NCBI RefSeq assembly: GCF_000226565.1
Contig: NC_016041.1
Location: 1,364,001 to 1,428,000, forward strand
DNA from: Glaciecola nitratireducens FR1064
Lineage (GTDB): Bacteria; Pseudomonadota; Gammaproteobacteria; Enterobacterales; Alteromonadaceae
Direction of reading: 5' to 3'
DNA: 64,000 nucleotides
The notes below the pieces were generated by a model. It had not been told where the DNA came from and did not search any database. It saw only the letters and a list, made by a program, of their open reading frames with translations. Both the position numbers and the translations under genes were made by a program. This document shows, piece by piece, positions 1 to 64,000 of this stretch (positions are counted from its first letter, which is position 1; each line of letters starts with the position of its first letter).

Positions 1-280
1 AAGTTTCACGCAACGTTTGAATGCTTGTTTGGTGTTCAACTAGCTGTTTGCGTTTGTGGTGTCTAAAAGCTGAAGTGACAGCTGGTATTAAGAACAGCAG
101 ACTAAACCAAATTGCTACATTGCGGCCTGCACCTGCAACCATGACCATTATTTGATTGTCGGTAACTAAATTCGGAAAAACGTAAGTAAGGCTAATATAG
201 ACGACAACGCCAGCGATAACACTTGCCCACCATGGAAGGTAGGAAAAGATGACTAATAGTGAAGCAGATTTTTTACTCAT
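1..280 (-). CDS. Membrane-anchored Mrr-like restriction endonuclease (5' part only)
   Basis: Read on the minus strand from the ATG at 278-280, the frame stays open to the window edge (about 93 codons), so only the N-terminus is visible. It shows a short basic start, a hydrophobic segment with an LPWW motif (residues about 8-32), a second hydrophobic segment (about 50-70), then a basic stretch and a QTSIQTLRE helix. This layout (two membrane helices, KRRxLxxxQ-type linker, LRxxSW) is the one I know from proteins that carry an Mrr-type PD-(D/E)XK nuclease and often a topoisomerase-type zinc finger further on. The catalytic part is outside the window, so the nuclease call is inference from the N-terminal pattern. 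Its position beside a large defence operon fits. Confidence 0.6.
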   Translation of the reverse strand, partial: MSKKSASLLVIFSYLPWWASVIAGVVVYISLTYVFPNLVTDNQIMVMVAGAGRNVAIWFSLLFLIPAVTSAFRHHKRKQLVEHQTSIQTLRET

Positions 281-372
281 GATATTTCAAGACGATTATT
301 CCAACGGATGAGCCTATGCAGATTAGTGTCATTCGCAAGAACGGAAAACATCATTTGTTATATGAATGTATA

Positions 373-412
373 TTCAAAGTGCTTATGAATCCGCTGTATA
401 TAGCACTTTGAA
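373..412. repeat. 11-bp perfect inverted repeat
   Basis: TTCAAAGTGCT at 373-383 is matched perfectly by AGCACTTTGAA at 402-412, with 18 bases between. No T-run follows on either strand, so it is a poor intrinsic terminator. It lies about 100-130 bases upstream of the minus-strand nuclease gene and could be a protein-binding site. Its function is unknown. Confidence 0.45.
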
Positions 413-770
413 CTTATAGGGCAATCTTTAGAACCGTGTATTCAGAGACTTTGAGATATATCTACCAATATCAAAATATCATTTGCGCGATTGAGGTCTT
501 TATATCTTGATATATATAGCTAACGATTTTTAAGCTTTCTCGCCGCATGTTTAAAGAGAAAAGCACTAAAACAGCACCTTTGAAATAATTCAAAATGATA
601 ATCTTCTGGTTTAAGCAAGCTAGTACCTCAATATAAATTCGTGTTTTTGTTCAAATGCTTCACTCCAAAATCAAAATAAAAGTGTCGTTTTACAGTGGTT
701 TTTGAACAAGAAGCAGAAATAGCGCGGTTGCATGCTGATTTAAGCAAAGTTTGGGCTAGGATAATTATCA

Positions 771-809
771 GTTGCTCACCAAAAGCATTACTGGTTTTGG
801 TGAGGCAAC
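771..809 (+). other. Strong stem-loop in the leader of the 854 gene
   Basis: GTTGCTCACCAAAA (771-784) pairs with TTTTGGTGAGGCAAC (795-809), giving 14 base pairs with one bulged G and a 10-nt loop. It ends 45 bases before the start codon at 854 and is followed by GATTTTAAAAAACTTTTT. It could be a terminator or attenuator, the 3' end of a small RNA, or a DNA-level binding site. Only the pairing itself is seen. Confidence 0.5.
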
Positions 810-853
810 GATTTTAAAAAACTTTTTAATCTGGAATTTAATGAGGAAAATAT

Positions 854-1111
854 ATGAACGTTATTAACGACATCATAGCAGTAATCGAAGAGCATAAATA
901 CTGCAGTTCATCGGAGTTACTTGCGGAAGCTTTAGCGTCTTTTTGCAGCCCTGCTTACAACGTGAATCTGCTAGAAATATGCAAAAAGCTAGACGGCTCC
1001 AATAAGGATTTAGTGAATCGACTGATTAATGTCACGTACGGCTGGTTACCTGACTTTAAAGCTCAAGATGAAGCTTTGAGATGGTTGAAGAAAGAAAAGT
1101 TTATTAAATGA
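854..1111 (+). CDS. Small protein of unknown function (85 aa)
   Basis: I do not recognise this protein. It is a compact 85-residue product predicted to be mostly helical, with two cysteines near the front (Cys16, Cys30) and a lysine-rich end (LKKEKFIK). There is no signal peptide or membrane helix. The start is supported by GAGG in AATGAGGAAAATAT, 7-8 bases before the ATG. It stands alone, 360 bases upstream of the defence operon and separated from it by a probable terminator at 1183-1219, so it is unlikely to be co-transcribed with it. Roles such as a small regulator, phage-triggered inhibitor or antitoxin are possible but nothing in the sequence decides. Confidence 0.55.
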   Translation: MNVINDIIAVIEEHKYCSSSELLAEALASFCSPAYNVNLLEICKKLDGSNKDLVNRLINVTYGWLPDFKAQDEALRWLKKEKFIK

Positions 1112-1182
1112 ATTGTTTATTTACGTGAGTAATATTCTTTGTCACTAAGGTGCTCTTGATACTCATAAATAACACTATTAAT

Positions 1183-1231
1183 CACAGGATCGTTATTAGT
1201 CATGTTTAACGAACCTGTGAATTTTATTTAT
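1183..1231 (+). terminator. Probable intrinsic terminator after the 85-aa gene
   Basis: CACAGGATCGTTA (1183-1195) pairs with TAACGAACCTGTG (1207-1219) with one mismatch, giving a 13-bp stem and an 11-nt loop. A T-rich tract (AATTTTATTTATT) follows directly. It lies about 70 bases after the stop codon at 1111. The pairing is clear; termination is inferred. Confidence 0.55.
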
Positions 1232-1477
1232 TAGGAAAAATTCGATAATCCTTTCGGCGTGCGCAACAAATGTCTTTCGGTAGTGGATGACCTCTCACTT
1301 TAATAATCAAGAACTCTTGATAAAACTTTGTGTATTAAGCTCTGTAGAGATGTATATAAATATCATTATCCCTAGCTATTAATATAGATAGTACTATTTT
1401 GATATGTAACCATTTCAATTCTTGTTTATTCCCGAATTTTCCCATATTCTCTTACTTGTTAATCAGAGATGAAAATT

Positions 1478-1651
1478 ATGAATGAGCAAATTCTGACCCT
1501 TAAAGAAGTCGCAGAATACTTAAAGCTTACGGAGAAAACAGCTTATAGACTAGCAGCTGATAAAAAGCTGCCAGGTTTCAAAGTAGGGGGGAGTTGGCGT
1601 TTTAGAAAAGAAGATCTTGAAAAATGGATTGAGGCACAAAAGGACATATGA
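1478..1651 (+). CDS. mad1: Excisionase-family HTH DNA-binding protein (MAD1-like)
   Basis: This is a single helix-turn-helix domain of the MerR/excisionase type, filling all 57 residues. It carries the family pattern LTLKEVAEYLKLTEKTAY, then the wing GGSWRFRKEDLEKWI. Such small proteins bind DNA as regulators. As first gene of the operon it is the natural candidate for controlling it, and the MADS system as I know it begins with an HTH protein, MAD1. The ATG at 1478 has AGAG nine bases upstream. An in-frame ATG at 1469 sits too close to that site but cannot be excluded. The stop codon overlaps the ATG of the next gene (ATGATG at 1648-1653). Direct TTCCC repeats 10 bp apart lie just upstream at 1429-1443. 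Confidence 0.75.
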   Translation: MNEQILTLKEVAEYLKLTEKTAYRLAADKKLPGFKVGGSWRFRKEDLEKWIEAQKDI

Positions 1652-3318
1652 TGCACTTACCTGAACCGAAAAACTTACCTTACAAAACACTTTTAGCTGA
1701 TATTGAAAAAGGGCTAATTAAAATACCTCAATTTCAACGCGATTACGTCTGGAGCAAAGAACGAGCTGCGGGACTAATCGATAGTATTCTGAAGGGATAC
1801 CCAATTGGGACCTTCATCACTTGGAAGACGAAAGAAACACTGCGTGTTGTTAAAGACTTAGGTGGTGTTGTTTTACCTCCTGTGCCTGAAGGTGATTTCG
1901 CCGAGTACGTATTAGATGGTCAACAACGCATGACTAGCCTTTTTTGTGCGCTTAAAGGTGTACAGATTAAAAGAGGCAAAAAAACAGATGACTTTGCAGA
2001 AATCTTTGTCGACTTAAATGCTTCAGAACATGACCAAATTGTTGTTATTGATACCGCAGATCTAGAACAAGGTACCTATATATCCTTGACCAACCTAATT
2101 AATGCTGGGCTAACTGTTTTAGCTAGCTTTGATGCGAAATACCACGCTAAGTTGGAAGAGTACAAACAAACATTACAAGGCTATAACTTTTCGCTAATCG
2201 AAGTGAAAGAAGCTCCTTTAGATGTCGCAACAGAAATCTTTACTCGCATCAATGTTGGCGGTAAACCGCTTTCATTGTTTGAAATTATGGTCGCTAAGAC
2301 ATTTGATGCAACAGAAGAATTTGACCTTTCAGAAAAGTTTGAAGCGCTCGTTAATAGACTTCGCGAGGTAGGATACGACACCATATCTGATGCTACAGTC
2401 CTTCAAATTATTGCACTTGTAATAGGCAAAGAATGCAAACGACAGAACATACTACGTTTAGACAAAAAGCGTTTTATTGAAGAATGGCCAAAAGTAGCCA
2501 GCGCAATTGAATCAGCTGTAGATTATTTCAGAGGGTACTACCGTATTCCGGTTTCTAAGCTATTACCTTATAACTCACTACTCGCGCCTTTTGCTTATTT
2601 CTTTTATCACCACAACGATAAACCGTTAAACAATAAACAAATTTGCTTAGAGGATTTCTTTTGGCGAGTGAGCTTAGGTGGCCGCTACTCAAGCTCTGTT
2701 GAAGGTAAGTTGGCGCAAGATATAAAACGTATAGATCAAATATTGGGTGATTCTAAACCAAGCTATGATTGGGCAATAGATACATCAGCACAGTTCATCA
2801 AAGACAATGGTTGGTTCAACGCTGGTCGCAGCTATATTAAAGCAATACTTTGCATCATGGCGTATCAGCAACCTAAGTCGTTTATTGATGGCTCTATAGT
2901 GCACATCAGCAATGATTGGTTAAAACAAGCCAATAGCCGTAACTATCATCATTACTTCCCCAGGGCATTTTTACGCAAGCAAGGCTTGGGAGATGAGCAT
3001 AGTAACCATATCGGTAATATTACCATCGTTGATGATTTCCTGAATAAACGAAAAATAGGGGCTCAATCTCCATTTGTATATATGAGTCAATTTGCGGATC
3101 AAAATTGCGATCTAGAAACCCATATGAAAACCCATCTAATTGAACTAAATGAATGGGGGATTTGGGAAGATAACTACGACGCTTTTTTAACTAAGCGCTG
3201 TGAAAAACTATCAGAAGAAATTAAGAAGCGTCTTGTTCTGCGTGAGCAAGACAGAAACTCCCATCAAAGTATAAACATTGAAGACATTGATGAATTAGCA
3301 CTAGAAGCTGATTTATAA
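1648..3318 (+). CDS. GmrSD-like DUF262 / HNH (DUF1524-type) protein
   Basis: This is a 556-aa single-chain protein of the GmrSD/BrxU type. The N-terminal DUF262 domain (about 10-250) has a ParB-like nucleotide-binding fold with IPQFQRDYVWS (about 27-37) and the signature DGQQR at about 88-93. The C-terminal half carries an HNH-like nuclease motif: YHHYFPRAFL at about 431-440, then NHIGNITIV and a final NKRKIGAQSP. GmrSD enzymes use nucleotide hydrolysis to cut DNA with modified cytosines, such as glucosylated hydroxymethylcytosine of T-even phages. That role is inferred here, not shown. The gene overlaps the HTH gene and precedes the methyltransferase by 22 bases, so it belongs to the operon. 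I do not count it among the eight canonical MADS genes. The start may be the ATG at 1648 or the one at 1651; AGGA at 1641 suits the second slightly better. Confidence 0.8.
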   Translation: MMHLPEPKNLPYKTLLADIEKGLIKIPQFQRDYVWSKERAAGLIDSILKGYPIGTFITWKTKETLRVVKDLGGVVLPPVPEGDFAEYVLDGQQRMTSLFCALKGVQIKRGKKTDDFAEIFVDLNASEHDQIVVIDTADLEQGTYISLTNLINAGLTVLASFDAKYHAKLEEYKQTLQGYNFSLIEVKEAPLDVATEIFTRINVGGKPLSLFEIMVAKTFDATEEFDLSEKFEALVNRLREVGYDTISDATVLQIIALVIGKECKRQNILRLDKKRFIEEWPKVASAIESAVDYFRGYYRIPVSKLLPYNSLLAPFAYFFYHHNDKPLNNKQICLEDFFWRVSLGGRYSSSVEGKLAQDIKRIDQILGDSKPSYDWAIDTSAQFIKDNGWFNAGRSYIKAILCIMAYQQPKSFIDGSIVHISNDWLKQANSRNYHHYFPRAFLRKQGLGDEHSNHIGNITIVDDFLNKRKIGAQSPFVYMSQFADQNCDLETHMKTHLIELNEWGIWEDNYDAFLTKRCEKLSEEIKKRLVLREQDRNSHQSINIEDIDELALEADL

Positions 3319-3340
3319 CCACAGATTATTGAGTATTAAA

Positions 3341-5392
3341 ATGACAGACACCACAAATAAAGAACAAAAAGTATTAGCAATTGAAGATGGAATGTTGCTC
3401 GATTATTTAACCAATAATCCAATTAAGCAGACACCAAAAGAATTGGTTCGTCAGAAAACGCTTAGGGCTTTATTTCATGAATATGGCATAAGCGCAGAAG
3501 ATATGGCGCTTGATGTGCCTATTACGATTGCTGGTAAACGTAAGAAAATTGATATTGCGATATTCGAGCATGGTGCGGAACATTTACTTGAAAATATTCG
3601 TCGAATTGTTATTTGTGATAAAGCACCTAAGCAAGGTAAAAAATCTGCCGTCAAGTTGCGAGATCACGAACAAGCGCAAAAAGATCTTCAACTTATGGAA
3701 GACATGATGCGTGAGCAAGTAAGTGATAAATACGTGTTAGCCAAATGTCATTGGGGTTTATGGACTAATGGCATGGAATTTTTCTTTGTTGAAAAAGAAG
3801 AGTCCCGCTTCGATACGAAATTTAAAGCGGTAGGCGATTGGCCATTTGCAGATGAAACCATGGGTAGCCGAGATGTAGCTTCAAATGCTCAGTTAAGAAC
3901 AGCAGACAGAGAAATGCTATTAACTGCATTTCGCCGTTGTCATAATTACATCCATGGTAATGAAGGGATGCCAAAAGATGCAGCGTTTTGGCAGTTTTTA
4001 TATCTGATTTTTTCAAAAATGTTCGATGAACGCATAGGTAATAAACAGCGTGAATTTTGGGCGTCACCAACAGAGCAGTTTGATGATGAAGGCCGTAAAG
4101 AAATTCGAAAACGTATCGAGCCACTATTTGAAAAAGTAAAAAAACAATATCCCGAAATATTTAAAGGTAATGAAGAAATTACGCTTTCTGATCGGGCATT
4201 GTCTTTCATGGTGTCCGAATTAGCCAAATATGACTTTTCTCGCACCGAAATGGATGCCAAAGGTGCTGCATATCAAGAAGTTGTGGGTGATAACTTACGC
4301 GGTGACCGAGGACAATACTTTACACCTCGTGGTGCAATCAAATTAATTGTAGAAATGATGGCACCTCAACCACATGAAAAGGTACTTGATCCGTCTTGCG
4401 GAACCGGTGGATTCTTAGAGCAAACATTAAGCTTTATAAACCGTAAATTACATGAAGAAGAGAAAGTAAAACTGGGTGCAGAGACTACTGAAGAGTTTGT
4501 TTCAATACAACAGCGGATAAAAGAATTTGCACAAAACAATTTATTTGGTTGTGATTTTGACCCCTTTCTTTGTCGCGCATCGCAAATGAACGCAGTCATG
4601 GCGAGTAATGCTATGGCTAATATATTCCATATGAACTCGCTAGAATATCCGCATGGCCACTTAACTGGTGTAGAAACCGCCAAATCTAAAATACCTGTAG
4701 GAGACTCCAGCGGCAAGGATGGCAGTGTTGATGTCATCTTAACTAACCCTCCATTTGGTTCAGATATCCCAGTTACTGATAAGCAAATTCTTGAGCAATA
4801 CGACTTAGCTTTTACATGGGAGCGAACAGAAGATGGCGGCTTTAGAAAAACAAACCGACGTAAAGATGCAGTTTCCCCTGAAATACTGTTTATCGAACGT
4901 TGTGTTCAATGGCTAAAGCAAGGTGGTCGTATGGGTATTGTGTTACCTGATGGTATTTTAGGTAATCCGGGTGATGAATATATTCGTTGGTGGTTAATGC
5001 AGGAGTGCTGGGTATTAGGCTGCGTAGATTTGCCTGTAGAGTCATTTATAGTTGAAGCTAACGTCAACATTTTAACAAGTTTGTTATTCCTCAAGAAAAA
5101 AACAGACAGTGAAAAAGATGCTATTGCACTTGATGAAGAACCGGAATATCCGGTATTTATGGCGGTTGCTGAAAAGGTAGGTTTTGATCGTCGAGGCAAT
5201 ACGCTTTACGAACGCCATCCTGACGGTGAAGAAAAAGTTATTGAAGAAGAAGTTGAAGAACGCATTCGTATAAACGGCCAAAATGTTGTTCGCAAATTAA
5301 AACGTCGTAGCAAAATTCTCGATGATGATTTACCAAAAATAGCAAAAGCGTATAAAGAATTTAGAACACAAAATCCGGAGCCTTCTATATGA
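3341..5392 (+). CDS. mad2: N6-adenine DNA methyltransferase (HsdM-like, MAD2-like)
   Basis: This 683-aa methyltransferase would transfer a methyl group from S-adenosylmethionine to adenine in host DNA, marking self. The SAM-binding motif DPSCGTGGF lies at about 348-356 and the catalytic NPPF at about 469-472, the gamma-class order of type I HsdM. The first 160 residues resemble the N-terminal domain of type I R subunits (KIDIAIF at about 70). The place where a nuclease would have ExK reads ICDKAP, so the nuclease site looks degenerate. The middle (about 200-340) is the HsdM N-terminal helical region. The ATG at 3341 is preferred over an upstream TTG at 3329, although the ribosome site is weak. 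The stop overlaps the next ATG by 4 bases. Target recognition should come from the HsdS-like gene at 7341. Confidence 0.85.
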   Translation: MTDTTNKEQKVLAIEDGMLLDYLTNNPIKQTPKELVRQKTLRALFHEYGISAEDMALDVPITIAGKRKKIDIAIFEHGAEHLLENIRRIVICDKAPKQGKKSAVKLRDHEQAQKDLQLMEDMMREQVSDKYVLAKCHWGLWTNGMEFFFVEKEESRFDTKFKAVGDWPFADETMGSRDVASNAQLRTADREMLLTAFRRCHNYIHGNEGMPKDAAFWQFLYLIFSKMFDERIGNKQREFWASPTEQFDDEGRKEIRKRIEPLFEKVKKQYPEIFKGNEEITLSDRALSFMVSELAKYDFSRTEMDAKGAAYQEVVGDNLRGDRGQYFTPRGAIKLIVEMMAPQPHEKVLDPSCGTGGFLEQTLSFINRKLHEEEKVKLGAETTEEFVSIQQRIKEFAQNNLFGCDFDPFLCRASQMNAVMASNAMANIFHMNSLEYPHGHLTGVETAKSKIPVGDSSGKDGSVDVILTNPPFGSDIPVTDKQILEQYDLAFTWERTEDGGFRKTNRRKDAVSPEILFIERCVQWLKQGGRMGIVLPDGILGNPGDEYIRWWLMQECWVLGCVDLPVESFIVEANVNILTSLLFLKKKTDSEKDAIALDEEPEYPVFMAVAEKVGFDRRGNTLYERHPDGEEKVIEEEVEERIRINGQNVVRKLKRRSKILDDDLPKIAKAYKEFRTQNPEPSI

Positions 5393-6684
5393 TATCGAGG
5401 ATAGAAGCCTACAAATATCGGTGTTTTAATACGTTAGACCTAGCGTTAGAGCTACAGCATGTATTTGCAGGCTCGAACGGTTCCGGCAAGACTACCTTGC
5501 TTGATATACCTGCGTTATTAGGTGACCTTCTTAACGTTACAGATATTAATGATGCTTTTTTTAAACCGGTAAACGGCAGAGATAGAGCCAGAGCAGAAGA
5601 GGCCAAAGAAGTTGTTCATCAACTGCGTGGTGATTATTTTATATTAGCGATAGAAGTTAAATTGCCACCTTCTATTATTGAAGAATTACTTCGAGATGCG
5701 AGCGACGCTTGGCAGAAAAAGTTTCAAAGTGTTGAATTAAGACCAGATACCGCTAGATATGAAGTTTCTCTCAGAATCAATGAGGCTAAGTTTCAAGTTA
5801 CAGAAGAACACTTATTGCTTTTCCCTGATAATGAATCACGCCCTCAACATGGTATGGGATTAGTCGGGGTCAATGAGTTCAGTCGAACTTCACCGTGGTT
5901 TAAAGTTTTTTCACGAAGCTTTGGCACTAAAGTGAAATATCAAGCAGAGTATCAAAGCGGTAAATCTTCGATGCTTGAGTTTGGTTTACGTGATAATCAA
6001 TTGGCGCTTTCATCTATTCCTGCTGATTACGATCTATATCCGGCAGCGCTTTGGTTGCAAGAGTTTCTAATGCAAAGTACTCATTGTTACGAGCCTCAAT
6101 GGCCAGCAATGAGGCAAGCTGCCTCACCACGTGATAAAACGTGCTTCAAGGCAGATGGGAGTAGTTTGCCTTGGCAAGTTTTTGAATTGCAAACGAAAGA
6201 GCCTGAAGGATTAAACGAGTGGCTAGAACTTGTTCAAATGGCTTTACCTTCAATTAAAACGATAACTGCGAAAAAGCGACAAGATGATGGGTTTTGCTAT
6301 CTTGAAGTTACTTACAACAACGATATGAAGGTCCCTTCAAGTGGTTTATCACATGGTACGTTACATATTTTAGCATTGACAATAATTCCTTATTTGCAAA
6401 CCCCTCCCAACATCATAACCCTTGAAGAGCCTGAGAATGGGATTCATCCCAAAGCTATTGATGCTGTGTTGGAAGCATTAAAGTTAACGTCAGATACTCA
6501 ACTTTGGTTGTCTACACATTCGCCTGTTGTTTTAGCAAATTCAAAGCTAGAACAAATTATCACTATGAGATTCAACAATGATGGATCTACCGAAGTGCTA
6601 AAAGGTAGCGAGCACCCTCGATTAAAAGAGTGGAAGGGAGAGGTAGATTTAGGGACGTTATTCGCCGCTGGAGTGTTGGAGTAA
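5389..6684 (+). CDS. mad3: OLD/RecF-like AAA ATPase (MAD3-like)
   Basis: This 431-aa ATPase is of the ABC/SMC-like class seen in OLD-family defence proteins. The Walker A GSNGSGKT is at about 28-36. A signature-like SSGLSHGT lies at about 316-323, the Walker B region ITLEEPENGIHP at about 345-356, and the switch histidine in LWLSTHSPVV at about 374-383. There is no TOPRIM nuclease domain on the same chain, as there is in full OLD proteins. The next gene, 3 bases downstream, could supply it. The start overlaps the methyltransferase stop (ATGA at 5389). In MADS the AAA ATPase after the methyltransferase is MAD3. A role in sensing or acting on invading DNA is inferred. Confidence 0.8.
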   Translation: MISRIEAYKYRCFNTLDLALELQHVFAGSNGSGKTTLLDIPALLGDLLNVTDINDAFFKPVNGRDRARAEEAKEVVHQLRGDYFILAIEVKLPPSIIEELLRDASDAWQKKFQSVELRPDTARYEVSLRINEAKFQVTEEHLLLFPDNESRPQHGMGLVGVNEFSRTSPWFKVFSRSFGTKVKYQAEYQSGKSSMLEFGLRDNQLALSSIPADYDLYPAALWLQEFLMQSTHCYEPQWPAMRQAASPRDKTCFKADGSSLPWQVFELQTKEPEGLNEWLELVQMALPSIKTITAKKRQDDGFCYLEVTYNNDMKVPSSGLSHGTLHILALTIIPYLQTPPNIITLEEPENGIHPKAIDAVLEALKLTSDTQLWLSTHSPVVLANSKLEQIITMRFNNDGSTEVLKGSEHPRLKEWKGEVDLGTLFAAGVLE

Positions 6685-6687
6685 TTT

Positions 6688-7344
6688 ATGAGAGATATAA
6701 TTTTTTTAGTTGCTGATGGCGAGATGCAGGCAACTGTGGAAGGTTTTTTTGAAAATCAAGCGTTTGATCAAAGGCTACAGTGCACTAGATTCGAATTTGA
6801 TACCAAGCAAGATTTGATTAAGCACCCAAGAAAAGATGCTGGCGTTTATCAAGATGGTCATAACCTTTTGAAGAGTTACATAGGTACTCACCAATATGCT
6901 GTCGTCATGGTTGACTTTGCTTTTAATGATAATTTAGAAATGATGGATTACGAACAGTTTTGTGAAAATATAAAGGCAAAAATGCTAAAAGCTGGGTGGC
7001 CTGAAGAACGTTTTTTTATCATGGCAATCAATCCAGAATTAGAAGTACTTATGTGGCAAAACGATACCAAACGAATTGAATCAGTATTTGATTTCCAAGG
7101 CGAGAGTGGCGGACTGAGAGCTTGGTTGCAAGAGCGCAACTTATGGGATGAAGGCCTTATTAAACCGCAAGACCCAAAAGCTGCCATAGATATAGTAAGA
7201 GGACAATGCTGGGGACGCAAAAAAACGCATTCCCAAATATTTAAACGTATTGCAAAAGACGTGTCTTTTAAAGGTTGTGAAGATGAGTCTTTTAATGGCT
7301 TATTGCAACAAATACAAGTTTGGTATCCGAGGCGGTACGCATGA
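6688..7344 (+). CDS. mad4: TOPRIM/DUF4276-like partner of the ATPase (MAD4-like)
   Basis: This 218-aa protein has no strong named domain to my eye, but its layout resembles the TOPRIM-like DUF4276/RloB group. A first beta strand ends in an acidic turn (IIFLVADGEMQ, residues 4-14). A hydrophobic strand follows with aspartates (AVVMVDFAFND, about 71-81), then NPELEVLMW (about 113-121), similar to the PExW-like motif of that group. Such proteins are often paired with an ABC-type ATPase like the one encoded 3 bases upstream, forming a split OLD-like nuclease. It sits where MAD4 sits in MADS. The nuclease role is inference from pattern and pairing. The stop overlaps the next start (ATGA at 7341). 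Confidence 0.65.
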   Translation: MRDIIFLVADGEMQATVEGFFENQAFDQRLQCTRFEFDTKQDLIKHPRKDAGVYQDGHNLLKSYIGTHQYAVVMVDFAFNDNLEMMDYEQFCENIKAKMLKAGWPEERFFIMAINPELEVLMWQNDTKRIESVFDFQGESGGLRAWLQERNLWDEGLIKPQDPKAAIDIVRGQCWGRKKTHSQIFKRIAKDVSFKGCEDESFNGLLQQIQVWYPRRYA

Positions 7345-8741
7345 AGGTTAAAACTTTAAATAGTAAATGGATACATGAAGCGAATTATAGGTTAGATAGT
7401 AATCCCTACATGACAGGGGCTATCGAAGCAAGGGTGATAATCAAGGCAGCACAACTGGTCAAGCATGAACTGGTAAACGTGACTAAAGGGGGGATGAAAG
7501 GGTTAATAAACCCAGGCCGTATAAAAAGGATTTGGGCGAAGTCTAACGAATATGGAATAGACTTCCTTTCAAGTACAGATATTTTAAAGAAAAATTTGAG
7601 CTATATAAGTGCCATATCTAAAAAAGCGGTATCCGAAAACCCCAAGTTAATAATAAATTATGGAGACATATTAATAACTAGGGCCGGAAGTATTGGACGA
7701 ATGGCTTTTACTAGAAAAGATATTGATGGTTTTGCATGCACCGAAGACGTGCTCAGAGTCGTTGCTGACGAGAGTAAAATTTCAAATGGTTATCTATATG
7801 CTTACCTTAGAAGTAAATTCGGTGTTCCTCTAATAATCTCTTCGACATATGGGGCTATCATCCAACATATTGAACCTCATCATTTGGCGGATCTACCAGT
7901 ACCGAGATTAAGTGACCTTTTGGAGCTAAAAGTTAATAATTTGATTTTAGAGGCATCAGATTTACGCACCAAAGCTAATAAAATAATAGAGGAATCTAAA
8001 CTCAAAATTTGCGAATTAATTGGTGAGATTGAACATTTAACTAGCACAGATGTTCTAAACTGCAATGTGATATCTAGCTTCGATCTTAGATCATCAAAAA
8101 GATTAGATGTTTTGTACTACGCAAAAGAACCTCTAAAAATTATTACTAAATTAAAAAATAACGAATTTCGCTTATTGAAGGAAGTTTCTAGTGTAGTTAA
8201 GCCAGGGATGTTTAAAAGAATAATGAGTACAAAGGAAAATAATGGTATACCTTTTTACACAGGTAGCGAGTTATTTTTAACTGATTTAAAACCTAAATAC
8301 TACGTTTCAAAGAAAACACAACATATTGAGCAATGTATACTGCAAGAAAACTGGATTCTCTTGCAAGCGTTTGGGCAACGAGGAGGGTTAATTGGTAGAG
8401 CAATGTTAACAACTCCAAAGCTTAAAAATGCAGCTGCAACAGATTTACAGATTCAAATAAAATTACCAGATAAATTTGATGCTGGATTTATACTGGCATT
8501 TTTAGATTCTAAACCAGGTTATTCAACAGTAGTAAGAACACCAGTAGGTGGTTCTATTCCCCACATAAATCCAAGAGACATCGAAAATTTAGTTGTACCT
8601 TGGCCTTCTAAAGCTATCAGGAATGTAATTGGTGAAAATGTTCTTATTGCATGGCAATCAAGGGATAAAGCACAGGAGTTAGAAGAGGAAGCAATAAAAA
8701 TTGTAGAAAATTCAATAGAGGCAGCAGCGCCAAAACATTAA
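7341..8741 (+). CDS. mad5: Type I restriction specificity subunit S (MAD5-like)
   Basis: This 466-aa protein is HsdS-like. It has two target-recognition domains (about 20-190 and 245-420), each followed by a long helical spacer (about 195-235 and 435-466), the pseudo-symmetric layout of S subunits. It would hold the DNA sequence specificity for the methyltransferase encoded at 3341. Short HsdS signatures are visible, including GDILITRAGSIGR and the VGGSIPHINP-type end of the second domain. No R-subunit helicase gene is nearby, so restriction would have to come from other proteins of the operon. The ATG at 7341 overlaps the previous stop; an in-frame GTG at 7320 is less likely. MADS carries an S subunit at this position as MAD5. 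Confidence 0.85.
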   Translation: MKVKTLNSKWIHEANYRLDSNPYMTGAIEARVIIKAAQLVKHELVNVTKGGMKGLINPGRIKRIWAKSNEYGIDFLSSTDILKKNLSYISAISKKAVSENPKLIINYGDILITRAGSIGRMAFTRKDIDGFACTEDVLRVVADESKISNGYLYAYLRSKFGVPLIISSTYGAIIQHIEPHHLADLPVPRLSDLLELKVNNLILEASDLRTKANKIIEESKLKICELIGEIEHLTSTDVLNCNVISSFDLRSSKRLDVLYYAKEPLKIITKLKNNEFRLLKEVSSVVKPGMFKRIMSTKENNGIPFYTGSELFLTDLKPKYYVSKKTQHIEQCILQENWILLQAFGQRGGLIGRAMLTTPKLKNAAATDLQIQIKLPDKFDAGFILAFLDSKPGYSTVVRTPVGGSIPHINPRDIENLVVPWPSKAIRNVIGENVLIAWQSRDKAQELEEEAIKIVENSIEAAAPKH

Positions 8742-8750
8742 GGAGATTTC

Positions 8751-11700
8751 ATGGCACAGGTATTTGCAATTGGTGATGCGGTCAACGACGAAGAACGTAA
8801 AGCCATCGCATGGTTAAAGGACAAACTACCAGACGATTATTTTGTTATTCATAGTTTTGAAGTAGAACAATTTGATCAACTTTTTGAAGTGGATATCTGT
8901 GTTGTTACCCCTCATGCCATCTATTTAGTGGATGTAAAAGGCATCCATGGCCAAGTCGAAGTGGAAGGAACTAATTGGCGTACATCTCACTCTAGTTATC
9001 GTTCACCATTGCCTAAGCTGCGTGGCAACGCGAAGTCATTATCAGGCCTTATATGCAAACAAAACCGTGCTAATAAAGCGCTAAAAAATATCTATATTGA
9101 TACTGCGGTTCTTCTTACTATCGACGAGTGTAAGTTTATTGACCCGGAAAATAGGGAGCGAGGTCATGTTGTTCTCCTTAAAAACAGTACCCGGTTTTTC
9201 ACCGACAGCCAACGTATACCTGATCGCTTTGATCGCAATGTTACTAAGTATATTCAAATAATTCTGACAGCTCTCGGGAAGGCGGCAAAAAAGCGTAGTC
9301 ATGGTGAGCGATTTGGTAACTGGGAAGTAGCTGAAACCTTGACGGTAAATGAATGTTTTACCGAATACCGGACTTTTAATATTACCGCTGGTCTCAAAGG
9401 CGGTACGGTTTTAGCAAAAGCGTATAATGCTGATCCTTACTTGCCTGAAGATGAACGATTAAAGCAAAAACGTTTACTCGAAAATGCTTATAGAGCCATC
9501 GCTAAAATGCCTCCTCACTCGGCCATTGTTGGCGTAAAGGACTTTTTTGTTACTGAGGCGCAAGACAAATACATATTACTGACCGACGATATTCCTGGTG
9601 ATAACCTTAGTGCTAAGTTAAAAGATACTAGCGCTATGCTGACTCTTGATCAGAAAAAGCGCATTGTTAAAGACATGCTTTTGGCACTAAGTCACATGTG
9701 TCATCATGGTGTGGTTCATCGAAATATCACCCCTGATCATATTTTAATTGGTTTAGATGGGCAGCCACGCTTAATTGACTTTGACTATGCCCGCATTGGT
9801 GCTGAAAATTCCACTACCATTGCTGATGAAGTCCAAGAACGCATTTCGAATCGATATAAAGCTCCTGAGTTATGGGCAGACAATAGATCAGCAAGTTGTG
9901 CGTCAGATATTTATAGCCTTGGTTTAGTCATTTATGAGTTATTTAGCGGGAATGTTGCCTTTGATACAGTGACTGAAGCAATAGAAAAATCTTGCGAATT
10001 TAATACCAAGTTAAGTCAACAGAAAAAGGACTTACCCACGGGATTTGATGATTGGTTACAAGCTCTTTGTCATAAAGATGCATCAAATCGTTTAACCGCG
10101 GAACAGGCATTAACTAACTTTAAAGAACTGTGGCAACCTAAAACTAAAATTGAGGCCGATAATAAGCCGGCAATATTACCGACACTAATTAGATCCGAAG
10201 CAACAAGCAAATCCGCTACTGCTGTAAATTATAAACGACTTAAAAGTGGCTATCAGCTTTCAAACAAATATATTGTTCAGCAACCCCTTGGTAAGCCTGG
10301 TGGCTTTGGGGTTGTATATAAAGTAACGGATACCTTTGGTGATGTTTCTCGCGCTATCAAGCTGATTCTGCATGATCGCGAGTCAGTGTTAGAACGCTTA
10401 AAACAAGAGTACAGAACATTACTTAAGTTACCAGAACACCCTTACGTAGTTAAAGTATACGATGCGGATGTGTTACCCAATGACGGTCCTCCGTATATTG
10501 TTTTTGAATACTTAGAAGGGCTAGACGTTAGTGAGTTAATCCAACAGCGGTCTCTTACTGCTCATGAAGTCTGGACAATGGCAAAGCAAGTGGCTGAGGG
10601 GCTTCAACATTTGCATGACCACAGTATTTATCATTGTGATATCAAACCTCAAAACTTGATTTGGAAAGATGGAAAAGTACGCATCATAGATTTTAATGTC
10701 TCTGTTGATGCTGAAGACCTCAGCCAAGGAGGAGGGTCAAGAAAGTATCTGCCACCTGATTTAAATATTACAGAAACACCACAGGCTTCTGATTTAGTAG
10801 ATAGAGATCTTTATGCGTTAGGTATTACTCTATATCGAGCCATGACAGGTGAATATCCATGGGCAAAAACTGAATGCCCACCGCCTTTTGAGGAGGCGCG
10901 TCACCCCAGCGAATTTACTCAAAGTTTTAATTTGACTGACGATGTATCATCGATTCTATTGAAGCTTATAGCTCCAAAACGTACAGATCGATTTGAAACA
11001 GCAGAGCAGTTTCTTGAAGCCTTAAATAAGATACAACAACTTAAGAAGGCGCAAGCACCATCAGAGGAAAGTACCTCTCAGTTTCATTTGCCACCGCTTT
11101 CTGATGGTTCAAATCCTAGCAAGTCCGCTTTTCATGATTACTTACTTACGCTATATAGCCAAAGCAGGCATTCAAACAGCGGTACCCGTGGGCTAGATGA
11201 TTACGCCAAATTAATTTATGTCGATACTTCATTAGATACTGAACTTGCGCCGGCTGTATTAGCAGGTCAACTGCGTTTAGTATTAATTACTGGTAACGCT
11301 GGCGATGGTAAAACGGCCTTTCTTCAGCAACTCGAGTCGCTTGTTGAGGAGCAAGGTGTAACAGTTGCTCTGAATCCTCAAGGTAATGGTAGTGCTTTTG
11401 AAATTAATGGGCATCAATATGTCACCAATTACGATGGCAGCCAAGACGAGGGGGATAGAGATAATGAGTTAGTACTTGATGAATTTTTTAATGCTTATCA
11501 GGGAAATAATTTTGAATCCTGGCCGCACAATCAAACAAGACTTATTGCTATAAACGAAGGTCGTTTGGTTGACTTTTTAAGCAAAAATGCGGATGACTTC
11601 CTTGCGCTTAAGAGTTTGGTTGAAGAAAGTTTAAAAGATGGCTCAGTACAAAATGAAGTTGCTGTTGTAAACCTTAATATGCGCGACGTATTGGCTGCGA

Positions 11701-12890
11701 CTGACGCTCAACCCAAGTCAATTTTTGAACGAATTATAGGCAAAATGACTGCTGCCAAAGTATGGCAAGGTTGTGATTACTGTGCATTAAAAGACAAATG
11801 CTATGTAAAACACAATGTAGCAACTTTCCAAGATGAGCAGACAGGTCCAAAGGTCATTAAACGTTTGAGCTATTTATACAAGTTAACTAGCCTTCGAAAC
11901 CAATTGCATATTACGATGCGAGATTTACGTTCAGCATTAAGTTATATGCTAGTAGGTGAATACTCATGTGCTGAAATAAAAGAAATCTATGCCAATGGTG
12001 ACTCAGACAAAATCCTAAATGGTTATTACTTCAATGCTTGGTGTGGTGCCGAAGGGACTCAAGATAGATTGCTTAAATTATTACGCGAGACCGACATAGC
12101 ACAAGGCTGTAATGTTCGTTTAGACCGAGGCTTAGATTATTTAGGGCTTGACGCTGTAGATTGGCTTCAATTTGAACAAAGAAGTGAACATGAAATTCAC
12201 TTACTTGAAAATGCCCATCAAGCTTTGCCTAGTGGCACTGCTTTAAGTGAAAGCAAAGAAAGATACTTATCTCACCGAAATGTTGTGGGCATGCTGAAAC
12301 GAAAAGCTTATTTTGAGCTACGTGGAGAAAACTGGCGCTCTTTACTGCCATATAGGTCTGCTAAGTTATTGGTTAGTTTCTTAGAGGGTGAAAAGTCATT
12401 AGAAGAAGCTAAGACCCTAGCGATAAACGCGATCAACCGTGGTGAGGGGCTCCACAACCCAATGTATTTTAATGGTCAACTTGCTATGCAGGTGCGCAAA
12501 GTTAACCAAGGGACGATTAAAAGTTATCGTTTGTTCCCTTCAGATGTTTTTTCTATTGAAGTTAAAGATTCAGCAATGAACTCGGTTTATATCGAACATA
12601 GCCCGCATTCATTATTACTTAAATACCAAGATGAAACTGGATTGCACGCTGAATTGGAGTTAGATCTTGATTTATTTGAAATGTTGCAGCGCCTAAATCA
12701 TGGTTATGTACCCTCAGCTCAAGCCGAGCAAAGTTTCTATTTAAGCTTAACGGTATTCAAAAATGTTCTCGCTTCCGCACCATATCAAGAGGTCCTATTG
12801 ACAACGAACGGCCACCATTACGAAAAGATTATTCGTAATGACGACGGTGTTTTGCAGTTAGAGCACATAGCCACGGAGGCATCGTTATGA
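8751..12890 (+). CDS. mad6: NERD + tandem kinase + P-loop NTPase protein (MAD6-like, PglW-related)
   Basis: This 1379-aa multidomain protein has an N-terminal NERD domain (about 25-170) with FEVDICVV and YLVDVKG, which keep the D...DxK pattern of a nuclease-like fold. The first kinase-like domain (about 210-465) has the catalytic loop HRNITPDH at about 323-330, so the catalytic Asp is Asn and this copy is probably a pseudokinase. The second kinase domain (about 500-765) has a glycine loop GKPGGFGVVYK, HCDIKPQN at about 626 and IIDFN, and looks active. A P-loop domain follows with GNAGDGKT at about 848-855, then about 500 residues without a domain I know. PglW of BREX shares the NERD-kinase theme. 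AAGGAG precedes the ATG by 5 bases. In MADS the kinase is MAD6; phosphorylation presumably signals infection or controls partners. Confidence 0.85.
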   Translation: MAQVFAIGDAVNDEERKAIAWLKDKLPDDYFVIHSFEVEQFDQLFEVDICVVTPHAIYLVDVKGIHGQVEVEGTNWRTSHSSYRSPLPKLRGNAKSLSGLICKQNRANKALKNIYIDTAVLLTIDECKFIDPENRERGHVVLLKNSTRFFTDSQRIPDRFDRNVTKYIQIILTALGKAAKKRSHGERFGNWEVAETLTVNECFTEYRTFNITAGLKGGTVLAKAYNADPYLPEDERLKQKRLLENAYRAIAKMPPHSAIVGVKDFFVTEAQDKYILLTDDIPGDNLSAKLKDTSAMLTLDQKKRIVKDMLLALSHMCHHGVVHRNITPDHILIGLDGQPRLIDFDYARIGAENSTTIADEVQERISNRYKAPELWADNRSASCASDIYSLGLVIYELFSGNVAFDTVTEAIEKSCEFNTKLSQQKKDLPTGFDDWLQALCHKDASNRLTAEQALTNFKELWQPKTKIEADNKPAILPTLIRSEATSKSATAVNYKRLKSGYQLSNKYIVQQPLGKPGGFGVVYKVTDTFGDVSRAIKLILHDRESVLERLKQEYRTLLKLPEHPYVVKVYDADVLPNDGPPYIVFEYLEGLDVSELIQQRSLTAHEVWTMAKQVAEGLQHLHDHSIYHCDIKPQNLIWKDGKVRIIDFNVSVDAEDLSQGGGSRKYLPPDLNITETPQASDLVDRDLYALGITLYRAMTGEYPWAKTECPPPFEEARHPSEFTQSFNLTDDVSSILLKLIAPKRTDRFETAEQFLEALNKIQQLKKAQAPSEESTSQFHLPPLSDGSNPSKSAFHDYLLTLYSQSRHSNSGTRGLDDYAKLIYVDTSLDTELAPAVLAGQLRLVLITGNAGDGKTAFLQQLESLVEEQGVTVALNPQGNGSAFEINGHQYVTNYDGSQDEGDRDNELVLDEFFNAYQGNNFESWPHNQTRLIAINEGRLVDFLSKNADDFLALKSLVEESLKDGSVQNEVAVVNLNMRDVLAATDAQPKSIFERIIGKMTAAKVWQGCDYCALKDKCYVKHNVATFQDEQTGPKVIKRLSYLYKLTSLRNQLHITMRDLRSALSYMLVGEYSCAEIKEIYANGDSDKILNGYYFNAWCGAEGTQDRLLKLLRETDIAQGCNVRLDRGLDYLGLDAVDWLQFEQRSEHEIHLLENAHQALPSGTALSESKERYLSHRNVVGMLKRKAYFELRGENWRSLLPYRSAKLLVSFLEGEKSLEEAKTLAINAINRGEGLHNPMYFNGQLAMQVRKVNQGTIKSYRLFPSDVFSIEVKDSAMNSVYIEHSPHSLLLKYQDETGLHAELELDLDLFEMLQRLNHGYVPSAQAEQSFYLSLTVFKNVLASAPYQEVLLTTNGHHYEKIIRNDDGVLQLEHIATEASL

Positions 12891-14533
12891 AATTAGGAAA
12901 AAAAGATAAAGCTTTTCGTACGAATAAAGTGAGCTACCTCGATTTCAAAATCGTAGAAATGGATCGGGTTTTAACGCACTTGTTTGCACGGCTAAAGCAT
13001 AACGGCGCATCTAGCAAATTGAGTGCTAAAGGCATGACTGTTGGTTTGTTTAAAGAAGAATTTTTAGACTCTCGAAACGAGAAACATTTTAAGGGTTTTT
13101 CTCAGGCACCAATCACAGTTGAAAAGTGGATAGAAACGCATTTAGTTGATCTTATTAATAGAGGTAAAGCAAACGAAGCGGTTGCTGCGCCTAGGCCGTT
13201 GCATGGCAATACTTATTTATTTAGGAATCCTAAGAACTGTCGTGACTATGGTGCTTCAAAGCAAGTGTATGAATTGCTGTACCACGCTAAAAATGGCCAA
13301 GCGGCTATCACTCGATTGAAACAGTTTTTCTTTGCTGGCGTAGATTCATCCACTGGTCAGTATGATTGTCAATCTCAGGTTGATGTTGAAACTCAAGCGT
13401 TATTGCGGTTGTCTGATCAGGTGAAATCTGATGCTCCCGACCATTCAGATTTACAAGAGAGGTTTGCTCCTCTTAATCAGCAAGCAGCAGATATTTTAGC
13501 TGATGATATCATTAAGTTGATGACTTACCGTCAGTATATTCCTCGCTCAGTAATGGTTGAATACATTAAAAATCTACTAGCGTTTCACTTAGCGTTATAC
13601 CAGCTAAAACTATTTAAATTGTTGCCCGCTTTAGCAAAAAGTAAAGGGCAAAACCTAGAAGAAAGTGAAAGGCAAAAAACAGCGATATTTGTCGACATGA
13701 CAAATGGTACTAATAACAAATGTCATCAAATGGCAGAGCAAAGTGCCACTTTGCACTACAAGCGCATCCCGTCATTTATTAAGGCCTATTTTGGTGTGAA
13801 GAAGCTTGACGAATTTGCCGAATACTTATCTAAGAAAGGCAAACTATCTGGTTCAAAGTCAATTAAACAAATGCCTGTTACGGAATTGTTTAAATTACTT
13901 GAATCTCCACTTGAGCGGGATAGAGACCAATTTTTTGGTCAACGTAATGCTGGCATCTTAGATGTTTCAGTTTCGTCGGCCAATAAGTCTGATGAGATCC
14001 CTCCAGAACTGCACGCTATCACTCAACTTGGATTACCAGAATTTGAAACATACATCGAAATTTTATTATTCGTTCAAGGAAATGCTATTCGTTCGGGACT
14101 AGTGAAGAACTTAGACAGTTTTATGTTGAAAAATAAGCCAGGTGCTTTATTAGAGCAAACCAATGGTTCGTATGGCGGTAGGCGGTTTTGCTTGGACGGC
14201 AGGTTATTAGAGGTAATGTTACAACTCGCTGTATTATCAAAGGGCGGTGATTTAGGGTTTCACACTAAAGAACTTAGAGTAGATCAGTTGTTGACCTTTT
14301 TGCAAACGCGATACGGTATTTATATTGATTCACTACCAGAAACTGACACCTTTTGTGATCAATCGATCGATGTGAATAGTGCTTTAAGAGAAAATTTGGT
14401 TGGATTTAAACGTAGATTAAGGGAGATTGGATTTTATCGAGATCTTTCAGATGCATATGTAACTCAAACTGTAACTCCTAGATATCAAATAGATAAAAAT
14501 CAAAACGAAAAAGCACAAGGAAGTAAAGCATGA
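12887..14533 (+). CDS. mad7: MADS-associated protein of unknown function (MAD7-like)
   Basis: This is a 548-aa protein in which I recognise no domain. It appears soluble and mostly helical, basic at the front (KLGKKDKAFRTNK) and at the end. The middle (about 200-330) is lysine- and glutamine-rich with several amphipathic helices. Its start overlaps the kinase stop and its stop overlaps the ATG of the next gene, each by 4 bases, so translation is probably coupled and the three products are likely made in fixed ratio. A protein of unknown function occupies this slot in MADS as MAD7. No function is proposed beyond membership of the system. Confidence 0.65.
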   Translation: MKLGKKDKAFRTNKVSYLDFKIVEMDRVLTHLFARLKHNGASSKLSAKGMTVGLFKEEFLDSRNEKHFKGFSQAPITVEKWIETHLVDLINRGKANEAVAAPRPLHGNTYLFRNPKNCRDYGASKQVYELLYHAKNGQAAITRLKQFFFAGVDSSTGQYDCQSQVDVETQALLRLSDQVKSDAPDHSDLQERFAPLNQQAADILADDIIKLMTYRQYIPRSVMVEYIKNLLAFHLALYQLKLFKLLPALAKSKGQNLEESERQKTAIFVDMTNGTNNKCHQMAEQSATLHYKRIPSFIKAYFGVKKLDEFAEYLSKKGKLSGSKSIKQMPVTELFKLLESPLERDRDQFFGQRNAGILDVSVSSANKSDEIPPELHAITQLGLPEFETYIEILLFVQGNAIRSGLVKNLDSFMLKNKPGALLEQTNGSYGGRRFCLDGRLLEVMLQLAVLSKGGDLGFHTKELRVDQLLTFLQTRYGIYIDSLPETDTFCDQSIDVNSALRENLVGFKRRLREIGFYRDLSDAYVTQTVTPRYQIDKNQNEKAQGSKA

Positions 14534-17500
14534 TTAAGGGTATTCAAACTGTAACAAGTGCTGATATCGATAAGAGTTTAATTAATGTACTTTTGCCAAA
14601 ACTAAAAGTTTTGTTAGAGACTCGTGGTGTTGGGCATTGTATGAAAGTTTCGGATCTAGAAACCAATTTAATGTACAAGCTGTGTGAACAGTTAGCTAAG
14701 GAGGTTGACCACTGTCAGGTAGCTGTATTAACCGATGGTACACACGAGCAATGTTCGGTTTCTAGCACCAAGTTGGTTGAACTTAGAAATCCAGACGAGC
14801 ACGGAAATTTGCGTCCGCCTTTATTGGTATTTGTGCCCAATGACTTACGAACATCTTCTGAAGATTCATTTGGTGTTGCAACATTTGAGCATGTAAATAT
14901 TACTGATGTTTATTCTTTAGCATTTCAAAAAATTAAAACTCAATGCCCAGATAATATTGCTCAGTTAATTGATGAAACACTTTTTATCTTAAAAGAAAAA
15001 GCGTCTCTAAATCTGGGTGCTTATCAATGGTTAAGATACCTATTAACAATTCAATTGAATGGTTTTGAACCTAGTATTATTGGTGCTGCACTTTACGAAT
15101 TAGGATTGATACCTGATTTAGAGTTGCACAATGATCACGCAGCACTACTAAGGCGTTTGGTTAGAAATCATGAATCAATCCACATAATCAAAAAATCAGA
15201 TAAATCTGCCATTGCTACTGTTTATGATTTGCAGCTTGAAGGTAACGATTTTAACAAAAAGTTAGCTTTATTCCTTAATGAGCAGGAAAACCTACTAGAC
15301 AATAATTGGCGAAAGCAACTTGTAGTTGATAGCAATAATTGGCCACTAACATTTGATAAATGGCGTTTCCAATATGAAGAAGAAGCGACCGATGCCGTTT
15401 GTCTTACCGTTACTGATATCGAGTTGCCTACCATACCTGAAAATGAAGCGGATCCAAATCTTCAACAACTAATAGGTCAACAAGTATTGACTGTGGGACA
15501 GGGGGGATTGAAAAAATTCTCCGTGTCTTTTTCTGTTGAGCCTAAACCAAGTGAAATAAATGGATTAGCGAAATATAAAGCACAAGTTTTTTCTAAACAA
15601 GGTGACTTTGTTGGTTTGATTAAAGCTGGGAAATCGACAACAAAGCCCACTGTTACAATTACTTTTAATAAACTCACTGGAATTGAATGGGAAGAAGGTT
15701 GGCACTACATTAGGGTTCAGGCGTTTGATGAAAACGAAGAATTGTTGCCTCTAGTCGATGAGAATAACAATCCAATACCCTGGGGAACGTCCAGTGAGGA
15801 GCAGGCTGGCTCTCGCATTAACGAAAGCGAGTTGTTCTATGTATTACCAGCAGTGGATGCCGAAGTTGAGCCTATTCCAGGTAGAAAAGTGCGAGAGGCG
15901 TCACTAGCTCATGCAAAGATTAAGGCTGAGTTTACGACTGTAATTGATACTGCAAAATTTACAAATGCAGAAGTAATAGACGTTCATTGGCAAGATACTA
16001 AGAGCAAGTCAGAATCGATTGTCAATATTAAGTTTAAAAAAGGGGGCAGTGTTCAAGTACCTGTAAATACCTACCTGAAGGATTTCGAACAAAAGCTGCT
16101 AGCTAACCCCATGGCAGCGGTGACATGGCGCATTGAGATTAGGAATGAACAAGCACAGCAGCCAGGCGGTGATTTAATCGATTGGCCAATTGATGGTGTT
16201 GAAAGTCAATTTAAAGTCTTTAAAGAGGCACGAGAACGTTACTTCGGGTTAATTTCCCAAGGAGATAAAACTTTAGTTTCTGTCGCACATGATCATGTTG
16301 CAACAACCAATGAAGCTTATTTATATTCCAACGCATACTTAGAATACTTAGCCGCTGTATTTCAGAAAACCGAAAATGGTCATGATTATGCGGCAGAACT
16401 ATCCGCGTTACTTCGCTTAGATTCTATTTCAATAGTGATATGGAATTATGATGGTACTTATAAGCAAGCAATGCTTTTAGGTCCTACTCATCCATTGAGG
16501 TGCCTATGGCTAGGTGGCTGGTCATCTCTTGCTGAATCATGGGCAAGACAAAGTGAAAAGGTTACTAAAGAGATTGCAGTAGGTAGTAAGAACAGCCTTT
16601 TGGAGGAGTTATCTTTAACAAACTTCCCGTATGTACTACCTGATTATCAAGGTCAGCTAATGGTAGCTCTTGATAGTATCCATCCCTTTTGGAGCGTACT
16701 GGCATCGTCACAAGAAAAGGAGCCGCAATCTCTCATTGATAAGATAAAAACTGCGATGGGAATAAAAAATGACTATCAGCAAGTTGGGAAGCAGAGCAGC
16801 ACTTACTTGGCTACTAAGGTTGAGCGTTATTTAGTGCAACATCCCTATGTAACTTGCCTGTCTATTAACGTTTTTAACGCTGGTTCAGCTAGTGCCGTAG
16901 CAGGAATGTTAATAGCACTTAGGAAAAAACAAGAATTAAAGCATATTTGTTTCGATATACGTTTGTTTGTTTCTGACCCATACGCTGTGGAAGTAGGCGC
17001 CGATTTATTTAAATTGATAAATAGTAATGATGAATCCAGCCAAGATAATGAATTATTTCATTCCTCAGACAACCATTTGGTGCCTAGACTTAGTATATCT
17101 TTGCGGTCTATAGCTGAATTTGAAGAATCGCCTGAAGATTTTAGTGCTAATTTGAGTATGTTGTTTGATGTGTTTCCTGCTGAAGAATTATCAGTGATTA
17201 GGCCGCAGGCTGATGAGCAGGTAGCTCCAGTGCATGGGTTGTATCAAGATTATGCTGTTGACTACTTGGATGAAAATGGCGTCATTGCTTGGGACAGACA
17301 TACACGCCATGGTTCTGCAAAAATGTTGTTCGGTGGTCAAATTTCTTCGACGGTAGCTAAATTGCCTAAGATGATGTCAACAATAACGGCCTCTCTTGCT
17401 ACAGGGAATTTCTCACTAGATCAGGTACCAGTTGTGCGGTTATCTCTCGATGCAGCCGAAAGAGCTTTGTTGAACCAACTTCATGAGGTAAGTGATTGGG

Positions 17501-19944
17501 TCTTTACGGTAGATCGTAATTTAGGGATCGAGTTTTTTGATCACGGTGGTAAGGATGGTCGACCGGACTACTTGATTGATCATAGTCCGGAAATGGCTTC
17601 TTCGAATTCACACAATTTTGTTATCACCTCTCGCTCAACTACAGAAATAGAAGCTCTTTTGAAAGGTACTTTGGAGCAACATCAGATTGTGCCAGATGTG
17701 AAGAAGGCGACGAAGGTTCTAGATTCACTAAGAGCTCTATCTGGAAGATTAGCACTTAAATTAGCATCGAATAGTGCTTCTAAGACTGAAGCCCTGGGAT
17801 TGGCTTTGTCTAAGTTGTATTTGGAATACCAGGGTGTGTTTCACGATCAAGTTGTGGTGCCTTTAGACGCGCATCTTGAACTCTATTCCGAATTACAGAA
17901 AGCAGATGGCGAATTAGGTGCGGAAATTAGCTTTAAACGAACCGATTTAGCACTGTTTGATTTAGATGCGTCTTCTAGAACAATTAGATGTAATTTGATT
18001 GAAGTGAAATGTTATTCCGAAGTCGGGGATTTAACGAAATACGAAAGCCTCAAAAAGAGTATAGCCACCCAGATATCTGAATCAGAACGCGTTTTACAGC
18101 GGCACTTTGATTTAACTAGAACCTCGCCGGATAGACCTGATCGTTTGGTTAAGACACAAAAATTATGTGTACTACTTGAGCACTATTTAAAACGCTCTGA
18201 GCGATTTGGCTTATTAGGATCCGATATTGTTGATGAAGCTAAGTATCTACTTCGTACCCTTGAACAAGGGTACAAGTTAGCTATTACACGCAGTGCTATT
18301 ATCTTCGATTTTGGGCAGGATAGTACTGGTGTTGAAAATGAGGTGGGTATTGAGTTTCACCGAGTAGGTAGAAATCATATCGATGAATTACTGTCTGCTA
18401 CTGTTCCTGAAAATGATGACGATTTGAGTGAAGCTACATTAGACTCTTTGGACTTGTCACTGCCTAAACTAAGTACTGCGGAGTTTTTACACAAAGAAAG
18501 GGACAGAACGATTTCTTGGGATGAACTCGCTTCTCAAGCATCCATTGAGTTGCCAGTAGTGCAAAGTGTTGATGAAAATAATACTAATACTATTAAAGCC
18601 AAGCCCATTGATAATGAAGTTCTAACATCTGAAAAAGATGGTGTCGAAACAATAAAAGAGCCTAGTATTACCTCTAAATTAATTGAAGATGATGTTGCAG
18701 AGCCAGAGCCAGAGCCAGGAAATCCAAGTATGACTGGTGATATTAAGGATGTTCCTTATGATATTGTCTTAGGTGTTAATGAAAGCTCAGCTCAATATGG
18801 TTTATTAGGTGAAGTACATGGCCGTAAAATAGCGTTAGATTTAAATCATACGCACACGATAAGTTTGTTTGGTGTACAGGGGGGCGGGAAGAGTTACACC
18901 CTAGGATCAGTTGTTGAAATGGCGACTAAATCAATTCCTTCTATAAATACTTTACATAAAGAACTTGCGAGCGTGATCTTTCACTACAGCCAAACTCAAG
19001 ACTATAAGCCTGAGTTCACATCAATGATCGCACCTAATGATGATGCGTCCCAAATTGCGAAATTAAAGAAAGTTTACGGGGCTGAGCCAACATCTTTAGA
19101 CGACGTTGTTTTATTAACGCCTGAAGATAAATTGGAAGAACGACGCTCTGAATATCCTGGTATAGAAGTTTATCCATTAAAGTTTTGTTCTTCAGAACTT
19201 CAAGCTGGACATTGGAAATTCTTAATGGGAGCTATCGGCAATCAGGCTGCTTATATTCGCCAGTTAGGCAATATTATGCGTAAAAACCGTAAGAATTTGA
19301 CGATTGAGACCATCAGGAATGGTATTCAGAACTCTAGCTTATCTGACACACTAAAAGATTTGGCTGATATGAGGTTGGATTTTGCTGAGCAATATATTGA
19401 CGATACGTTAAGCGTAGCTTCTTTGATTAAACCCGGCAGAATGATTATTGTCGATGTTAGAGATGAGTTCATCGAAAAGGACGAAGCGCTAGGATTATTT
19501 GTTGTTCTTCTACAAATATTCTCGGAAGCAAAATATGAAAATCAAACATTCAACAAGTTAATTGTTTTTGACGAATGTCATAAGTACATAGACAGTCCTG
19601 ATTTGGTAAAAGGGCTGGTTGAGACGGTTCGAGAAATGAGACACAAAGGGACTAGCGTAATGATAGCTAGCCAAGATCCGCCCTCTGTTCCAGTAGAATT
19701 AATTCAACTATCTTCACAGATCATTTTGCACAAATTTAATGCGCCCGATTGGTTGAAGCATATTCAAAAGGCTTGTATCGGATTGAAATCACTTTCATCT
19801 GAAAAACTTGGCTCTTTGAACCCAGGTGAAGCTTATATTTGGTCAAGTAAAGCAAGTGACAACGCCTTCGTTAGTGATGCTATGAAAATTCAATGTAGAC
19901 CAAGAGTAACTAAGCACGGTGGGGACACATTGACAGCGGTTTAA
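14530..19944 (+). CDS. mad8: Giant HerA/FtsK-type ATPase with PD-(D/E)XK-like region (MAD8-like)
   Basis: This 1804-aa protein is the last and largest of the operon. The C-terminal 380 residues are a HerA/FtsK-superfamily motor: Walker A GVQGGGKS at about 1447-1454, Walker B LIVFDECHKYI at about 1676-1686, and ASQDPPSVP at about 1715. Upstream lies a stretch typical of PD-(D/E)XK nucleases: Asp1139 in RTDLALFDL, then IEVKCY with Glu1158 and Lys1160. A low-complexity acidic linker with EPEPEPG (about 1395) joins the two. The first 1100 residues are not recognised; part looks beta-rich (about 330-560). A nuclease plus HerA motor in one chain would parallel HerA-NurA. The nuclease call is inference from the motif. 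It corresponds to MAD8, the ATP-binding protein. Confidence 0.8.
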   Translation: MIKGIQTVTSADIDKSLINVLLPKLKVLLETRGVGHCMKVSDLETNLMYKLCEQLAKEVDHCQVAVLTDGTHEQCSVSSTKLVELRNPDEHGNLRPPLLVFVPNDLRTSSEDSFGVATFEHVNITDVYSLAFQKIKTQCPDNIAQLIDETLFILKEKASLNLGAYQWLRYLLTIQLNGFEPSIIGAALYELGLIPDLELHNDHAALLRRLVRNHESIHIIKKSDKSAIATVYDLQLEGNDFNKKLALFLNEQENLLDNNWRKQLVVDSNNWPLTFDKWRFQYEEEATDAVCLTVTDIELPTIPENEADPNLQQLIGQQVLTVGQGGLKKFSVSFSVEPKPSEINGLAKYKAQVFSKQGDFVGLIKAGKSTTKPTVTITFNKLTGIEWEEGWHYIRVQAFDENEELLPLVDENNNPIPWGTSSEEQAGSRINESELFYVLPAVDAEVEPIPGRKVREASLAHAKIKAEFTTVIDTAKFTNAEVIDVHWQDTKSKSESIVNIKFKKGGSVQVPVNTYLKDFEQKLLANPMAAVTWRIEIRNEQAQQPGGDLIDWPIDGVESQFKVFKEARERYFGLISQGDKTLVSVAHDHVATTNEAYLYSNAYLEYLAAVFQKTENGHDYAAELSALLRLDSISIVIWNYDGTYKQAMLLGPTHPLRCLWLGGWSSLAESWARQSEKVTKEIAVGSKNSLLEELSLTNFPYVLPDYQGQLMVALDSIHPFWSVLASSQEKEPQSLIDKIKTAMGIKNDYQQVGKQSSTYLATKVERYLVQHPYVTCLSINVFNAGSASAVAGMLIALRKKQELKHICFDIRLFVSDPYAVEVGADLFKLINSNDESSQDNELFHSSDNHLVPRLSISLRSIAEFEESPEDFSANLSMLFDVFPAEELSVIRPQADEQVAPVHGLYQDYAVDYLDENGVIAWDRHTRHGSAKMLFGGQISSTVAKLPKMMSTITASLATGNFSLDQVPVVRLSLDAAERALLNQLHEVSDWVFTVDRNLGIEFFDHGGKDGRPDYLIDHSPEMASSNSHNFVITSRSTTEIEALLKGTLEQHQIVPDVKKATKVLDSLRALSGRLALKLASNSASKTEALGLALSKLYLEYQGVFHDQVVVPLDAHLELYSELQKADGELGAEISFKRTDLALFDLDASSRTIRCNLIEVKCYSEVGDLTKYESLKKSIATQISESERVLQRHFDLTRTSPDRPDRLVKTQKLCVLLEHYLKRSERFGLLGSDIVDEAKYLLRTLEQGYKLAITRSAIIFDFGQDSTGVENEVGIEFHRVGRNHIDELLSATVPENDDDLSEATLDSLDLSLPKLSTAEFLHKERDRTISWDELASQASIELPVVQSVDENNTNTIKAKPIDNEVLTSEKDGVETIKEPSITSKLIEDDVAEPEPEPGNPSMTGDIKDVPYDIVLGVNESSAQYGLLGEVHGRKIALDLNHTHTISLFGVQGGGKSYTLGSVVEMATKSIPSINTLHKELASVIFHYSQTQDYKPEFTSMIAPNDDASQIAKLKKVYGAEPTSLDDVVLLTPEDKLEERRSEYPGIEVYPLKFCSSELQAGHWKFLMGAIGNQAAYIRQLGNIMRKNRKNLTIETIRNGIQNSSLSDTLKDLADMRLDFAEQYIDDTLSVASLIKPGRMIIVDVRDEFIEKDEALGLFVVLLQIFSEAKYENQTFNKLIVFDECHKYIDSPDLVKGLVETVREMRHKGTSVMIASQDPPSVPVELIQLSSQIILHKFNAPDWLKHIQKACIGLKSLSSEKLGSLNPGEAYIWSSKASDNAFVSDAMKIQCRPRVTKHGGDTLTAV

Positions 19945-20038
19945 AGTGAGGTTTTTGTGCTGATCAAATTAAAACTATGCTACGGCAAATGTATACGTAG
20001 CAATAGTTTTGCTGAATTTATTTTCTTGGGTGACGTTA

Positions 20039-20851
20039 GTGATAGAGAAATATCAAGTTGGTGATTCATATGTATGGATTCCTGTGGCAAAAGAGACCAA
20101 AGGGAATGGGGTAAGAGCTTTCCTACCTTTCAATGGACTAGATGGGACTTATCTTCACGGGTATAAAGCAAGGATATCAGAGTCGAAATACTTAGACGCA
20201 CTTAGTGATATACAAAGAGCATATATCGAGAATGAGAACGAGGTTTTCTCGGTTAACAAAGGCGCAAAAGACGAAAGGCAATATAAAGCTAAGTGGCGTC
20301 ATGGAAGGGAACAAAATGCACCGCTTTTAGGGCCCACTAAAGGATGGGTCAAAGTGAAATTGAACCGGATTCAATATTTAAAGGACAGCGAACTTGGTAT
20401 GGCTTTAGACAAATCTAGTGATAGATATTGTCAAGTTGAGGATTTCACTTTTAAACCTGTATTATGTAACTCTGCCGAAGAGCTAATTGAAAAAGCCGAA
20501 AATCTTAAAGAAAAAATTGGAGACAGAATTCCTGATGGTCAAAGGGTACCTAATAAATGCACTACTAGCCAAGAGGCATTTATCAGAGATGCAGCGGTAG
20601 TCGCTTATGTATTGGGCGTAGCAAATGGAAGTTGTGAATGTTGCGGTGAAAAGTCTCCATTTATTAAATTCAATGGTGAGTCCTACCTTGAGGTTCACCA
20701 TGTCAGACATCTGGCAAAAGGCGGTAGTGACACTATTTCCAATGCAATTGCGATATGTCCAAATTGCCATCGGGAATTACACTTTGGCATCGATAGTAAT
20801 TTACTTGTTGAAAAGTTGTATTTAAAGGTAGATAGATTAATTCGTGAGTGA
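20039..20851 (+). CDS. HNH endonuclease with zinc-binding cysteines
   Basis: This is a protein of about 270 aa with a C-terminal HNH nuclease domain. It has CECCGE at about 199-204, LEVHHVRHLAKGG at about 219-231 and CPNCHRELHFG at about 240-250, so it keeps the paired CxxC zinc ligands and the catalytic histidines. The N-terminal 170 residues are not recognised and may bind DNA or modified bases. GTG at 20039 with GGGTGA 8 bases upstream is my preferred start; a TTG at 20009 is possible. It begins 95 bases after the large operon and is probably a separate defence gene. Its 3' end overlaps an IS3 remnant on the other strand, but the domain looks complete. Confidence 0.75.
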   Translation: MIEKYQVGDSYVWIPVAKETKGNGVRAFLPFNGLDGTYLHGYKARISESKYLDALSDIQRAYIENENEVFSVNKGAKDERQYKAKWRHGREQNAPLLGPTKGWVKVKLNRIQYLKDSELGMALDKSSDRYCQVEDFTFKPVLCNSAEELIEKAENLKEKIGDRIPDGQRVPNKCTTSQEAFIRDAAVVAYVLGVANGSCECCGEKSPFIKFNGESYLEVHHVRHLAKGGSDTISNAIAICPNCHRELHFGIDSNLLVEKLYLKVDRLIRE

Positions 20852-20980
20852 CTTATAAATAAAGTATTTTGTTGTTACTCCTAAACGTTCAGCAACGTCT
20901 TGAACAGAATATCCTCGCTCGATAACTTGCTTTACTGCTTCAATCTTAAACTCTACGGCATACCGTTTGCCTTTGCTCAT
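20837..20980 (-). pseudogene. Truncated IS3-family transposase OrfA remnant
   Basis: The minus-strand frame from the ATG at 20980 begins MSKGKRYAVEFKIEAVKQV and continues with GYSVQDVAERLGVTTK. This is the N-terminal helix-turn-helix of IS3-family OrfA. After residue 38 (near 20866) the similarity stops where SLYDW-type sequence would be expected, and a stop follows at codon 48. No orfB, right terminal repeat or rest of the element follows. TGTAACTCC read on the minus strand near 21003 may be what remains of the outer end. The element is dead and marks past insertion and deletion near the island border. Confidence 0.7.
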
Positions 20981-21242
20981 AAATACCTCTATTTGGAGTT
21001 ACATTGTAATTGTTAAAAGTGTATTTAGCGCGTTGTTGGCCAATAAAACCTACTGATAGCGTCTGACTGTTCGTATCATTCCCTTGCGGGGCAATTTTAG
21101 TCTTAAACTGAACTTCTTCGATGCCTAATTGATCAAAAAATGTGTGGATTTACAATCCAAAATGTAATTTAACGCGCATTTATGTGGATTCTTATAAATT
21201 TTGTGATAGTGAAAATACCATCAAAATTTAACACTTTACTCT

Positions 21243-21299
21243 GCCACAAAACTCTGTCACATTATAATTATACGAACTCGAAGGCAAGAGTTCTGTGGC
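21243..21299. repeat. 13-bp imperfect inverted repeat beside the attachment site
   Basis: GCCACAAAACTCT (21243-21255) matches the reverse complement of AGAGTTCTGTGGC (21287-21299) with one mismatch. Nested inside, GAACTC (21274-21279) can also pair with GAGTTC (21288-21293), so two alternative hairpins are possible. It lies 19 bases before the tRNA fragment. An integrase or excisionase arm site is one possibility; a terminator is less likely because no T-run follows. Confidence 0.45.
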
Positions 21300-21317
21300 A
21301 TATAGATATCGGTCAGA

Positions 21318-21337
21318 GAATCCCTCTCTCTCCGCCA
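21318..21337 (+). other. tRNA 3'-end fragment, probable attachment site (attR) of the island
   Basis: The 20 bases GAATCCCTCTCTCTCCGCCA read as the 3' end of a tRNA. They give the end of the T-loop (GAAT), the 3' T-stem strand (CCCTC), the 3' acceptor strand (TCTCTCC), a G discriminator base and an encoded CCA. The 5' partners (a GGAGAGA acceptor start and the GAGGGTTC T-arm) are absent upstream; the preceding bases read GGTCAGA instead. The acceptor pairing and G73 suit a serine tRNA, though the anticodon is not visible. A 3' fragment followed by the original terminator is the classical scar of integration into a tRNA gene. Confidence 0.65.
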
Positions 21338-21348
21338 AATAATTTCAG

Positions 21349-21370
21349 GGCCCGCTATTTTAGCGGGCCT
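21349..21370 (+). terminator. Intrinsic terminator of the former tRNA gene
   Basis: GGCCCGCTA (21349-21357) and TAGCGGGCC (21361-21369) form a perfect 9-bp stem with a TTT loop, followed by TTGTCGT. It begins 11 bases after the CCA of the tRNA fragment, the usual place for a tRNA terminator, and supports that reading. Confidence 0.75.
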
Positions 21371-21509
21371 TGTCGTATGTGGAATTAGCATGTTACAGAC
21401 TATGTAACGTAAATCAGTTTAGTAAATAGGTTATTTGCCAATCATTAACGTCTAATTTAGTGATTTATGATAAAAAGTTATGGCAAATTTAGTGACAGCA
21501 TGATGGTTT

Positions 21510-23444
21510 TTAGCTACGCAGTGACATAGTTACGCATACAAGTTGGTTTTTCCCACCTTCTTTAGCTTCATAGGCTTTTTCATCTGCTTGTTTTATAATT
21601 TTATCGAGCAGTTGACTGTTTTCTTGCTCTTCCGCACTATTTGGCGTGTCAGTTGCAATTACGGCTCCCATACTCACGCTTAGCGGCATAGCCATATGTT
21701 CACCGTTGTATTCACAAACATGATTCTGCAGCGCTATTTGTATACGCGAAAATATTCTTGTTATTTCTTGTTCGTCTGCATTGGGTAGTAACAATATAAA
21801 TTCTTCGCCACCATAGCGACCAATGACGTCGTCTTCTCGGAGTACTGCTTTGATAATTGATGATAAATTTTGGAGCACCTGATCGCCCACATCATGACCA
21901 TATGTGTCGTTAACAACTTTAAAGTTATCTACATCTAAAATGGCTATTATCAGTGAGTTTTCGATGTCATTCGGGCTACTCAACATACCTTTGGCTTGCT
22001 TCAATGAATGTCTGCGATTTGGGCAACCGGTCAAGTGATCTGTCATCGCTAAATGACTCATCTCTAATTTAGATTTATGCTCCCTTAGATACACATAAAA
22101 AAGTAGTAGCAAAACGGCGCTCGTTCCAACAATGACGCTTATCAATAATTGATTTTTGCTTTCGTTATTTTGCAGCATAATTGAAGCCAGCTTGTTTTCT
22201 TGCTCCAACCGCAGCATGGTTTCTTGGGCTATCTCAAGTTCATAATCTAACATTAATCGTTGTGATATTTGTTTTTGCAGAAGTTCAAATTTGTCCTCTT
22301 TTATTTCCAACATCTGTTTGTAAAATTCAAGCGCTTCTTTGTAGTTATTCTTTTTTTCTTCAATCAGAAAGCTGGTTTTATAAAAGTTCTCATCGAGTTC
22401 AATCGTTGTCCCCGTATCGATTAAATATTGATTAGCCTCCCTCATTGATATCTCTGCTGCTTCCCATTGGTCTAAGTGAATATGAAACTCTGCTAGCGCA
22501 ACCAATGCCTCTATCGTCTCGACTGCATGATTCCATTTTTTCAGAATAGATATAGATTTTTTAATAATTTGAACAGCTTCAACAGTTTTTCCAAGTTGGT
22601 GTTTAGCTCTTGCAGTAATATTGTTGGCGTAAGCCCAGTACAAATTATTACCCAACCTTTGGGCTTCTTTACTTGCCGCTGTTGCGGTATCGAGAGCTCT
22701 TTCCCATTCTGATAATTTTAATTGGGAAAATGCGATATTGTTGAGATTGCCAATGCTCTCGTTGATTTGATATTGCTTAATGGCGTTTTTATAGTCTCCT
22801 AATTCCCAGTAGGTATTTCCGATATATTGATTTACCCGAGCTACTTTATTTTTTCTATCTTCATCCGATAATTCACTACTATTTTTTATCAACTTTAAGG
22901 CAAGTCGAAAACTGGTCATACCGTCTTTGTATTTGCCGGTCATAATGTAAAGTTGCCCTGAAAACATCTGGAACGAGTATTTGTTCAAATCACTTATATC
23001 ATTCAAAGAAAAATATGGCTGAATTTTATTTATTAAGTGACTAGCGTTATTGAAGTCCTTTAACATCAGGTATGTATTTACAACGCGAAGGATAGCGGGT
23101 GCATAGTTATTTACGTTGTCATTTGTCACAACAAAAGTTTGCAAGAAGCTCGAAGCTTCATACAATTTTTTAACTTCATGATCGCGCCTCGATGATGCAT
23201 ACAACAGGAACATTTGTTGATAAATACAGAGTATTCCATCTGTATCCAAATCTGGCCTCATGATATGAGTATCGAGAAGAGCCTTATATTCTGACAACTG
23301 TTCTTCGCTAGATAAGTCAGATTCATCCATTGTTGCAATCATTGACTGACACGTCAGATAAACTGCAGGTCTATCATTTGCTGCTGTAGACAAAGAAATA
23401 AAAAAAATAACAACAATTATTGTAATAAAAGAAATCCGTTTCAT
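21510..23444 (-). CDS. TPR-sensor diguanylate cyclase (GGDEF)
   Basis: This 644-aa membrane protein makes the second messenger cyclic di-GMP. The N-terminus is a signal peptide (MKRISFITIIVVIFFISLS). A periplasmic array of TPR-like helices fills about 60-400. A coiled coil leads to one membrane helix (about 432-453), and the cytoplasmic GGDEF domain runs from about 475 to 635. The active motif is GGEEF at about 544-548. The upstream REDDVIGR keeps the RxxD inhibitory site, so product feedback is expected. The TPR region presumably senses a periplasmic peptide or protein. The gene stands alone between the island border and the divergent methyltransferase gene. Confidence 0.9.
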   Translation of the reverse strand: MKRISFITIIVVIFFISLSTAANDRPAVYLTCQSMIATMDESDLSSEEQLSEYKALLDTHIMRPDLDTDGILCIYQQMFLLYASSRRDHEVKKLYEASSFLQTFVVTNDNVNNYAPAILRVVNTYLMLKDFNNASHLINKIQPYFSLNDISDLNKYSFQMFSGQLYIMTGKYKDGMTSFRLALKLIKNSSELSDEDRKNKVARVNQYIGNTYWELGDYKNAIKQYQINESIGNLNNIAFSQLKLSEWERALDTATAASKEAQRLGNNLYWAYANNITARAKHQLGKTVEAVQIIKKSISILKKWNHAVETIEALVALAEFHIHLDQWEAAEISMREANQYLIDTGTTIELDENFYKTSFLIEEKKNNYKEALEFYKQMLEIKEDKFELLQKQISQRLMLDYELEIAQETMLRLEQENKLASIMLQNNESKNQLLISVIVGTSAVLLLLFYVYLREHKSKLEMSHLAMTDHLTGCPNRRHSLKQAKGMLSSPNDIENSLIIAILDVDNFKVVNDTYGHDVGDQVLQNLSSIIKAVLREDDVIGRYGGEEFILLLPNADEQEITRIFSRIQIALQNHVCEYNGEHMAMPLSVSMGAVIATDTPNSAEEQENSQLLDKIIKQADEKAYEAKEGGKNQLVCVTMSLRS

Positions 23445-23718
23445 ATCAGCTAGGCCTCAATTTATATTGGAAATTTTAACGAAAAAATACCGCCCATCTT
23501 GAGTGTACTTATGTATTTCTTACAATGTATATAAAGCAATAAGCATTGGTGTTTAGGAATATTCCTACTAACGATAGTAAACCGAGATTGCTCTATGTGT
23601 AAAATATAGTTACATTTTAAGGCCTTTTTAGGGTGACATTGAAATCGTGCTGTGCAGAAAAACTCCGACAATAAACCTAGCTTATCTGATGCTGCATATT
23701 TAACAAAGGGAATCACCA

Positions 23719-25521
23719 ATGACCAAGCGCAGTGCAACGGTAAGGCATTCATCAACCGACTTTTACAACAACAGCGTTAAAGAAATAACGCGCCAGTACC
23801 TTTCTCTTTCATTTGAAGATGTTCATAGTCATTGGACTCACCATTTACAATCGGCCCTAAAGAAGCAAAATGTAGCAATTCTGGATGTCGGTGCGGGTGC
23901 TGGCAGAGATGTTAGTTACATTGCCAAACTTGCCGCGCAATATTCGAGTGATACCAGCAGCCAAAATATCTATGCGGTCGAGCCTGCCATCGAAATGATG
24001 AAAGTAGGGCAGGCAACCACGCAAAATCAAAACGTTCACTGGTTGCAGGACGCACTTCCTTCACTAGACAAAACCACAAAATTAGAAATTAGTTTTGACC
24101 TGATTTTGTTAAGTGCGGTGTGGATGCATATCGCCCCAAGCAATCGCGCCCGTTCAATGCGTAAATTAGCCAACTTACTCAAACCGGGCGGAAAAATAGT
24201 GATCTCGCTTAAATTTGGTATGACCAAAGAGGAGCAGCAAGAGCGAAGTATGTATGATGTTAGCGTTGAAGAAATTGAGCGCTTGGCGCAAAACCTTGGT
24301 TTAATCGCTCAATTAGAATCCTCAACAAGCATCGATAAACTGAATCGTGCAGGTATTTACTGGCAAACGGTCGTGTTACGAATGCCTGATGATGGCACTG
24401 GTGCCTTTCCTTTTATTCGCCATGTCGCGATTAATGACGGTAAATCGGCAACTCACAAGCTTGCATTGCTAAGAGTGCTACTAAGAATTGCAGATGGTCA
24501 TCCAGGCGCTGTTTTGCGTCGAGAGCATTTCTCAGGAGGTGATAGAGTAATATTACCCTTGGGTTTGGTTTCTTTGTATTGGATCCATCAATATAAAGAC
24601 TTAATTGATCATCACGGTCTATTTCAAACCCCGAATAAAAGCGCCAAAATGGGTTTTATGAAAAAGGGAGGTTGGTGTGAATTAGGCGAAAGAACGTCTT
24701 CTGATTTTCGTGTTGGTAATTTGTTTATGGGTGAAGAAGCTGTCGCTCTTTGCAAAACGTTGTCTACGTGCGCACAAAATATCAGAGATATGCCAAGTCG
24801 ATACATCACGCTTCCATATAGCGATGCACGTGTATTTGAAGTGGCAAGCAAAAGGGTCAAACCTGTTCGACGTCTTTTTCTGGACTTAGACACGCTCACC
24901 CAATGGGGGGAGTTTTCATTACCCGAGTCCACATGGCTGGCATTAAGCCGTTATGCTTGCTGGATTGAGCCAGTGATTGTGAGTGAATGGGTAAGGACAA
25001 TGGCGACATACTCAGGGAATCGACAATATGCTGCATTTGACAAACGCGCATACCTGAATCAGGCGTTAAACTGGCTCGAGCCAATACGCACCACAACAGA
25101 GGTGCGCAATCGATTTGATGCACTCAAATCGAAACAAGCAATGCAGTGTGTTTGGTCAGCAAAAGCGCTTAAGCACAAATATGACATTGACCACAGTATG
25201 CCTTTTTCACGATGGCCAAATAACGATTTATGGAATTTAGTGCCCAGCGATCAAAAGGTCAATAATGAAAAACGTGACCGCTTGCCCACGGAGCGAAAAC
25301 TGATAGAGGCAAAAGAACGGATGCTTGATTGGTGGAAAATGGCGTGGTTAGACGATGTTTCAATAAAAGATAATGTGGCTTTAAAACAACGCTTTTTTGC
25401 TGAAGCAAACATCGCTTTACCTGGTTTACCGCGTCATAATTTATCTGTAGATGATTTGTTCGAAGCGCTGTTGTTGCAGCGCGGAAGATTGAGGGAAATG
25501 CAGCAGTTGAGGGAGTGGTGA
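23719..25521 (+). CDS. SAM-dependent methyltransferase fused to an HNH nuclease domain
   Basis: This 600-aa protein has a class I methyltransferase domain at about 45-215, with SAM motif I ILDVGAGAGRD at about 54-64 and an acidic post-motif (AVEPAIEMM). A middle region (about 215-460) of unknown fold follows. The C-terminus contains an HNH motif, YDIDHSMPFSRWPNNDLWN (about 488-506), followed by NNEKRDRLP, close in pattern to the HNH type found in Cas9-like and other stand-alone nucleases. The methyltransferase part looks more like a small-molecule or protein enzyme than a DNA base methylase: no DPPY or NPPF is seen. GGGA about 8 bases before the ATG supports the start. A defence or DNA-repair role is possible but unproven. 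Confidence 0.7.
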   Translation: MTKRSATVRHSSTDFYNNSVKEITRQYLSLSFEDVHSHWTHHLQSALKKQNVAILDVGAGAGRDVSYIAKLAAQYSSDTSSQNIYAVEPAIEMMKVGQATTQNQNVHWLQDALPSLDKTTKLEISFDLILLSAVWMHIAPSNRARSMRKLANLLKPGGKIVISLKFGMTKEEQQERSMYDVSVEEIERLAQNLGLIAQLESSTSIDKLNRAGIYWQTVVLRMPDDGTGAFPFIRHVAINDGKSATHKLALLRVLLRIADGHPGAVLRREHFSGGDRVILPLGLVSLYWIHQYKDLIDHHGLFQTPNKSAKMGFMKKGGWCELGERTSSDFRVGNLFMGEEAVALCKTLSTCAQNIRDMPSRYITLPYSDARVFEVASKRVKPVRRLFLDLDTLTQWGEFSLPESTWLALSRYACWIEPVIVSEWVRTMATYSGNRQYAAFDKRAYLNQALNWLEPIRTTTEVRNRFDALKSKQAMQCVWSAKALKHKYDIDHSMPFSRWPNNDLWNLVPSDQKVNNEKRDRLPTERKLIEAKERMLDWWKMAWLDDVSIKDNVALKQRFFAEANIALPGLPRHNLSVDDLFEALLLQRGRLREMQQLREW

Positions 25522-25574
25522 AGCAAGCTGCATTTTCACAGTGACTTTGTCATTATCTCAAATTCGAGAAAAAG

Positions 25575-26042
25575 CTACAGCCCCAATTCTGACAAACTGG
25601 GGTGTTCGTCAGGTCTTCTGCCTAAGGGCCAATGAAACTTTCTGTCTTTTGCTTCTATCGGCAAATCGTTAATTGAAGCATAACGATTGGTCATCAAGCC
25701 ATTTTCGTCGAATTGCCAGTTTTCATTGCCGTAGGAACGAAACCAATTTCCGCTATCATCGTGCCACTCGTAGGCATAGCGGACAGCGATTCGGTTGTCA
25801 GAGTAAGCCCATAACTCTTTAATCAATCTATAATCGAGCTCCTTATTCCACTTTTCAGACAAAAAGCTTTCTGCCTGCTCGCGTCCATTAATGAAAACAA
25901 CACGGTTTCGCCATTGGGTATCCAAACTGTATGCTTTTGAAACAGCTTCAGGGTTACGATTATTCCAACCATCTTCAGCTAAACGCACCTTTTGCGTTGC
26001 GCTAGCGTGATCAAATGGTGGAACAGGTGGACGTTTTTGCAT
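25575..26042 (-). CDS. DUF1348 / SnoaL-like family protein
   Basis: This 155-aa protein matches the DUF1348 (NTF2-like) family in length and pattern: [37 protein letters not shown] and a C-terminal [18 protein letters not shown]. These are small cone-shaped cytosolic proteins whose substrate is not known. The ATG at 26042 is chosen because GGAG lies 6 bases upstream; in-frame ATGs at 26054 and 26066 lack a site. It converges with the methyltransferase-HNH gene, with only 53 bases between the stops. Confidence 0.85.
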
Positions 26043-26229
26043 GCTTATCTCCATAGTGATTAACAAAAAAGTGAAATTGAAAGCTAATAATACATAGACT
26101 GCATAAAACCTAAAGAAGCAAATAAGTAAATTAGAAGTTAGTTTTAATCTGATTTTCTAAATTGCTATGTCCAACCTTTACTCCTGCATCAAATCCGCTA
26201 TCATTTCTCCCTTTAAAAAGGAGTACCGA

Positions 26230-26415
26230 GTGAAGAAACAAATAGTAAATTTCGCCCTGATTGGATTCTTAGTATTACTTGGCGGCTGCGCTCCGGAAGT
26301 CGGCAGCAAAGCATGGTGTGATGACTTGGAAGAAAAGCCAAAAGGTGATTGGTCTGCCAATGAAGCGACTGATTACGCTAAACATTGCATTTTTAAAAGT
26401 AGAGACGAAGAATAG
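26230..26415 (+). CDS. DUF3012 small lipoprotein
   Basis: This is a 61-aa lipoprotein precursor. A signal sequence ends in the lipobox LLGGC, so Cys would be lipidated and the mature chain anchored in the membrane. The mature part has the DUF3012 pattern APEVGSKAWCDDLEEKPKG, then NEATDYAKHCIF, with two further cysteines that may form a disulfide. The start is GTG at 26230, with AAGGAG 7 bases upstream. An upstream ATG at 26167 would add a stretch with no ribosome site and spoil the signal peptide. Function is unknown; the family is common in marine Gammaproteobacteria. Confidence 0.85.
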   Translation: MKKQIVNFALIGFLVLLGGCAPEVGSKAWCDDLEEKPKGDWSANEATDYAKHCIFKSRDEE

Positions 26416-26581
26416 CGGTTTGTAAGCGGACAATCGCCGTGAAAGTATCGAGCCGAAGAGATGATTAATAAGCACATTTTTAGTTTACACTGAGCAAGCA
26501 CATTTATCGCTAAGAACACAGTTACCTCTAAAAACGGCCCTTAGCTAAAACATCAATCTCAAACCTTAAAAAAGGAAAATA

Positions 26582-27388
26582 GTGTTAGATCTACTTTGGT
26601 GGCAATACGCCTTAATTGGCGTAATTTTTGTGTGGAGCGGTTTTGTTCGCAGTGGGCTAGGCTTTGGCGGTGCGGTATTGGCGTTGCCATTTTTATTACT
26701 CGTTCTCAACGACCCTCTAGTCTTTTTACCCATTATCTCTATTCATTTGCTCGTGTTCTCCAGTTGGATAGCTGTTCAAGGTGCAAGAACTAACAAAAAA
26801 CAAGCCGCTCTAGCAAAACAAAGAGGAGAAGCCTTGAATGAGACACAAGGTAATATTGCTTGGGCTTATTTGAGAAAAGCCCTTGGGATTATGATTATCC
26901 CAAAGCTGATCGGTGTGTTTGGCTTATTGACCCTACCTGGCGACATCGTGACCATCGTTATTTTCGTTATTGTGGCTATTTTTGCAGTCTCTTATATTCT
27001 CAATAAACCCTTTTATTCTAATAACAAAACACTCGACACGCTCTTCTTAATGTTGGGCGGTTACGTGAGCGGCACGTCGCTGATCGGCGCTCCGCTTATC
27101 GTCTCAGTGTTTGCGACGAAAGTACCGCGTCATCAGCTACGTGACACTTTATTTGTGCTGTGGTTTATATTGGTCATGATCAAGATGATCTCATTTGTGA
27201 TTGCGGGTGTCGACTTGCAGTTAGTTCATCAACTTTGGTTATTGCCTTGTGCTTTAATCGGTCATGTTTTTGGGCAGCGTCTGCATGAGCGTATTGTGGA
27301 GGCTGAAACGCCGCGCTTTTTCCAATTTGTTGGCATTGCGCTGCTGGTTGTATGTGTATTTGGTATTTATACGAGTTTGATTTTATGA
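26582..27388 (+). CDS. TSUP-family (TauE/SafE) anion permease
   Basis: This is a 268-aa integral membrane protein with about eight hydrophobic helices in two halves. The first half carries FVRSGLGFGGAVLALPFL (about 21-38) and the second GGYVSGTSLIGAPLIVSVF (about 159-177). This paired G-rich pattern is typical of the TSUP family, which exports sulfite or sulfonate-related or other organic anions. The substrate cannot be told. A loop with TNKKQAALAKQRGEA (about 70-85) is cytosolic. The start is GTG, with AAAGGA about 6 bases upstream. It converges with the next gene. Confidence 0.85.
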   Translation: MLDLLWWQYALIGVIFVWSGFVRSGLGFGGAVLALPFLLLVLNDPLVFLPIISIHLLVFSSWIAVQGARTNKKQAALAKQRGEALNETQGNIAWAYLRKALGIMIIPKLIGVFGLLTLPGDIVTIVIFVIVAIFAVSYILNKPFYSNNKTLDTLFLMLGGYVSGTSLIGAPLIVSVFATKVPRHQLRDTLFVLWFILVMIKMISFVIAGVDLQLVHQLWLLPCALIGHVFGQRLHERIVEAETPRFFQFVGIALLVVCVFGIYTSLIL

Positions 27389-27411
27389 TGCGAGTCCACG
27401 TAGGATCGCGT

Positions 27412-29130
27412 TTACGTTGTTGACTTTACAAGACGCTCTTGTGTCCAGTTAATATACTGTTCAATTGGCATTGGCTTGGCGATACCGTAGCCTTGACCAA
27501 ATTCACAGTTTAATTCAGCAAGCGTTCTCGCTATTGCATCTGTCTCAATGCCTTCAGCAACAACTGGTTTATCGTTTGTGTCCGCGATTGCCAAGATACT
27601 TTTGACCAGCAGTAAACTCTCACGATCAGAATTGATGTTTTTTATAAAACTCTGATCAATTTTAAGCTTTGATATGGGCAGGGCATGGAAGTAAGTGAGC
27701 GAGGAATAACCCGTTCCAAAATCATCAAGCGAAAATTTGACGCCTAATGCTTCGCACCGAGATAGGATTTTACGAGTAGCATCGAAGTTGTTAATTGATT
27801 CCATTTCGAGTATTTCGATTTCAATATATTCACCATCAACATCCCATTTAAATAATAAGGATTGTAATAAATCGGGGAACTGAGGATTTTCGAGTGAACT
27901 CGTATTGACGTTTAAACTAAATGGTCCTTGTAAGCCTTTCGCTTTAAAGATTTTACTGTGGGACAGGACGGTATTAATAACCCATTTATCTAACTGCCAT
28001 TCTAAAGCTGTGTTTTTTATTGCTGCGACAATCTCCAAAGGAGAAACAGGTCCCTCTGGCCTGAACCAGCGCAGCAATGCTTCTGCCCCAAAAAGCTCGC
28101 CGTCAGACAAGCGAATTCGTGGTTGATAAAACAATTCAAATTGTTCATTTTCAAGCGCAATTTCAATTTCTTTTAGTAAATGCCGGCGCGACCAGTTGGA
28201 TTGAAAACGCTCGGTGTCAAAATATCGGACCCTCGATTTGCCTTGCTCCTTGGCTTCGTATAATGCCTGATCGGCGTGGCGCACTAAAATATCAGAGTCT
28301 GCATCATCTCGCGGGTAAATAGTTACTCCTATACTCGTAGATATATTGAAGCTGTGCATTTGCGTTTCGCAAGTTCCCTCTATAGCCTGCTTTACTGCAG
28401 TGACCGCATCGTCAATATCAGCGTCATTAACACCAAATAGAAAACCAGCGAACTCATCTCCGCCAATTCTTGCAAATAGATCGGAAGGTTTTGTGCAGTT
28501 TTTTAGATTGTTTGCGACGTTAACAAGCACTTCATCGCCAATATCATGCCCGCATCGGTCATTGATCAATTTGAAGTTATCAAGATCAATAAACAAGACC
28601 ACCAAATTCGTCTTTTGCTCATTGGCTAGTAGTAGCGCTGAATCTAGTTTGTCTGAGAAACGCTTTCGATTGGCTAGCCCGGTAAGCTCATCATGATAGG
28701 CCATATGCTCTATTTTTTGCTGGGCAATAACCATTTCGGATATATCTTCAGCTGTGCCAATCGTGCGTTCTGCTTGTCCATTTGTGTCATAGTAGGTTAC
28801 GCCACGTGCCTCTATCCATTTATATGAATCACCTGCTTTAATTCGATAACGAATATTGTATTCGTTGCCTGAGGCAACAGAGTTGCGGTAGCTGTTATCT
28901 ACAAGTTCTTTATCTTCGTCATAGATTAAATCGAGAAACAATTGATAGTTGGCACTGTTGTATTGCGGGTTAATTTCATAGATAGAGTAAATTTCTTCAG
29001 ACCAATAAAGAGACTCTGCATTGTGATCTAGTTCCCAAAATCCAACGCCAGATAAGCGCTGAGATTCCCGTCTTCGGCGTTCGGAAATGATTAATTCTTT
29101 TGACAATTGGTGTGAGCGATTTTCGGTCAT
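27412..29130 (-). CDS. PAS-GGDEF-EAL cyclic di-GMP enzyme
   Basis: This is a 572-aa cytosolic protein with no membrane helix. A PAS domain with PAC (about 20-140) starts at GVGFWELDHNAESLYW. The GGDEF domain has IGGDEF at about 221-226; the residues before it read KPSD, so the RxxD inhibitory site is lost. The EAL domain (about 310-565) starts with EALLRW at about 348. It keeps IEIEILEME, DDFGTGYSS, KIDQSF and VAEGIE, so phosphodiesterase activity is expected. Both cyclase and phosphodiesterase motifs look intact, so the net output is uncertain and may switch with the PAS ligand. It is transcribed away from the DUF2130 gene. Confidence 0.9.
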   Translation of the reverse strand: MTENRSHQLSKELIISERRRRESQRLSGVGFWELDHNAESLYWSEEIYSIYEINPQYNSANYQLFLDLIYDEDKELVDNSYRNSVASGNEYNIRYRIKAGDSYKWIEARGVTYYDTNGQAERTIGTAEDISEMVIAQQKIEHMAYHDELTGLANRKRFSDKLDSALLLANEQKTNLVVLFIDLDNFKLINDRCGHDIGDEVLVNVANNLKNCTKPSDLFARIGGDEFAGFLFGVNDADIDDAVTAVKQAIEGTCETQMHSFNISTSIGVTIYPRDDADSDILVRHADQALYEAKEQGKSRVRYFDTERFQSNWSRRHLLKEIEIALENEQFELFYQPRIRLSDGELFGAEALLRWFRPEGPVSPLEIVAAIKNTALEWQLDKWVINTVLSHSKIFKAKGLQGPFSLNVNTSSLENPQFPDLLQSLLFKWDVDGEYIEIEILEMESINNFDATRKILSRCEALGVKFSLDDFGTGYSSLTYFHALPISKLKIDQSFIKNINSDRESLLLVKSILAIADTNDKPVVAEGIETDAIARTLAELNCEFGQGYGIAKPMPIEQYINWTQERLVKSTT

Positions 29131-29456
29131 ATTTCAACCTTTGAAAGAATGTTTCTGAGTTTGTGCATTTATTCAGTCTCACAACAACAGCGATGTAGGC
29201 GATCGAGTTCCAGTATATCAAAGTTTATCGGCCAAAAATCGCAGAGCTTAATTATCATAAGTCCTAGCTCTTGCCTGATCCTCCTAGAGAGTCTATGCTT
29301 TTGAACCTAATATACATGTAAAGCATTATGATATTTTGAAGCTTTCACATACCCGAGGTTCTATTTCAATGGCCCTCGCGGATCTTTACCTGTAAGTCCA
29401 GTGCAATATTACATGGCTTACAACACGAATTTTCGTCATAAAGGAGAAAACGGTAC
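29131..29456. other. 326-bp divergent intergenic region
   Basis: It separates the minus-strand GGDEF-EAL gene from the plus-strand DUF2130 gene and must hold both promoters. I see no repeat, RNA or additional gene. AAAGGAG lies 10 bases before the ATG at 29457. Confidence 0.4.
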
Positions 29457-30866
29457 ATGCATGAAATCATCTGCCCACATTGCAATAAAGCATTCAAAAT
29501 TGACGAAGCGGGATATGCTGATATTTTAAAGCAGGTTCGAGATACTGAGTTTGAAAAACAACTGCACGAGCGCTTGGAATTGGCCGAGAAGGATAAATTG
29601 AATGCGGTAGATCTTGCCAAGAGCCAACTCACTAGTGAAATGCAAAGGGTTGCCTCGGAAAAAGATACCGAGATTCAATCGTTAAAGGCAAAATTAGACA
29701 CGGGTGAAGTTAACAAAAAGCTCGCTGTCAATGAAGCTCTTGATGATATTAAAAAAGAAAGAGATGCATTAGCCAACATGCTTGAACAGATAAAGCGTGA
29801 CACCATGGCAGCATCAGAGCTAGCTGACGCAAAATTAGCCAAAGAGCTGCTGGAAACTGCGGCAGCAAAAGATAAAGAAATTCAGGATTTACAAGCGAAG
29901 CTAGGCACAACGTTACTGGAGCAAAAAGTCGCTATAACCGCCGCAGTAGGTGCGGTCGAAAAAGAGCGTGATGAATTTAAAAACAGTCTCAAGCAAGCTG
30001 AACTTGAAAAGCAACTCGCTGAAACATCGCTCAAAGAAAAGTATGAAACACAAATAAAAGACAGAGACGATGCGATTGAACGACTTCGCGATATGAAGGC
30101 ACGTTTATCTACCAAGATGGTGGGAGAAACTCTCGAACAACACTGTGAAACAGAATTTAATCGTATCAGAGCAACCGCTTTCCCTCGCGCTTATTTCGAA
30201 AAAGATAATGATTCAAGGTCTGGCAGTAAAGGCGATTACATTTTTCGGGACTCAGACGAAGCAGCCACTGAAATTGTCTCAATTATGTTTGAGATGAAGA
30301 ACGAAAACGACACCACTGCAACAAAGAAAAAGAACGAGGACTTTTTCAAGGAACTTGATAAAGATCGAATTGAAAAAGGCTGTGAGTACGCAGTATTGGT
30401 CTCTCTTATTGAGCCTGAAAGCGAACTGTACAACTCAGGCATTGTCGATGTGTTTCATCGCTATCCGAAAATGTATGTTGTGCGTCCGCAGTTCTTTCTT
30501 CCAATCATTACGCTTTTACGAAATGCGGCGATGAAATCGCTTGAATACAAGAAAGAGCTCGCGCTAGTTAAGGCGCAGAGTGTGGATATCACAAACTTTG
30601 AAAATGATCTCGATAATTTTAAGACGGCATTCGCCAAGAATTATGACCTTGCTTCAAGGAAATTTAAAACAGCGATAGATGAAATTGATAAATCTATTGA
30701 TCATCTACAAAAAACTAAGGATGCATTGCTTAGTACTGATCGTAACCTTCGTCTTGCAAATGACAAGTCTCAAGATGTAACGATTAAGAAGTTAACTCGC
30801 CGTAATCCGACAATGGCGGCTAAGTTTGATGAGTTAAATGAGCAAGATTCGTCTGAATCGGAATGA
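29457..30866 (+). CDS. DUF2130 coiled-coil protein
   Basis: This 469-aa protein starts with a mini zinc-ribbon-like CPHCNKAF (residues 6-13). A very long coiled coil (about 25-225) rich in Glu, Lys and Ala follows, then the DUF2130 core (about 225-400) with [10 protein letters not shown] and [14 protein letters not shown]. The core is thought to be related to PD-(D/E)XK nucleases: the Asp in GDYIF and EMKNE resemble D...ExK. The family occurs widely in bacteria without a settled function. A DNA-processing role like that of RmuC is an inference. AAAGGAG upstream supports the start. A C-terminal acidic tail (NEQDSSESE) is present. Confidence 0.85.
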
Positions 30867-31381
30867 TATAAATTAGCAAATTTTGATGTGATAATATGCG
30901 GTAGATCATACACGTTTGTTAAGTGCTTTTTTTGCGTCCGCTATGGCTGGTGGGAGGTCCTTGCCTTTGCAAGGATGACGGGTGATGTTTTGACTATGCA
31001 ATGCAATGCGTTGCTTTGTCACATTGAATATGATTGATATTATAATCCTTATCACAAACTCTTACCTCAAGTTCAAGATATCACCGCCTCAATAGCGCTA
31101 ACAATCCCCATCGATTTTTTTAGGTTGTGATTCTCAGATGCTAGTACTTTAGACGTACCAAGGCCAATACAGTCAGTGGCACAGATAATCATAATTGTTT
31201 TCTTCATCAAGCATTCCTTAAAAATTCGCATTGAAGATGTACTTACTGTAAACCAAGCTCATAACGTAATGTGCGCTTCCTGCCCAAAAGCTTGACGTGA
31301 GTCAACGTGACTTCTTAAAAATAGGCTCATCATGCATAAAGAATCATAAAACTATAAAATCTAGATATTACATGGATATCT
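30867..31381. other. 515-bp intergenic region with a gene remnant
   Basis: The only gene-like content is the decayed short-chain dehydrogenase N-terminus on the minus strand (31073-31207). The rest shows no RNA, repeat or ORF that I can support. Confidence 0.4.
31073..31207 (-). pseudogene. Decayed short-chain dehydrogenase/reductase N-terminus
   Basis: The minus-strand frame from the ATG at 31207 reads MKKTIMIICATDCIGLGTSK then VLASENHNL. It aligns by eye with the Rossmann start of short-chain dehydrogenases (TIMITGATDGIGLATAK), but two NAD-binding glycines of TGxxxGIG are changed (GAT to CAT, DGIG to DCIG). The frame stops after 44 codons and no remaining family sequence follows. It looks like a truncated, mutated relic. 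Confidence 0.55.
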
Positions 31382-32602
31382 ATGAAACAAAACTCTAATG
31401 ATAAGGCTCAGGATCCCTCCGCAAAAGCAGCTAATTCGCGAACTCAAGGTGTCGTGCGTTTAACGATTGACGCCGTATTGGCTATCACTGATATTGTTGA
31501 ATCAGTGCATAAACAAGTAAGTCCGCTTTCCACTGTGAAGTCGACGAGTGAAAAAGAGCAGCTTTCAGGCATTAGTGGATTGGTTTATCGGAACATTCGC
31601 AGTGTGACACAGAAATTAGGTTACAAGATTGATGCACCGTTGGCGGCAATAAGCAAGGCATTGGCCTCACAACCAGACTCAGCTACAACACAGGCCTTAC
31701 TTGCAGCATTAAACGGGGTGCTGGGTGATTATCTTGCTGCTAGCTCAAACCCTTTGGCTATTCAAATGCGCTTTCGAAAAAATGGGCAAGTTCTCGATGA
31801 TGTTCAGCTGCGCGAAATCGTAAATCAGGGTAATGGCAAGCTGCTGGTGATCATTCATGGTCTGTGTATGAATGATTTGCAATGGTGCAAAGACGGTCAT
31901 GATCACGGTGTCGAGTTAGCAAAAGAGACGGGTATGGCTTACATCCATCTCCACTATAACTCGGGGCGCCATATTTCTGATAATGGCCAAGAGTTTGCCA
32001 GTTTATTGGAGTCTTTGATAGGCCTGTCAGATAAATGTTTAGAAATTAACATATTAGCTCATAGCATGGGCGGCCTAGTATCTCGTAGCGCTTTTCATAT
32101 TGCCGAAAACAGTGGTTACAAATGGCTCGAACTGCTTAACAAAGTAGTATTTTTAGGTACGCCGCATCATGGAGCTGCTCTTGAAAAAGCAGGTAACTGG
32201 ATTGATTTGATTTTAGGTGCTCATTCATATACGGCGCCCTTTGCTCGCTTAGGTAAATTACGCAGCGCAGGTATTACTGATTTACGCTATGGTAATGTGC
32301 AGGAGTTGGATTGGCATGCTGTTGACAGGTTTGCATTCACTGGCGACCGACGTTTGCCTCTACCTTTACCTAAAAATGTGCAGTGCTTTGCAGTAGCAAC
32401 GAGTGCTAAAAATAGTATTAATTATCCTCTGGGTGATGGGCTGGTAAGGATAAAAAGTGCATTAGGTGAACACCCTGATCCGGCGTTTGATTTACATATT
32501 CCAGAAAATAGAAAATGGGTCGGTACTACCATCAACCATAAGCAATTATTGAGCTCTCCTGAGGTTTATGAGGTTTTAAAAAATTGGTTTGAGATAGCCT
32601 GA
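31382..32602 (+). CDS. Alpha/beta-hydrolase lipase/esterase (PGAP1-like)
   Basis: This 406-aa protein has a helical N-terminus (1-150) and an alpha/beta hydrolase core. The oxyanion region LLVIIHGLCMND is at about 157-168 and the nucleophile elbow AHSMGGL at about 226-232, with Ser at about 228. FLGTPHHGAAL (about 260-270) follows, and a late GDGLVRIKSA (about 355-364) could hold the acid. A C-terminal NHKQLL supplies a likely catalytic His. It would hydrolyse lipid esters. No signal peptide is seen, so it is probably cytosolic. It is next to a wax ester synthase gene, which suggests turnover of stored neutral lipid. Confidence 0.8.
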   Translation: MKQNSNDKAQDPSAKAANSRTQGVVRLTIDAVLAITDIVESVHKQVSPLSTVKSTSEKEQLSGISGLVYRNIRSVTQKLGYKIDAPLAAISKALASQPDSATTQALLAALNGVLGDYLAASSNPLAIQMRFRKNGQVLDDVQLREIVNQGNGKLLVIIHGLCMNDLQWCKDGHDHGVELAKETGMAYIHLHYNSGRHISDNGQEFASLLESLIGLSDKCLEINILAHSMGGLVSRSAFHIAENSGYKWLELLNKVVFLGTPHHGAALEKAGNWIDLILGAHSYTAPFARLGKLRSAGITDLRYGNVQELDWHAVDRFAFTGDRRLPLPLPKNVQCFAVATSAKNSINYPLGDGLVRIKSALGEHPDPAFDLHIPENRKWVGTTINHKQLLSSPEVYEVLKNWFEIA

Positions 32603-32773
32603 GCGCTTAAGGTGCATTGCTTTATTATTCTCATCGCTTAGCATGCGCATGGTCTGGATTTGATGCATCCAGCTCAAGATAAGTGCTAATAAATGCTCTT
32701 AATAAAATTGAAAAAACTTTCAAGTTACGTCTACACTTAAGTATCGAAACGATAGTTTGTCGAGGTTGTCACC

Positions 32774-34177
32774 ATGTCAAACAAACTAAACGCACTGGAT
32801 CTCGCGTTTTTGTCTTTGGAAAAGCAATCCACACCGGTAAACGTGGCCAGTTTGACTATTTTTGAAATTCCGAAGAATTATAAAGGAAATTTTCCACTCG
32901 ATTTATTGGCAAAATTACAAAGCCAAGTAGCTAAGCCACCTTTCAATCAAAAGCTAAGTTCAGTGCACAGTGCTGCACTCCCAAGTTGGGAACTCGACAC
33001 AAATTTTGATATACATCATCACGTACGACATTCAGCACTGCCACTGCCAGGTAAATTGGATGATTTACTAGAGCTAACATCGCGCTTACACAGTCAACTA
33101 TTAGATCGTAAACGACCATTATGGGAATTTCATCTGATTGAGGGTTTGGAACATAACCAGTTTGCCATGTATCTTAAGATGCATCATGCCGTGATCGATG
33201 GCATGGGTGGCATTGAATTAATGGAAAATTGGTTTAGTTTATATGCTGATGAAGAAATTAAAGCTCCTTGGGCTTGCATGCCAAATCATCGAAAAAGCCG
33301 TGGATTTCAACTTCCCGGATTGCTAGGAAAAACTTCGCAACTAGCTGGAAAAATCGCTGCTAATTCAAAAATGGTGCAAGGCCTGTCAAAGATGATCATA
33401 GGGCAGGGGCTCAAAGCCATCGGTCTTGATAACAATATGTCTCCGGTGCCTTTTAGTGCGCCGCACTCCATGTTCAATGTGCCAATTACCGGTTCTCGCT
33501 GTTTTGTGGTTAAAACGTTATCTCTTACAGAGTTAGAAGCCTTGGGAAAACAGGCTAATGCCACGATAAACGATATTATACTTGCCCTTTGCTCTGGTGC
33601 ATTGCGCAGATATCTAATGGAAAAACGGGCATTACCTAATAAGTCACTGATTGCTTCTGTTCCGGTTTCTGTACGCCAAGCGAGGGACTTAGGGAATCAA
33701 ATTACCTATGTGATGGCAAATTTGGCCACTGACGAGCCCGACACCATGACGCGTCTTGCTATGATTGGTCAATCAACTCAAGACGCAAAACGAGAACTAG
33801 CAGATGTGTCTGCCGCTGCCGCCACTAATTTTGCTTTCTTAGCCCAAGGCGCAGTAGCGGTGATGAATCAATTAAATATATCTAGCATCATTCCGCCAGC
33901 AGCGAATATCATCATATCGAACGTGCCAGGACCAAGGAAACCTTTGTATTTTGGTCAAGCGAAGTTGAAAGCTACCTATCCATTATCCGTTTTAGTTGAT
34001 GGCCAAGCACTAAACATAACTGTAGTCAGTTATTGCGATGTTATCGGTTTTGGATTAATGGCTTGCAGTGACATTATTCCCGACGTCAGTTTGATTGCTA
34101 ATTATATTGAATCTGGAATTGATGATATCAAAGGAGGTATTTATTTAAGAAACTTAATGCAGGAGGCCAAAAGCTAG
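32774..34177 (+). CDS. Wax ester synthase / diacylglycerol O-acyltransferase (WS/DGAT)
   Basis: This 467-aa enzyme joins fatty acyl-CoA to a long-chain alcohol or to diacylglycerol, making wax esters or triacylglycerol. The catalytic motif HHAVIDG lies at about 137-143. The family opening LNALDLAFLSLEKQSTPVN and the PVSVRQ, NIIISNVPGP and C-terminal D-G-x-L-N type motifs are present. Length is normal for the family. GAGG 9 bases before the ATG supports the start. It heads the lipid block, with phasins, lipases and an acyl-CoA ligase close by. It would act at the membrane or at the surface of lipid droplets. Confidence 0.9.
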   Translation: MSNKLNALDLAFLSLEKQSTPVNVASLTIFEIPKNYKGNFPLDLLAKLQSQVAKPPFNQKLSSVHSAALPSWELDTNFDIHHHVRHSALPLPGKLDDLLELTSRLHSQLLDRKRPLWEFHLIEGLEHNQFAMYLKMHHAVIDGMGGIELMENWFSLYADEEIKAPWACMPNHRKSRGFQLPGLLGKTSQLAGKIAANSKMVQGLSKMIIGQGLKAIGLDNNMSPVPFSAPHSMFNVPITGSRCFVVKTLSLTELEALGKQANATINDIILALCSGALRRYLMEKRALPNKSLIASVPVSVRQARDLGNQITYVMANLATDEPDTMTRLAMIGQSTQDAKRELADVSAAAATNFAFLAQGAVAVMNQLNISSIIPPAANIIISNVPGPRKPLYFGQAKLKATYPLSVLVDGQALNITVVSYCDVIGFGLMACSDIIPDVSLIANYIESGIDDIKGGIYLRNLMQEAKS

Positions 34178-34306
34178 CAAACTATAAATTGTGGTAAAGT
34201 AGAACGGTGGGACATACCTTGCCAATCTAACTTTAGCCACAAATGACTGATAGTAAAGCAAGACAGGGTAGGTCCATTTCATTAAACTTATACTGCGAAT
34301 TAAAAA

Positions 34307-34825
34307 CTACGGTGCTTTTTTAGAACTGACTTTAGTTGCTGATTTTACTGATTTTTTTGCTGCTGTCTTTTTCACTGCAGCCGCTTTTGGTTTTGCTTTA
34401 ATCGTCGCTTTCTTTGTTGCTGCAGTCGCCTTCGTCTTAGAAGTCGTTTTCGGTGTTGCTTTCACGGCTTTTTGTTGCACAGGCTTAACAGACGGGGATG
34501 TAGCATCCCGTTTTTCAATTAATTTAACAACAACTGTTGTAAGATGATCGACAGTCGCGTTTAGTTCCGCTAGCTTTTTTTCCTGTAATTCCGTAGAGCC
34601 TATACCAAAAAACTTTTTACTTCTTTTCTCTATATCGTTTTTTGTATCTGTAATGTTGCCTTGCATTTCTTCTCCTCGCTTGAGGAGCTCATTGTAAAGG
34701 CGATTTGACTTTTCTTGGGCGGCATCAATTGATTTACCCAATACTTTTAAACTGCTTTCGATAGAGCCTAAGCCTGCCAACCAGGCATTTCGTGCCATGT
34801 CTTCAAAAGTGTCTTTAGTTGACAT
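34307..34825 (-). CDS. Phasin with histone-H1-like tail (PhaF type)
   Basis: This is a 172-aa granule-surface protein. Residues 1-105 are an amphipathic phasin helix region (FEDMARNAWLAGLGSIESS). The last 65 residues are an Ala/Lys/Thr-rich AAKK repeat tail like that of PhaF and histone H1, which binds DNA and can tether granules to the nucleoid. A ribosome site AGGAG lies 8 bases before the ATG. It is encoded 29 bases after the second phasin gene on the same strand, so the two form an operon. No PHA synthase is in the window, so the granule coated could be wax ester or triacylglycerol instead. Confidence 0.85.
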   Translation of the reverse strand: MSTKDTFEDMARNAWLAGLGSIESSLKVLGKSIDAAQEKSNRLYNELLKRGEEMQGNITDTKNDIEKRSKKFFGIGSTELQEKKLAELNATVDHLTTVVVKLIEKRDATSPSVKPVQQKAVKATPKTTSKTKATAATKKATIKAKPKAAAVKKTAAKKSVKSATKVSSKKAP

Positions 34826-34854
34826 TGTTGTTCTCCTGTAAAATAAAATATGAT

Positions 34855-35202
34855 TTAAGAAATTTTATTGACCGCAGCTGTTAGCGCATCTACTTTTTTT
34901 GTTAGTTTATCAATCTTTGCATCTATATCTGAGGTATCAAGACCAAGCGTTTTACGCACGTCTTCAACTCGTTTTCCGACAGACCCGTTTGCTTTCAATT
35001 TCTTTTTGGTATCAGCTTCAAGTTTCTCGCCTTTGGAAACTAAATCTTCAAAAAGATGACTCGTTTCATTGTTGAGTTTTTCATATTGGCTTTGTATTTC
35101 TTCAAACCCCTTACCATAAGCGCCAAGGCCGGCTAACCATATTTTGCGTGCTACTTCTTCAGCCGTTTCAAAAGTATCGTTTGCTCTTTCTGATTTAGTC
35201 AT
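34855..35202 (-). CDS. Phasin (PhaI type)
   Basis: This 115-aa phasin shares ARKIWLAGLGAYGKGFEEIQ with its neighbour's ARNAWLAGLG. It is followed by a long amphipathic helix and a terminal coiled coil (IDAKIDKLTKKVDALTAAV). It lacks the basic tail and would only coat the granule. GGAGAG precedes the ATG. As first gene of the two-phasin operon it is probably made in larger amounts. Confidence 0.85.
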   Translation of the reverse strand: MTKSERANDTFETAEEVARKIWLAGLGAYGKGFEEIQSQYEKLNNETSHLFEDLVSKGEKLEADTKKKLKANGSVGKRVEDVRKTLGLDTSDIDAKIDKLTKKVDALTAAVNKIS

Positions 35203-35517
35203 TTCTTCTCTCCATTAATAGTAAATAAGCTTGGGTAAATCGCTTTTCCCATTTAAATATAGTCAAGATTAATAGAAGCTGCATACTAAAATTGTATAAA
35301 ATTTAAACTGACTGATGTTTTTCCTGCGGACAGAACGTCATCCTAATTGCTACGCTTCGCCAACAAATGCATGATTAAAGGTTGTTCTCACAAAAATAGA
35401 AGACACGCTCGCCAAAGGAGCTACAGCAAGCAAAATAAGTCGGAAGACTCAAACTAAGATAGTGATAAGGAAAGACAATCCTTAGGAGAAAGCAAGCGTT
35501 TTGGATGGTTAGTTAGA
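35203..35517. other. 315-bp intergenic region
   Basis: It lies between two minus-strand genes and must contain the phasin promoter near its left end. I see no gene, RNA or notable repeat in it. Confidence 0.35.
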
Positions 35518-36222
35518 CTAATCTATTTCTGGTAGCGGGTTTTCAGCGGGTCCACTTGCCGAAAACAATGAATGCATTAATGCTCTCTCTCTACTAATAA
35601 TCGGATCAATAAAAGCATGCACTTCACCGAGTTTTTTAAAGGATTTAAAGCCTTTTTCTAAAAAATGATGCAAACTTTCGACACCAGCGACTTTTGCGGG
35701 CTTTCGAGATAACATCAACATGGTTGAAACACCTGTAATTTTAACTACTTGCGCTAAATCTAAACCAAGATCTTCAAGCAACTGTATTTGTTCCTCGCGT
35801 TTAGACTGATTATCAGACCAGCGATAACAATCAAAGTAGTTGCGACGATTTACCGCTTTACCATCCAGCTTTTGCACTAAGGCAATATCAAGCTCCAACG
35901 AAAGGCAATTTAGCCTAAGCGCTGCTTGCAATGATTTTAAACCTTTTTCAGGCAATACCTTAGCCATCTTAGGGACTACTCGTGCAAGTTCCATATCGCG
36001 CTGAGCAAAATCTTTTGGACCATATATTTCATCGATAAAAAACTGCATAGCCGGTTTAAAACGCTTGGAGTCCCATAAATCAGCATGAGTAACTAATAAT
36101 CGTTTGGTTTGCCAAGCCTGCAACTCTCGAATAGCTTGAGTCAAATTCTGTTGCTCGACCAGCAAATGTAGTTGTTCTGCTTCTTGCAGATCTCGTATTA
36201 TTTTTTCTAACATATTTGACAT
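35518..36222 (-). CDS. FFLEELY-motif protein
   Basis: This is a 234-aa mainly helical protein. The family is named for FFLEELYGPKD; here the motif reads FFIDEIYGPKDFAQRD at about 62-77, after LVTHADLWDSKRFKPAMQ. It is common in marine Gammaproteobacteria such as Marinobacter and Alteromonas relatives, and its biochemical role is not known to me. No signal peptide or membrane helix is seen. It is placed between the phasin operon and the patatin gene, so a link to lipid storage is possible, but only by position. Confidence 0.8.
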   Translation of the reverse strand: MSNMLEKIIRDLQEAEQLHLLVEQQNLTQAIRELQAWQTKRLLVTHADLWDSKRFKPAMQFFIDEIYGPKDFAQRDMELARVVPKMAKVLPEKGLKSLQAALRLNCLSLELDIALVQKLDGKAVNRRNYFDCYRWSDNQSKREEQIQLLEDLGLDLAQVVKITGVSTMLMLSRKPAKVAGVESLHHFLEKGFKSFKKLGEVHAFIDPIISRERALMHSLFSASGPAENPLPEID

Positions 36223-36522
36223 AGGCTATGTAAATACTGCTCCTTTATCGGTAAATTTATCCACACTTCGTTAATAAAGGTACGCACTAATATTCATTCA
36301 AACAAGATCTTTCAGAGAATTTAATCGTTTTATTCCCGCCTAAACAACACAATATATAGCCATTAATTTTCGCAGGGGGTGCGGTTTTAGTATTTGTGCC
36401 TAAAGAACATACCAAATAAAAGTGATTATTTATTGAGCTCTATGAGCCAGAATTTCTGGAGTATCTAGCTTTGTTGCTTATACTCAATAACAACAAGAAC
36501 ATTATTTTCAGGAGTTTTTTCT
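36223..36522. other. 300-bp divergent promoter region
   Basis: It separates the FFLEELY gene (minus) from the patatin gene (plus) and must serve both. No repeat, RNA or short gene is evident. AGGAG lies 8 bases before the patatin ATG. Confidence 0.35.
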
Positions 36523-38049
36523 ATGTTGTCGATATCTGCCAATCTCACTCTTTACCGCTTGGAACGTAAAATGCGTCGAGCCCAAAGTTATGCCGATTGG
36601 AAGCAGGCCGCTCTTGAACACGATTCTGTTTCTGGTCTTGAATCGTGGAAGCAGAAAGAAGCATCAAATAGTTACGATTACCTAAATATTCGGAGCAGAG
36701 TCGACACGATCAAAAAACTCAGAAAAGAAAAGGATGATATTGGTTTATTGTTCGCACTTAATGAGGGGATCCACGGAAATCAAGGAGGAATGGGTAAACC
36801 TATCCTTTATAAATTGGCGAAATTTGGCACAAAACACCTGATTGAAGAATATGTTAACGAAATAGTCGATGCACTTGAACATATTTCAAACCTAAGCGAA
36901 ACGGATGATATAACTCGAGAAGATAAGCTTGATTTTTTTACACGTGCGAGCCTTTGCTTTGGCCACTCTGCGCTGATGCTGAGTGGCGCGGGCTCACTTG
37001 GTTATTTTCATCTTGGTGTAATTAAGGCTTTATTTGAACATCAGATCTTGCCTAACGTCGTGTCTGGATCAAGCGCGGGCTCCATATTTGCGGCGGTGCT
37101 AGGAACCCACACAGATGAAGAACTGGATTTCTTTTTTAGCGGTGACATGCTGTTAGAGCCTTTGCAGCTCAATATTGATAGTAAGCCCAAGCGTTTAGTT
37201 CGGGAACGGATGGACTCAACGTCATTGGGTTTGACATTGGAGACAGTAATTCCTGATATCACTTTTCAGGAAGCATATGAGAAAACAGGCAGAATGATTA
37301 GTATCACTATCGCACCCTTAGAAGAGCACCAGACGTCCAGACTGATGAATGCGGTAACATCTCCTAATGTCTATGTGCGTAGCGCCGTAATGGCGTCCTG
37401 TGCTGTGCCCGGTGTTTTTCCACCTGTTATGCTAATGGCTAAAAATGTTTATGGAGAGCGTCAACCCTATCTGCCAAATAGGTTATGGATCGACGGGGCT
37501 GTAACGGATGATTTACCAGCAAAAAGATTAGCCAGGCTGTATGGTGTTAACCACTATATCGTGAGTCAGGCAAATCCACTAGCGCTCGCCATTCTTAAGG
37601 GTGAGCAATATATGCCGATTCCAAAAAGTGCAAAAAATATTATTCGTTTTTCCTCTCATGAATTACTAAAAAGTACGGAACAGTTTAGTCGACGTTATCT
37701 GCGTAAAGTTCCGGATATTGGTAAAGTTATTAATATGTTTTATTCCGTTTTTGCACAAGATTATAAAGGTGATGTCAATATTGTACCGAACTTTACTTTT
37801 GTTAGTCCTGAAAAGCTCTTAGGTCATCTAACTTCGGATGAAATCAGGGAGCTAGTCGCAGAGGGGGAGCGCTCTACCTGGCCAGAATTAGAGCATATTA
37901 GAATTTGCTCGAACATTGCTAAAAAATTAGAACAAATAATGGATCATCACTCTGATCACGACATAAGACGCTTCTACAAGGTGAAACACCGAAAATTGGT
38001 ACGCTCAAGGTCGACGAAGCGTTCATCCAAAGTAAATGACGATAGTTAA
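36523..38049 (+). CDS. Patatin-like lipase with DUF3336 domain
   Basis: This 508-aa enzyme is of the yeast Tgl3/Tgl5-type triacylglycerol lipase class. The N-terminal DUF3336 region (about 10-140) contains YDYLNIRSRVDTIKKLR. The patatin core follows, with LSGAGSLGYFHLGV (oxyanion loop, about 151-164), nucleophile GSSAG at about 182-186 with Ser about 184, and the catalytic Asp in WIDGAVTDDLP at about 322-332. It would release fatty acids from stored lipid. The C-terminus is basic (RSRSTKRSSK). AGGAG supports the start. It lies just upstream of an acyl-CoA ligase that would activate the freed fatty acids. Confidence 0.88.
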   Translation: MLSISANLTLYRLERKMRRAQSYADWKQAALEHDSVSGLESWKQKEASNSYDYLNIRSRVDTIKKLRKEKDDIGLLFALNEGIHGNQGGMGKPILYKLAKFGTKHLIEEYVNEIVDALEHISNLSETDDITREDKLDFFTRASLCFGHSALMLSGAGSLGYFHLGVIKALFEHQILPNVVSGSSAGSIFAAVLGTHTDEELDFFFSGDMLLEPLQLNIDSKPKRLVRERMDSTSLGLTLETVIPDITFQEAYEKTGRMISITIAPLEEHQTSRLMNAVTSPNVYVRSAVMASCAVPGVFPPVMLMAKNVYGERQPYLPNRLWIDGAVTDDLPAKRLARLYGVNHYIVSQANPLALAILKGEQYMPIPKSAKNIIRFSSHELLKSTEQFSRRYLRKVPDIGKVINMFYSVFAQDYKGDVNIVPNFTFVSPEKLLGHLTSDEIRELVAEGERSTWPELEHIRICSNIAKKLEQIMDHHSDHDIRRFYKVKHRKLVRSRSTKRSSKVNDDS

Positions 38050-38303
38050 TAGAAAGCCCGAAAAGACTACTTTCAAAAACGAAGTTAAGGTCAAGAACCT
38101 GATCTACGTCAAAGAATATATCAGTGCTAGGATTACGCTTTACGTTGTTTAAAAACAAACCTTAGTTGAGAGCAAGAGTTTTCAATAGTTCATATGAAAG
38201 CGATTGTTAACCATAGCTGATAGTCTTTTTCTCAAGAATACGTAAGTAAAGTAACTGTACTATCGACAAATGAACAAAGTGTTCCTTATTAAGGATTACT
38301 TCT

Positions 38304-39941
38304 ATGGCATTTAAAACTCCATTAGAAATGTTGTATCACTGGCAAGATACCAGCCCTAACACTGTGTTTTTAAGACAGCCTGTTGATGGCGAGGTGCAAG
38401 AGTTCACGTGGCAAGATACAGCAGATCAAGTATATAGGGTTGCAGCAGGATTAATCGCATTGGATTTACCTCCGATGAGCAATATAGCGGTTTTATCAAA
38501 AAATTGTGCCCAATGGTTTATTACTGATTTAGCCATCATGTTGGCTGGTCATGTGTCCGTACCTATCTATTCAACCGCCGGTGAAAAAACAATTCGGTAC
38601 GTTCTAGAACACGCACAATGCCCAGTGATTTTTATTGGAAAGTTAGATAAAACCGAAGAGCAAGTTGCCGCTATTCCAAAAGGTACTATAAAGTGGGCTT
38701 TTCCGTATCCCCATATTGAAGCTGATAAACAGTGGCAAGAGCTGCTTGTAAATGAGCCTTATACAAAAAGAATGATACCCGATTGGAAGACAGTGATGAC
38801 AATTGTCTATACTTCTGGGTGCACTGGCACTCCAAAAGGAGTGGTTCATAATTATGAATCTATCTGTTGGGCTGCTCATGGATCATTATACGAATTTGGG
38901 TTAGGGCCGCAAGACCGTATGTTGAGTTATCTCCCTTTGGCGCACATTACCGAGCGGGTTTTGGTAGAGTTAGCCAGTTATTATTCTGGCATGCGTATTG
39001 ATTTTGTCGAGTCATTGGAAACTTTCTCCAGAGACATTAGGAACACTCAACCCACTTTATTTATCTCTGTCCCGAGGTTGTGGACAAGATTTCAAATGGG
39101 CATATTGGCCAATATCCCTCAAAAGAAACTTGATTTTTTACTTCGTATTCCTATCGTAAACACATTTATATCAAGAAAAATCCGCAGTAAACTTGGATTG
39201 CAAAAGGCGCGTCTATGCGCGAGTGGCTCAGCACCTATAGCTGAAGCAACACTGCATTGGTTTCATCGTTTAGGGGTGAATATTTCTGAAGGCTGGGGGA
39301 TGACCGAGAACTGCGCCTATGGTACCTGTTGCGTACCATTTCGGGTTGATAAAATAGGCAGTATTGGGCGTGCTTATAAAGGAGTTGATATCCGTATCAG
39401 TGGCGAAGGGGAAATTCTGGTGAAAGGCAAGTGCAATATGAAGGAGTATTATTTAGAACCAAAAAAAACACTCGATGCATTCACTGATGACGGGTATTTG
39501 AAATCTGGCGACAAGGGTTCTGTAGATGAAGATGGTTATTTTAGAATTAGCGGGCGCTTGAAGGAGATATTTAAAACCTCAAAAGGAAAATATATTGCTC
39601 CTGTGCCAATTGAATCAAAACTTATGGTTAACTCTTTGATTGAACAAGTTTGTGTCACAGGGGCCAAACTCAAACAACCAGTTGCTTTGGTCGTATTATC
39701 CGAAGAAGCTCGGAATGAGCCTCTTGAAAAAGTTAAGAGTAGCCTACTCGCAACTTTTGAGGAGGTTAATGCTAGCTTAGAAAGTCATGCAGTGTTAGAC
39801 CACCTTGTTATTGTAAAGGACGCCTGGACGGTTGAAAATAACTTGCTGACACCCACGCTCAAGATTAAGCGTAATGTATTGGAAGAAAAGTACGAAACCT
39901 TAATAAATAAAGTATACACAGAAAAAATTGTGTACCAATGA
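38304..39941 (+). CDS. Long-chain fatty acid-CoA ligase (AMP-binding)
   Basis: This 545-aa adenylate-forming enzyme activates fatty acids to acyl-CoA using ATP. The phosphate loop reads YTSGCTGTPKG at about 168-178, with Cys where the family usually has Thr or Ser. GWGMTENC (about 330-337), the YLKSGDKG and GRLKEIFKTSKGKYIAP region (about 392-440) complete the active site. The length suits the FAA1/FadD15 type. AAGGA precedes the ATG. It can feed acyl-CoA to the WS/DGAT enzyme or to beta-oxidation; its place after the patatin lipase suggests recycling of stored lipid. Confidence 0.9.
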   Translation: MAFKTPLEMLYHWQDTSPNTVFLRQPVDGEVQEFTWQDTADQVYRVAAGLIALDLPPMSNIAVLSKNCAQWFITDLAIMLAGHVSVPIYSTAGEKTIRYVLEHAQCPVIFIGKLDKTEEQVAAIPKGTIKWAFPYPHIEADKQWQELLVNEPYTKRMIPDWKTVMTIVYTSGCTGTPKGVVHNYESICWAAHGSLYEFGLGPQDRMLSYLPLAHITERVLVELASYYSGMRIDFVESLETFSRDIRNTQPTLFISVPRLWTRFQMGILANIPQKKLDFLLRIPIVNTFISRKIRSKLGLQKARLCASGSAPIAEATLHWFHRLGVNISEGWGMTENCAYGTCCVPFRVDKIGSIGRAYKGVDIRISGEGEILVKGKCNMKEYYLEPKKTLDAFTDDGYLKSGDKGSVDEDGYFRISGRLKEIFKTSKGKYIAPVPIESKLMVNSLIEQVCVTGAKLKQPVALVVLSEEARNEPLEKVKSSLLATFEEVNASLESHAVLDHLVIVKDAWTVENNLLTPTLKIKRNVLEEKYETLINKVYTEKIVYQ

Positions 39942-40028
39942 ACAGAAAATAACAAGCAGGCGATAATCGCTCAAATTCCTTCCTTCACGATTTACATCCA
40001 TTTCTAGCCAAAAAGAAGCAGTTCAGGA

Positions 40029-41570
40029 TTAATTTCTACCCAGTTCTTCATGCGATGTCACCCAGTCCAAGGATGAAATAGCAGATGCTAGCGATATCTC
40101 GCCAGCGAGGACAACAGAAGCGACTATTTCAGCAAATTTCAATGCTTTTCCCGGGCCATAGCAATGTAACATTTCCAAACATTCCTTCTGCGTCCCTAAG
40201 CCCGTGCCACCACCACACGTTGCTATGATTAATGAGGGGAGGGTTATTGAAAGATATAAGTCTCCTTCATCATTAATTTCTGAATAAATAATCCCAGCTG
40301 ACGATTCAGATACGTTAGCGACATCTTGGCCCGTGGCGATAAACATTGCTGTAATACCGTTTGCAGAGTGCAACCCTGTGTTATTGGCGCCGGCTAAAAA
40401 TGCGCCAATAGAGGCGGCTCGTTGATGCTGTCCAATTTGTGTCGGTTCTACTCGCATAACTTCAATTAAATCACTTTTTTTGATAGTGACTTCGGCCGTC
40501 ACTCTTTTTCCGCGTGTATGTAGAATGTTGATAAATGAGGATTTTTTATCAGTCGCCATATTCGATTCGAGGAAAAAGTTTTTGATACCCGGATATTGCT
40601 CAATTATCCAACCGCAGGCAAAATAAGTGGCTCGCCCCACCATATTCTGACCTCCTGCATCACCGGTGGTAAAGTTAAAGCGTAAAAACGCAAATTTGTT
40701 GGCTTTGTAACTTTCAATGTTACGCAGTTTTACATGTGGGTCAGTCGCTTCGGCCTGCTGTCGTATTCCATCAATATTATCAGTCACCCAGCGGTCAAAG
40801 TCTCTGGCTTCTCTGGCATCATCAAACACAAAAACAGGGGCTCGCTGCATAGCATCATCCACCACGGTTGCTTTTACCCCGCCAGACTGATTCAGTAACT
40901 TTATGCCTCGGTTATAAGATGCCACGAGCGTACCTTCAGTGGTGGCAAGTGGAATAAGGAATTCTCCTTGAGCATGCTCACCGTTTACTTTGATCGGTCC
41001 TGCAATACCAATAGGTATTTGAGCCATACCACAAAAATGTTCAATGTTGCCACTAAGAGAGGCGAGATCAGCATCGAAGTTAAATAAATTTTGAGGCGTA
41101 GTGTCTGTTATTCCTGATACATACTCTTGTCGTTTTTTAATAATATCAGGATGAAAATCGTTTTCTGCGTTACGCGGAATTTGATTCAAGGTTTCGTTAA
41201 TAAGCGGCAACTTGTCCTTCAGTACTAATTTTATATCACCAAAAGGAGGAGCAGTTATGGTGATGTTGATATCGACAATTTTTGAGTCAGGTATAGAAGT
41301 GCCATCAACAAACACAGTTAAGGTTGCCCCAAGTGGAAAGTCTATTCCTTTTTTTTGTTCAAGGGTATGAAGGCCAATTGGTGTGTCAGAGTTCAACGCA
41401 ACCATGATTTTAGACATATCAATTTTTTGATTGTTAATGAATAAATGCAAAATTTGGTTAAAGTGTGCGCTTTTAATTCGATTTTTTAATGAAAAGCTTA
41501 AACCCTTATCAGTCTTTCTTAAACTGCCAAGGGTGTATAGCTGTTTTAGCATTGAGTCTGGTATAAGCAT
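40029..41570 (-). CDS. Hydroxymethylglutaryl-CoA reductase (class-I-like)
   Basis: This 513-aa protein would reduce HMG-CoA to mevalonate. The first 130 residues form an extra beta-rich domain (YTLGSLRKTDKGLSFSLKN). The catalytic part has TTEGTLVAS (Glu about 211), TDKKSSFIN with the catalytic Lys at about 341, ATGQDVAN (Asp about 413), and SHEELGRN at the very C-terminus with His507. These are the Glu/Lys/Asp/His of the enzyme. The usual DAMGMNM reads DAGGQNM here, a variant cofactor loop. No membrane anchor is present. Gammaproteobacteria normally use the MEP pathway, so a separate use of mevalonate is likely. It converges with the acyl-CoA ligase gene. Confidence 0.85.
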   Translation of the reverse strand: MLIPDSMLKQLYTLGSLRKTDKGLSFSLKNRIKSAHFNQILHLFINNQKIDMSKIMVALNSDTPIGLHTLEQKKGIDFPLGATLTVFVDGTSIPDSKIVDINITITAPPFGDIKLVLKDKLPLINETLNQIPRNAENDFHPDIIKKRQEYVSGITDTTPQNLFNFDADLASLSGNIEHFCGMAQIPIGIAGPIKVNGEHAQGEFLIPLATTEGTLVASYNRGIKLLNQSGGVKATVVDDAMQRAPVFVFDDAREARDFDRWVTDNIDGIRQQAEATDPHVKLRNIESYKANKFAFLRFNFTTGDAGGQNMVGRATYFACGWIIEQYPGIKNFFLESNMATDKKSSFINILHTRGKRVTAEVTIKKSDLIEVMRVEPTQIGQHQRAASIGAFLAGANNTGLHSANGITAMFIATGQDVANVSESSAGIIYSEINDEGDLYLSITLPSLIIATCGGGTGLGTQKECLEMLHCYGPGKALKFAEIVASVVLAGEISLASAISSLDWVTSHEELGRN

Positions 41571-41752
41571 AGTGAGCTCTGCTGAAAAAGGTTTGTATTA
41601 ACTATCTATGTTTTTTAATTGAATATGTTGATGGTGATCAAAAAAATTATCTTATCTAGAGTCAAACTCATCACTGTTTTATCTCAATCGATAGAGTGAT
41701 TCAGCTTTCTTTTCCTGAACGCCACGATCGCCACTGCATCTAAGGAACTAAA

Positions 41753-42214
41753 ATGACCGTAAAAGTGAAGATTGATTTACACCGCGAATTTATTGTTGCC
41801 GCAGACATCGATACCGTATTCTCTCTTTTATCAAATGTTCCCGCTTCCGCTGCTTATTTCCCGAAAGTACATAAGTTAACGCCGTTGTCAGATAATGCAT
41901 TTCGATGGGTTATGGAAAAGGTCGCGCTTGGGATTTACTCAATTGAAACGAGTTATGCTTGCCAATATATTTCTGATACAGATGCAAAAACAATCGTGTG
42001 GGTGCCTATTGAAGGCGAGGGGAACGCTACCGTGTCAGGTAAATGGACATTAACCAAGTTTGCTGCCGGCACCAAAGTTTTATTTGAGACACAAGCTGAA
42101 CTCATACTGCCAGTAAGCGGACTGCTTCAGTTAGCGATTAGCCCTCTGGTTAAAATCGAGTTTACGGGGCTGGTTGATACGTATCTGAACAACTTACAAG
42201 ACTTATGGGCGTAG
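41753..42214 (+). CDS. SRPBCC (START-like) family protein
   Basis: This is a 153-aa small hydrophobic-pocket protein. The pattern HREFIVAADIDTVFSLLSNV at the front, a central beta sheet (TIVWVPIEGEGNATVSGKW) and a long final helix fit the SRPBCC/Bet v1-like fold, which binds lipids or other hydrophobic ligands. AAGGA 7 bases before the ATG supports the start. It is divergent from the HMG-CoA reductase gene, with 182 bases between that may serve both, so a role in isoprenoid or lipid handling is possible but not shown. Confidence 0.75.
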   Translation: MTVKVKIDLHREFIVAADIDTVFSLLSNVPASAAYFPKVHKLTPLSDNAFRWVMEKVALGIYSIETSYACQYISDTDAKTIVWVPIEGEGNATVSGKWTLTKFAAGTKVLFETQAELILPVSGLLQLAISPLVKIEFTGLVDTYLNNLQDLWA

Positions 42215-42415
42215 TGTCGTCTTCGGCACTGGAAGTCGTAATATTTATTGTATCTAGAAAAATTTGACGAGCAACTATTTGACGTTGGTCAAGATAACGA
42301 GAGCACATTTGATAAACAATCAACCTGTCTCTTTTTTATTTTATGGACGTTGAGCGTGAAAACGCCGTTCGGAAGTCGGCATAGCTTATAAACAAGACTA
42401 TCAAAAGGAGCATGT

Positions 42416-44401
42416 ATGACTGATTTTGCTGAATTAAGAAAGCAGATGATAAAGTATCAATTGGCGACTCGCGGGGTTGACGATGATGCACTGTTGAGTG
42501 CAATCAATACAGTGCCTCGAGAAAAATTTGTGCCAACAGAGTTGATAGAGTTCGCTTATCAAGATAGTCCCTTACCGATCGCTGCTAGCCAGACCATTTC
42601 TCAACCGTACATCGTCGCATTAATGATTGCGGCACTTGAACTTAAACCAAAAGATAAAGTGTTAGAGGTTGGTACCGGTTCAGGGTACGCCGCCGCGATT
42701 TTGTCTAAGCTGGCTCGACAAGTATTCACGATAGAAAGGCATAAAGTGCTTGCCGATTCAGCTCGTGTAACACTCCATCATTTGGGCTATAAAAACGTGC
42801 TTGTATTTCAAGCAGATGGAACATTGGGTTTGCCAAAAGAAGCACCGTTTGATGCCATAGTAGTAGCTGCAGGTGGTCCAAGTGTTCCTGAGCTTCTGAA
42901 ACATCAGCTAGTTATTGGTGGACGTATGGTGATACCAGTGGGCTCAACATTGCAAAGCCAAAAGTTACTGAGGATCCGGCGCGTAAGTCAGCATGAATTT
43001 ATAGAAGAGAGCCTCGGGGATGTGCGTTTTGTGCCTTTGATCGGTGCTGCTGGTTGGGAAGAAGAGTATGCTGAAAAGCCGAAAAAGAAAGAACCTACCC
43101 TCAGTTTACCTGACCATATTTATGAAAACAGTGAACATTTTGCCAGAATAGACGATTGTAATTTAGACAATTTACTTGAGCGTATCGGCGATAGTCGCGT
43201 AGTGCTATTGGGCGAATCATCGCATGGAAGTGCAGAATTTTATGATATGCGAGCCCGAATTACTAAAGAGCTGATAGAGAAGAAAGGCTTTACTATTATT
43301 GCCGCCGAGGCCGACTGGCCTGATGCAACGAATATCAATCATCATGTTCAGAGCACCTCCGATGAGTCGATGCAAGATGATCCACCTTTCACACGCTTTC
43401 CCACTTGGATGTGGCTTAATCACTCCGTTCTTAACTTCAGTCATTGGTTAAAGTCTTTTAATAATGATATCCAATTATCTGAGAATAAAGTGGGGTTTTA
43501 CGGTCTTGATCTATACAGCATGAATACTTCAATGGAAGCGGTGTTAAGTTACTTGGATTCAGTAGATCCGAAAACAGCAGAAATTGCGAGGGTTCGTTAC
43601 GGCTGTCTGACACCTTGGGCAAGGGAGCCGTCACTTTATGCTCGAGTGACTATGAACAAACAATATAAAGAGTGCGAAAATGATGTCGTTGCCACGTTAC
43701 ATGACTTACTCAAAAAACGCCTCGACTATTCTGCTGCCGACGGTAATCGATTTTTCAATGCCGAACAAAATGCCCGCTTAGTCGCAAGTGCCGAACGGTA
43801 TTATCGCACAATGTATTATGCTGAAAATAACTCTTGGAATTTGCGAGATCAACACATGTTCGATACCTTGCAATCAGTCATGTTACATAGAGGCAAGTCT
43901 TCAAAAGCCGTTGTCTGGGCACATAACTCACACATTGGTGATGCTCGAGCAACTCAAATGAGCGCTCGCGGCGAATTCAATTTAGGACAGTTAACTCGCG
44001 AATGCTATGGCGATGCGGCTTACCTAATTGGATTTGGTACTGACCACGGCACAGTTGCGGCGGCGTCTGAATGGGGCGGTCCAATGGAAGTAAAACAAGT
44101 GCAGCCGTCTCATATTGATAGCTATGAGTATCTGTTTCATCAGGTGAAAACGGATAATTTAATATTGCCCTTGCGTAAACTAAAGCAAAAAACAGTGGGC
44201 AAAAAGCTCACGACTGAACGTTTAGAGAGGGCAATTGGCGTGATATACAGACCAGAAAGCGAACTACAAAGTCATTATTTTTATGCTGCATTACCGAATC
44301 AGTTCGATGAATATATTTGGTTTGATGAAACAAGCGCTGTTCAGCCTGTTAATAGAGAAACCATGCAAGATAGTCCCGATACTTTCCCGTTCGGCTTGTA
44401 G
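42416..44401 (+). CDS. Protein-L-isoaspartate methyltransferase fused to an erythromycin-esterase-like domain
   Basis: This is a 661-aa two-domain protein. Residues about 1-215 are a protein-L-isoaspartate O-methyltransferase with VPREKFVP, SQPYIVALM and SAM motif LEVGTGSGYAA at about 83-93, which repairs damaged aspartyl residues. Residues about 230-655 match the erythromycin esterase family (EreA-like): VLLGESSHGSAEFYDMR at about 261-277, EADWPD, and VVWAHNSHIGDA (about 500-511), with the metal or general-base Glu and His residues. The fusion is known in other bacteria; its substrate is not. Macrolide hydrolysis should not be assumed. AAGGAG 7 bases upstream supports the start. The next gene begins 8 bases after its stop. 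Confidence 0.88.
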   Translation: MTDFAELRKQMIKYQLATRGVDDDALLSAINTVPREKFVPTELIEFAYQDSPLPIAASQTISQPYIVALMIAALELKPKDKVLEVGTGSGYAAAILSKLARQVFTIERHKVLADSARVTLHHLGYKNVLVFQADGTLGLPKEAPFDAIVVAAGGPSVPELLKHQLVIGGRMVIPVGSTLQSQKLLRIRRVSQHEFIEESLGDVRFVPLIGAAGWEEEYAEKPKKKEPTLSLPDHIYENSEHFARIDDCNLDNLLERIGDSRVVLLGESSHGSAEFYDMRARITKELIEKKGFTIIAAEADWPDATNINHHVQSTSDESMQDDPPFTRFPTWMWLNHSVLNFSHWLKSFNNDIQLSENKVGFYGLDLYSMNTSMEAVLSYLDSVDPKTAEIARVRYGCLTPWAREPSLYARVTMNKQYKECENDVVATLHDLLKKRLDYSAADGNRFFNAEQNARLVASAERYYRTMYYAENNSWNLRDQHMFDTLQSVMLHRGKSSKAVVWAHNSHIGDARATQMSARGEFNLGQLTRECYGDAAYLIGFGTDHGTVAAASEWGGPMEVKQVQPSHIDSYEYLFHQVKTDNLILPLRKLKQKTVGKKLTTERLERAIGVIYRPESELQSHYFYAALPNQFDEYIWFDETSAVQPVNRETMQDSPDTFPFGL

Positions 44402-44411
44402 CTTTGCCCTT

Positions 44412-45599
44412 ATGAACTACGAACAGCTAGCTCAATCCATTATGACACAATACGCCATTGATACTGGATTAGCCCGAGATCCTGAGTCGGGGGCGAAAAA
44501 TCCTCCGCGGCGTTATTTATGGACTGATGCCTTTGCAGTTTGCAATTATCTTGGGTTCTATAAACGACATTCCGCCCCTGCATTCTTGCAGCAAGCGCTT
44601 ACGTTGGTTGAACAAGTACACTGTGTGCTTGGAAAACACCGTGAGGATAGCTCAAAAAAAGGATGGATTAGCGGGCTTGACGATGTTGAAGCGAAGCGCC
44701 ATCCAACGGCTGGCGGTTTAAGAATTGGTAAACCTTTAAATGAAAGCAATGCTGATACAGAAGTGAACTCATCTGCAGAATGGCAGCAAGATGGTCAATA
44801 CTTCCACTATCTTACTAAATGGATGCATGCTTTAAATTGTGTCGCTCGAGCAACTGGCGATATGCAATATAATGAATGGGCACGAGAATTAGCTAAGACT
44901 GCGCACAGTGCATTCGTCTATGATGATTATGTAAATTCAAAACGCGTAAAGCGAATTTACTGGAAAATGAGCATTGACCTCTCTAGACCTCTTGTTTTAT
45001 CGATGGGTCATCATGATCCCTTAGATGGTCTTCTAATTTATCAGCAGTTGCAAACTTGCTGCGCAAGAGCGGAAGCTAAAACTTCAAATTATAATTTGTC
45101 TAACGAAATTGCAGAAATGGCGGCTGTATGTGAGGCGAAGAACTGGGCAACTAACGACACACTTGGCGTCGGCTGCTTGCTTACTGACGCGTATAAATTA
45201 TGTCAGTTAATGGGATTGTATCAATTAAATGGACAGCACTTATTTGAAAAAATACTACAAGATATAGAGAGTAGTTTACATCATATTGTTGGAGGTAACC
45301 TTTTTAGCATAAAGGCCTCCAATCGTTTGGCATTTCGTGAATTAGGCTTAGCGATTGGCCTACAAACAATCAGCAAAATGCGTCAGGTGCTTACTAAACA
45401 CTCGGCAGAATTTCAACAAGTTGACTCACTCAATCTTCTATTATTGCGTCTGTCAGCCTATGAACCGTTGCATAGTATTATCGAAAATTTCTGGCTTAAG
45501 CCTGAACAACAAAGTTTGGCTGTATGGCAAGAGCATGCAGATATAAATAACGTGATGTTAGCAACCAGCTTATTTCCCAGTGGTTATGTTCAACTATAA
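44412..45599 (+). CDS. Protein of unknown function, probably an alpha/alpha-barrel
   Basis: This 395-aa protein starts 10 bases after the methyltransferase-esterase fusion stop and is probably co-transcribed with it. It is almost entirely helical with regularly spaced aromatic turns (PRRYLWTDAFAVCNYLG, YFHYLTKWMHALNCVA, MGHHDPLDGLLIYQQL). This pattern resembles (alpha/alpha)6 barrels such as six-hairpin glycosidases. The conserved-looking DPLDG and histidines could be catalytic. I cannot name a family. The ATG at 44412 is chosen because longer starts would lie inside the upstream gene; the ribosome site is poor, consistent with translational coupling. Confidence 0.65.
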   Translation: MNYEQLAQSIMTQYAIDTGLARDPESGAKNPPRRYLWTDAFAVCNYLGFYKRHSAPAFLQQALTLVEQVHCVLGKHREDSSKKGWISGLDDVEAKRHPTAGGLRIGKPLNESNADTEVNSSAEWQQDGQYFHYLTKWMHALNCVARATGDMQYNEWARELAKTAHSAFVYDDYVNSKRVKRIYWKMSIDLSRPLVLSMGHHDPLDGLLIYQQLQTCCARAEAKTSNYNLSNEIAEMAAVCEAKNWATNDTLGVGCLLTDAYKLCQLMGLYQLNGQHLFEKILQDIESSLHHIVGGNLFSIKASNRLAFRELGLAIGLQTISKMRQVLTKHSAEFQQVDSLNLLLLRLSAYEPLHSIIENFWLKPEQQSLAVWQEHADINNVMLATSLFPSGYVQL

Positions 45600-45611
45600 A
45601 ATAAAAACGAA

Positions 45612-45686
45612 CTTTTGGGGGAAGCAGACTGGAGCTTTGGTTCTCTATTGTCAATAATATTGATCCCAGTCAAGCCTCCCAAAAAG
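45612..45686. repeat. Interrupted 21-bp inverted repeat
   Basis: CTTTTGGGGGAAGCAGACTGG (arm 45612-45632) and CCAGTCAAGCCTCCCAAAAAG (arm 45666-45686) pair at 14 of 21 positions, with perfect blocks of 6 (CAGTC-type inner end) and 5 at the outer end. It begins 12 bases after the stop of the 395-aa gene. A rho-independent terminator is doubtful because the loop is 33 bases and no T-run follows. Confidence 0.35.
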
Positions 45687-45783
45687 AAGTTATTTATTAT
45701 CACATCCGAGGCAAAGCTGTGATTGCCATCGAGCTATTCGTTTAACTTTACATCCGGCGCTATTACAAATTTGTTAACTAACT

Positions 45784-46314
45784 ATGAAGCATCAAGGTTT
45801 AAGAAAGAAGACACAAAATTACATAAAAGAAGTTATTTTGTATACGCCAGTTGTTTACATGGCGTGCCTGTTAGTTGCATTGTGGCTGTTGTTTTCGGCA
45901 GGGATTTATTTTGGAGAAAGCGATGCACCAAATACCAAAATAACCTCTTATGGCAAAGCTTTATATTGGGGGATTGCAGCATTTTCAACTGCTGGTATTG
46001 CCGATACTCCGGTCAATGGAATGTCCATTTTATTGGGCGGAATATGGATTGTTATTGGGTCTGCACTTTTCTTTGGTGCTATCGTTGCGTCGATAACGAC
46101 TTATTTTATGCGTCCATTACAACGCCCATCAAAACAGATTATTGATACTATTGAATACAACCTTGAACAATTAGATGAGCTCTCAATTGAAGAGCTAGAA
46201 TTGTTGAAAAAAATGACAGATTCGTTCATTGAACACGTAGAAAACTTAAAATTTGAGCAGGAAAAGCATTTGAACTCCCGCAGGAAACAAACAATACGAG
46301 AGTCTAAGGGGTAA
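45784..46314 (+). CDS. Two-helix channel-like membrane protein
   Basis: This 176-aa protein has a membrane helix at about 20-42 (VVYMACLLVALWLLFSAG), a re-entrant pore-like segment, and a second helix at about 80-103. Between them the sequence ALYWGIAAFSTAGIADTPVNG (about 60-80) lies where two-helix potassium channels have TVGYGD. Here the filter position reads STAGIAD, so selectivity may differ. The C-terminal 70 residues form a charged coiled coil (LEQLDELSIEELELLKKM), likely for assembly. The ribosome site is weak. It converges with the next gene, 20 bases away. Ion-channel function is inferred from topology. Confidence 0.65.
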   Translation: MKHQGLRKKTQNYIKEVILYTPVVYMACLLVALWLLFSAGIYFGESDAPNTKITSYGKALYWGIAAFSTAGIADTPVNGMSILLGGIWIVIGSALFFGAIVASITTYFMRPLQRPSKQIIDTIEYNLEQLDELSIEELELLKKMTDSFIEHVENLKFEQEKHLNSRRKQTIRESKG

Positions 46315-46334
46315 ATTTGATGCAAAAAACAAAA

Positions 46335-47204
46335 TTACTCAACGCTAAGCCATTCAGCTACCATCGTTTTGATACGCTCAACGTCAGTGCTACCACTCTG
46401 GCTTAAATAAGCTTTATAGATTGGATGCGTTGCTTTCATATTAGCTATTTCAGACTCATCGTCGTTTTTACGATAATATCCGATCACTTCACCCATACTC
46501 ATCTTATATTGCTTGGTTGCTGCCAATAAGGTGTCTTCAATATAAGCTTTCATTGTGGGATGTTTACTTAAAAAAGCGGCATTGCTTTTTGCATTAGAAA
46601 CAAATTTAACCAGAAAACCAGCCGATTTAGTATTGTTGTTATCGGCTTGATAACCAAGCTCATCCAATAGACTACGAACATCAGCAATATTACTTGGATT
46701 AAAGTTCATTTGATTAACTTTTGATATTTCGCTGTATTTCTCTTCTAATACTTCTAAAGAGAGCGTGACTTGAATGATAAAACAATCGCGGTCAGGGGCT
46801 TTCCCGACGCCTTTTAACGTATCACACAATACTTTTGCGGAGTCTATGACATCAAAAAGTTTATTGTCGTTTGCATCAACATCGTCTCGCCAATAACCAA
46901 CGGCCGCAATGCGATAATAAGCTAATGCTAGCTTGGGGCTGCCAGCACTCACCATAGCGTCACCCGACTCATGAGCCAACGCCGCTAAATACGCTATCTG
47001 CTTTTTCTCTGCAGTGTTGTTCTTTGTTGATGACTCTATTAATAGAGCTGTTAAGTTGTTGTCCATCAGATTGACGTCATTTGCGGCTGTATATTCTGCG
47101 GTGCTTATGCATGCGCTTAAGGTGAATGCCGCAAATAAAGTAATCAGGTACTTCAGTGTTCTATTTTTAAAGGTTAATTTGTAATAATTGTAGGTCAATT
47201 TCAT
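46335..47204 (-). CDS. Predicted lipoprotein of unknown function
   Basis: This 289-aa protein has an N-terminal signal ending in the lipobox FTLSAC (Cys about 32), so it is predicted to be lipid-anchored. The mature part is helical and TPR-like (LAALAHESGDAMVSAGSPKLALAYYRIAAVGYW). Two cysteines (in KVLCDTL and RDCFII) may form a disulfide. No family is recognised. Its ATG overlaps the stop of the 600-aa gene by 4 bases, so the two are co-translated and probably work together. Confidence 0.65.
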   Translation of the reverse strand: MKLTYNYYKLTFKNRTLKYLITLFAAFTLSACISTAEYTAANDVNLMDNNLTALLIESSTKNNTAEKKQIAYLAALAHESGDAMVSAGSPKLALAYYRIAAVGYWRDDVDANDNKLFDVIDSAKVLCDTLKGVGKAPDRDCFIIQVTLSLEVLEEKYSEISKVNQMNFNPSNIADVRSLLDELGYQADNNNTKSAGFLVKFVSNAKSNAAFLSKHPTMKAYIEDTLLAATKQYKMSMGEVIGYYRKNDDESEIANMKATHPIYKAYLSQSGSTDVERIKTMVAEWLSVE

Positions 47205-49003
47205 GGTAACACTCCCTCTGTGATAGCGCTTTTAAGTGAGTCGGTAAGATATTCTTTAATCGTGTCGCTTCCCCATTTGTCTGGTTCGTTGACAACTTTT
47301 TGCAGTAAATCATCCATGAGTTCATTGATGATGGTTGGTTGACTCAATAAACCTGAAATATTTCCCTTCAATCCATCTACGGTAGTGCTAACTAAGTGCA
47401 TAACAGTATTGGCCTGCCAAGCAAGGTCCGCGCTATCGCTATTGAATTGCTCTATTCGTTGCACTAGGGGGATAATAACGGCTGTGATTAGCGCTTTCTG
47501 TTCGCCAGCTACGGAAATGCTTTTGTTAAACAAACGCTCAAAGTCCGTTACGGCCGCGTTGCTGAGCAGCTCAGTAAACGCCAGCCACTCTTCGTTCGAT
47601 AACATGAAGCTGTTATCTTGCTGGATGATCGCAATGCTGCCTTTTAGCACCTTTAAGGCGGTTTGATCATGAATGCTTAACATACTAGGGCTTTGACTTA
47701 TTTGGGTCAGAATAATGTTCGATAAGCGCTGCTGCTGTTCGTTGTTAAATAAATCAATGCGTCCACCGTTTGCTAAACTTGTGCTCATTTCTGCACTAAA
47801 ATCACGTATCAAAGATGCGGCAAGTTTGTCCCATGGCTTATTCGCATCTAATTTAAACAGTACATTTGCATGTTCACCGACGGCGTTGAAAACATTAATC
47901 GCAATGGCAGTACTTAGCTTTTTATCAAGCGTATTACTAGCGCTTGCGGAAAAACTAGTCGCAATGTTGCTTAATAAACCTTGCATAGCTTCAGTATTGT
48001 CAATGTGTTTACTTTCGTCAAAAAATACCTCTGGCTGTTTGATAGCAACATCCAGTCCAGCAACGAGTAAGGCAGACAAACCTTGTTTAGAAAATACGGC
48101 GGCGATATTTTTATCCTGAGCTGTTTCAGTTGCAGCGTTCAAAAATGCCTTCGTTACGATCCCCAAGGCCTTATCATCTACAAAATTGCCACCTAAATAA
48201 CCCTCAGTGTTATCCACAATCAAGCGCATAACCGCAATCGAGGATGGCCCTATTAAGGTATTGATCAAATCACGGTATTGAATAACCTCACTCAAGTCTT
48301 TGTTTTCCATTTGCGTCACGATCGGATTTATTACCCCGCTGACTATGGCTGCAACCTGTTCATCATCAATAATGACTTTGGTATTTTCGGCAAGCACCGC
48401 CAAACTCGATCGCACAAACACGGCTAAAACTCTGTTTTCAAAGTCATGCCGTTTACCCATGTCCTCCACATCGTTAGGAATAAGACTATCGAGCTTTGTT
48501 GCAAAGGAGATCACTAGTTTCTCACCTTTAGAATCTGCGCCCATCACAGAAGGGTAAGCGGCAATAAATTCGGCACCGATATCAACTAACGTTAACGCCA
48601 TGCGCGACCAAGCTGTAGGAGGTTGATTGTCATATCGCCATTGCTCAATCATGCGTCCACCAATGAGCATGTCTTTTTGCTCCGATGAACTATCAGATAA
48701 TACATTTGCGCTTTTCAACTCATACATTTTGGCGATACAGGCCTGTGAATTAGCGGCGTCAGTATAAGTCCAAGAAAGGCTTGGTTCATGCCAGCCCTTT
48801 GCAAACGGAGGCTGAGTGCGCAGCGCGATATTATCAAACTCGTTTAAAAACTCGCTAACTTGCTGCAAAGGTGTACTTTGCGGCAAGCGGATGGTGGGTA
48901 AAAAAATAGGTTTATCAATTTTACGTTCAACACTCAAATCAATGCCTGATTGTGCAGCTCGCAGCATTGCTTTTATGCCGGCGCTTATAAGTAAAATGTC
49001 CAT
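47201..49003 (-). CDS. Large protein of unknown function (600 aa)
   Basis: This is a 600-aa acidic, mostly helical protein with no recognised domain. It contains repeated 40-60-residue helical units of similar style (AAIVSGVINPIV, ALITAVIIPLVQR, LSNIILTQISQS), which suggests a solenoid. The first 30 residues (LLISAGIKAMLRAAQSGIDL) are only mildly hydrophobic, so export is unclear. AAGGA precedes the ATG by 7 bases. It is co-translated with the lipoprotein gene that follows it. Partnership at the membrane is possible; function is unknown. Confidence 0.65.
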   Translation of the reverse strand: MDILLISAGIKAMLRAAQSGIDLSVERKIDKPIFLPTIRLPQSTPLQQVSEFLNEFDNIALRTQPPFAKGWHEPSLSWTYTDAANSQACIAKMYELKSANVLSDSSSEQKDMLIGGRMIEQWRYDNQPPTAWSRMALTLVDIGAEFIAAYPSVMGADSKGEKLVISFATKLDSLIPNDVEDMGKRHDFENRVLAVFVRSSLAVLAENTKVIIDDEQVAAIVSGVINPIVTQMENKDLSEVIQYRDLINTLIGPSSIAVMRLIVDNTEGYLGGNFVDDKALGIVTKAFLNAATETAQDKNIAAVFSKQGLSALLVAGLDVAIKQPEVFFDESKHIDNTEAMQGLLSNIATSFSASASNTLDKKLSTAIAINVFNAVGEHANVLFKLDANKPWDKLAASLIRDFSAEMSTSLANGGRIDLFNNEQQQRLSNIILTQISQSPSMLSIHDQTALKVLKGSIAIIQQDNSFMLSNEEWLAFTELLSNAAVTDFERLFNKSISVAGEQKALITAVIIPLVQRIEQFNSDSADLAWQANTVMHLVSTTVDGLKGNISGLLSQPTIINELMDDLLQKVVNEPDKWGSDTIKEYLTDSLKSAITEGVLP

Positions 49004-49027
49004 AGAATGTCCTTAGTAATCGGATTG

Positions 49028-49210
49028 TCAGCTAATTCGGCAAAAACCTAGTGAAGATGTGTCATGAATGGATAAATCGCTGAGTTTATTTTGAAAGATA
49101 GTTAAACGAGAAGGATGAACACATGATTTCACCGCCACTGTGCCAGTAGAGCGGATTGAAAAGCTAAGAAAGGGACGTGCGATGGCTAACGCAATTTCAA
49201 GCTCGTTCAT
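49028..49210 (-). CDS. Possible small protein upstream of the 600-aa gene
   Basis: A 60-codon frame begins at the ATG at 49210 with AAGGACG 6-7 bases upstream and ends 24 bases before the start of the 600-aa gene. No homology is recognised, and the composition (Ser-rich, LSFSIRSTGTVAVKS) is unremarkable. It could be the first gene of that operon or a chance frame. The ribosome site and spacing are its only support. Confidence 0.35.
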   Translation of the reverse strand: MNELEIALAIARPFLSFSIRSTGTVAVKSCVHPSRLTIFQNKLSDLSIHDTSSLGFCRIS

Positions 49211-49442
49211 AAAGTTCGTCCTTAAAACGTTTTATGAGCCTACAATTACTGCTTTGTAGCACTTTTTATCTAGTGAATTTTTGTGCTGTTTGGAATAGTT
49301 AACACAAGCAACGTAATATAGATTGATTAAAAAGTAAACGAATTTAAACGTTGCAGCAATTTAAGGGCTGGCTCTCGCGTAAGTTAGAGTCATCCTCTGT
49401 TTAACGATAAAGTCGAATATTAACGGCGATATTTATATTCAC

Positions 49443-51359
49443 TTAAGAAGACTTTTTCTTAAAGTAACGCTTCTTGCGCGTTGGCTTCGAACTCTTCAAA
49501 CCCGCAAACTGTCTTGAATCTAACTGTTGACTGTTGTCAATAAGCCGCGCAATAGACTCTGTTAAAGGTTGCATAAAGCCGTCATAACGTAGTTGTCGTT
49601 GGGCTATTTTATCTAAGTCTGCCTCCCAAGTTGCGGTCATGTCAGGATAAGTAGTTTCACTAGGTAAAGCGTTAATAAGGGCTTTACCTGTTTCGGTTGC
49701 ATGGACCTCTTTGCCTACTTTTTGCATAAACTGACGTTTAAATAGCAAATCAATAATTGTTGCTCGGGTTGCCTCTGTGCCCAGCCCATCAGTCTCTTTT
49801 AATATAAGCTTAATGTTGCGATCCTGAACATAACGAGAAATACCGGTCATGGCTGCAAGCAAGGTAGCTTCTGTAAAATGTTTAGGGGGTGATGTTTGCT
49901 TCTCCATCAACTGAGAGTCTGTGCATTTCAGAAGCTCTCCTTTGTTTAACTGAGGCAACAACGTGTCGTTTTTATTATCGTCGGATGCATTATTTTGGTT
50001 TTTAGTCAGTGCTAACCAGCCTAAGTCTTGACTCGATTTGCCTTTGGCAACAAATTCACCGCCCGCAATATCAATCTTAGCCACTTGTTCTTGATATTTA
50101 TGTGGCCCATAAAACTGCATTAAATATTGATTAGCAATGAGCTGATAAATTTTCCCTTCATACTGTGTAAAGCTGCCTATAGCCTTACTGCGATTGGTCG
50201 GAATAATGGCATGGTGGGCATCAACTTTGCTGTCATTCCAGGCTTTAGATTTTAACTTTGGATTAGCGTTATCTACTGCGCTTGCAAAATTTGGCACATT
50301 TGACTTAATCGCGCCTAACACGTTTGAAGCCTGCCCAAACTGGTCTTTTGGTAAATAGCGAGAATCTGATCTAGGGTAAGTAATCAATTGGTGTTTTTCG
50401 TACAGAGACTGACAAACATCTAACACCATCTTGGGCGATAAGTTAAAGCGCTTTGACGCCTCAATTTGTAATACAGATAAACTGAATGGCAAGGGCGGGG
50501 GACTTTGCCTATTCTGTACTTTGTAGTCAGTTACCTTAGCTTGTTGGCCTCGCGTTTTATTCACTACCGTTTGCGCTAATTTGCGTGACAGCACTCGACC
50601 TTCTTCGTCTTGATATGGTTCGCAAGCTTTGCTTGGTTGCCACTTGGCATTAAAGGTTTTCTTGTTCTGTGATTCTAGTGAAGCGATGACTTCATAAAAG
50701 GGTTTAGAGACAAAATGTGCAATCTCTTGATCGCGCCTTACTACCAAACCTAAAACTGGGGTCTGAACTCGCCCAACAGAAAGAACACCGCTATAACCAC
50801 CGCGCTGTCCTAGCAGAGTGTAAGCTCGGGTCAGATTTAACCCATATAACCAATCAGCGCGAGAGCGAGCTAAGGCCGAAATCGACAAGCCTAAAAACTC
50901 ACGATTAGTCCGCATGTTTTGAAGTGCTTTTTTCACTGCACTGGTGTTTAAGTCGTTTATTAACAAACGTCCGGCATTTTCAATAATTGAGGCTTTTACC
51001 CCGCAATAGGTGATCACTTCATCCACTAACAACTGGCCCTCGCGATCAGGGTCGCCCGCATTTACGATATGCGTAGCTTTTTTTAGTAGACGTTTAACCA
51101 CGGTGAGTTGCTTTTGTGTGTTCTTTTTCGGCACAAGCTGCCACTTGTCGGGCACAATCGGTAGATGTTGCAGCGACCATTTGGCAAACGCAGCATCGTA
51201 TTTATCTGGCTCTGCTTGTTCTAGTAGATGACCGACACACCACGTTACGCAATCGCCATTATCCAGCTCGATGTAGCCCTCGCGCTTTTGTTGTTTGCCA
51301 GAAAAACCTGTCGCAATTGCCCGACCCAAGCTAGGTTTTTCTGCGATATACACGATCAT
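49443..51359 (-). CDS. topB: DNA topoisomerase III
   Basis: This 638-aa type IA topoisomerase starts with the TOPRIM motif IYIAEKPSLGRAIA-like sequence (about 3-16), with the DxD set in NAGDPDREGQ (about 99-108). The active-site Tyr lies in LITYPRSDSRYLP (about 322-334). It passes single DNA strands to resolve replication and recombination intermediates. Length matches E. coli TopB, and no zinc fingers follow. The last 15 residues are basic (KKRYFKKKSS). It is a single-gene unit. Plasmid and island copies of topB exist, but nothing here marks it as transferred. Confidence 0.95.
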   Translation of the reverse strand: MIVYIAEKPSLGRAIATGFSGKQQKREGYIELDNGDCVTWCVGHLLEQAEPDKYDAAFAKWSLQHLPIVPDKWQLVPKKNTQKQLTVVKRLLKKATHIVNAGDPDREGQLLVDEVITYCGVKASIIENAGRLLINDLNTSAVKKALQNMRTNREFLGLSISALARSRADWLYGLNLTRAYTLLGQRGGYSGVLSVGRVQTPVLGLVVRRDQEIAHFVSKPFYEVIASLESQNKKTFNAKWQPSKACEPYQDEEGRVLSRKLAQTVVNKTRGQQAKVTDYKVQNRQSPPPLPFSLSVLQIEASKRFNLSPKMVLDVCQSLYEKHQLITYPRSDSRYLPKDQFGQASNVLGAIKSNVPNFASAVDNANPKLKSKAWNDSKVDAHHAIIPTNRSKAIGSFTQYEGKIYQLIANQYLMQFYGPHKYQEQVAKIDIAGGEFVAKGKSSQDLGWLALTKNQNNASDDNKNDTLLPQLNKGELLKCTDSQLMEKQTSPPKHFTEATLLAAMTGISRYVQDRNIKLILKETDGLGTEATRATIIDLLFKRQFMQKVGKEVHATETGKALINALPSETTYPDMTATWEADLDKIAQRQLRYDGFMQPLTESIARLIDNSQQLDSRQFAGLKSSKPTRKKRYFKKKSS

Positions 51360-51496
51360 AAAAGAGCTTACTGGATGAAAAAACAGTATTCTAGCAAGCT
51401 TTAGCGCAAAAGGTTAGCTATCTCAAAGGCCAGTTGTCCATCGGATTTTACTTAGGCGGTTTAGGGAATGTCAGTGGAAAGTGTCTTTCGAAGTGC

Positions 51497-52651
51497 TTAA
51501 TTCTCTTTAATCTTTCCAATAGATACGGTGTTACGGCCCGATTCTTTACTCGCATAAAGGGCAACATCAGCGGCTTTCAACGCCGCCTCATAACTATAAT
51601 TAGCTGGCTTTAGCTGCGCCATGCCAATGCTAATGGTGACCTCAACTTCGTCCTTGCCAATGAAGCGCAACTGTTTAGCTACTTGCTCACACAAACGTTG
51701 GGCAATTTTAAATGCGGTATGCTGGTCGATGTCAACTAACAATGCGGCGTATTCTTCACCGCCAACGCGTCCAATAATGTCGTTGCTGCGCAATTGTTTT
51801 GATAACACTTGTGCAACCAATTTTATTGTACGGTCGCCAGTGGCGTGGCCAAAGTTGTCATTTATGTTTTTAAATAGATCTATATCAATCATCATTACTG
51901 CAGTTGGCAGGGATGGGTATTCTTGCCAATACCGTGCAACTTGACTAAAGAAATACTCTCGATTAGCGAGTTTGGTTAGTCCGTCGCGCTGCGACTTTAA
52001 CGTTAATTGACGTTCAAGTTTAAGAAAGCAGAGCCAGGGTAAAAGCAGTGCAGTAAGGGTGGTCAACAGTATGTGACTCAACAGAGTATAAATAGAACTC
52101 TCAGGCAAACCATTTTGATTAATGGTACCCCAGTTTATAATAATCAAAATCGCTTGGATGAGCATAACGGCACTATGCACTATGAATATCGTTTTTAACG
52201 TGCGGGTGAGAATGGGTTCGTTAATGACTGATTTATGCAATAAATAAGCACATAGGCCAAACAACGAAGCGGTTGCCAGCGCCGCTATGAAGCTTACTAA
52301 CTGATGGTGTTGAAAGGTTGCCAACAACAGAACGACAACCGTGCTGAATGCTGCAAAATATTGCTTTCTTTTGCGCTTTGTATAGCGAAATCGAGAAAAC
52401 TGGATAAGTCCTAATAATATTAAGGTAGGTGTCAAAATTAGTAAAAAATCAGCGACGAAAAAAGTGAAAAATTCAGGAATATTATAGGACCGTGACGATG
52501 CTAATGCGGCTCCGATGACAAAGCTCCCACAAGACAAGGCCCAAAGTTTAAAACATTTATCCTTGGGCTTGCGACGATACAATACGCTCAAGTAAAACCC
52601 AATTAGGACATTTGTCACTAATGTCATGATAACTAATGTGGGTAAATGCAT
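51497..52651 (-). CDS. Membrane diguanylate cyclase (GGDEF)
   Basis: This 384-aa protein has about seven predicted membrane helices in the first 195 residues (for example LVIMTLVTNVLIGFYLSVLY) and a GGDEF domain at about 215-380. The active motif is GGEEY at about 297-301, a variant with final Tyr. RSNDIIGR keeps the RxxD inhibitory site. It should make cyclic di-GMP in response to a membrane or periplasmic signal. AGGGA precedes the ATG. It lies 138 bases upstream of topB on the same strand; co-transcription is possible. Confidence 0.88.
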   Translation of the reverse strand: MHLPTLVIMTLVTNVLIGFYLSVLYRRKPKDKCFKLWALSCGSFVIGAALASSRSYNIPEFFTFFVADFLLILTPTLILLGLIQFSRFRYTKRKRKQYFAAFSTVVVLLLATFQHHQLVSFIAALATASLFGLCAYLLHKSVINEPILTRTLKTIFIVHSAVMLIQAILIIINWGTINQNGLPESSIYTLLSHILLTTLTALLLPWLCFLKLERQLTLKSQRDGLTKLANREYFFSQVARYWQEYPSLPTAVMMIDIDLFKNINDNFGHATGDRTIKLVAQVLSKQLRSNDIIGRVGGEEYAALLVDIDQHTAFKIAQRLCEQVAKQLRFIGKDEVEVTISIGMAQLKPANYSYEAALKAADVALYASKESGRNTVSIGKIKEN

Positions 52652-52864
52652 GTATCCCTCAATTTTGACTAAGAATAATTTTGTGCCGCTAGTCCAAAAC
52701 GGCCAACACTTGAGAGTATCGTAATTTTGTTAGTGTCGCTAATTCTTGGCGTATCGTAAATGAAATATCGGTATACATTTTGATAAATTACGAAGTGCTG
52801 TTGAGATAGACTGTTGGGGGTAAAAGACGCTAGTCTTCCACCGAGTTTATTCACTTGAATTTAC

Positions 52865-53659
52865 TTACAACATAGCCCGAAATTGCTTGAGTGAATCGGG
52901 CAAATAAGGATTAGTTAACTGCAAGGTTTTGCGCGTTCTCAAGGCTAATCTGTCTACAATGTTTGGATGATGCATTTCAAATAATGCGGCGTGTTTGCCA
53001 TTCGCAATCGCGGCGTGTAAACCGCTCTCGACTATATTGGCAAGTTGCATCTTATCGGGGTGGACGTAAAAGACGAGTGGAAGTGGGTAATAAATTAAAA
53101 TGTTTGGTTCAATTAACAATTCCTTTTTGAAGTCACCTAATTGCTCTAATATCGACTCTATTTCGTTTACCCCTAAGGTAATATAGTCAATTTTTTGGGC
53201 TAATAAACGACTTACGTTATCATCTAGGCTGCCTTTTTCGGACACCGTATATCCATTCTTTCTAAACAAGTCTGCATCAGCCCAAGTTGCAGGAATACCA
53301 ATCGTCATTTTTTGTAATTGTTCCATGCTACTTATATTGCTAAAGCGCTTGGCCTGTTGTTTTAGAATTATCAGTAATCGATGACCTAAAATGCCTTTAC
53401 AAACCGGTATCTCTATTATTCTAGTAGGTTTGCCAGAAAACTTTTGATTCCCGGCAACGCTGACAAGCACGTCGCATCCCTTGGAGAAAATATTCCCTTC
53501 ATCTTCAGCACTTGGGTAGTCGGATTCATCTACTAAAATATCGGCATCCACAAAATCGGCTTCACTCAAGCATAAAGAAAGCAACTGCTTTTCGTATTCA
53601 CGTCTAATGGGTGATTTGTTGCCGTTCCAAAAACGGACCTGTTTTTCATTTATTATCAT
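52865..53659 (-). CDS. Periplasmic-binding-protein-like (PBP2) protein without signal peptide
   Basis: This 264-aa protein matches the two-lobed substrate-binding fold: MTIGIPATWADADLFRKNG (about 119-137), then SLDDNVSRLLAQKIDYITLG (about 144-163), and a late PLPLVFYVHPDK (about 205-216). This resembles solute-binding proteins that occur as stand-alone sensors in GGDEF neighbourhoods. No signal peptide or lipobox is seen, and the frame cannot be extended upstream because a TAA lies 36 bases before the ATG. It may be cytosolic or a decayed export form. The ribosome site is weak. A hexanucleotide repeat lies 66-101 bases upstream. Confidence 0.7.
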   Translation of the reverse strand: MIINEKQVRFWNGNKSPIRREYEKQLLSLCLSEADFVDADILVDESDYPSAEDEGNIFSKGCDVLVSVAGNQKFSGKPTRIIEIPVCKGILGHRLLIILKQQAKRFSNISSMEQLQKMTIGIPATWADADLFRKNGYTVSEKGSLDDNVSRLLAQKIDYITLGVNEIESILEQLGDFKKELLIEPNILIYYPLPLVFYVHPDKMQLANIVESGLHAAIANGKHAALFEMHHPNIVDRLALRTRKTLQLTNPYLPDSLKQFRAML

Positions 53660-53724
53660 TATTTGGCTTATTAGAAATATTATGTTGTTAATTTATTAGC
53701 TGTTAGGTGAAACTAAGAAGTACC

Positions 53725-53761
53725 GTTTTTGATTTTGATTTTGATTTTGATTTTGATTTTT
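53725..53761. repeat. Hexanucleotide repeat (GATTTT)5
   Basis: Five perfect GATTTT units run from 53731 to 53760, with an imperfect GTTTTT unit before them. The tract lies between divergent genes, about 70 bases upstream of the minus-strand PBP-like gene and about 100 bases upstream of the plus-strand gene at 53861. Slipped-strand change in unit number could alter promoter spacing. Confidence 0.85.
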
Positions 53762-53860
53762 ATATCTAGTCATTATTAAAACGCTTGCGAAGAGACACAT
53801 AAAATATCATTCTAATCTTTAGTTAATACAAGTAGACATTAAAATAAGAAGGTAAACAAG

Positions 53861-54268
53861 ATGGATAAAGCATTACTAAATTGCTTGTTAAATAATCGAA
53901 AAATTGTGGGAATTGTTGCGATAGCGATTTGTGTTTTAGCTTGGGCTTCAGAACTCACTGATTTAGTCTATGTTTGTCCTTATTGCAGAGCACAGCGCAC
54001 GATCATCGGTATATTAGGACTATCGCTACTGCTGCCCAACCCTAGAAACTGGATAAATCTGTATCTTGCAAGCACAGTTGCTGCTTTTGGTTTTTTTGTT
54101 GGTGCTTTTCAACACTTCGAAGGATGGAAGAAAATCATGTTTGGTAAGTTCGAATGGGGCGAGGTTTGGTTTATTAATCCATGGCTATTGTCCGGCTGCG
54201 CATTGTTCATAATATCGGGCTTGTTACTGCTTATTTGGGCATCTCCGGATACGCAAAAACGTTTGTAA
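53861..54268 (+). CDS. DsbB-like small membrane protein
   Basis: This 135-aa protein has about four membrane helices (for example GIVAIAICVLAWASEL, GCALFIISGLLLLIW). After the first is a CPYCRAQR motif at about 39-46, which closely matches the CPLCxxQR of DsbB-type thiol oxidases. The second periplasmic Cys pair of DsbB is missing; only one other Cys (in SGCALF) is present. It may be a reduced DsbB relative that exchanges electrons with quinone or another thiol protein. GAAGG 8 bases before the ATG supports the start. Confidence 0.65.
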   Translation: MDKALLNCLLNNRKIVGIVAIAICVLAWASELTDLVYVCPYCRAQRTIIGILGLSLLLPNPRNWINLYLASTVAAFGFFVGAFQHFEGWKKIMFGKFEWGEVWFINPWLLSGCALFIISGLLLLIWASPDTQKRL

Positions 54269-54432
54269 GTTACTTGAAAAGTTTACTATTTCAAATAACG
54301 GATATTGCTTGGTTTTATAAATTATACTAAAGTTTGGTAAAGCGAAGGGTAAACGTACTCGCTTTATTTAAGAAATGAGAGACTAGCACCGATATAACAA
54401 TTGTCGATTTACATAAATAAATAGAGAGCCTG

Positions 54433-56781
54433 ATGTTATCCATTATTAAGTTTTTCGAAAATATCGACTTTATTTTTATTCGGTGTAATCGCAATAATAA
54501 AATAGACCACTGCAATCCTTTCTCAACGCATATAACTGCTTTCACATCAGCTGACCTTCTTGGCAAAAACTTACTTTCCTTTTTTCATCCCGATGAGCAT
54601 AAAGCGGTTACTCAAGCTTTAACGCAAAATGACGTAAATAGTACGTATCATACTCATCGTTTTATTAAAGCAGACGGCAGTTTTTTTTGGATTAAATGGC
54701 AACTCACCGTAGATGAAGCACAAGGTGACTACTATGTTATTGGAGAGGATGTTTCTGAAAGTAAGCGTGTTAGTTCAGCATTGAGTGCATTAGAAAGTGT
54801 TACCGATACCGGGTACTGGGAAATTGACTTGGATACTGGTTACTTATATTGGTCAGACTATGTTCATCGTATTCACGAGACTGACGCCGCAACGTTTAGA
54901 CCTAAACTCGAAGACGGTCTTAAATTTTTTCCACCGGATGCAATTTCAACGTTAACAGATGTTCTGCAAAAATTAGAGCAAACGGGAGAGCCTTATTCTG
55001 TTGATTTAAATTTTATCAGTAGTAAAGGTAAAAATTTAATAGTAAACGCAACGGGTTTTTCAGAAGTCATAAATGGGCGAGTAGTCAGAAACTTTGGGAC
55101 TTTTAAAGACCTCACCATGCAAAAAGAGGACGAAATGACGCGTCAAGGACTCGAGCAGCGAGTAGTGCTCGCGCTACAGGCCGCTCAAATAGGGGTTTGG
55201 GACTACGATATAGTCGGTGATAGATTGGTTTGGGATGACAGATTATTTGAAATCTATGGACGTAGCCGAGACTCTTTCAATGGTATATTGCAAGACTGGA
55301 ACGACAGTGTATACCCTGATGATCTCGCTGAAGCTCAAAATGCATTCTTAGATTCAATTACTAACCATAAGTATTTCAAACACGAATTTAGAGTCGTGAC
55401 CAACAGCGGTGATATCCGCAGTGTACTAGGTATGGCGGCGTGTATTTACGATGCAAATAATAATCCAATAAAAGCCACTGGGGTTAATATTGATCTGACT
55501 GAAGCTAATCAAATAAAAGATGAACTTAAAGCCATTAGTGAGCGAGCTCAAAATAACGCCCAACTTGCCGAAAAAATGGCTGAAAAGGCGAAAGCTGCAG
55601 ATATACAAAAAAGTGCATTTTTAGCCAATGTTAGTCATGAAATACGAACGCCAATTTCGGGTGTCATTGGGCTCGTTGATATGTTGATAGAAGATGCTGC
55701 CATGAAGGCAGTAAGTGACGAAAAACGTCAACATTACTTAGGGCTAATCAAAAATAGTTCAAAACATCTGCTAAATATAATTACGGATATTCTCGACTTT
55801 TCAAAGATTGAAGCGGGTAAGATAAGCATCAGTAGTCAACAATTTAACTTGACGAAGTTAGTCGGAGAGTTAATAGATGATTTTGCGCACCGTGCCACAG
55901 AAAAGGGCTTAAAGTTCGATTATCAGTCCGTTGGTATGGAAAACGCTCTGTGCACTGGTGACCCCCATAGGTTAAGACAAATATTATACAATTTGTTAGG
56001 AAATGCTATTAAGTTTACTACTGCTGGCAAAATCAGTGTGCGAGCTCGACTTAATAAAAAAGCCGATGGAAATGCCAACTTCATTTGTGCAATTATTGAC
56101 ACTGGGATCGGGATTAAAGAGGATAGCCAGGGGACATTGTTCGAAGCATTTGAACAAGTCGACTCTAGTGCGACTCGCAGAGCACAAGGCACTGGTTTGG
56201 GTCTACCTATTAGCCGTAAACTCGTTGAGTTGATGGGGGGCTCTGTCAAGGTAGATAGTGAATTTGGTGTAGGTTCTAATTTTACGATTAACGTCCCGTT
56301 TGGTTCCATCGAAAAGTCAAATGTCAGTTATTCAGCGATGACAAATGCCGAAACTGACGATATAAATTATCAGGCCTTTGAAAACTGTCATGCGCTGGTT
56401 GCTGAAGATAATGAGATAAATCAGGTTGTGATCCAGAACTTACTTGACCAGTTAAAGATCAAATGTACTTTGGCAGCAGATGGTGAAGAAGCGTTAGAGT
56501 ATTTACATTCAGACGAAGGGGCTCAGTACAATTTCATTCTAATGGATTGCCAAATGCCTAAACTCGACGGATTTGAAACGACTCGAATGATCCGCGAAGA
56601 TGATAAATATCAAAAAGTAAAAAATATTCCTATCATTGCATTGACTGCTAACGCGATGAAAAGCGATAAGGAAAAGTGTTTACGTGCTGGTATGAATGGT
56701 TATTTAGCTAAACCGGTTACTAAAGCATTACTAAGCGCGAGCATAATAGAACTGCTTCAAGCGTCGCGATCGAGCAACTAA
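54433..56781 (+). CDS. PAS-rich hybrid histidine kinase with receiver domain
   Basis: This is a 782-aa cytosolic signalling protein with no membrane helix. Three PAS/PAC units occupy about 10-360 (SYFIGED-type ends and WDYDIVGDRLVWDDRLFE). The HisKA domain has the phosphorylated His in NVSHEIRTPISGV (about 399-411). The ATPase domain has NLLGNAIKFT, DTGIGI and GTGLGLPISR. The C-terminal receiver (about 650-775) has the phospho-acceptor Asp in ILMDCQMPKLDG at about 704. It would need an outside response regulator or HPt protein, and none is adjacent. The ATG follows GAGAG. Confidence 0.92.
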   Translation: MLSIIKFFENIDFIFIRCNRNNKIDHCNPFSTHITAFTSADLLGKNLLSFFHPDEHKAVTQALTQNDVNSTYHTHRFIKADGSFFWIKWQLTVDEAQGDYYVIGEDVSESKRVSSALSALESVTDTGYWEIDLDTGYLYWSDYVHRIHETDAATFRPKLEDGLKFFPPDAISTLTDVLQKLEQTGEPYSVDLNFISSKGKNLIVNATGFSEVINGRVVRNFGTFKDLTMQKEDEMTRQGLEQRVVLALQAAQIGVWDYDIVGDRLVWDDRLFEIYGRSRDSFNGILQDWNDSVYPDDLAEAQNAFLDSITNHKYFKHEFRVVTNSGDIRSVLGMAACIYDANNNPIKATGVNIDLTEANQIKDELKAISERAQNNAQLAEKMAEKAKAADIQKSAFLANVSHEIRTPISGVIGLVDMLIEDAAMKAVSDEKRQHYLGLIKNSSKHLLNIITDILDFSKIEAGKISISSQQFNLTKLVGELIDDFAHRATEKGLKFDYQSVGMENALCTGDPHRLRQILYNLLGNAIKFTTAGKISVRARLNKKADGNANFICAIIDTGIGIKEDSQGTLFEAFEQVDSSATRRAQGTGLGLPISRKLVELMGGSVKVDSEFGVGSNFTINVPFGSIEKSNVSYSAMTNAETDDINYQAFENCHALVAEDNEINQVVIQNLLDQLKIKCTLAADGEEALEYLHSDEGAQYNFILMDCQMPKLDGFETTRMIREDDKYQKVKNIPIIALTANAMKSDKEKCLRAGMNGYLAKPVTKALLSASIIELLQASRSSN

Positions 56782-56906
56782 CAGCACGACCTAATACTTT
56801 TATCTCAACATGATGTTTTTCATAGTAGTTTGCCAAGTTTGATGGTATGAATAATGTTTATGATTGCGACATCGAGTTATCAACTTAAGGTTAAATACGG
56901 TCAATT

Positions 56907-58070
56907 ATGTCTACACAAGTTGTACTCCCACGAATACTTCAAATTGGCGCGCATGCATCACGGAAAATTGTGGAGGTTGTTGCGAGTTTAGCTTGTTGTC
57001 GTCCGGTTATATTGACCGATAAAACGATGGTTGAACTTGGTTATGTGCAGGCGCTGTTAACACAATTTGAGGACGCTGAGCAACTACCGGATGTATTTGA
57101 TAATACTATCCCTGAACCTACCGTTGCCTCAATTATGCAGGCAGTGAGTAAAGTAAAAAGTAAACCTTATGATTGTATTATCGCCTTGGGTGGTGGAAGC
57201 CCGATTGATACTGCAAAGGCCGTCGCCGTGCTAGTCAAGTTTGGCGGCGAAATGAAAGATTACAAGTTTCCTCACATACAAACTCAAGCAGGTTTACCTG
57301 TCATCGCTATTCCTACTACCGCCGGCACCGGCTCTGAAGTCACTAAATTTACGATTATCACAGACCAAGATACAGACGAAAAAATGCTCTGTGCTGGTCC
57401 TGGCTTTATGCCTGCAGCTGCATTAATTGATTACACGCTGACCTTGAGTTTACCGCCGCGCATTACTGCAGATACGGGTATTGATGCGCTAACCCATGCA
57501 ATTGAAGCCTATGTCAGTAAAAAAGCGAATTTGTACAGTGACAGTCAAGCCTTAGCGGCAATGAAACTGCTTGCGCCTAACTTGCGAGAAGCTTATAACA
57601 ATGGCAAAAATGAGAGCTGTCGAGAGGCCATGATGCTAGGTGCGACCTTAGCTGGTTTGGCATTTTCTAACGCATCTGTAGCCTTAGTGCATGGAATGAG
57701 CCGACCGATAGGTGCTTTTTTTCATGTTCCTCATGGTTTGTCTAACGCAATGTTGTTGCCTAGTGTTACTGCATTTTCGATTGCTTCTGCAACTGCTAGG
57801 TACGCAACCTGTGCGCGCACAATGGGGGTTGCCGCAAGTCATCACTCTGATGAGCAGGCTTGTGAACTGCTTATCAATGAACTGCAACAAATTAATGTTG
57901 ACCTTAAAGTACCAACTCCGAAAGAATTTGGTATTGAAAAGGATGCGTTTTTTGCAGTTTGCACCACAATGGCAGAGCAAGCGTTAGCGTCAGGTTCGCC
58001 AGGAAATAACCCTAGAGTGCCTAGTGTTAAGGAAATGGTCGCCATTTATCATGGGCTTTGGGACAAATAA
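56907..58070 (+). CDS. Iron-containing alcohol dehydrogenase
   Basis: This 387-aa group III dehydrogenase has the NAD-binding ALGGGSPIDTAKAVA (about 91-105) and TTAGTGSEVT (about 136-145). Likely iron ligands are Asp and His in DTGIDALTHAIEAY (about 190-203), His in VHGMSRP (about 261) and His in FFHVPHG (about 272-276). It interconverts alcohols and aldehydes; the exact substrate is unknown. Long-chain or short-chain alcohol oxidation would suit a wax-ester-making cell. The next gene starts 33 bases downstream, so a shared transcript is likely. Confidence 0.92.
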   Translation: MSTQVVLPRILQIGAHASRKIVEVVASLACCRPVILTDKTMVELGYVQALLTQFEDAEQLPDVFDNTIPEPTVASIMQAVSKVKSKPYDCIIALGGGSPIDTAKAVAVLVKFGGEMKDYKFPHIQTQAGLPVIAIPTTAGTGSEVTKFTIITDQDTDEKMLCAGPGFMPAAALIDYTLTLSLPPRITADTGIDALTHAIEAYVSKKANLYSDSQALAAMKLLAPNLREAYNNGKNESCREAMMLGATLAGLAFSNASVALVHGMSRPIGAFFHVPHGLSNAMLLPSVTAFSIASATARYATCARTMGVAASHHSDEQACELLINELQQINVDLKVPTPKEFGIEKDAFFAVCTTMAEQALASGSPGNNPRVPSVKEMVAIYHGLWDK

Positions 58071-58103
58071 TTTTCAATTAACTAATACAATACTGCGAAT
58101 CAA

Positions 58104-59429
58104 ATGACAAAATTACAAAGCCAAAATTCAGCGCAGACTAGCAACGAAAATATTATTATTGTTGGTGGTGGTGCCGGTGGATTAGAGCTCGCTGTGAAAC
58201 TCGGGCGCCGTTACAAAAGTGCATCTCGAAAAGTGATTCTGGTTGATAAAAATCGAACACACATATGGAAGCCTCTATTACATGAAGTTGCGGCAGGTTC
58301 GCTCGACCCGGATATCGATGGCGTTGATTATTTGTCGATAGGTAATAAAAATGGCTTCATTTTTCATTTAGGTAGTATGGTCGAACTTGATCGAAAAACT
58401 AAAAAGATAACCTTAGCGCCCTTGCTTGACGATGACGGAAACGTGGTCCTGAATGTTAGGGAGTTAGCATATGCGAAATTGGTTTTTGCCATAGGCTCAG
58501 TTACCAATGACTTCGGAACTGGCGGCGCTAAAGATCATTGTATTTTTTTAGATTCACCAGCAAGTGCTCAAAAATTTCATATTAAATTACTCAATGAATT
58601 CTTAAAATTACAATCTGACGATGAAAACCATAATTTGGAAATCGCGATTGTTGGGGCAGGAGCGACCGGCGTTGAGCTGGCTGCTGAGCTTTATAAAACC
58701 TCTGAACTACTAAAATCATATGGCTATAACCACTTATCAAGCAATAGACTTAAAGTCACGCTAGTAGAAGCTGGTCCGCGATTATTGCCGGCTCTTCCAG
58801 AAAGAATTGCAGAGAGTACAAAACGAGAGTTAGAGAAATTAGGTGTTGAAATACTGCTCGATACAACGGTATCAAAAGTTGAGTCAACTGGACTGCACAC
58901 TAAAGACGGTCGATTTATTTCTAGCCGAATGTCGGTTTGGGCGGCGGGTATCAAAGCTCCCGAATTTATGGCTAGTATTGGTGGTCTTGAAACTAATAAG
59001 ATTAATCAAATTGTAGTAACACCTCAGCTATTTAGTATGACGGATGAAAATATTTATGCCTTAGGTGATTGCGCACATTGCATAATGGCCGATGGTTCGA
59101 AAGTACCACCGCGCGCGCAGTCTGCTCACCAAATGGCTAGCCACGTGTTTAAGAATATGAAGTTGCTAGATGCAAATAAAGCCCAAGTTGACTATAAATA
59201 CGTCGACTATGGCTCCTTAGTTTCGTTGTCTACCTATTCAACGATTGGTAGTTTAATGGGAAACCTAACCAGCGGCAGCATGTTCATTGAAGGTCGCTTA
59301 GCGCGCATCGTCTACATTAGCTTGTACCGAATGCATCAAGTGGTTATTTATGGCAAATTCAAAACACTGCTATTCATGTTTGTGAGTCGAATAAACAATA
59401 GGCTACGACCCAACCTGAAGCTGCATTAG
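58104..59429 (+). CDS. Type II NADH dehydrogenase-like FAD oxidoreductase
   Basis: This 441-aa flavoprotein has two dinucleotide-binding motifs: IIIVGGGAGGLELAVKLG (about 16-33) for FAD and IAIVGAGATGVELAAEL (about 180-196) for NAD(P)H. A C-terminal YALGDCAHC (about 318-326) and a hydrophobic membrane-binding tail (ARIVYISLYRMHQVVIYG) follow. This is the architecture of NDH-2, which passes electrons from NADH to quinone without pumping protons. It is between an alcohol dehydrogenase and a nitroreductase gene on the same strand. Confidence 0.9.
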   Translation: MTKLQSQNSAQTSNENIIIVGGGAGGLELAVKLGRRYKSASRKVILVDKNRTHIWKPLLHEVAAGSLDPDIDGVDYLSIGNKNGFIFHLGSMVELDRKTKKITLAPLLDDDGNVVLNVRELAYAKLVFAIGSVTNDFGTGGAKDHCIFLDSPASAQKFHIKLLNEFLKLQSDDENHNLEIAIVGAGATGVELAAELYKTSELLKSYGYNHLSSNRLKVTLVEAGPRLLPALPERIAESTKRELEKLGVEILLDTTVSKVESTGLHTKDGRFISSRMSVWAAGIKAPEFMASIGGLETNKINQIVVTPQLFSMTDENIYALGDCAHCIMADGSKVPPRAQSAHQMASHVFKNMKLLDANKAQVDYKYVDYGSLVSLSTYSTIGSLMGNLTSGSMFIEGRLARIVYISLYRMHQVVIYGKFKTLLFMFVSRINNRLRPNLKLH

Positions 59430-59468
59430 CAGTTGCCACCAAGTCTAATAATAAAAAATGAGGTTTTT

Positions 59469-60140
59469 ATGAACTTTGCAGAATTTGCTGCTTCTCGAAA
59501 AAGTGTACGTGGTTTTAAGAAAAAGGCCGTTTCCAAAGAAACGGTCGATGCCATTATTAACGCGGCTAAATGGGCGCCTTCATCTTACAACACGCAAACT
59601 TGGAAAGTGCATGCTGTGACTGGCGACGTGTTGGATAAAATACGCGAAGGAAATACGCAAGATACGATCGCTGGCAAGCCTCATGTGCGCGATTTTCCGT
59701 ACAAAGAAGACTATGAAGGCGTGCACAGAAAACGCCAGATTGACGTTGCCATTCAACTATTTGATGTGATGGGCATCAAACGTGAAGATAAAGAAAAGCG
59801 CATGGATTGGATGATGAGAGGTTTTCGCCAATTTGACGCTCCAGTGTCGCTTGTTCTCACCTACGACAAGTCGCTAGAGCCAGCTGGCATTACGCAATTT
59901 GGTTTGGGTTCGTTGGCATACGGCATTGTCCTTGCAGCTTGGGATCTTGGCTTAGGATGCGTTATCAATGGACAGGGCATCATGCAATCTGACGTTGTGC
60001 ACAAATATGCGCAAATACCAGATACGGAAGCTATTATGATTTGTATTGCTTTGGGTTATCCAGATGAGGATTTTGCGGCAAATGACGTACGTTCCGTGCG
60101 TGCAGATAACGAAGAGTTTGTGAAGTATCACGGTTTTTAA
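59469..60140 (+). CDS. Nitroreductase family protein
   Basis: This is a 223-aa FMN-dependent oxidoreductase. It has the family opening FAEFAASRKSVRGFKKKAVS and AAKWAPSSYNTQTWKVH (about 36-52), and a late GLGCVINGQ and ALGYPDED. It reduces nitro groups, quinones or related compounds with NAD(P)H. GAGG 8 bases before the ATG at 59469 supports this start over an upstream GTG/TTG in the previous gene's tail. It is probably co-transcribed with the NDH-2-like gene. Confidence 0.9.
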   Translation: MNFAEFAASRKSVRGFKKKAVSKETVDAIINAAKWAPSSYNTQTWKVHAVTGDVLDKIREGNTQDTIAGKPHVRDFPYKEDYEGVHRKRQIDVAIQLFDVMGIKREDKEKRMDWMMRGFRQFDAPVSLVLTYDKSLEPAGITQFGLGSLAYGIVLAAWDLGLGCVINGQGIMQSDVVHKYAQIPDTEAIMICIALGYPDEDFAANDVRSVRADNEEFVKYHGF

Positions 60141-60293
60141 ACTTCCAACAAATTGAAAAGACTAGCAGTATATTCGAAGTCAGGTCATTTTAGCCTTTCA
60201 CAAAAGGTGTGGTTTAAAAAAAATAACTATTTGCTCAGTGATGCCGATAAATCCAATACTGAAGCAAGTTTTCTCTCAACATTGGCGGACCAT

Positions 60294-61601
60294 ATGGGAC
60301 TTTTTGACAATAAAAAATTAGCTGAAAAAATCGTGCAGTTAGATGTATGTAAGGCTGATAATAAAGTGCTCAACCGCACGCTCAATGCGATAGAACATGC
60401 AGTACCATTCATAACATTTAAACCAGACGGCACGATTACTCATGCAAATGACTTATTTTTGCAGTTGTTTGAATACCGACTTGAAGAAATAAAAGGAAAG
60501 CACCATAAATCACTTTGTGAGGATGTTTACATACGCTCACCTGAGTACACGGCGCTTTGGAAGGACTTAAGCGCTGGCGTCGCAAAGCACGGACAATTCC
60601 CGCGAAAAACGGCATCGAATAAAAAAGTATGGTTGGAAGCCTCCTATTTTCCGGTAGTAGATGAAAGTGGCACACTAACCAAAGTCGTCAAAATCGCTAA
60701 AGATGTAACAGAATCTATGATAGAAAATGCAGATAAAGAGGCACTCTTATCTGCGCTTGAAAACTATATGGCAGTGATTAAATTCACGCCAGATGGTCAC
60801 GTGCTAGAAGCCAATAATAATTTTTTATCAGTAATGGGATATACCAATAAAGAGATATCGAATAAGCCGCATAAAATATTTTGTTATGACGACTTTTACC
60901 GAGAACATCCAGAGTTTTGGTCAAGACTGAGGACTGGTGAAAGTTTTTCAGGTCGATTTGAACGTAAGAACTCTGCCGGAAAAACAGTCTGGCTAGAGGC
61001 CACATACAGCCCAGTGAAGGATGAATTAGGTAAGGTTTATAAAGTCGTGAAATTTGCGACAGATATCACAAAACAGGTTGTTCGCTCTCAGGACGCAAGA
61101 GACAGTGCAGCAACGACATCTGAAGAAACATCACAAATTGCTGCAACGGCCAATCATGCTTTAAGCGAAGCGGTAAATGTATCTCAGCAGACAGCGAAAG
61201 AAATAGCGCTGGCTGTGCAACTTAGTCAACAACTAAAGGATCAAGCAACCCTTGTTTTTAGCATCGTAGAGGCTATTCGTTCTGTTGCTGATCAAACAAA
61301 CTTACTCGCACTTAATGCGGCGATTGAGGCTGCTCGGGCTGGTGATGTGGGTCGTGGTTTTGCGGTCGTTGCAGATGAGGTGCGAAAACTCGCAGGCCAG
61401 ACAGCTTCATCTTCCACAGAGATTTCAGAAGTGGTTAATGCCAACAGCCGATTGATAGAACAACTGCTCGAGAAGATGAATATAGTTGATGAATTATCCG
61501 GTAGCAGCGTTAAGCGGATTAGCTCTGTCGCATCTGGTATCAATGAAGTTGAGCAGGGAGTTTCAGCACTTGCTGTGATTATGTCTCAACTCACAGAGTG
61601 A
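60294..61601 (+). CDS. Soluble two-PAS chemotaxis transducer (BdlA-like)
   Basis: This 435-aa methyl-accepting protein has no membrane helix. Two tandem PAS/PAC domains lie at about 35-155 and 160-280 ([17 protein letters not shown] and [17 protein letters not shown]), followed by the MCP signalling domain with the hairpin [15 protein letters not shown] (about 335-349). This is the BdlA architecture, which links oxygen or redox sensing to motility or biofilm dispersal. The ATG at 60294 gives the usual family start MGLFDNKK; a TTG at 60153 would add 47 residues of doubtful sequence. It ends at a strong terminator. Confidence 0.88.
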
Positions 61602-61641
61602 TAAAAAAGAGTTACATCAAAGTAGTATAAAATAAGTCGAC

Positions 61642-61685
61642 AAAAAAAGAGCAGTAAACAGGTTGTTTTACCGCTCTTTTTTATT
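61642..61685. terminator. Bidirectional intrinsic terminator
   Basis: AAAAAAGAGC (61643-61652) and GCTCTTTTTT (61673-61682) form the outer stem and GTAAA with TTTAC the inner one, separated by one mismatch. A-run and T-run flank both sides, so the hairpin can end transcripts of the plus-strand MCP gene and the minus-strand RND pump gene that converge here. Confidence 0.85.
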
Positions 61686-61699
61686 GAATAAGCAGATGC

Positions 61700-64000
61700 T
61701 TATTTAGTGATTTTTTGCACCATGACAAAGAACATCGGAACAAAAAATATCGCTAAGAAGGTCGCTGCAAACATTCCGCCGATCACCGCAATACCAATTG
61801 CATTCTGAGATGCAGCGCCAGCACCGCTTGCTATAGCCAATGGCGTTACCCCTAAGATAAAGGCCATTGAAGTCATAATGATTGGACGAAAACGCTGTTT
61901 TGCAGCGGTTGAAACTGCAGTCATGATATCAACGCCGTCTTCACACTGCTCCTTTGCAAACTCAACAATCAAAATTGCATTTTTTGCAGCTAAGCCAACG
62001 GTTGTCAGAAAGGCTACTTGTAGATAAATATCGTTTGGTAGATTGAAGATAAAGGCGGCCACAACAGCACCTAATATACCGAGTGGCACAACAAGCAGGA
62101 CTGAAATCGGTACAGACCAACTTTCGTAAAGAGCAGCTAAGCACAAAAATACGACTAAAATTGAAATAAGATACAGCTGACCAGATTGCGAACCAGCTTC
62201 TTTTTCTTCATAAGATAAACCTGCCCAATCAACCCCAAAGCCACCGGGGAGCTGACTTACCATATTTTCCATTTCCGTCAAAGCCTCTCCTGACGATACG
62301 CCCTGCGCTGGATTACCTTGAATGTTGACCGAAGCAATGCCGTTGAAACGCTCTAATTTTGGCGAACCATATGTCCACTGGGTGGTAGCAAACGCGCTGA
62401 ATGCTACCATTTCACCACTATTATTGCGCACGTACCATTTTTCCAAATCTTCAGGAACCATTCTGTGCGGCGCGTCAGCCTGCATATATACGCGTTTAAT
62501 GCGACCATTATCAATGAAGTCGTTAACATAGCTTGAGCCCCATGCAATTTGCAGTGCGCTGTTTATGTCGCTTAATGGAATACCGAGCGCAGAGGCTTTT
62601 TCACTATCGATATCAATTTTGAACTGAGCTACGTCGGCTAATCCATTTGGACGAACGCCGGCAAGTTTTGGATTTTGTGCAGCCATGCCGAGTAGCTGAT
62701 TTCGAGCGTTCATTAAGGCTTTGTGACCTGCTCCAGTTCTATCAACAAGTTGCATATTGAACCCTGTGGCATTGCCAAGCTCTTGAATAGGAGGCGGCAG
62801 GATAGGGAACGCAGTAGCATCTTGAATTTGAGAGAACGCGCCATAGGCTTTATTCACGATAGCAAAGGCACTGTTCGACTCATCTCTTTCGTCCCAGTCA
62901 ACTAAGTGAACAAAGCCCATCGCGGCATTTTGCGCTTGACCAGCAAAACTAAACCCAACAACGGTAAATAAGTCAGATGTAACGTCACCATGAGTGTCTA
63001 AAAAGAAATCTTCAGCTTGTTTAACTGACTCCAGCGTTCGTTGCGCAGTTGAACCGGGAGGTGTACTCAGCAGCATTAAAATGCTGCCTTGGTCTTCATT
63101 CGGTAAGAATGAGGTAGGCAAGCGCAAAAATATGATGACCATGACGCCAACCAATGCAGCATATACAACTAGGTAGCGTTTTACGCGCTTTGCTATGTGT
63201 GTTGTTGCGCGCTCATAGCCGTCTCTGCCTTTATTAAAGTTGCGATTGAACCAGCCAATGAAGCCTTTGCTCCTATCTTTTGTCGGATCATGTGGTTTTA
63301 GCAAGGTCGCACATAAAGAGGGAGAAAGGATAATGGCGACTAGAACCGAAAAGCCCATAGCCGATACAATAGTAATTGAAAATTGTCGATAAATAGCGCC
63401 GGCGGAACCACTAAAGAAAGCCATTGGAATAAATACAGTGGACAGCACTGCCGCAATTCCAACAAGCGCGCCGGTGATTTGTGTCATCGACTTTTTAGTA
63501 GCTTCTTTTGGCGACAGGCCTTCCTCAACCATGATGCGCTCAACGTTTTCAACGACAACAATCGCATCGTCTACCAACAAGCCAATTGCCAATACCATTG
63601 CAAACATCGTGAGTACATTAATACTGAAACCAAAGGCGTAAAGCACGCCAAATGTGCCAAGTAAGACCACCGGAACGGCTATAGTCGGGATTAGTGTGGC
63701 TCGCCAATTTTGTAAAAATAGCAGCATGACCAAGAATACCAGTACAACGGCTTCGATTAGGGTTTGTACCACTGATTTAATAGAAAGTTCGATGAAAGGG
63801 GACGAATCCAGTGGATATACCACTTGAACACCATCAGGCAAAGTCGATTTTAATTCATCGACTCTGGCCTTTACTCTTTCAATAGTATCAAGCGCGTTTG
63901 CGCCTGTTGCCAAACTAACGGCCATACCGGACGCTGGTCTGCGCTTATAGCGCACGACAACATCGTATGACTCTGCGCCGAGTTCGATTCGAGCAACATC
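61700..64000 (-). CDS. RND efflux pump inner-membrane transporter (partial, 3' part)
   Basis: The frame stays open to the right edge, so about the first 250-300 residues are outside. The visible 766 codons match HAE-1 (AcrB/MexB-type) pumps: a membrane helix bundle with FAMVLAIGLLVDDAIVVVENVE (proton-relay Asp pair in the fourth helix) and FIPMAFFSGSAGAIYRQFS. The pore-domain PGSTAQRTLE and PNEDQGSI follow, and a second half ends in FFVMVQKITK. It expels hydrophobic and amphiphilic compounds using the proton gradient. The adaptor protein gene would lie to the right, upstream. It ends at a shared terminator. Confidence 0.95.
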   Translation of the reverse strand, partial: DVARIELGAESYDVVVRYKRRPASGMAVSLATGANALDTIERVKARVDELKSTLPDGVQVVYPLDSSPFIELSIKSVVQTLIEAVVLVFLVMLLFLQNWRATLIPTIAVPVVLLGTFGVLYAFGFSINVLTMFAMVLAIGLLVDDAIVVVENVERIMVEEGLSPKEATKKSMTQITGALVGIAAVLSTVFIPMAFFSGSAGAIYRQFSITIVSAMGFSVLVAIILSPSLCATLLKPHDPTKDRSKGFIGWFNRNFNKGRDGYERATTHIAKRVKRYLVVYAALVGVMVIIFLRLPTSFLPNEDQGSILMLLSTPPGSTAQRTLESVKQAEDFFLDTHGDVTSDLFTVVGFSFAGQAQNAAMGFVHLVDWDERDESNSAFAIVNKAYGAFSQIQDATAFPILPPPIQELGNATGFNMQLVDRTGAGHKALMNARNQLLGMAAQNPKLAGVRPNGLADVAQFKIDIDSEKASALGIPLSDINSALQIAWGSSYVNDFIDNGRIKRVYMQADAPHRMVPEDLEKWYVRNNSGEMVAFSAFATTQWTYGSPKLERFNGIASVNIQGNPAQGVSSGEALTEMENMVSQLPGGFGVDWAGLSYEEKEAGSQSGQLYLISILVVFLCLAALYESWSVPISVLLVVPLGILGAVVAAFIFNLPNDIYLQVAFLTTVGLAAKNAILIVEFAKEQCEDGVDIMTAVSTAAKQRFRPIIMTSMAFILGVTPLAIASGAGAASQNAIGIAVIGGMFAATFLAIFFVPMFFVMVQKITK

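What the first reader, a model, noticed from the sequence alone, without database searches (positions are those of the whole stretch)
1478..19944. Complete MADS-type operon (mad1-mad8) of about 18.5 kb
Order and content (HTH, N6-MTase, AAA ATPase, TOPRIM-like, HsdS, NERD-kinase, unknown, HerA ATPase) match the methylation-associated defence system as I know it. Most junctions overlap by 4 bases, so the operon looks intact and expressed as a unit.
Basis: partly seen in the sequence, partly recalled or inferred. Interest (0 to 1): 0.8.

Follow-up and report, generated by a model that had tools for sequence, protein, structure and literature searches.

The report
Nine-gene MADS phage-defence operon

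Summary
The claim of a complete MADS operon holds: all eight NCBIfam MADS equivalogs pass their curated cut-offs, in order, on one strand, frames open; PADLOC agrees; PglW and HsdM fall far below cut-off. Overlooked: a ninth gene, a GmrSD-type DUF262 protein (1648-3318), between mad1 and mad2. Of 68 surveyed loci with mad2, three have it there (window, Alginatibacterium, Cellvibrionaceae); two 58-59% relatives inspected stand alone on plasmids. Comparison adds two points. MAD6's C-terminus, MAD7 and MAD8 are colinear with SspF-SspG-SspH of phosphorothioate restriction, with an invariant PD-(D/E)XK motif in MAD8, so MADS most likely restricts through a DndFGH-like machine steered by N6-adenine methylation. 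And mad3-mad4 (OLD/Toprim-like pair) is exchangeable: present in 31, absent in 36, undetermined in 12 of 79 loci, at least 7 switches on a MAD7 tree. Known system; new variant with a stacked accessory nuclease. The mechanism is inferred; in both other DUF262-bearing operons one mad gene reads as two pieces; the founding paper could not be read.

The parts
1478..1651 (+). mad1: excisionase-type HTH protein (in-frame ATG also at 1469)
   Evidence: NCBIfam NF047737 86.9 bits (cut-off 80); PADLOC mad1 3e-10; Pfam HTH_17
1648..3318 (+). extra gene not in the MADS list: DUF262/GmrSD_N protein, 556 aa, with VLDGQQR motif and C-terminal HH...N...N HNH-like pattern
   Evidence: Pfam GmrSD_N 8e-32; PADLOC PDC-M55C 6e-55; best PDB sequence match 7p9k, DUF262 domain-containing protein, 5e-14; these positions identical in all 7 aligned sequences, window included
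3329..5392 (+). mad2: N6-adenine DNA methyltransferase, NPPF at residue 473
   Evidence: NF047738 1031 bits (cut-off 720); Pfam N6_Mtase, and an HSDR_N_2 stretch at residues 36-82; motif
5389..6684 (+). mad3: AAA/ABC-type ATPase of the OLD/AriA kind
   Evidence: NF047739 549.5 (cut-off 420); Pfam AAA_21; PADLOC AriA 7.7e-23
6688..7344 (+). mad4: Toprim-like putative nuclease partner of mad3
   Evidence: NF047734 235 (cut-off 160); AlphaFold model best PDB match OLD C-terminal region 6njw, E 3.4e-3
7341..8741 (+). mad5: HsdS-like specificity subunit (ATG 7341 overlapping the mad4 stop preferred to TTG 7320)
   Evidence: NF047740 488.7 (cut-off 400); Pfam Methylase_S; sequence
8751..12890 (+). 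mad6: NERD nuclease + pseudokinase + Ser/Thr kinase + DndF/SspF-like P-loop domain, 1379 aa
   Evidence: NF047741 755 (cut-off 460) over residues 1-626; residues 744-1379 match SspF 9e-30 and residues 790-1379 by hhalign 97.6%; catalytic residues invariant in 65 of 65
12887..14533 (+). mad7: DndG/SspG-like protein, 548 aa
   Evidence: NF047733 627 (cut-off 410); PADLOC SspG 3.3e-9
14530..19944 (+). mad8: DndH/SspH-like protein, 1804 aa: methyltransferase-fold region without catalytic motif, PD-(D/E)XK-type motif D1139-E1158-K1160, C-terminal HerA-type ATPase
   Evidence: NF047742 237 (cut-off 175) over residues 35-236; PADLOC mad8 over residues 1410-1802 and DndH/SspH about 1e-5; motif residues 68 of 68; hhalign to SspH 76.6%
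20009..20851 (+). neighbouring McrA-type HNH gene (start codon uncertain); adjacent, not shown to belong to the operon
   Evidence: Pfam HNH 4e-12; best PDB sequence match 6ghc, 5-methylcytosine-specific restriction enzyme A, 1.2e-27 over residues 174-277; seen after mad8 only in the window among 78 loci with mad8, of which 8 hold under 1 kb beyond mad8

Best explanation
This is an intact, probably horizontally acquired methylation-associated defence system (MADS) with an extra GmrSD-type nuclease gene built into its operon. Most likely working: MAD2 with the specificity subunit MAD5 methylates adenine at one sequence motif and so marks host DNA. MAD6 (NERD nuclease, pseudokinase, Ser/Thr kinase, nucleotide-binding F domain), MAD7 (DNA-binding G subunit) and MAD8 (dead methyltransferase fold, PD-(D/E)XK nuclease, HerA translocase) form a DndFGH/SspFGH-like complex that scans DNA, moves along unmarked DNA and cuts or nicks it; phosphorylation by MAD6 sets its activity. 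MAD3-MAD4 (ATPase plus Toprim nuclease, OLD/PARIS style) and the DUF262 nuclease are add-on effectors, the former acting if the main system is disturbed, the latter probably against phage DNA that carries other modifications. Shown here: membership, gene order, colinear homology to SspFGH, intact catalytic motifs, presence/absence switching of mad3-mad4 and of DUF262. Inferred: every step of the action.
For: All eight MADS equivalog cut-offs met. PADLOC agrees: SspF 9e-30, SspG 3e-9, DndH/SspH about 1e-5. Invariant residues: MAD8 D1139, E1158, K1160 and Walker A G1448, G1453, K1454, S1455 in 68 of 68; MAD6 kinase K537, H628, D630, K632, N635, D647 and P-loop 848-855 in 65 of 65. [DNS]PP[YFW] is in 58 of 59 MAD2 but only 2 of 68 MAD8, at residues 162 and 315, while the MAD8 560-1295 model matches methyltransferase folds. 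No MAD7 match in the 12 other same-genus genomes searched.
Against: No function was measured. The match of MAD7 to the single SspG (56.6%) and of MAD8 to the single SspH (76.6%) is moderate. Foldseek's listed matches for the MAD8 region are mainly methyltransferase folds with low query TM-score (0.17 for the best) and no nuclease among the 50 rows shown, so the nuclease rests on the motif. The MAD4 Toprim assignment rests on one weak structural match. In the two other DUF262-bearing operons one gene reads as two pieces (mad8 in L010, mad6 in L014), so the DUF262 variant is seen fully intact only in the window. The methylated motif is unknown. I could not read the founding MADS paper, so what it tested gene by gene is recalled only.
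Confidence: 0.7

Rival explanations
1. It is a BREX type 2 (Pgl) or type I restriction-modification locus rather than MADS.
For: MAD6 shares NERD + tandem kinase with PglW (167 bits); MAD2 and MAD5 resemble HsdM and HsdS; MAD2 has an HSDR_N_2 stretch.
Against: PglW 167 bits against cut-off 990; HsdM 33 against 243; PglZ, BrxC or an HsdR helicase are not among the listed hits of the operon's genes; all eight MADS cut-offs are met.
Confidence: 0.02
2. The DUF262 gene is a passenger or self-contained solo defence gene that shares the promoter, with no functional link to MADS.
For: Two relatives at 58-59% identity sit on Sulfitobacter-type plasmids with no MADS gene annotated within 8 kb; 24 loci have mad1 directly next to mad2.
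Against: It occupies the same slot, tightly packed, in three operons whose DUF262 copies are 77-92% identical, so the arrangement has been kept over divergence; other lineages place AbiEi-AbiEii (4 loci) or DUF6577 (3 loci) upstream of mad2.
Confidence: 0.4
3. The DUF262 protein is a mark-sensing effector of MADS itself, like SspE in phosphorothioate systems, switched by 6mA marks laid by MAD2-MAD5.
For: SspE models match the N-terminus (best 6.4e-7); SspE is reported to sense phosphorothioate marks (start of abstract of PMC13251355 in the listing).
Against: PDC-M55C (6e-55) scores far better than SspE among PADLOC models, and the first PDB match is 7p9k; it occurs without MADS; most surveyed operons lack it.
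Confidence: 0.15
4. The operon is a decayed, non-functional remnant.
For: Several relatives have split or frameshifted genes, among them both other DUF262-bearing operons (L010 mad8, L014 mad6) and L048 and L080.
Against: In the window every frame is open, overlaps are kept and all scores are at family level.
Confidence: 0.04

Closest known systems
MADS, methylation-associated defence system (Maestri et al. 2024; paper not held, known here through NCBIfam/PADLOC models and passages of citing papers)
   Same: All eight families above cut-off and in order
   Different: Ninth gene (DUF262/GmrSD) between mad1 and mad2; McrA-type HNH gene directly downstream
SspFGH / DndFGH phosphorothioate-linked restriction modules
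   Same: MAD6 C-terminus, MAD7, MAD8 are colinear homologues of F, G, H; nuclease-type motif and HerA ATPase conserved
   Different: Partner modification is N6-adenine methylation by an HsdM/HsdS-like pair, not phosphorothioation; F carries NERD and two kinase domains, as in a subset of DndF described in PMC10853773 (section 20 read)
PglW of BREX type 2
   Same: NERD + pseudokinase + kinase order at the N-terminus (PMC12839542 passages)
   Different: C-terminal half is DndF-like, and no other BREX gene is among the operon's listed hits above cut-off
OLD / PARIS ATPase-Toprim pairs
   Same: MAD3 ATPase (AriA model 7.7e-23) and MAD4 with OLD C-terminal fold; the grouping of MADS with such pairs is in print (PMC12409363 passage)
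   Different: Encoded inside a methylation operon; MAD4 matches no AriB model and no Pfam family at E 0.001
BrxU / GmrSD type IV restriction enzymes
   Same: DUF262 with DGQQR motif and HNH-like C-terminus; best PDB match 7p9k (that this entry is BrxU is recalled)
   Different: Embedded in MADS instead of BREX; substrate unknown

Membership tests
MADS | MAD1-MAD8 each above NCBIfam equivalog cut-off | tested here: met
   8 of 8
MADS | mad1-mad8 in order on one strand with short or overlapping junctions | tested here: met
   Order met, with one extra gene between mad1 and mad2
MADS | Operon of exactly eight genes | tested here: not met
   Nine genes; extra DUF262. I do not treat gene count as defining, because other loci also gain and lose genes
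MADS | MAD2/MAD5-dependent DNA methylation and phage restriction | not testable with these tools
   Needs long-read sequencing and phage assays
DndFGH/SspFGH | Three adjacent genes homologous to F, G, H in that order | tested here: met
   hhalign diagonal 97.6/56.6/76.6%, cross pairs at most 3.6%
DndFGH/SspFGH | Scores as a Dnd/Ssp component in curated models | tested here: inconclusive
   PADLOC matches for all three; no Dpt/Dnd F, G or H family among NCBIfam hits at E 0.01
DndFGH/SspFGH | Linked phosphorothioation genes | tested here: not met
   None among the listed hits of the operon's genes; the rest of the genome was not searched for them
BREX type 2 | PglW above cut-off, with PglX, PglZ, BrxC | tested here: not met
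   PglW 167/990; a BREX-6 PglX model 20/900 on MAD2; PglZ and BrxC not among the operon's listed hits
Type I R-M | HsdM equivalog above cut-off and HsdR present | tested here: not met
   HsdM 33/243; no HsdR gene, only an HSDR_N_2 stretch in MAD2
GmrSD type IV (DUF262 gene) | GmrSD_N domain above gathering score | tested here: met
   111.4 bits against 33.2
GmrSD type IV (DUF262 gene) | Cleaves modified (for example glucosylated 5hmC) DNA | not testable with these tools
   Biochemistry needed

The most novel reading that the evidence does not exclude
MADS is a DndFGH/SspFGH restriction machine re-coupled to N6-adenine methylation, built as a fixed core (MAD2, 5, 6, 7, 8) with open slots into which lineages plug different back-up effectors: OLD/Toprim pairs (mad3-mad4), GmrSD nucleases, Schlafen-AlbA proteins, AbiE pairs, a PP2C phosphatase. 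The window's operon stacks two such effectors. One could then swap epigenetic mark and effector independently.
Probability: 0.55. Interest if true: 0.55.

Novelty: new variant of a known kind. Interest (0 to 1): 0.38.

Why it matters
How MADS restricts DNA is listed as unknown in a 2026 review table (PMC12904381 passages). The colinear match to SspFGH and the invariant nuclease motif in MAD8 give a concrete, testable candidate. The repeated loss or gain of mad3-mad4 and the recruitment of a GmrSD nuclease suggest that MADS is a platform with exchangeable effectors, which would explain its size and matters for detection tools that demand all eight genes.

Tried and rejected
BREX type 2, type I R-M and plain DndFGH were considered and rejected as filing places on curated cut-offs. 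The idea that MAD6 or MAD8 of the window are unusual fusions, suggested by short family models (612 and 200 positions), was rejected: the plasmid-borne Piscinibacter operon has genes of the same size, and 65 MAD6 of at least 1250 aa and 68 MAD8 of at least 1650 aa were collected from the 79 loci.

PADLOC's mad2 model also rings on other genes of this window (23719-25521, 2.9e-14; 42416-44401, 1.4e-22), so its mad2 hit alone proves little. A search for an empty insertion site with two flank stretches in 20 relatives gave no clean left and right junction. Promoter and terminator scans were not informative (promoter-like 1 against 2.5 and 5 against 5.3 in shuffles; terminator-like 0 against 0.3 and 2 against 0.9). 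No direct repeats of 30 nt or more were reported in the window. A stand-alone mad3-mad4 pair was sought on plasmids: mad4 occurs in 1 record, the Piscinibacter MADS itself; a Geoalkalibacter mad3 relative (31%) has no mad4-like gene annotated beside it. PDB sequence search with the MAD7 alignment gave only one chance-level match.

Limits of the survey: the 73 loci came from two peptide patterns of MAD7 and were joined by 4 plasmid loci, G016 and the window, so the counts are not a census; 12 of 79 were undetermined for mad3-mad4; 4 of the 68 loci with mad2 (L053, L060, L074, L075) hold under 1.7 kb upstream and show no mad1, so DUF262 cannot be excluded there, and 8 loci hold under 1 kb after mad8. 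The tree used 72 of the 79 (MAD7 of at least 480 aa), of which 62 were classified; it is a 'quick' tree that warns of long branches. The greedy gene calling mislabels some genes in GC-rich loci; mad3-mad4 states were therefore taken from stop-to-stop segments. Profiles and conservation used only full-length rows.
Full report
What is there. The block is a single-strand operon of nine open genes. Eight match the MADS families in order: MAD1 86.9 bits (cut-off 80), MAD2 1031 (720), MAD3 549.5 (420), MAD4 235 (160), MAD5 488.7 (400), MAD6 755 (460), MAD7 627 (410), MAD8 237 (175). PADLOC mad1-mad8 models agree. Five of eight junctions are 4-bp overlaps, taking mad5 to start at ATG 7341. Chance is not a serious explanation for eight equivalogs in order; in 14 control genomes the MAD7 model rings in none.

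Surroundings. The window lies in a 4.13-Mb single-contig genome with one MAD7. None of the 12 other same-genus genomes searched has MAD7; of 60 genomes including its own, one other, G016 of the same family, has it. The MAD7 of G016 is 88% identical. The nearest MAD7 by tree is that of Alginatibacterium sediminis (89%), then Cycloclasticus, Amphritea and G016. This patchiness suggests horizontal acquisition, though no clean insertion site was found. Directly downstream is an McrA-type HNH gene (20009-20851), whose best PDB sequence match is 6ghc; it was seen after mad8 only in the window, with 8 loci too short there to tell.

The extra gene. The DUF262 protein has the DGQQR motif and a C-terminal HH...N...N pattern, identical in all 7 aligned sequences, window included. 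Of 79 loci, mad2 is detected in 68, and three have DUF262 directly upstream of mad2 with strong scores: the window, Alginatibacterium (91-92% identical) and Cellvibrionaceae AOL6 (77%). In 24 loci mad1 and mad2 are direct neighbours. DNA homology of the window with Cycloclasticus, Amphritea and G016 begins at mad2 (about 3360), whereas with Alginatibacterium it runs back to 1478. Two relatives at 58-59% identity, inspected with up to 8 kb on either side, sit on Sulfitobacter-type plasmids without annotated MADS genes; two further such hits (H14, H15) were not inspected. The simplest reading is that a solo nuclease was recruited into a MADS lineage. DUF262 labels downstream of mad8 in L042 and L050 are weak (18.7 and 21.9 bits) and I give them no weight. 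Against the picture of a thriving variant: in Alginatibacterium mad8, and in the Cellvibrionaceae operon mad6, read as two pieces.

The restriction core. I compared profiles of MAD2-MAD8 with F, G, H proteins of an SspFGH locus (L132, found with PADLOC's SspG model) and of two Rhizobium plasmids that carry a three-gene NERD-kinase-F, G, H set without an annotated MAD2-MAD5-like pair next to it (L134, L135). L134 and L135 were found through a MAD8 search, so their strong H match is expected; their F and G matches do not follow from that. Matching pairs: MAD6C-SspF 97.6%, MAD7-SspG 56.6%, MAD8-SspH 76.6%, and 97.4-100% for Rhizobium; every cross pair is at or below 3.6%. The MAD6 N-terminal part matches the Rhizobium F proteins (99.7-99.9%) but not SspF (0.1%), as expected since this 614-aa SspF is too short to hold the NERD and kinase domains. 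In families of 65 MAD6 and 68 MAD8, invariant residues are NERD D48 and K63, kinase K537, H628, D630, K632, N635, D647, P-loop 848-855; MAD8 D1139, E1158, K1160, Walker A G1448, G1453, K1454, S1455, and D1681/E1682 (67 of 67). The MAD8 560-1295 model (pLDDT 85.6) matches SAM methyltransferase folds (best E 1.6e-4, query TM-score 0.17), but the catalytic [DNS]PP[YFW] motif is in only 2 of 68 MAD8, outside that region, against 58 of 59 MAD2; no nuclease is among the 50 structural matches listed. This resembles the DndH layout described by Rakesh et al. (PMC10853773, sections 18-22 and 25 read), who also describe DndF with NERD and two kinase domains; a find for 'MADS' in that paper gave nothing.

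Is the link in print? Searches for MADS together with DndFGH, SspFGH, MAD7 or MAD8 returned papers that hold both names; the passages I read list both systems and do not equate them, and most listed papers I did not open. One Halococcus paper says that genes in a mixed category resemble MADS, phosphorothioation and BREX genes (passage). The founding paper is not held, and I recall only its abstract, which speaks of 'MADS-like systems', so I do not claim priority.

Exchangeable parts. mad3-mad4 is present in 31, absent in 36 and undetermined in 12 of 79 loci, with at least 7 changes on the MAD7 tree over 62 classified rows. In Aeromonas popoffii (L035) the homology to four loci that carry mad3-mad4 runs through mad2 (80-82% identity) and resumes in mad5, with mad6-mad8 77-88% identical. 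Of 30 Bacteroidota loci 26 lack mad3-mad4 and 4 are undetermined. Twenty-seven of 78 loci with mad8, all Bacteroidota, carry after it a relative of the L053 gene that Pfam calls PP2C. Eight of 68 loci with mad5 and mad6 carry a relative of a Schlafen-AlbA_2 protein between these two; four of the eight (L059, L064, L073, L074) were scanned against Pfam and all four match. AbiEi-AbiEii (4 loci) and DUF6577 (3 loci) occur upstream of mad2. MAD4's model best matches the C-terminal region of an OLD protein, E 3.4e-3.

How it works, most likely. Shown: composition, order, homology, intact motifs, presence/absence switching. Inferred: MAD2-MAD5 marks host DNA with 6mA; MAD6-MAD7-MAD8 scans and, under kinase control, translocates on and cuts unmarked DNA; MAD3-MAD4 and DUF262 are back-up effectors, DUF262 probably against phages with modified bases, as reported for BrxU (titles and abstract starts in the listing only).

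Verdict. A true, complete MADS operon: a known kind. New to me are the DUF262-bearing variant and the supported reading of its core as an FGH machine with exchangeable effector slots. Interest moderate.

Noticed in passing
window 20009-20851: McrA-type HNH gene 64 nt after mad8; best PDB match is 5-methylcytosine-specific restriction enzyme A over the HNH part only, about 170 N-terminal residues unassigned.
   Followed up: partly
window 23719-25521 and L009:13856-14559: Right-flank methyltransferase-HNH gene and a left-flank gene have relatives side by side on one contig of the same genus (G009:C8, 30615-32371 and 32598-33302), each with a second copy on that contig: a repeat-rich accessory region.
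   Followed up: no
window 42416-44401 and 23719-25521: PADLOC's mad2 model matches other genes of this window (1.4e-22 and 2.9e-14), a false-positive risk of that model.
   Followed up: partly
L134, L135 (Rhizobium plasmids): Three-gene NERD-kinase-F, G, H sets without MADS methyltransferase and specificity genes next to them; L135 has two other DNA methyltransferase genes downstream and L134 a type ISP restriction/modification gene further on. Possible stand-alone relatives of MAD6-7-8.
   Followed up: partly
27 Bacteroidota loci, after mad8: PP2C-type phosphatase gene next to the MAD6 kinase operon, suggesting a kinase-phosphatase switch.
   Followed up: partly
L010, L014, L048, L080: Relatives with split or frameshifted mad genes, perhaps decaying or phase-variable copies or assembly errors.
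   Followed up: no
G000:C1:1724475-1725131 and 1749655-1750341: Two further DUF262/GmrSD_N genes elsewhere in the same genome; a weak MAD2-like stretch lies close to the second (1751992).
   Followed up: no
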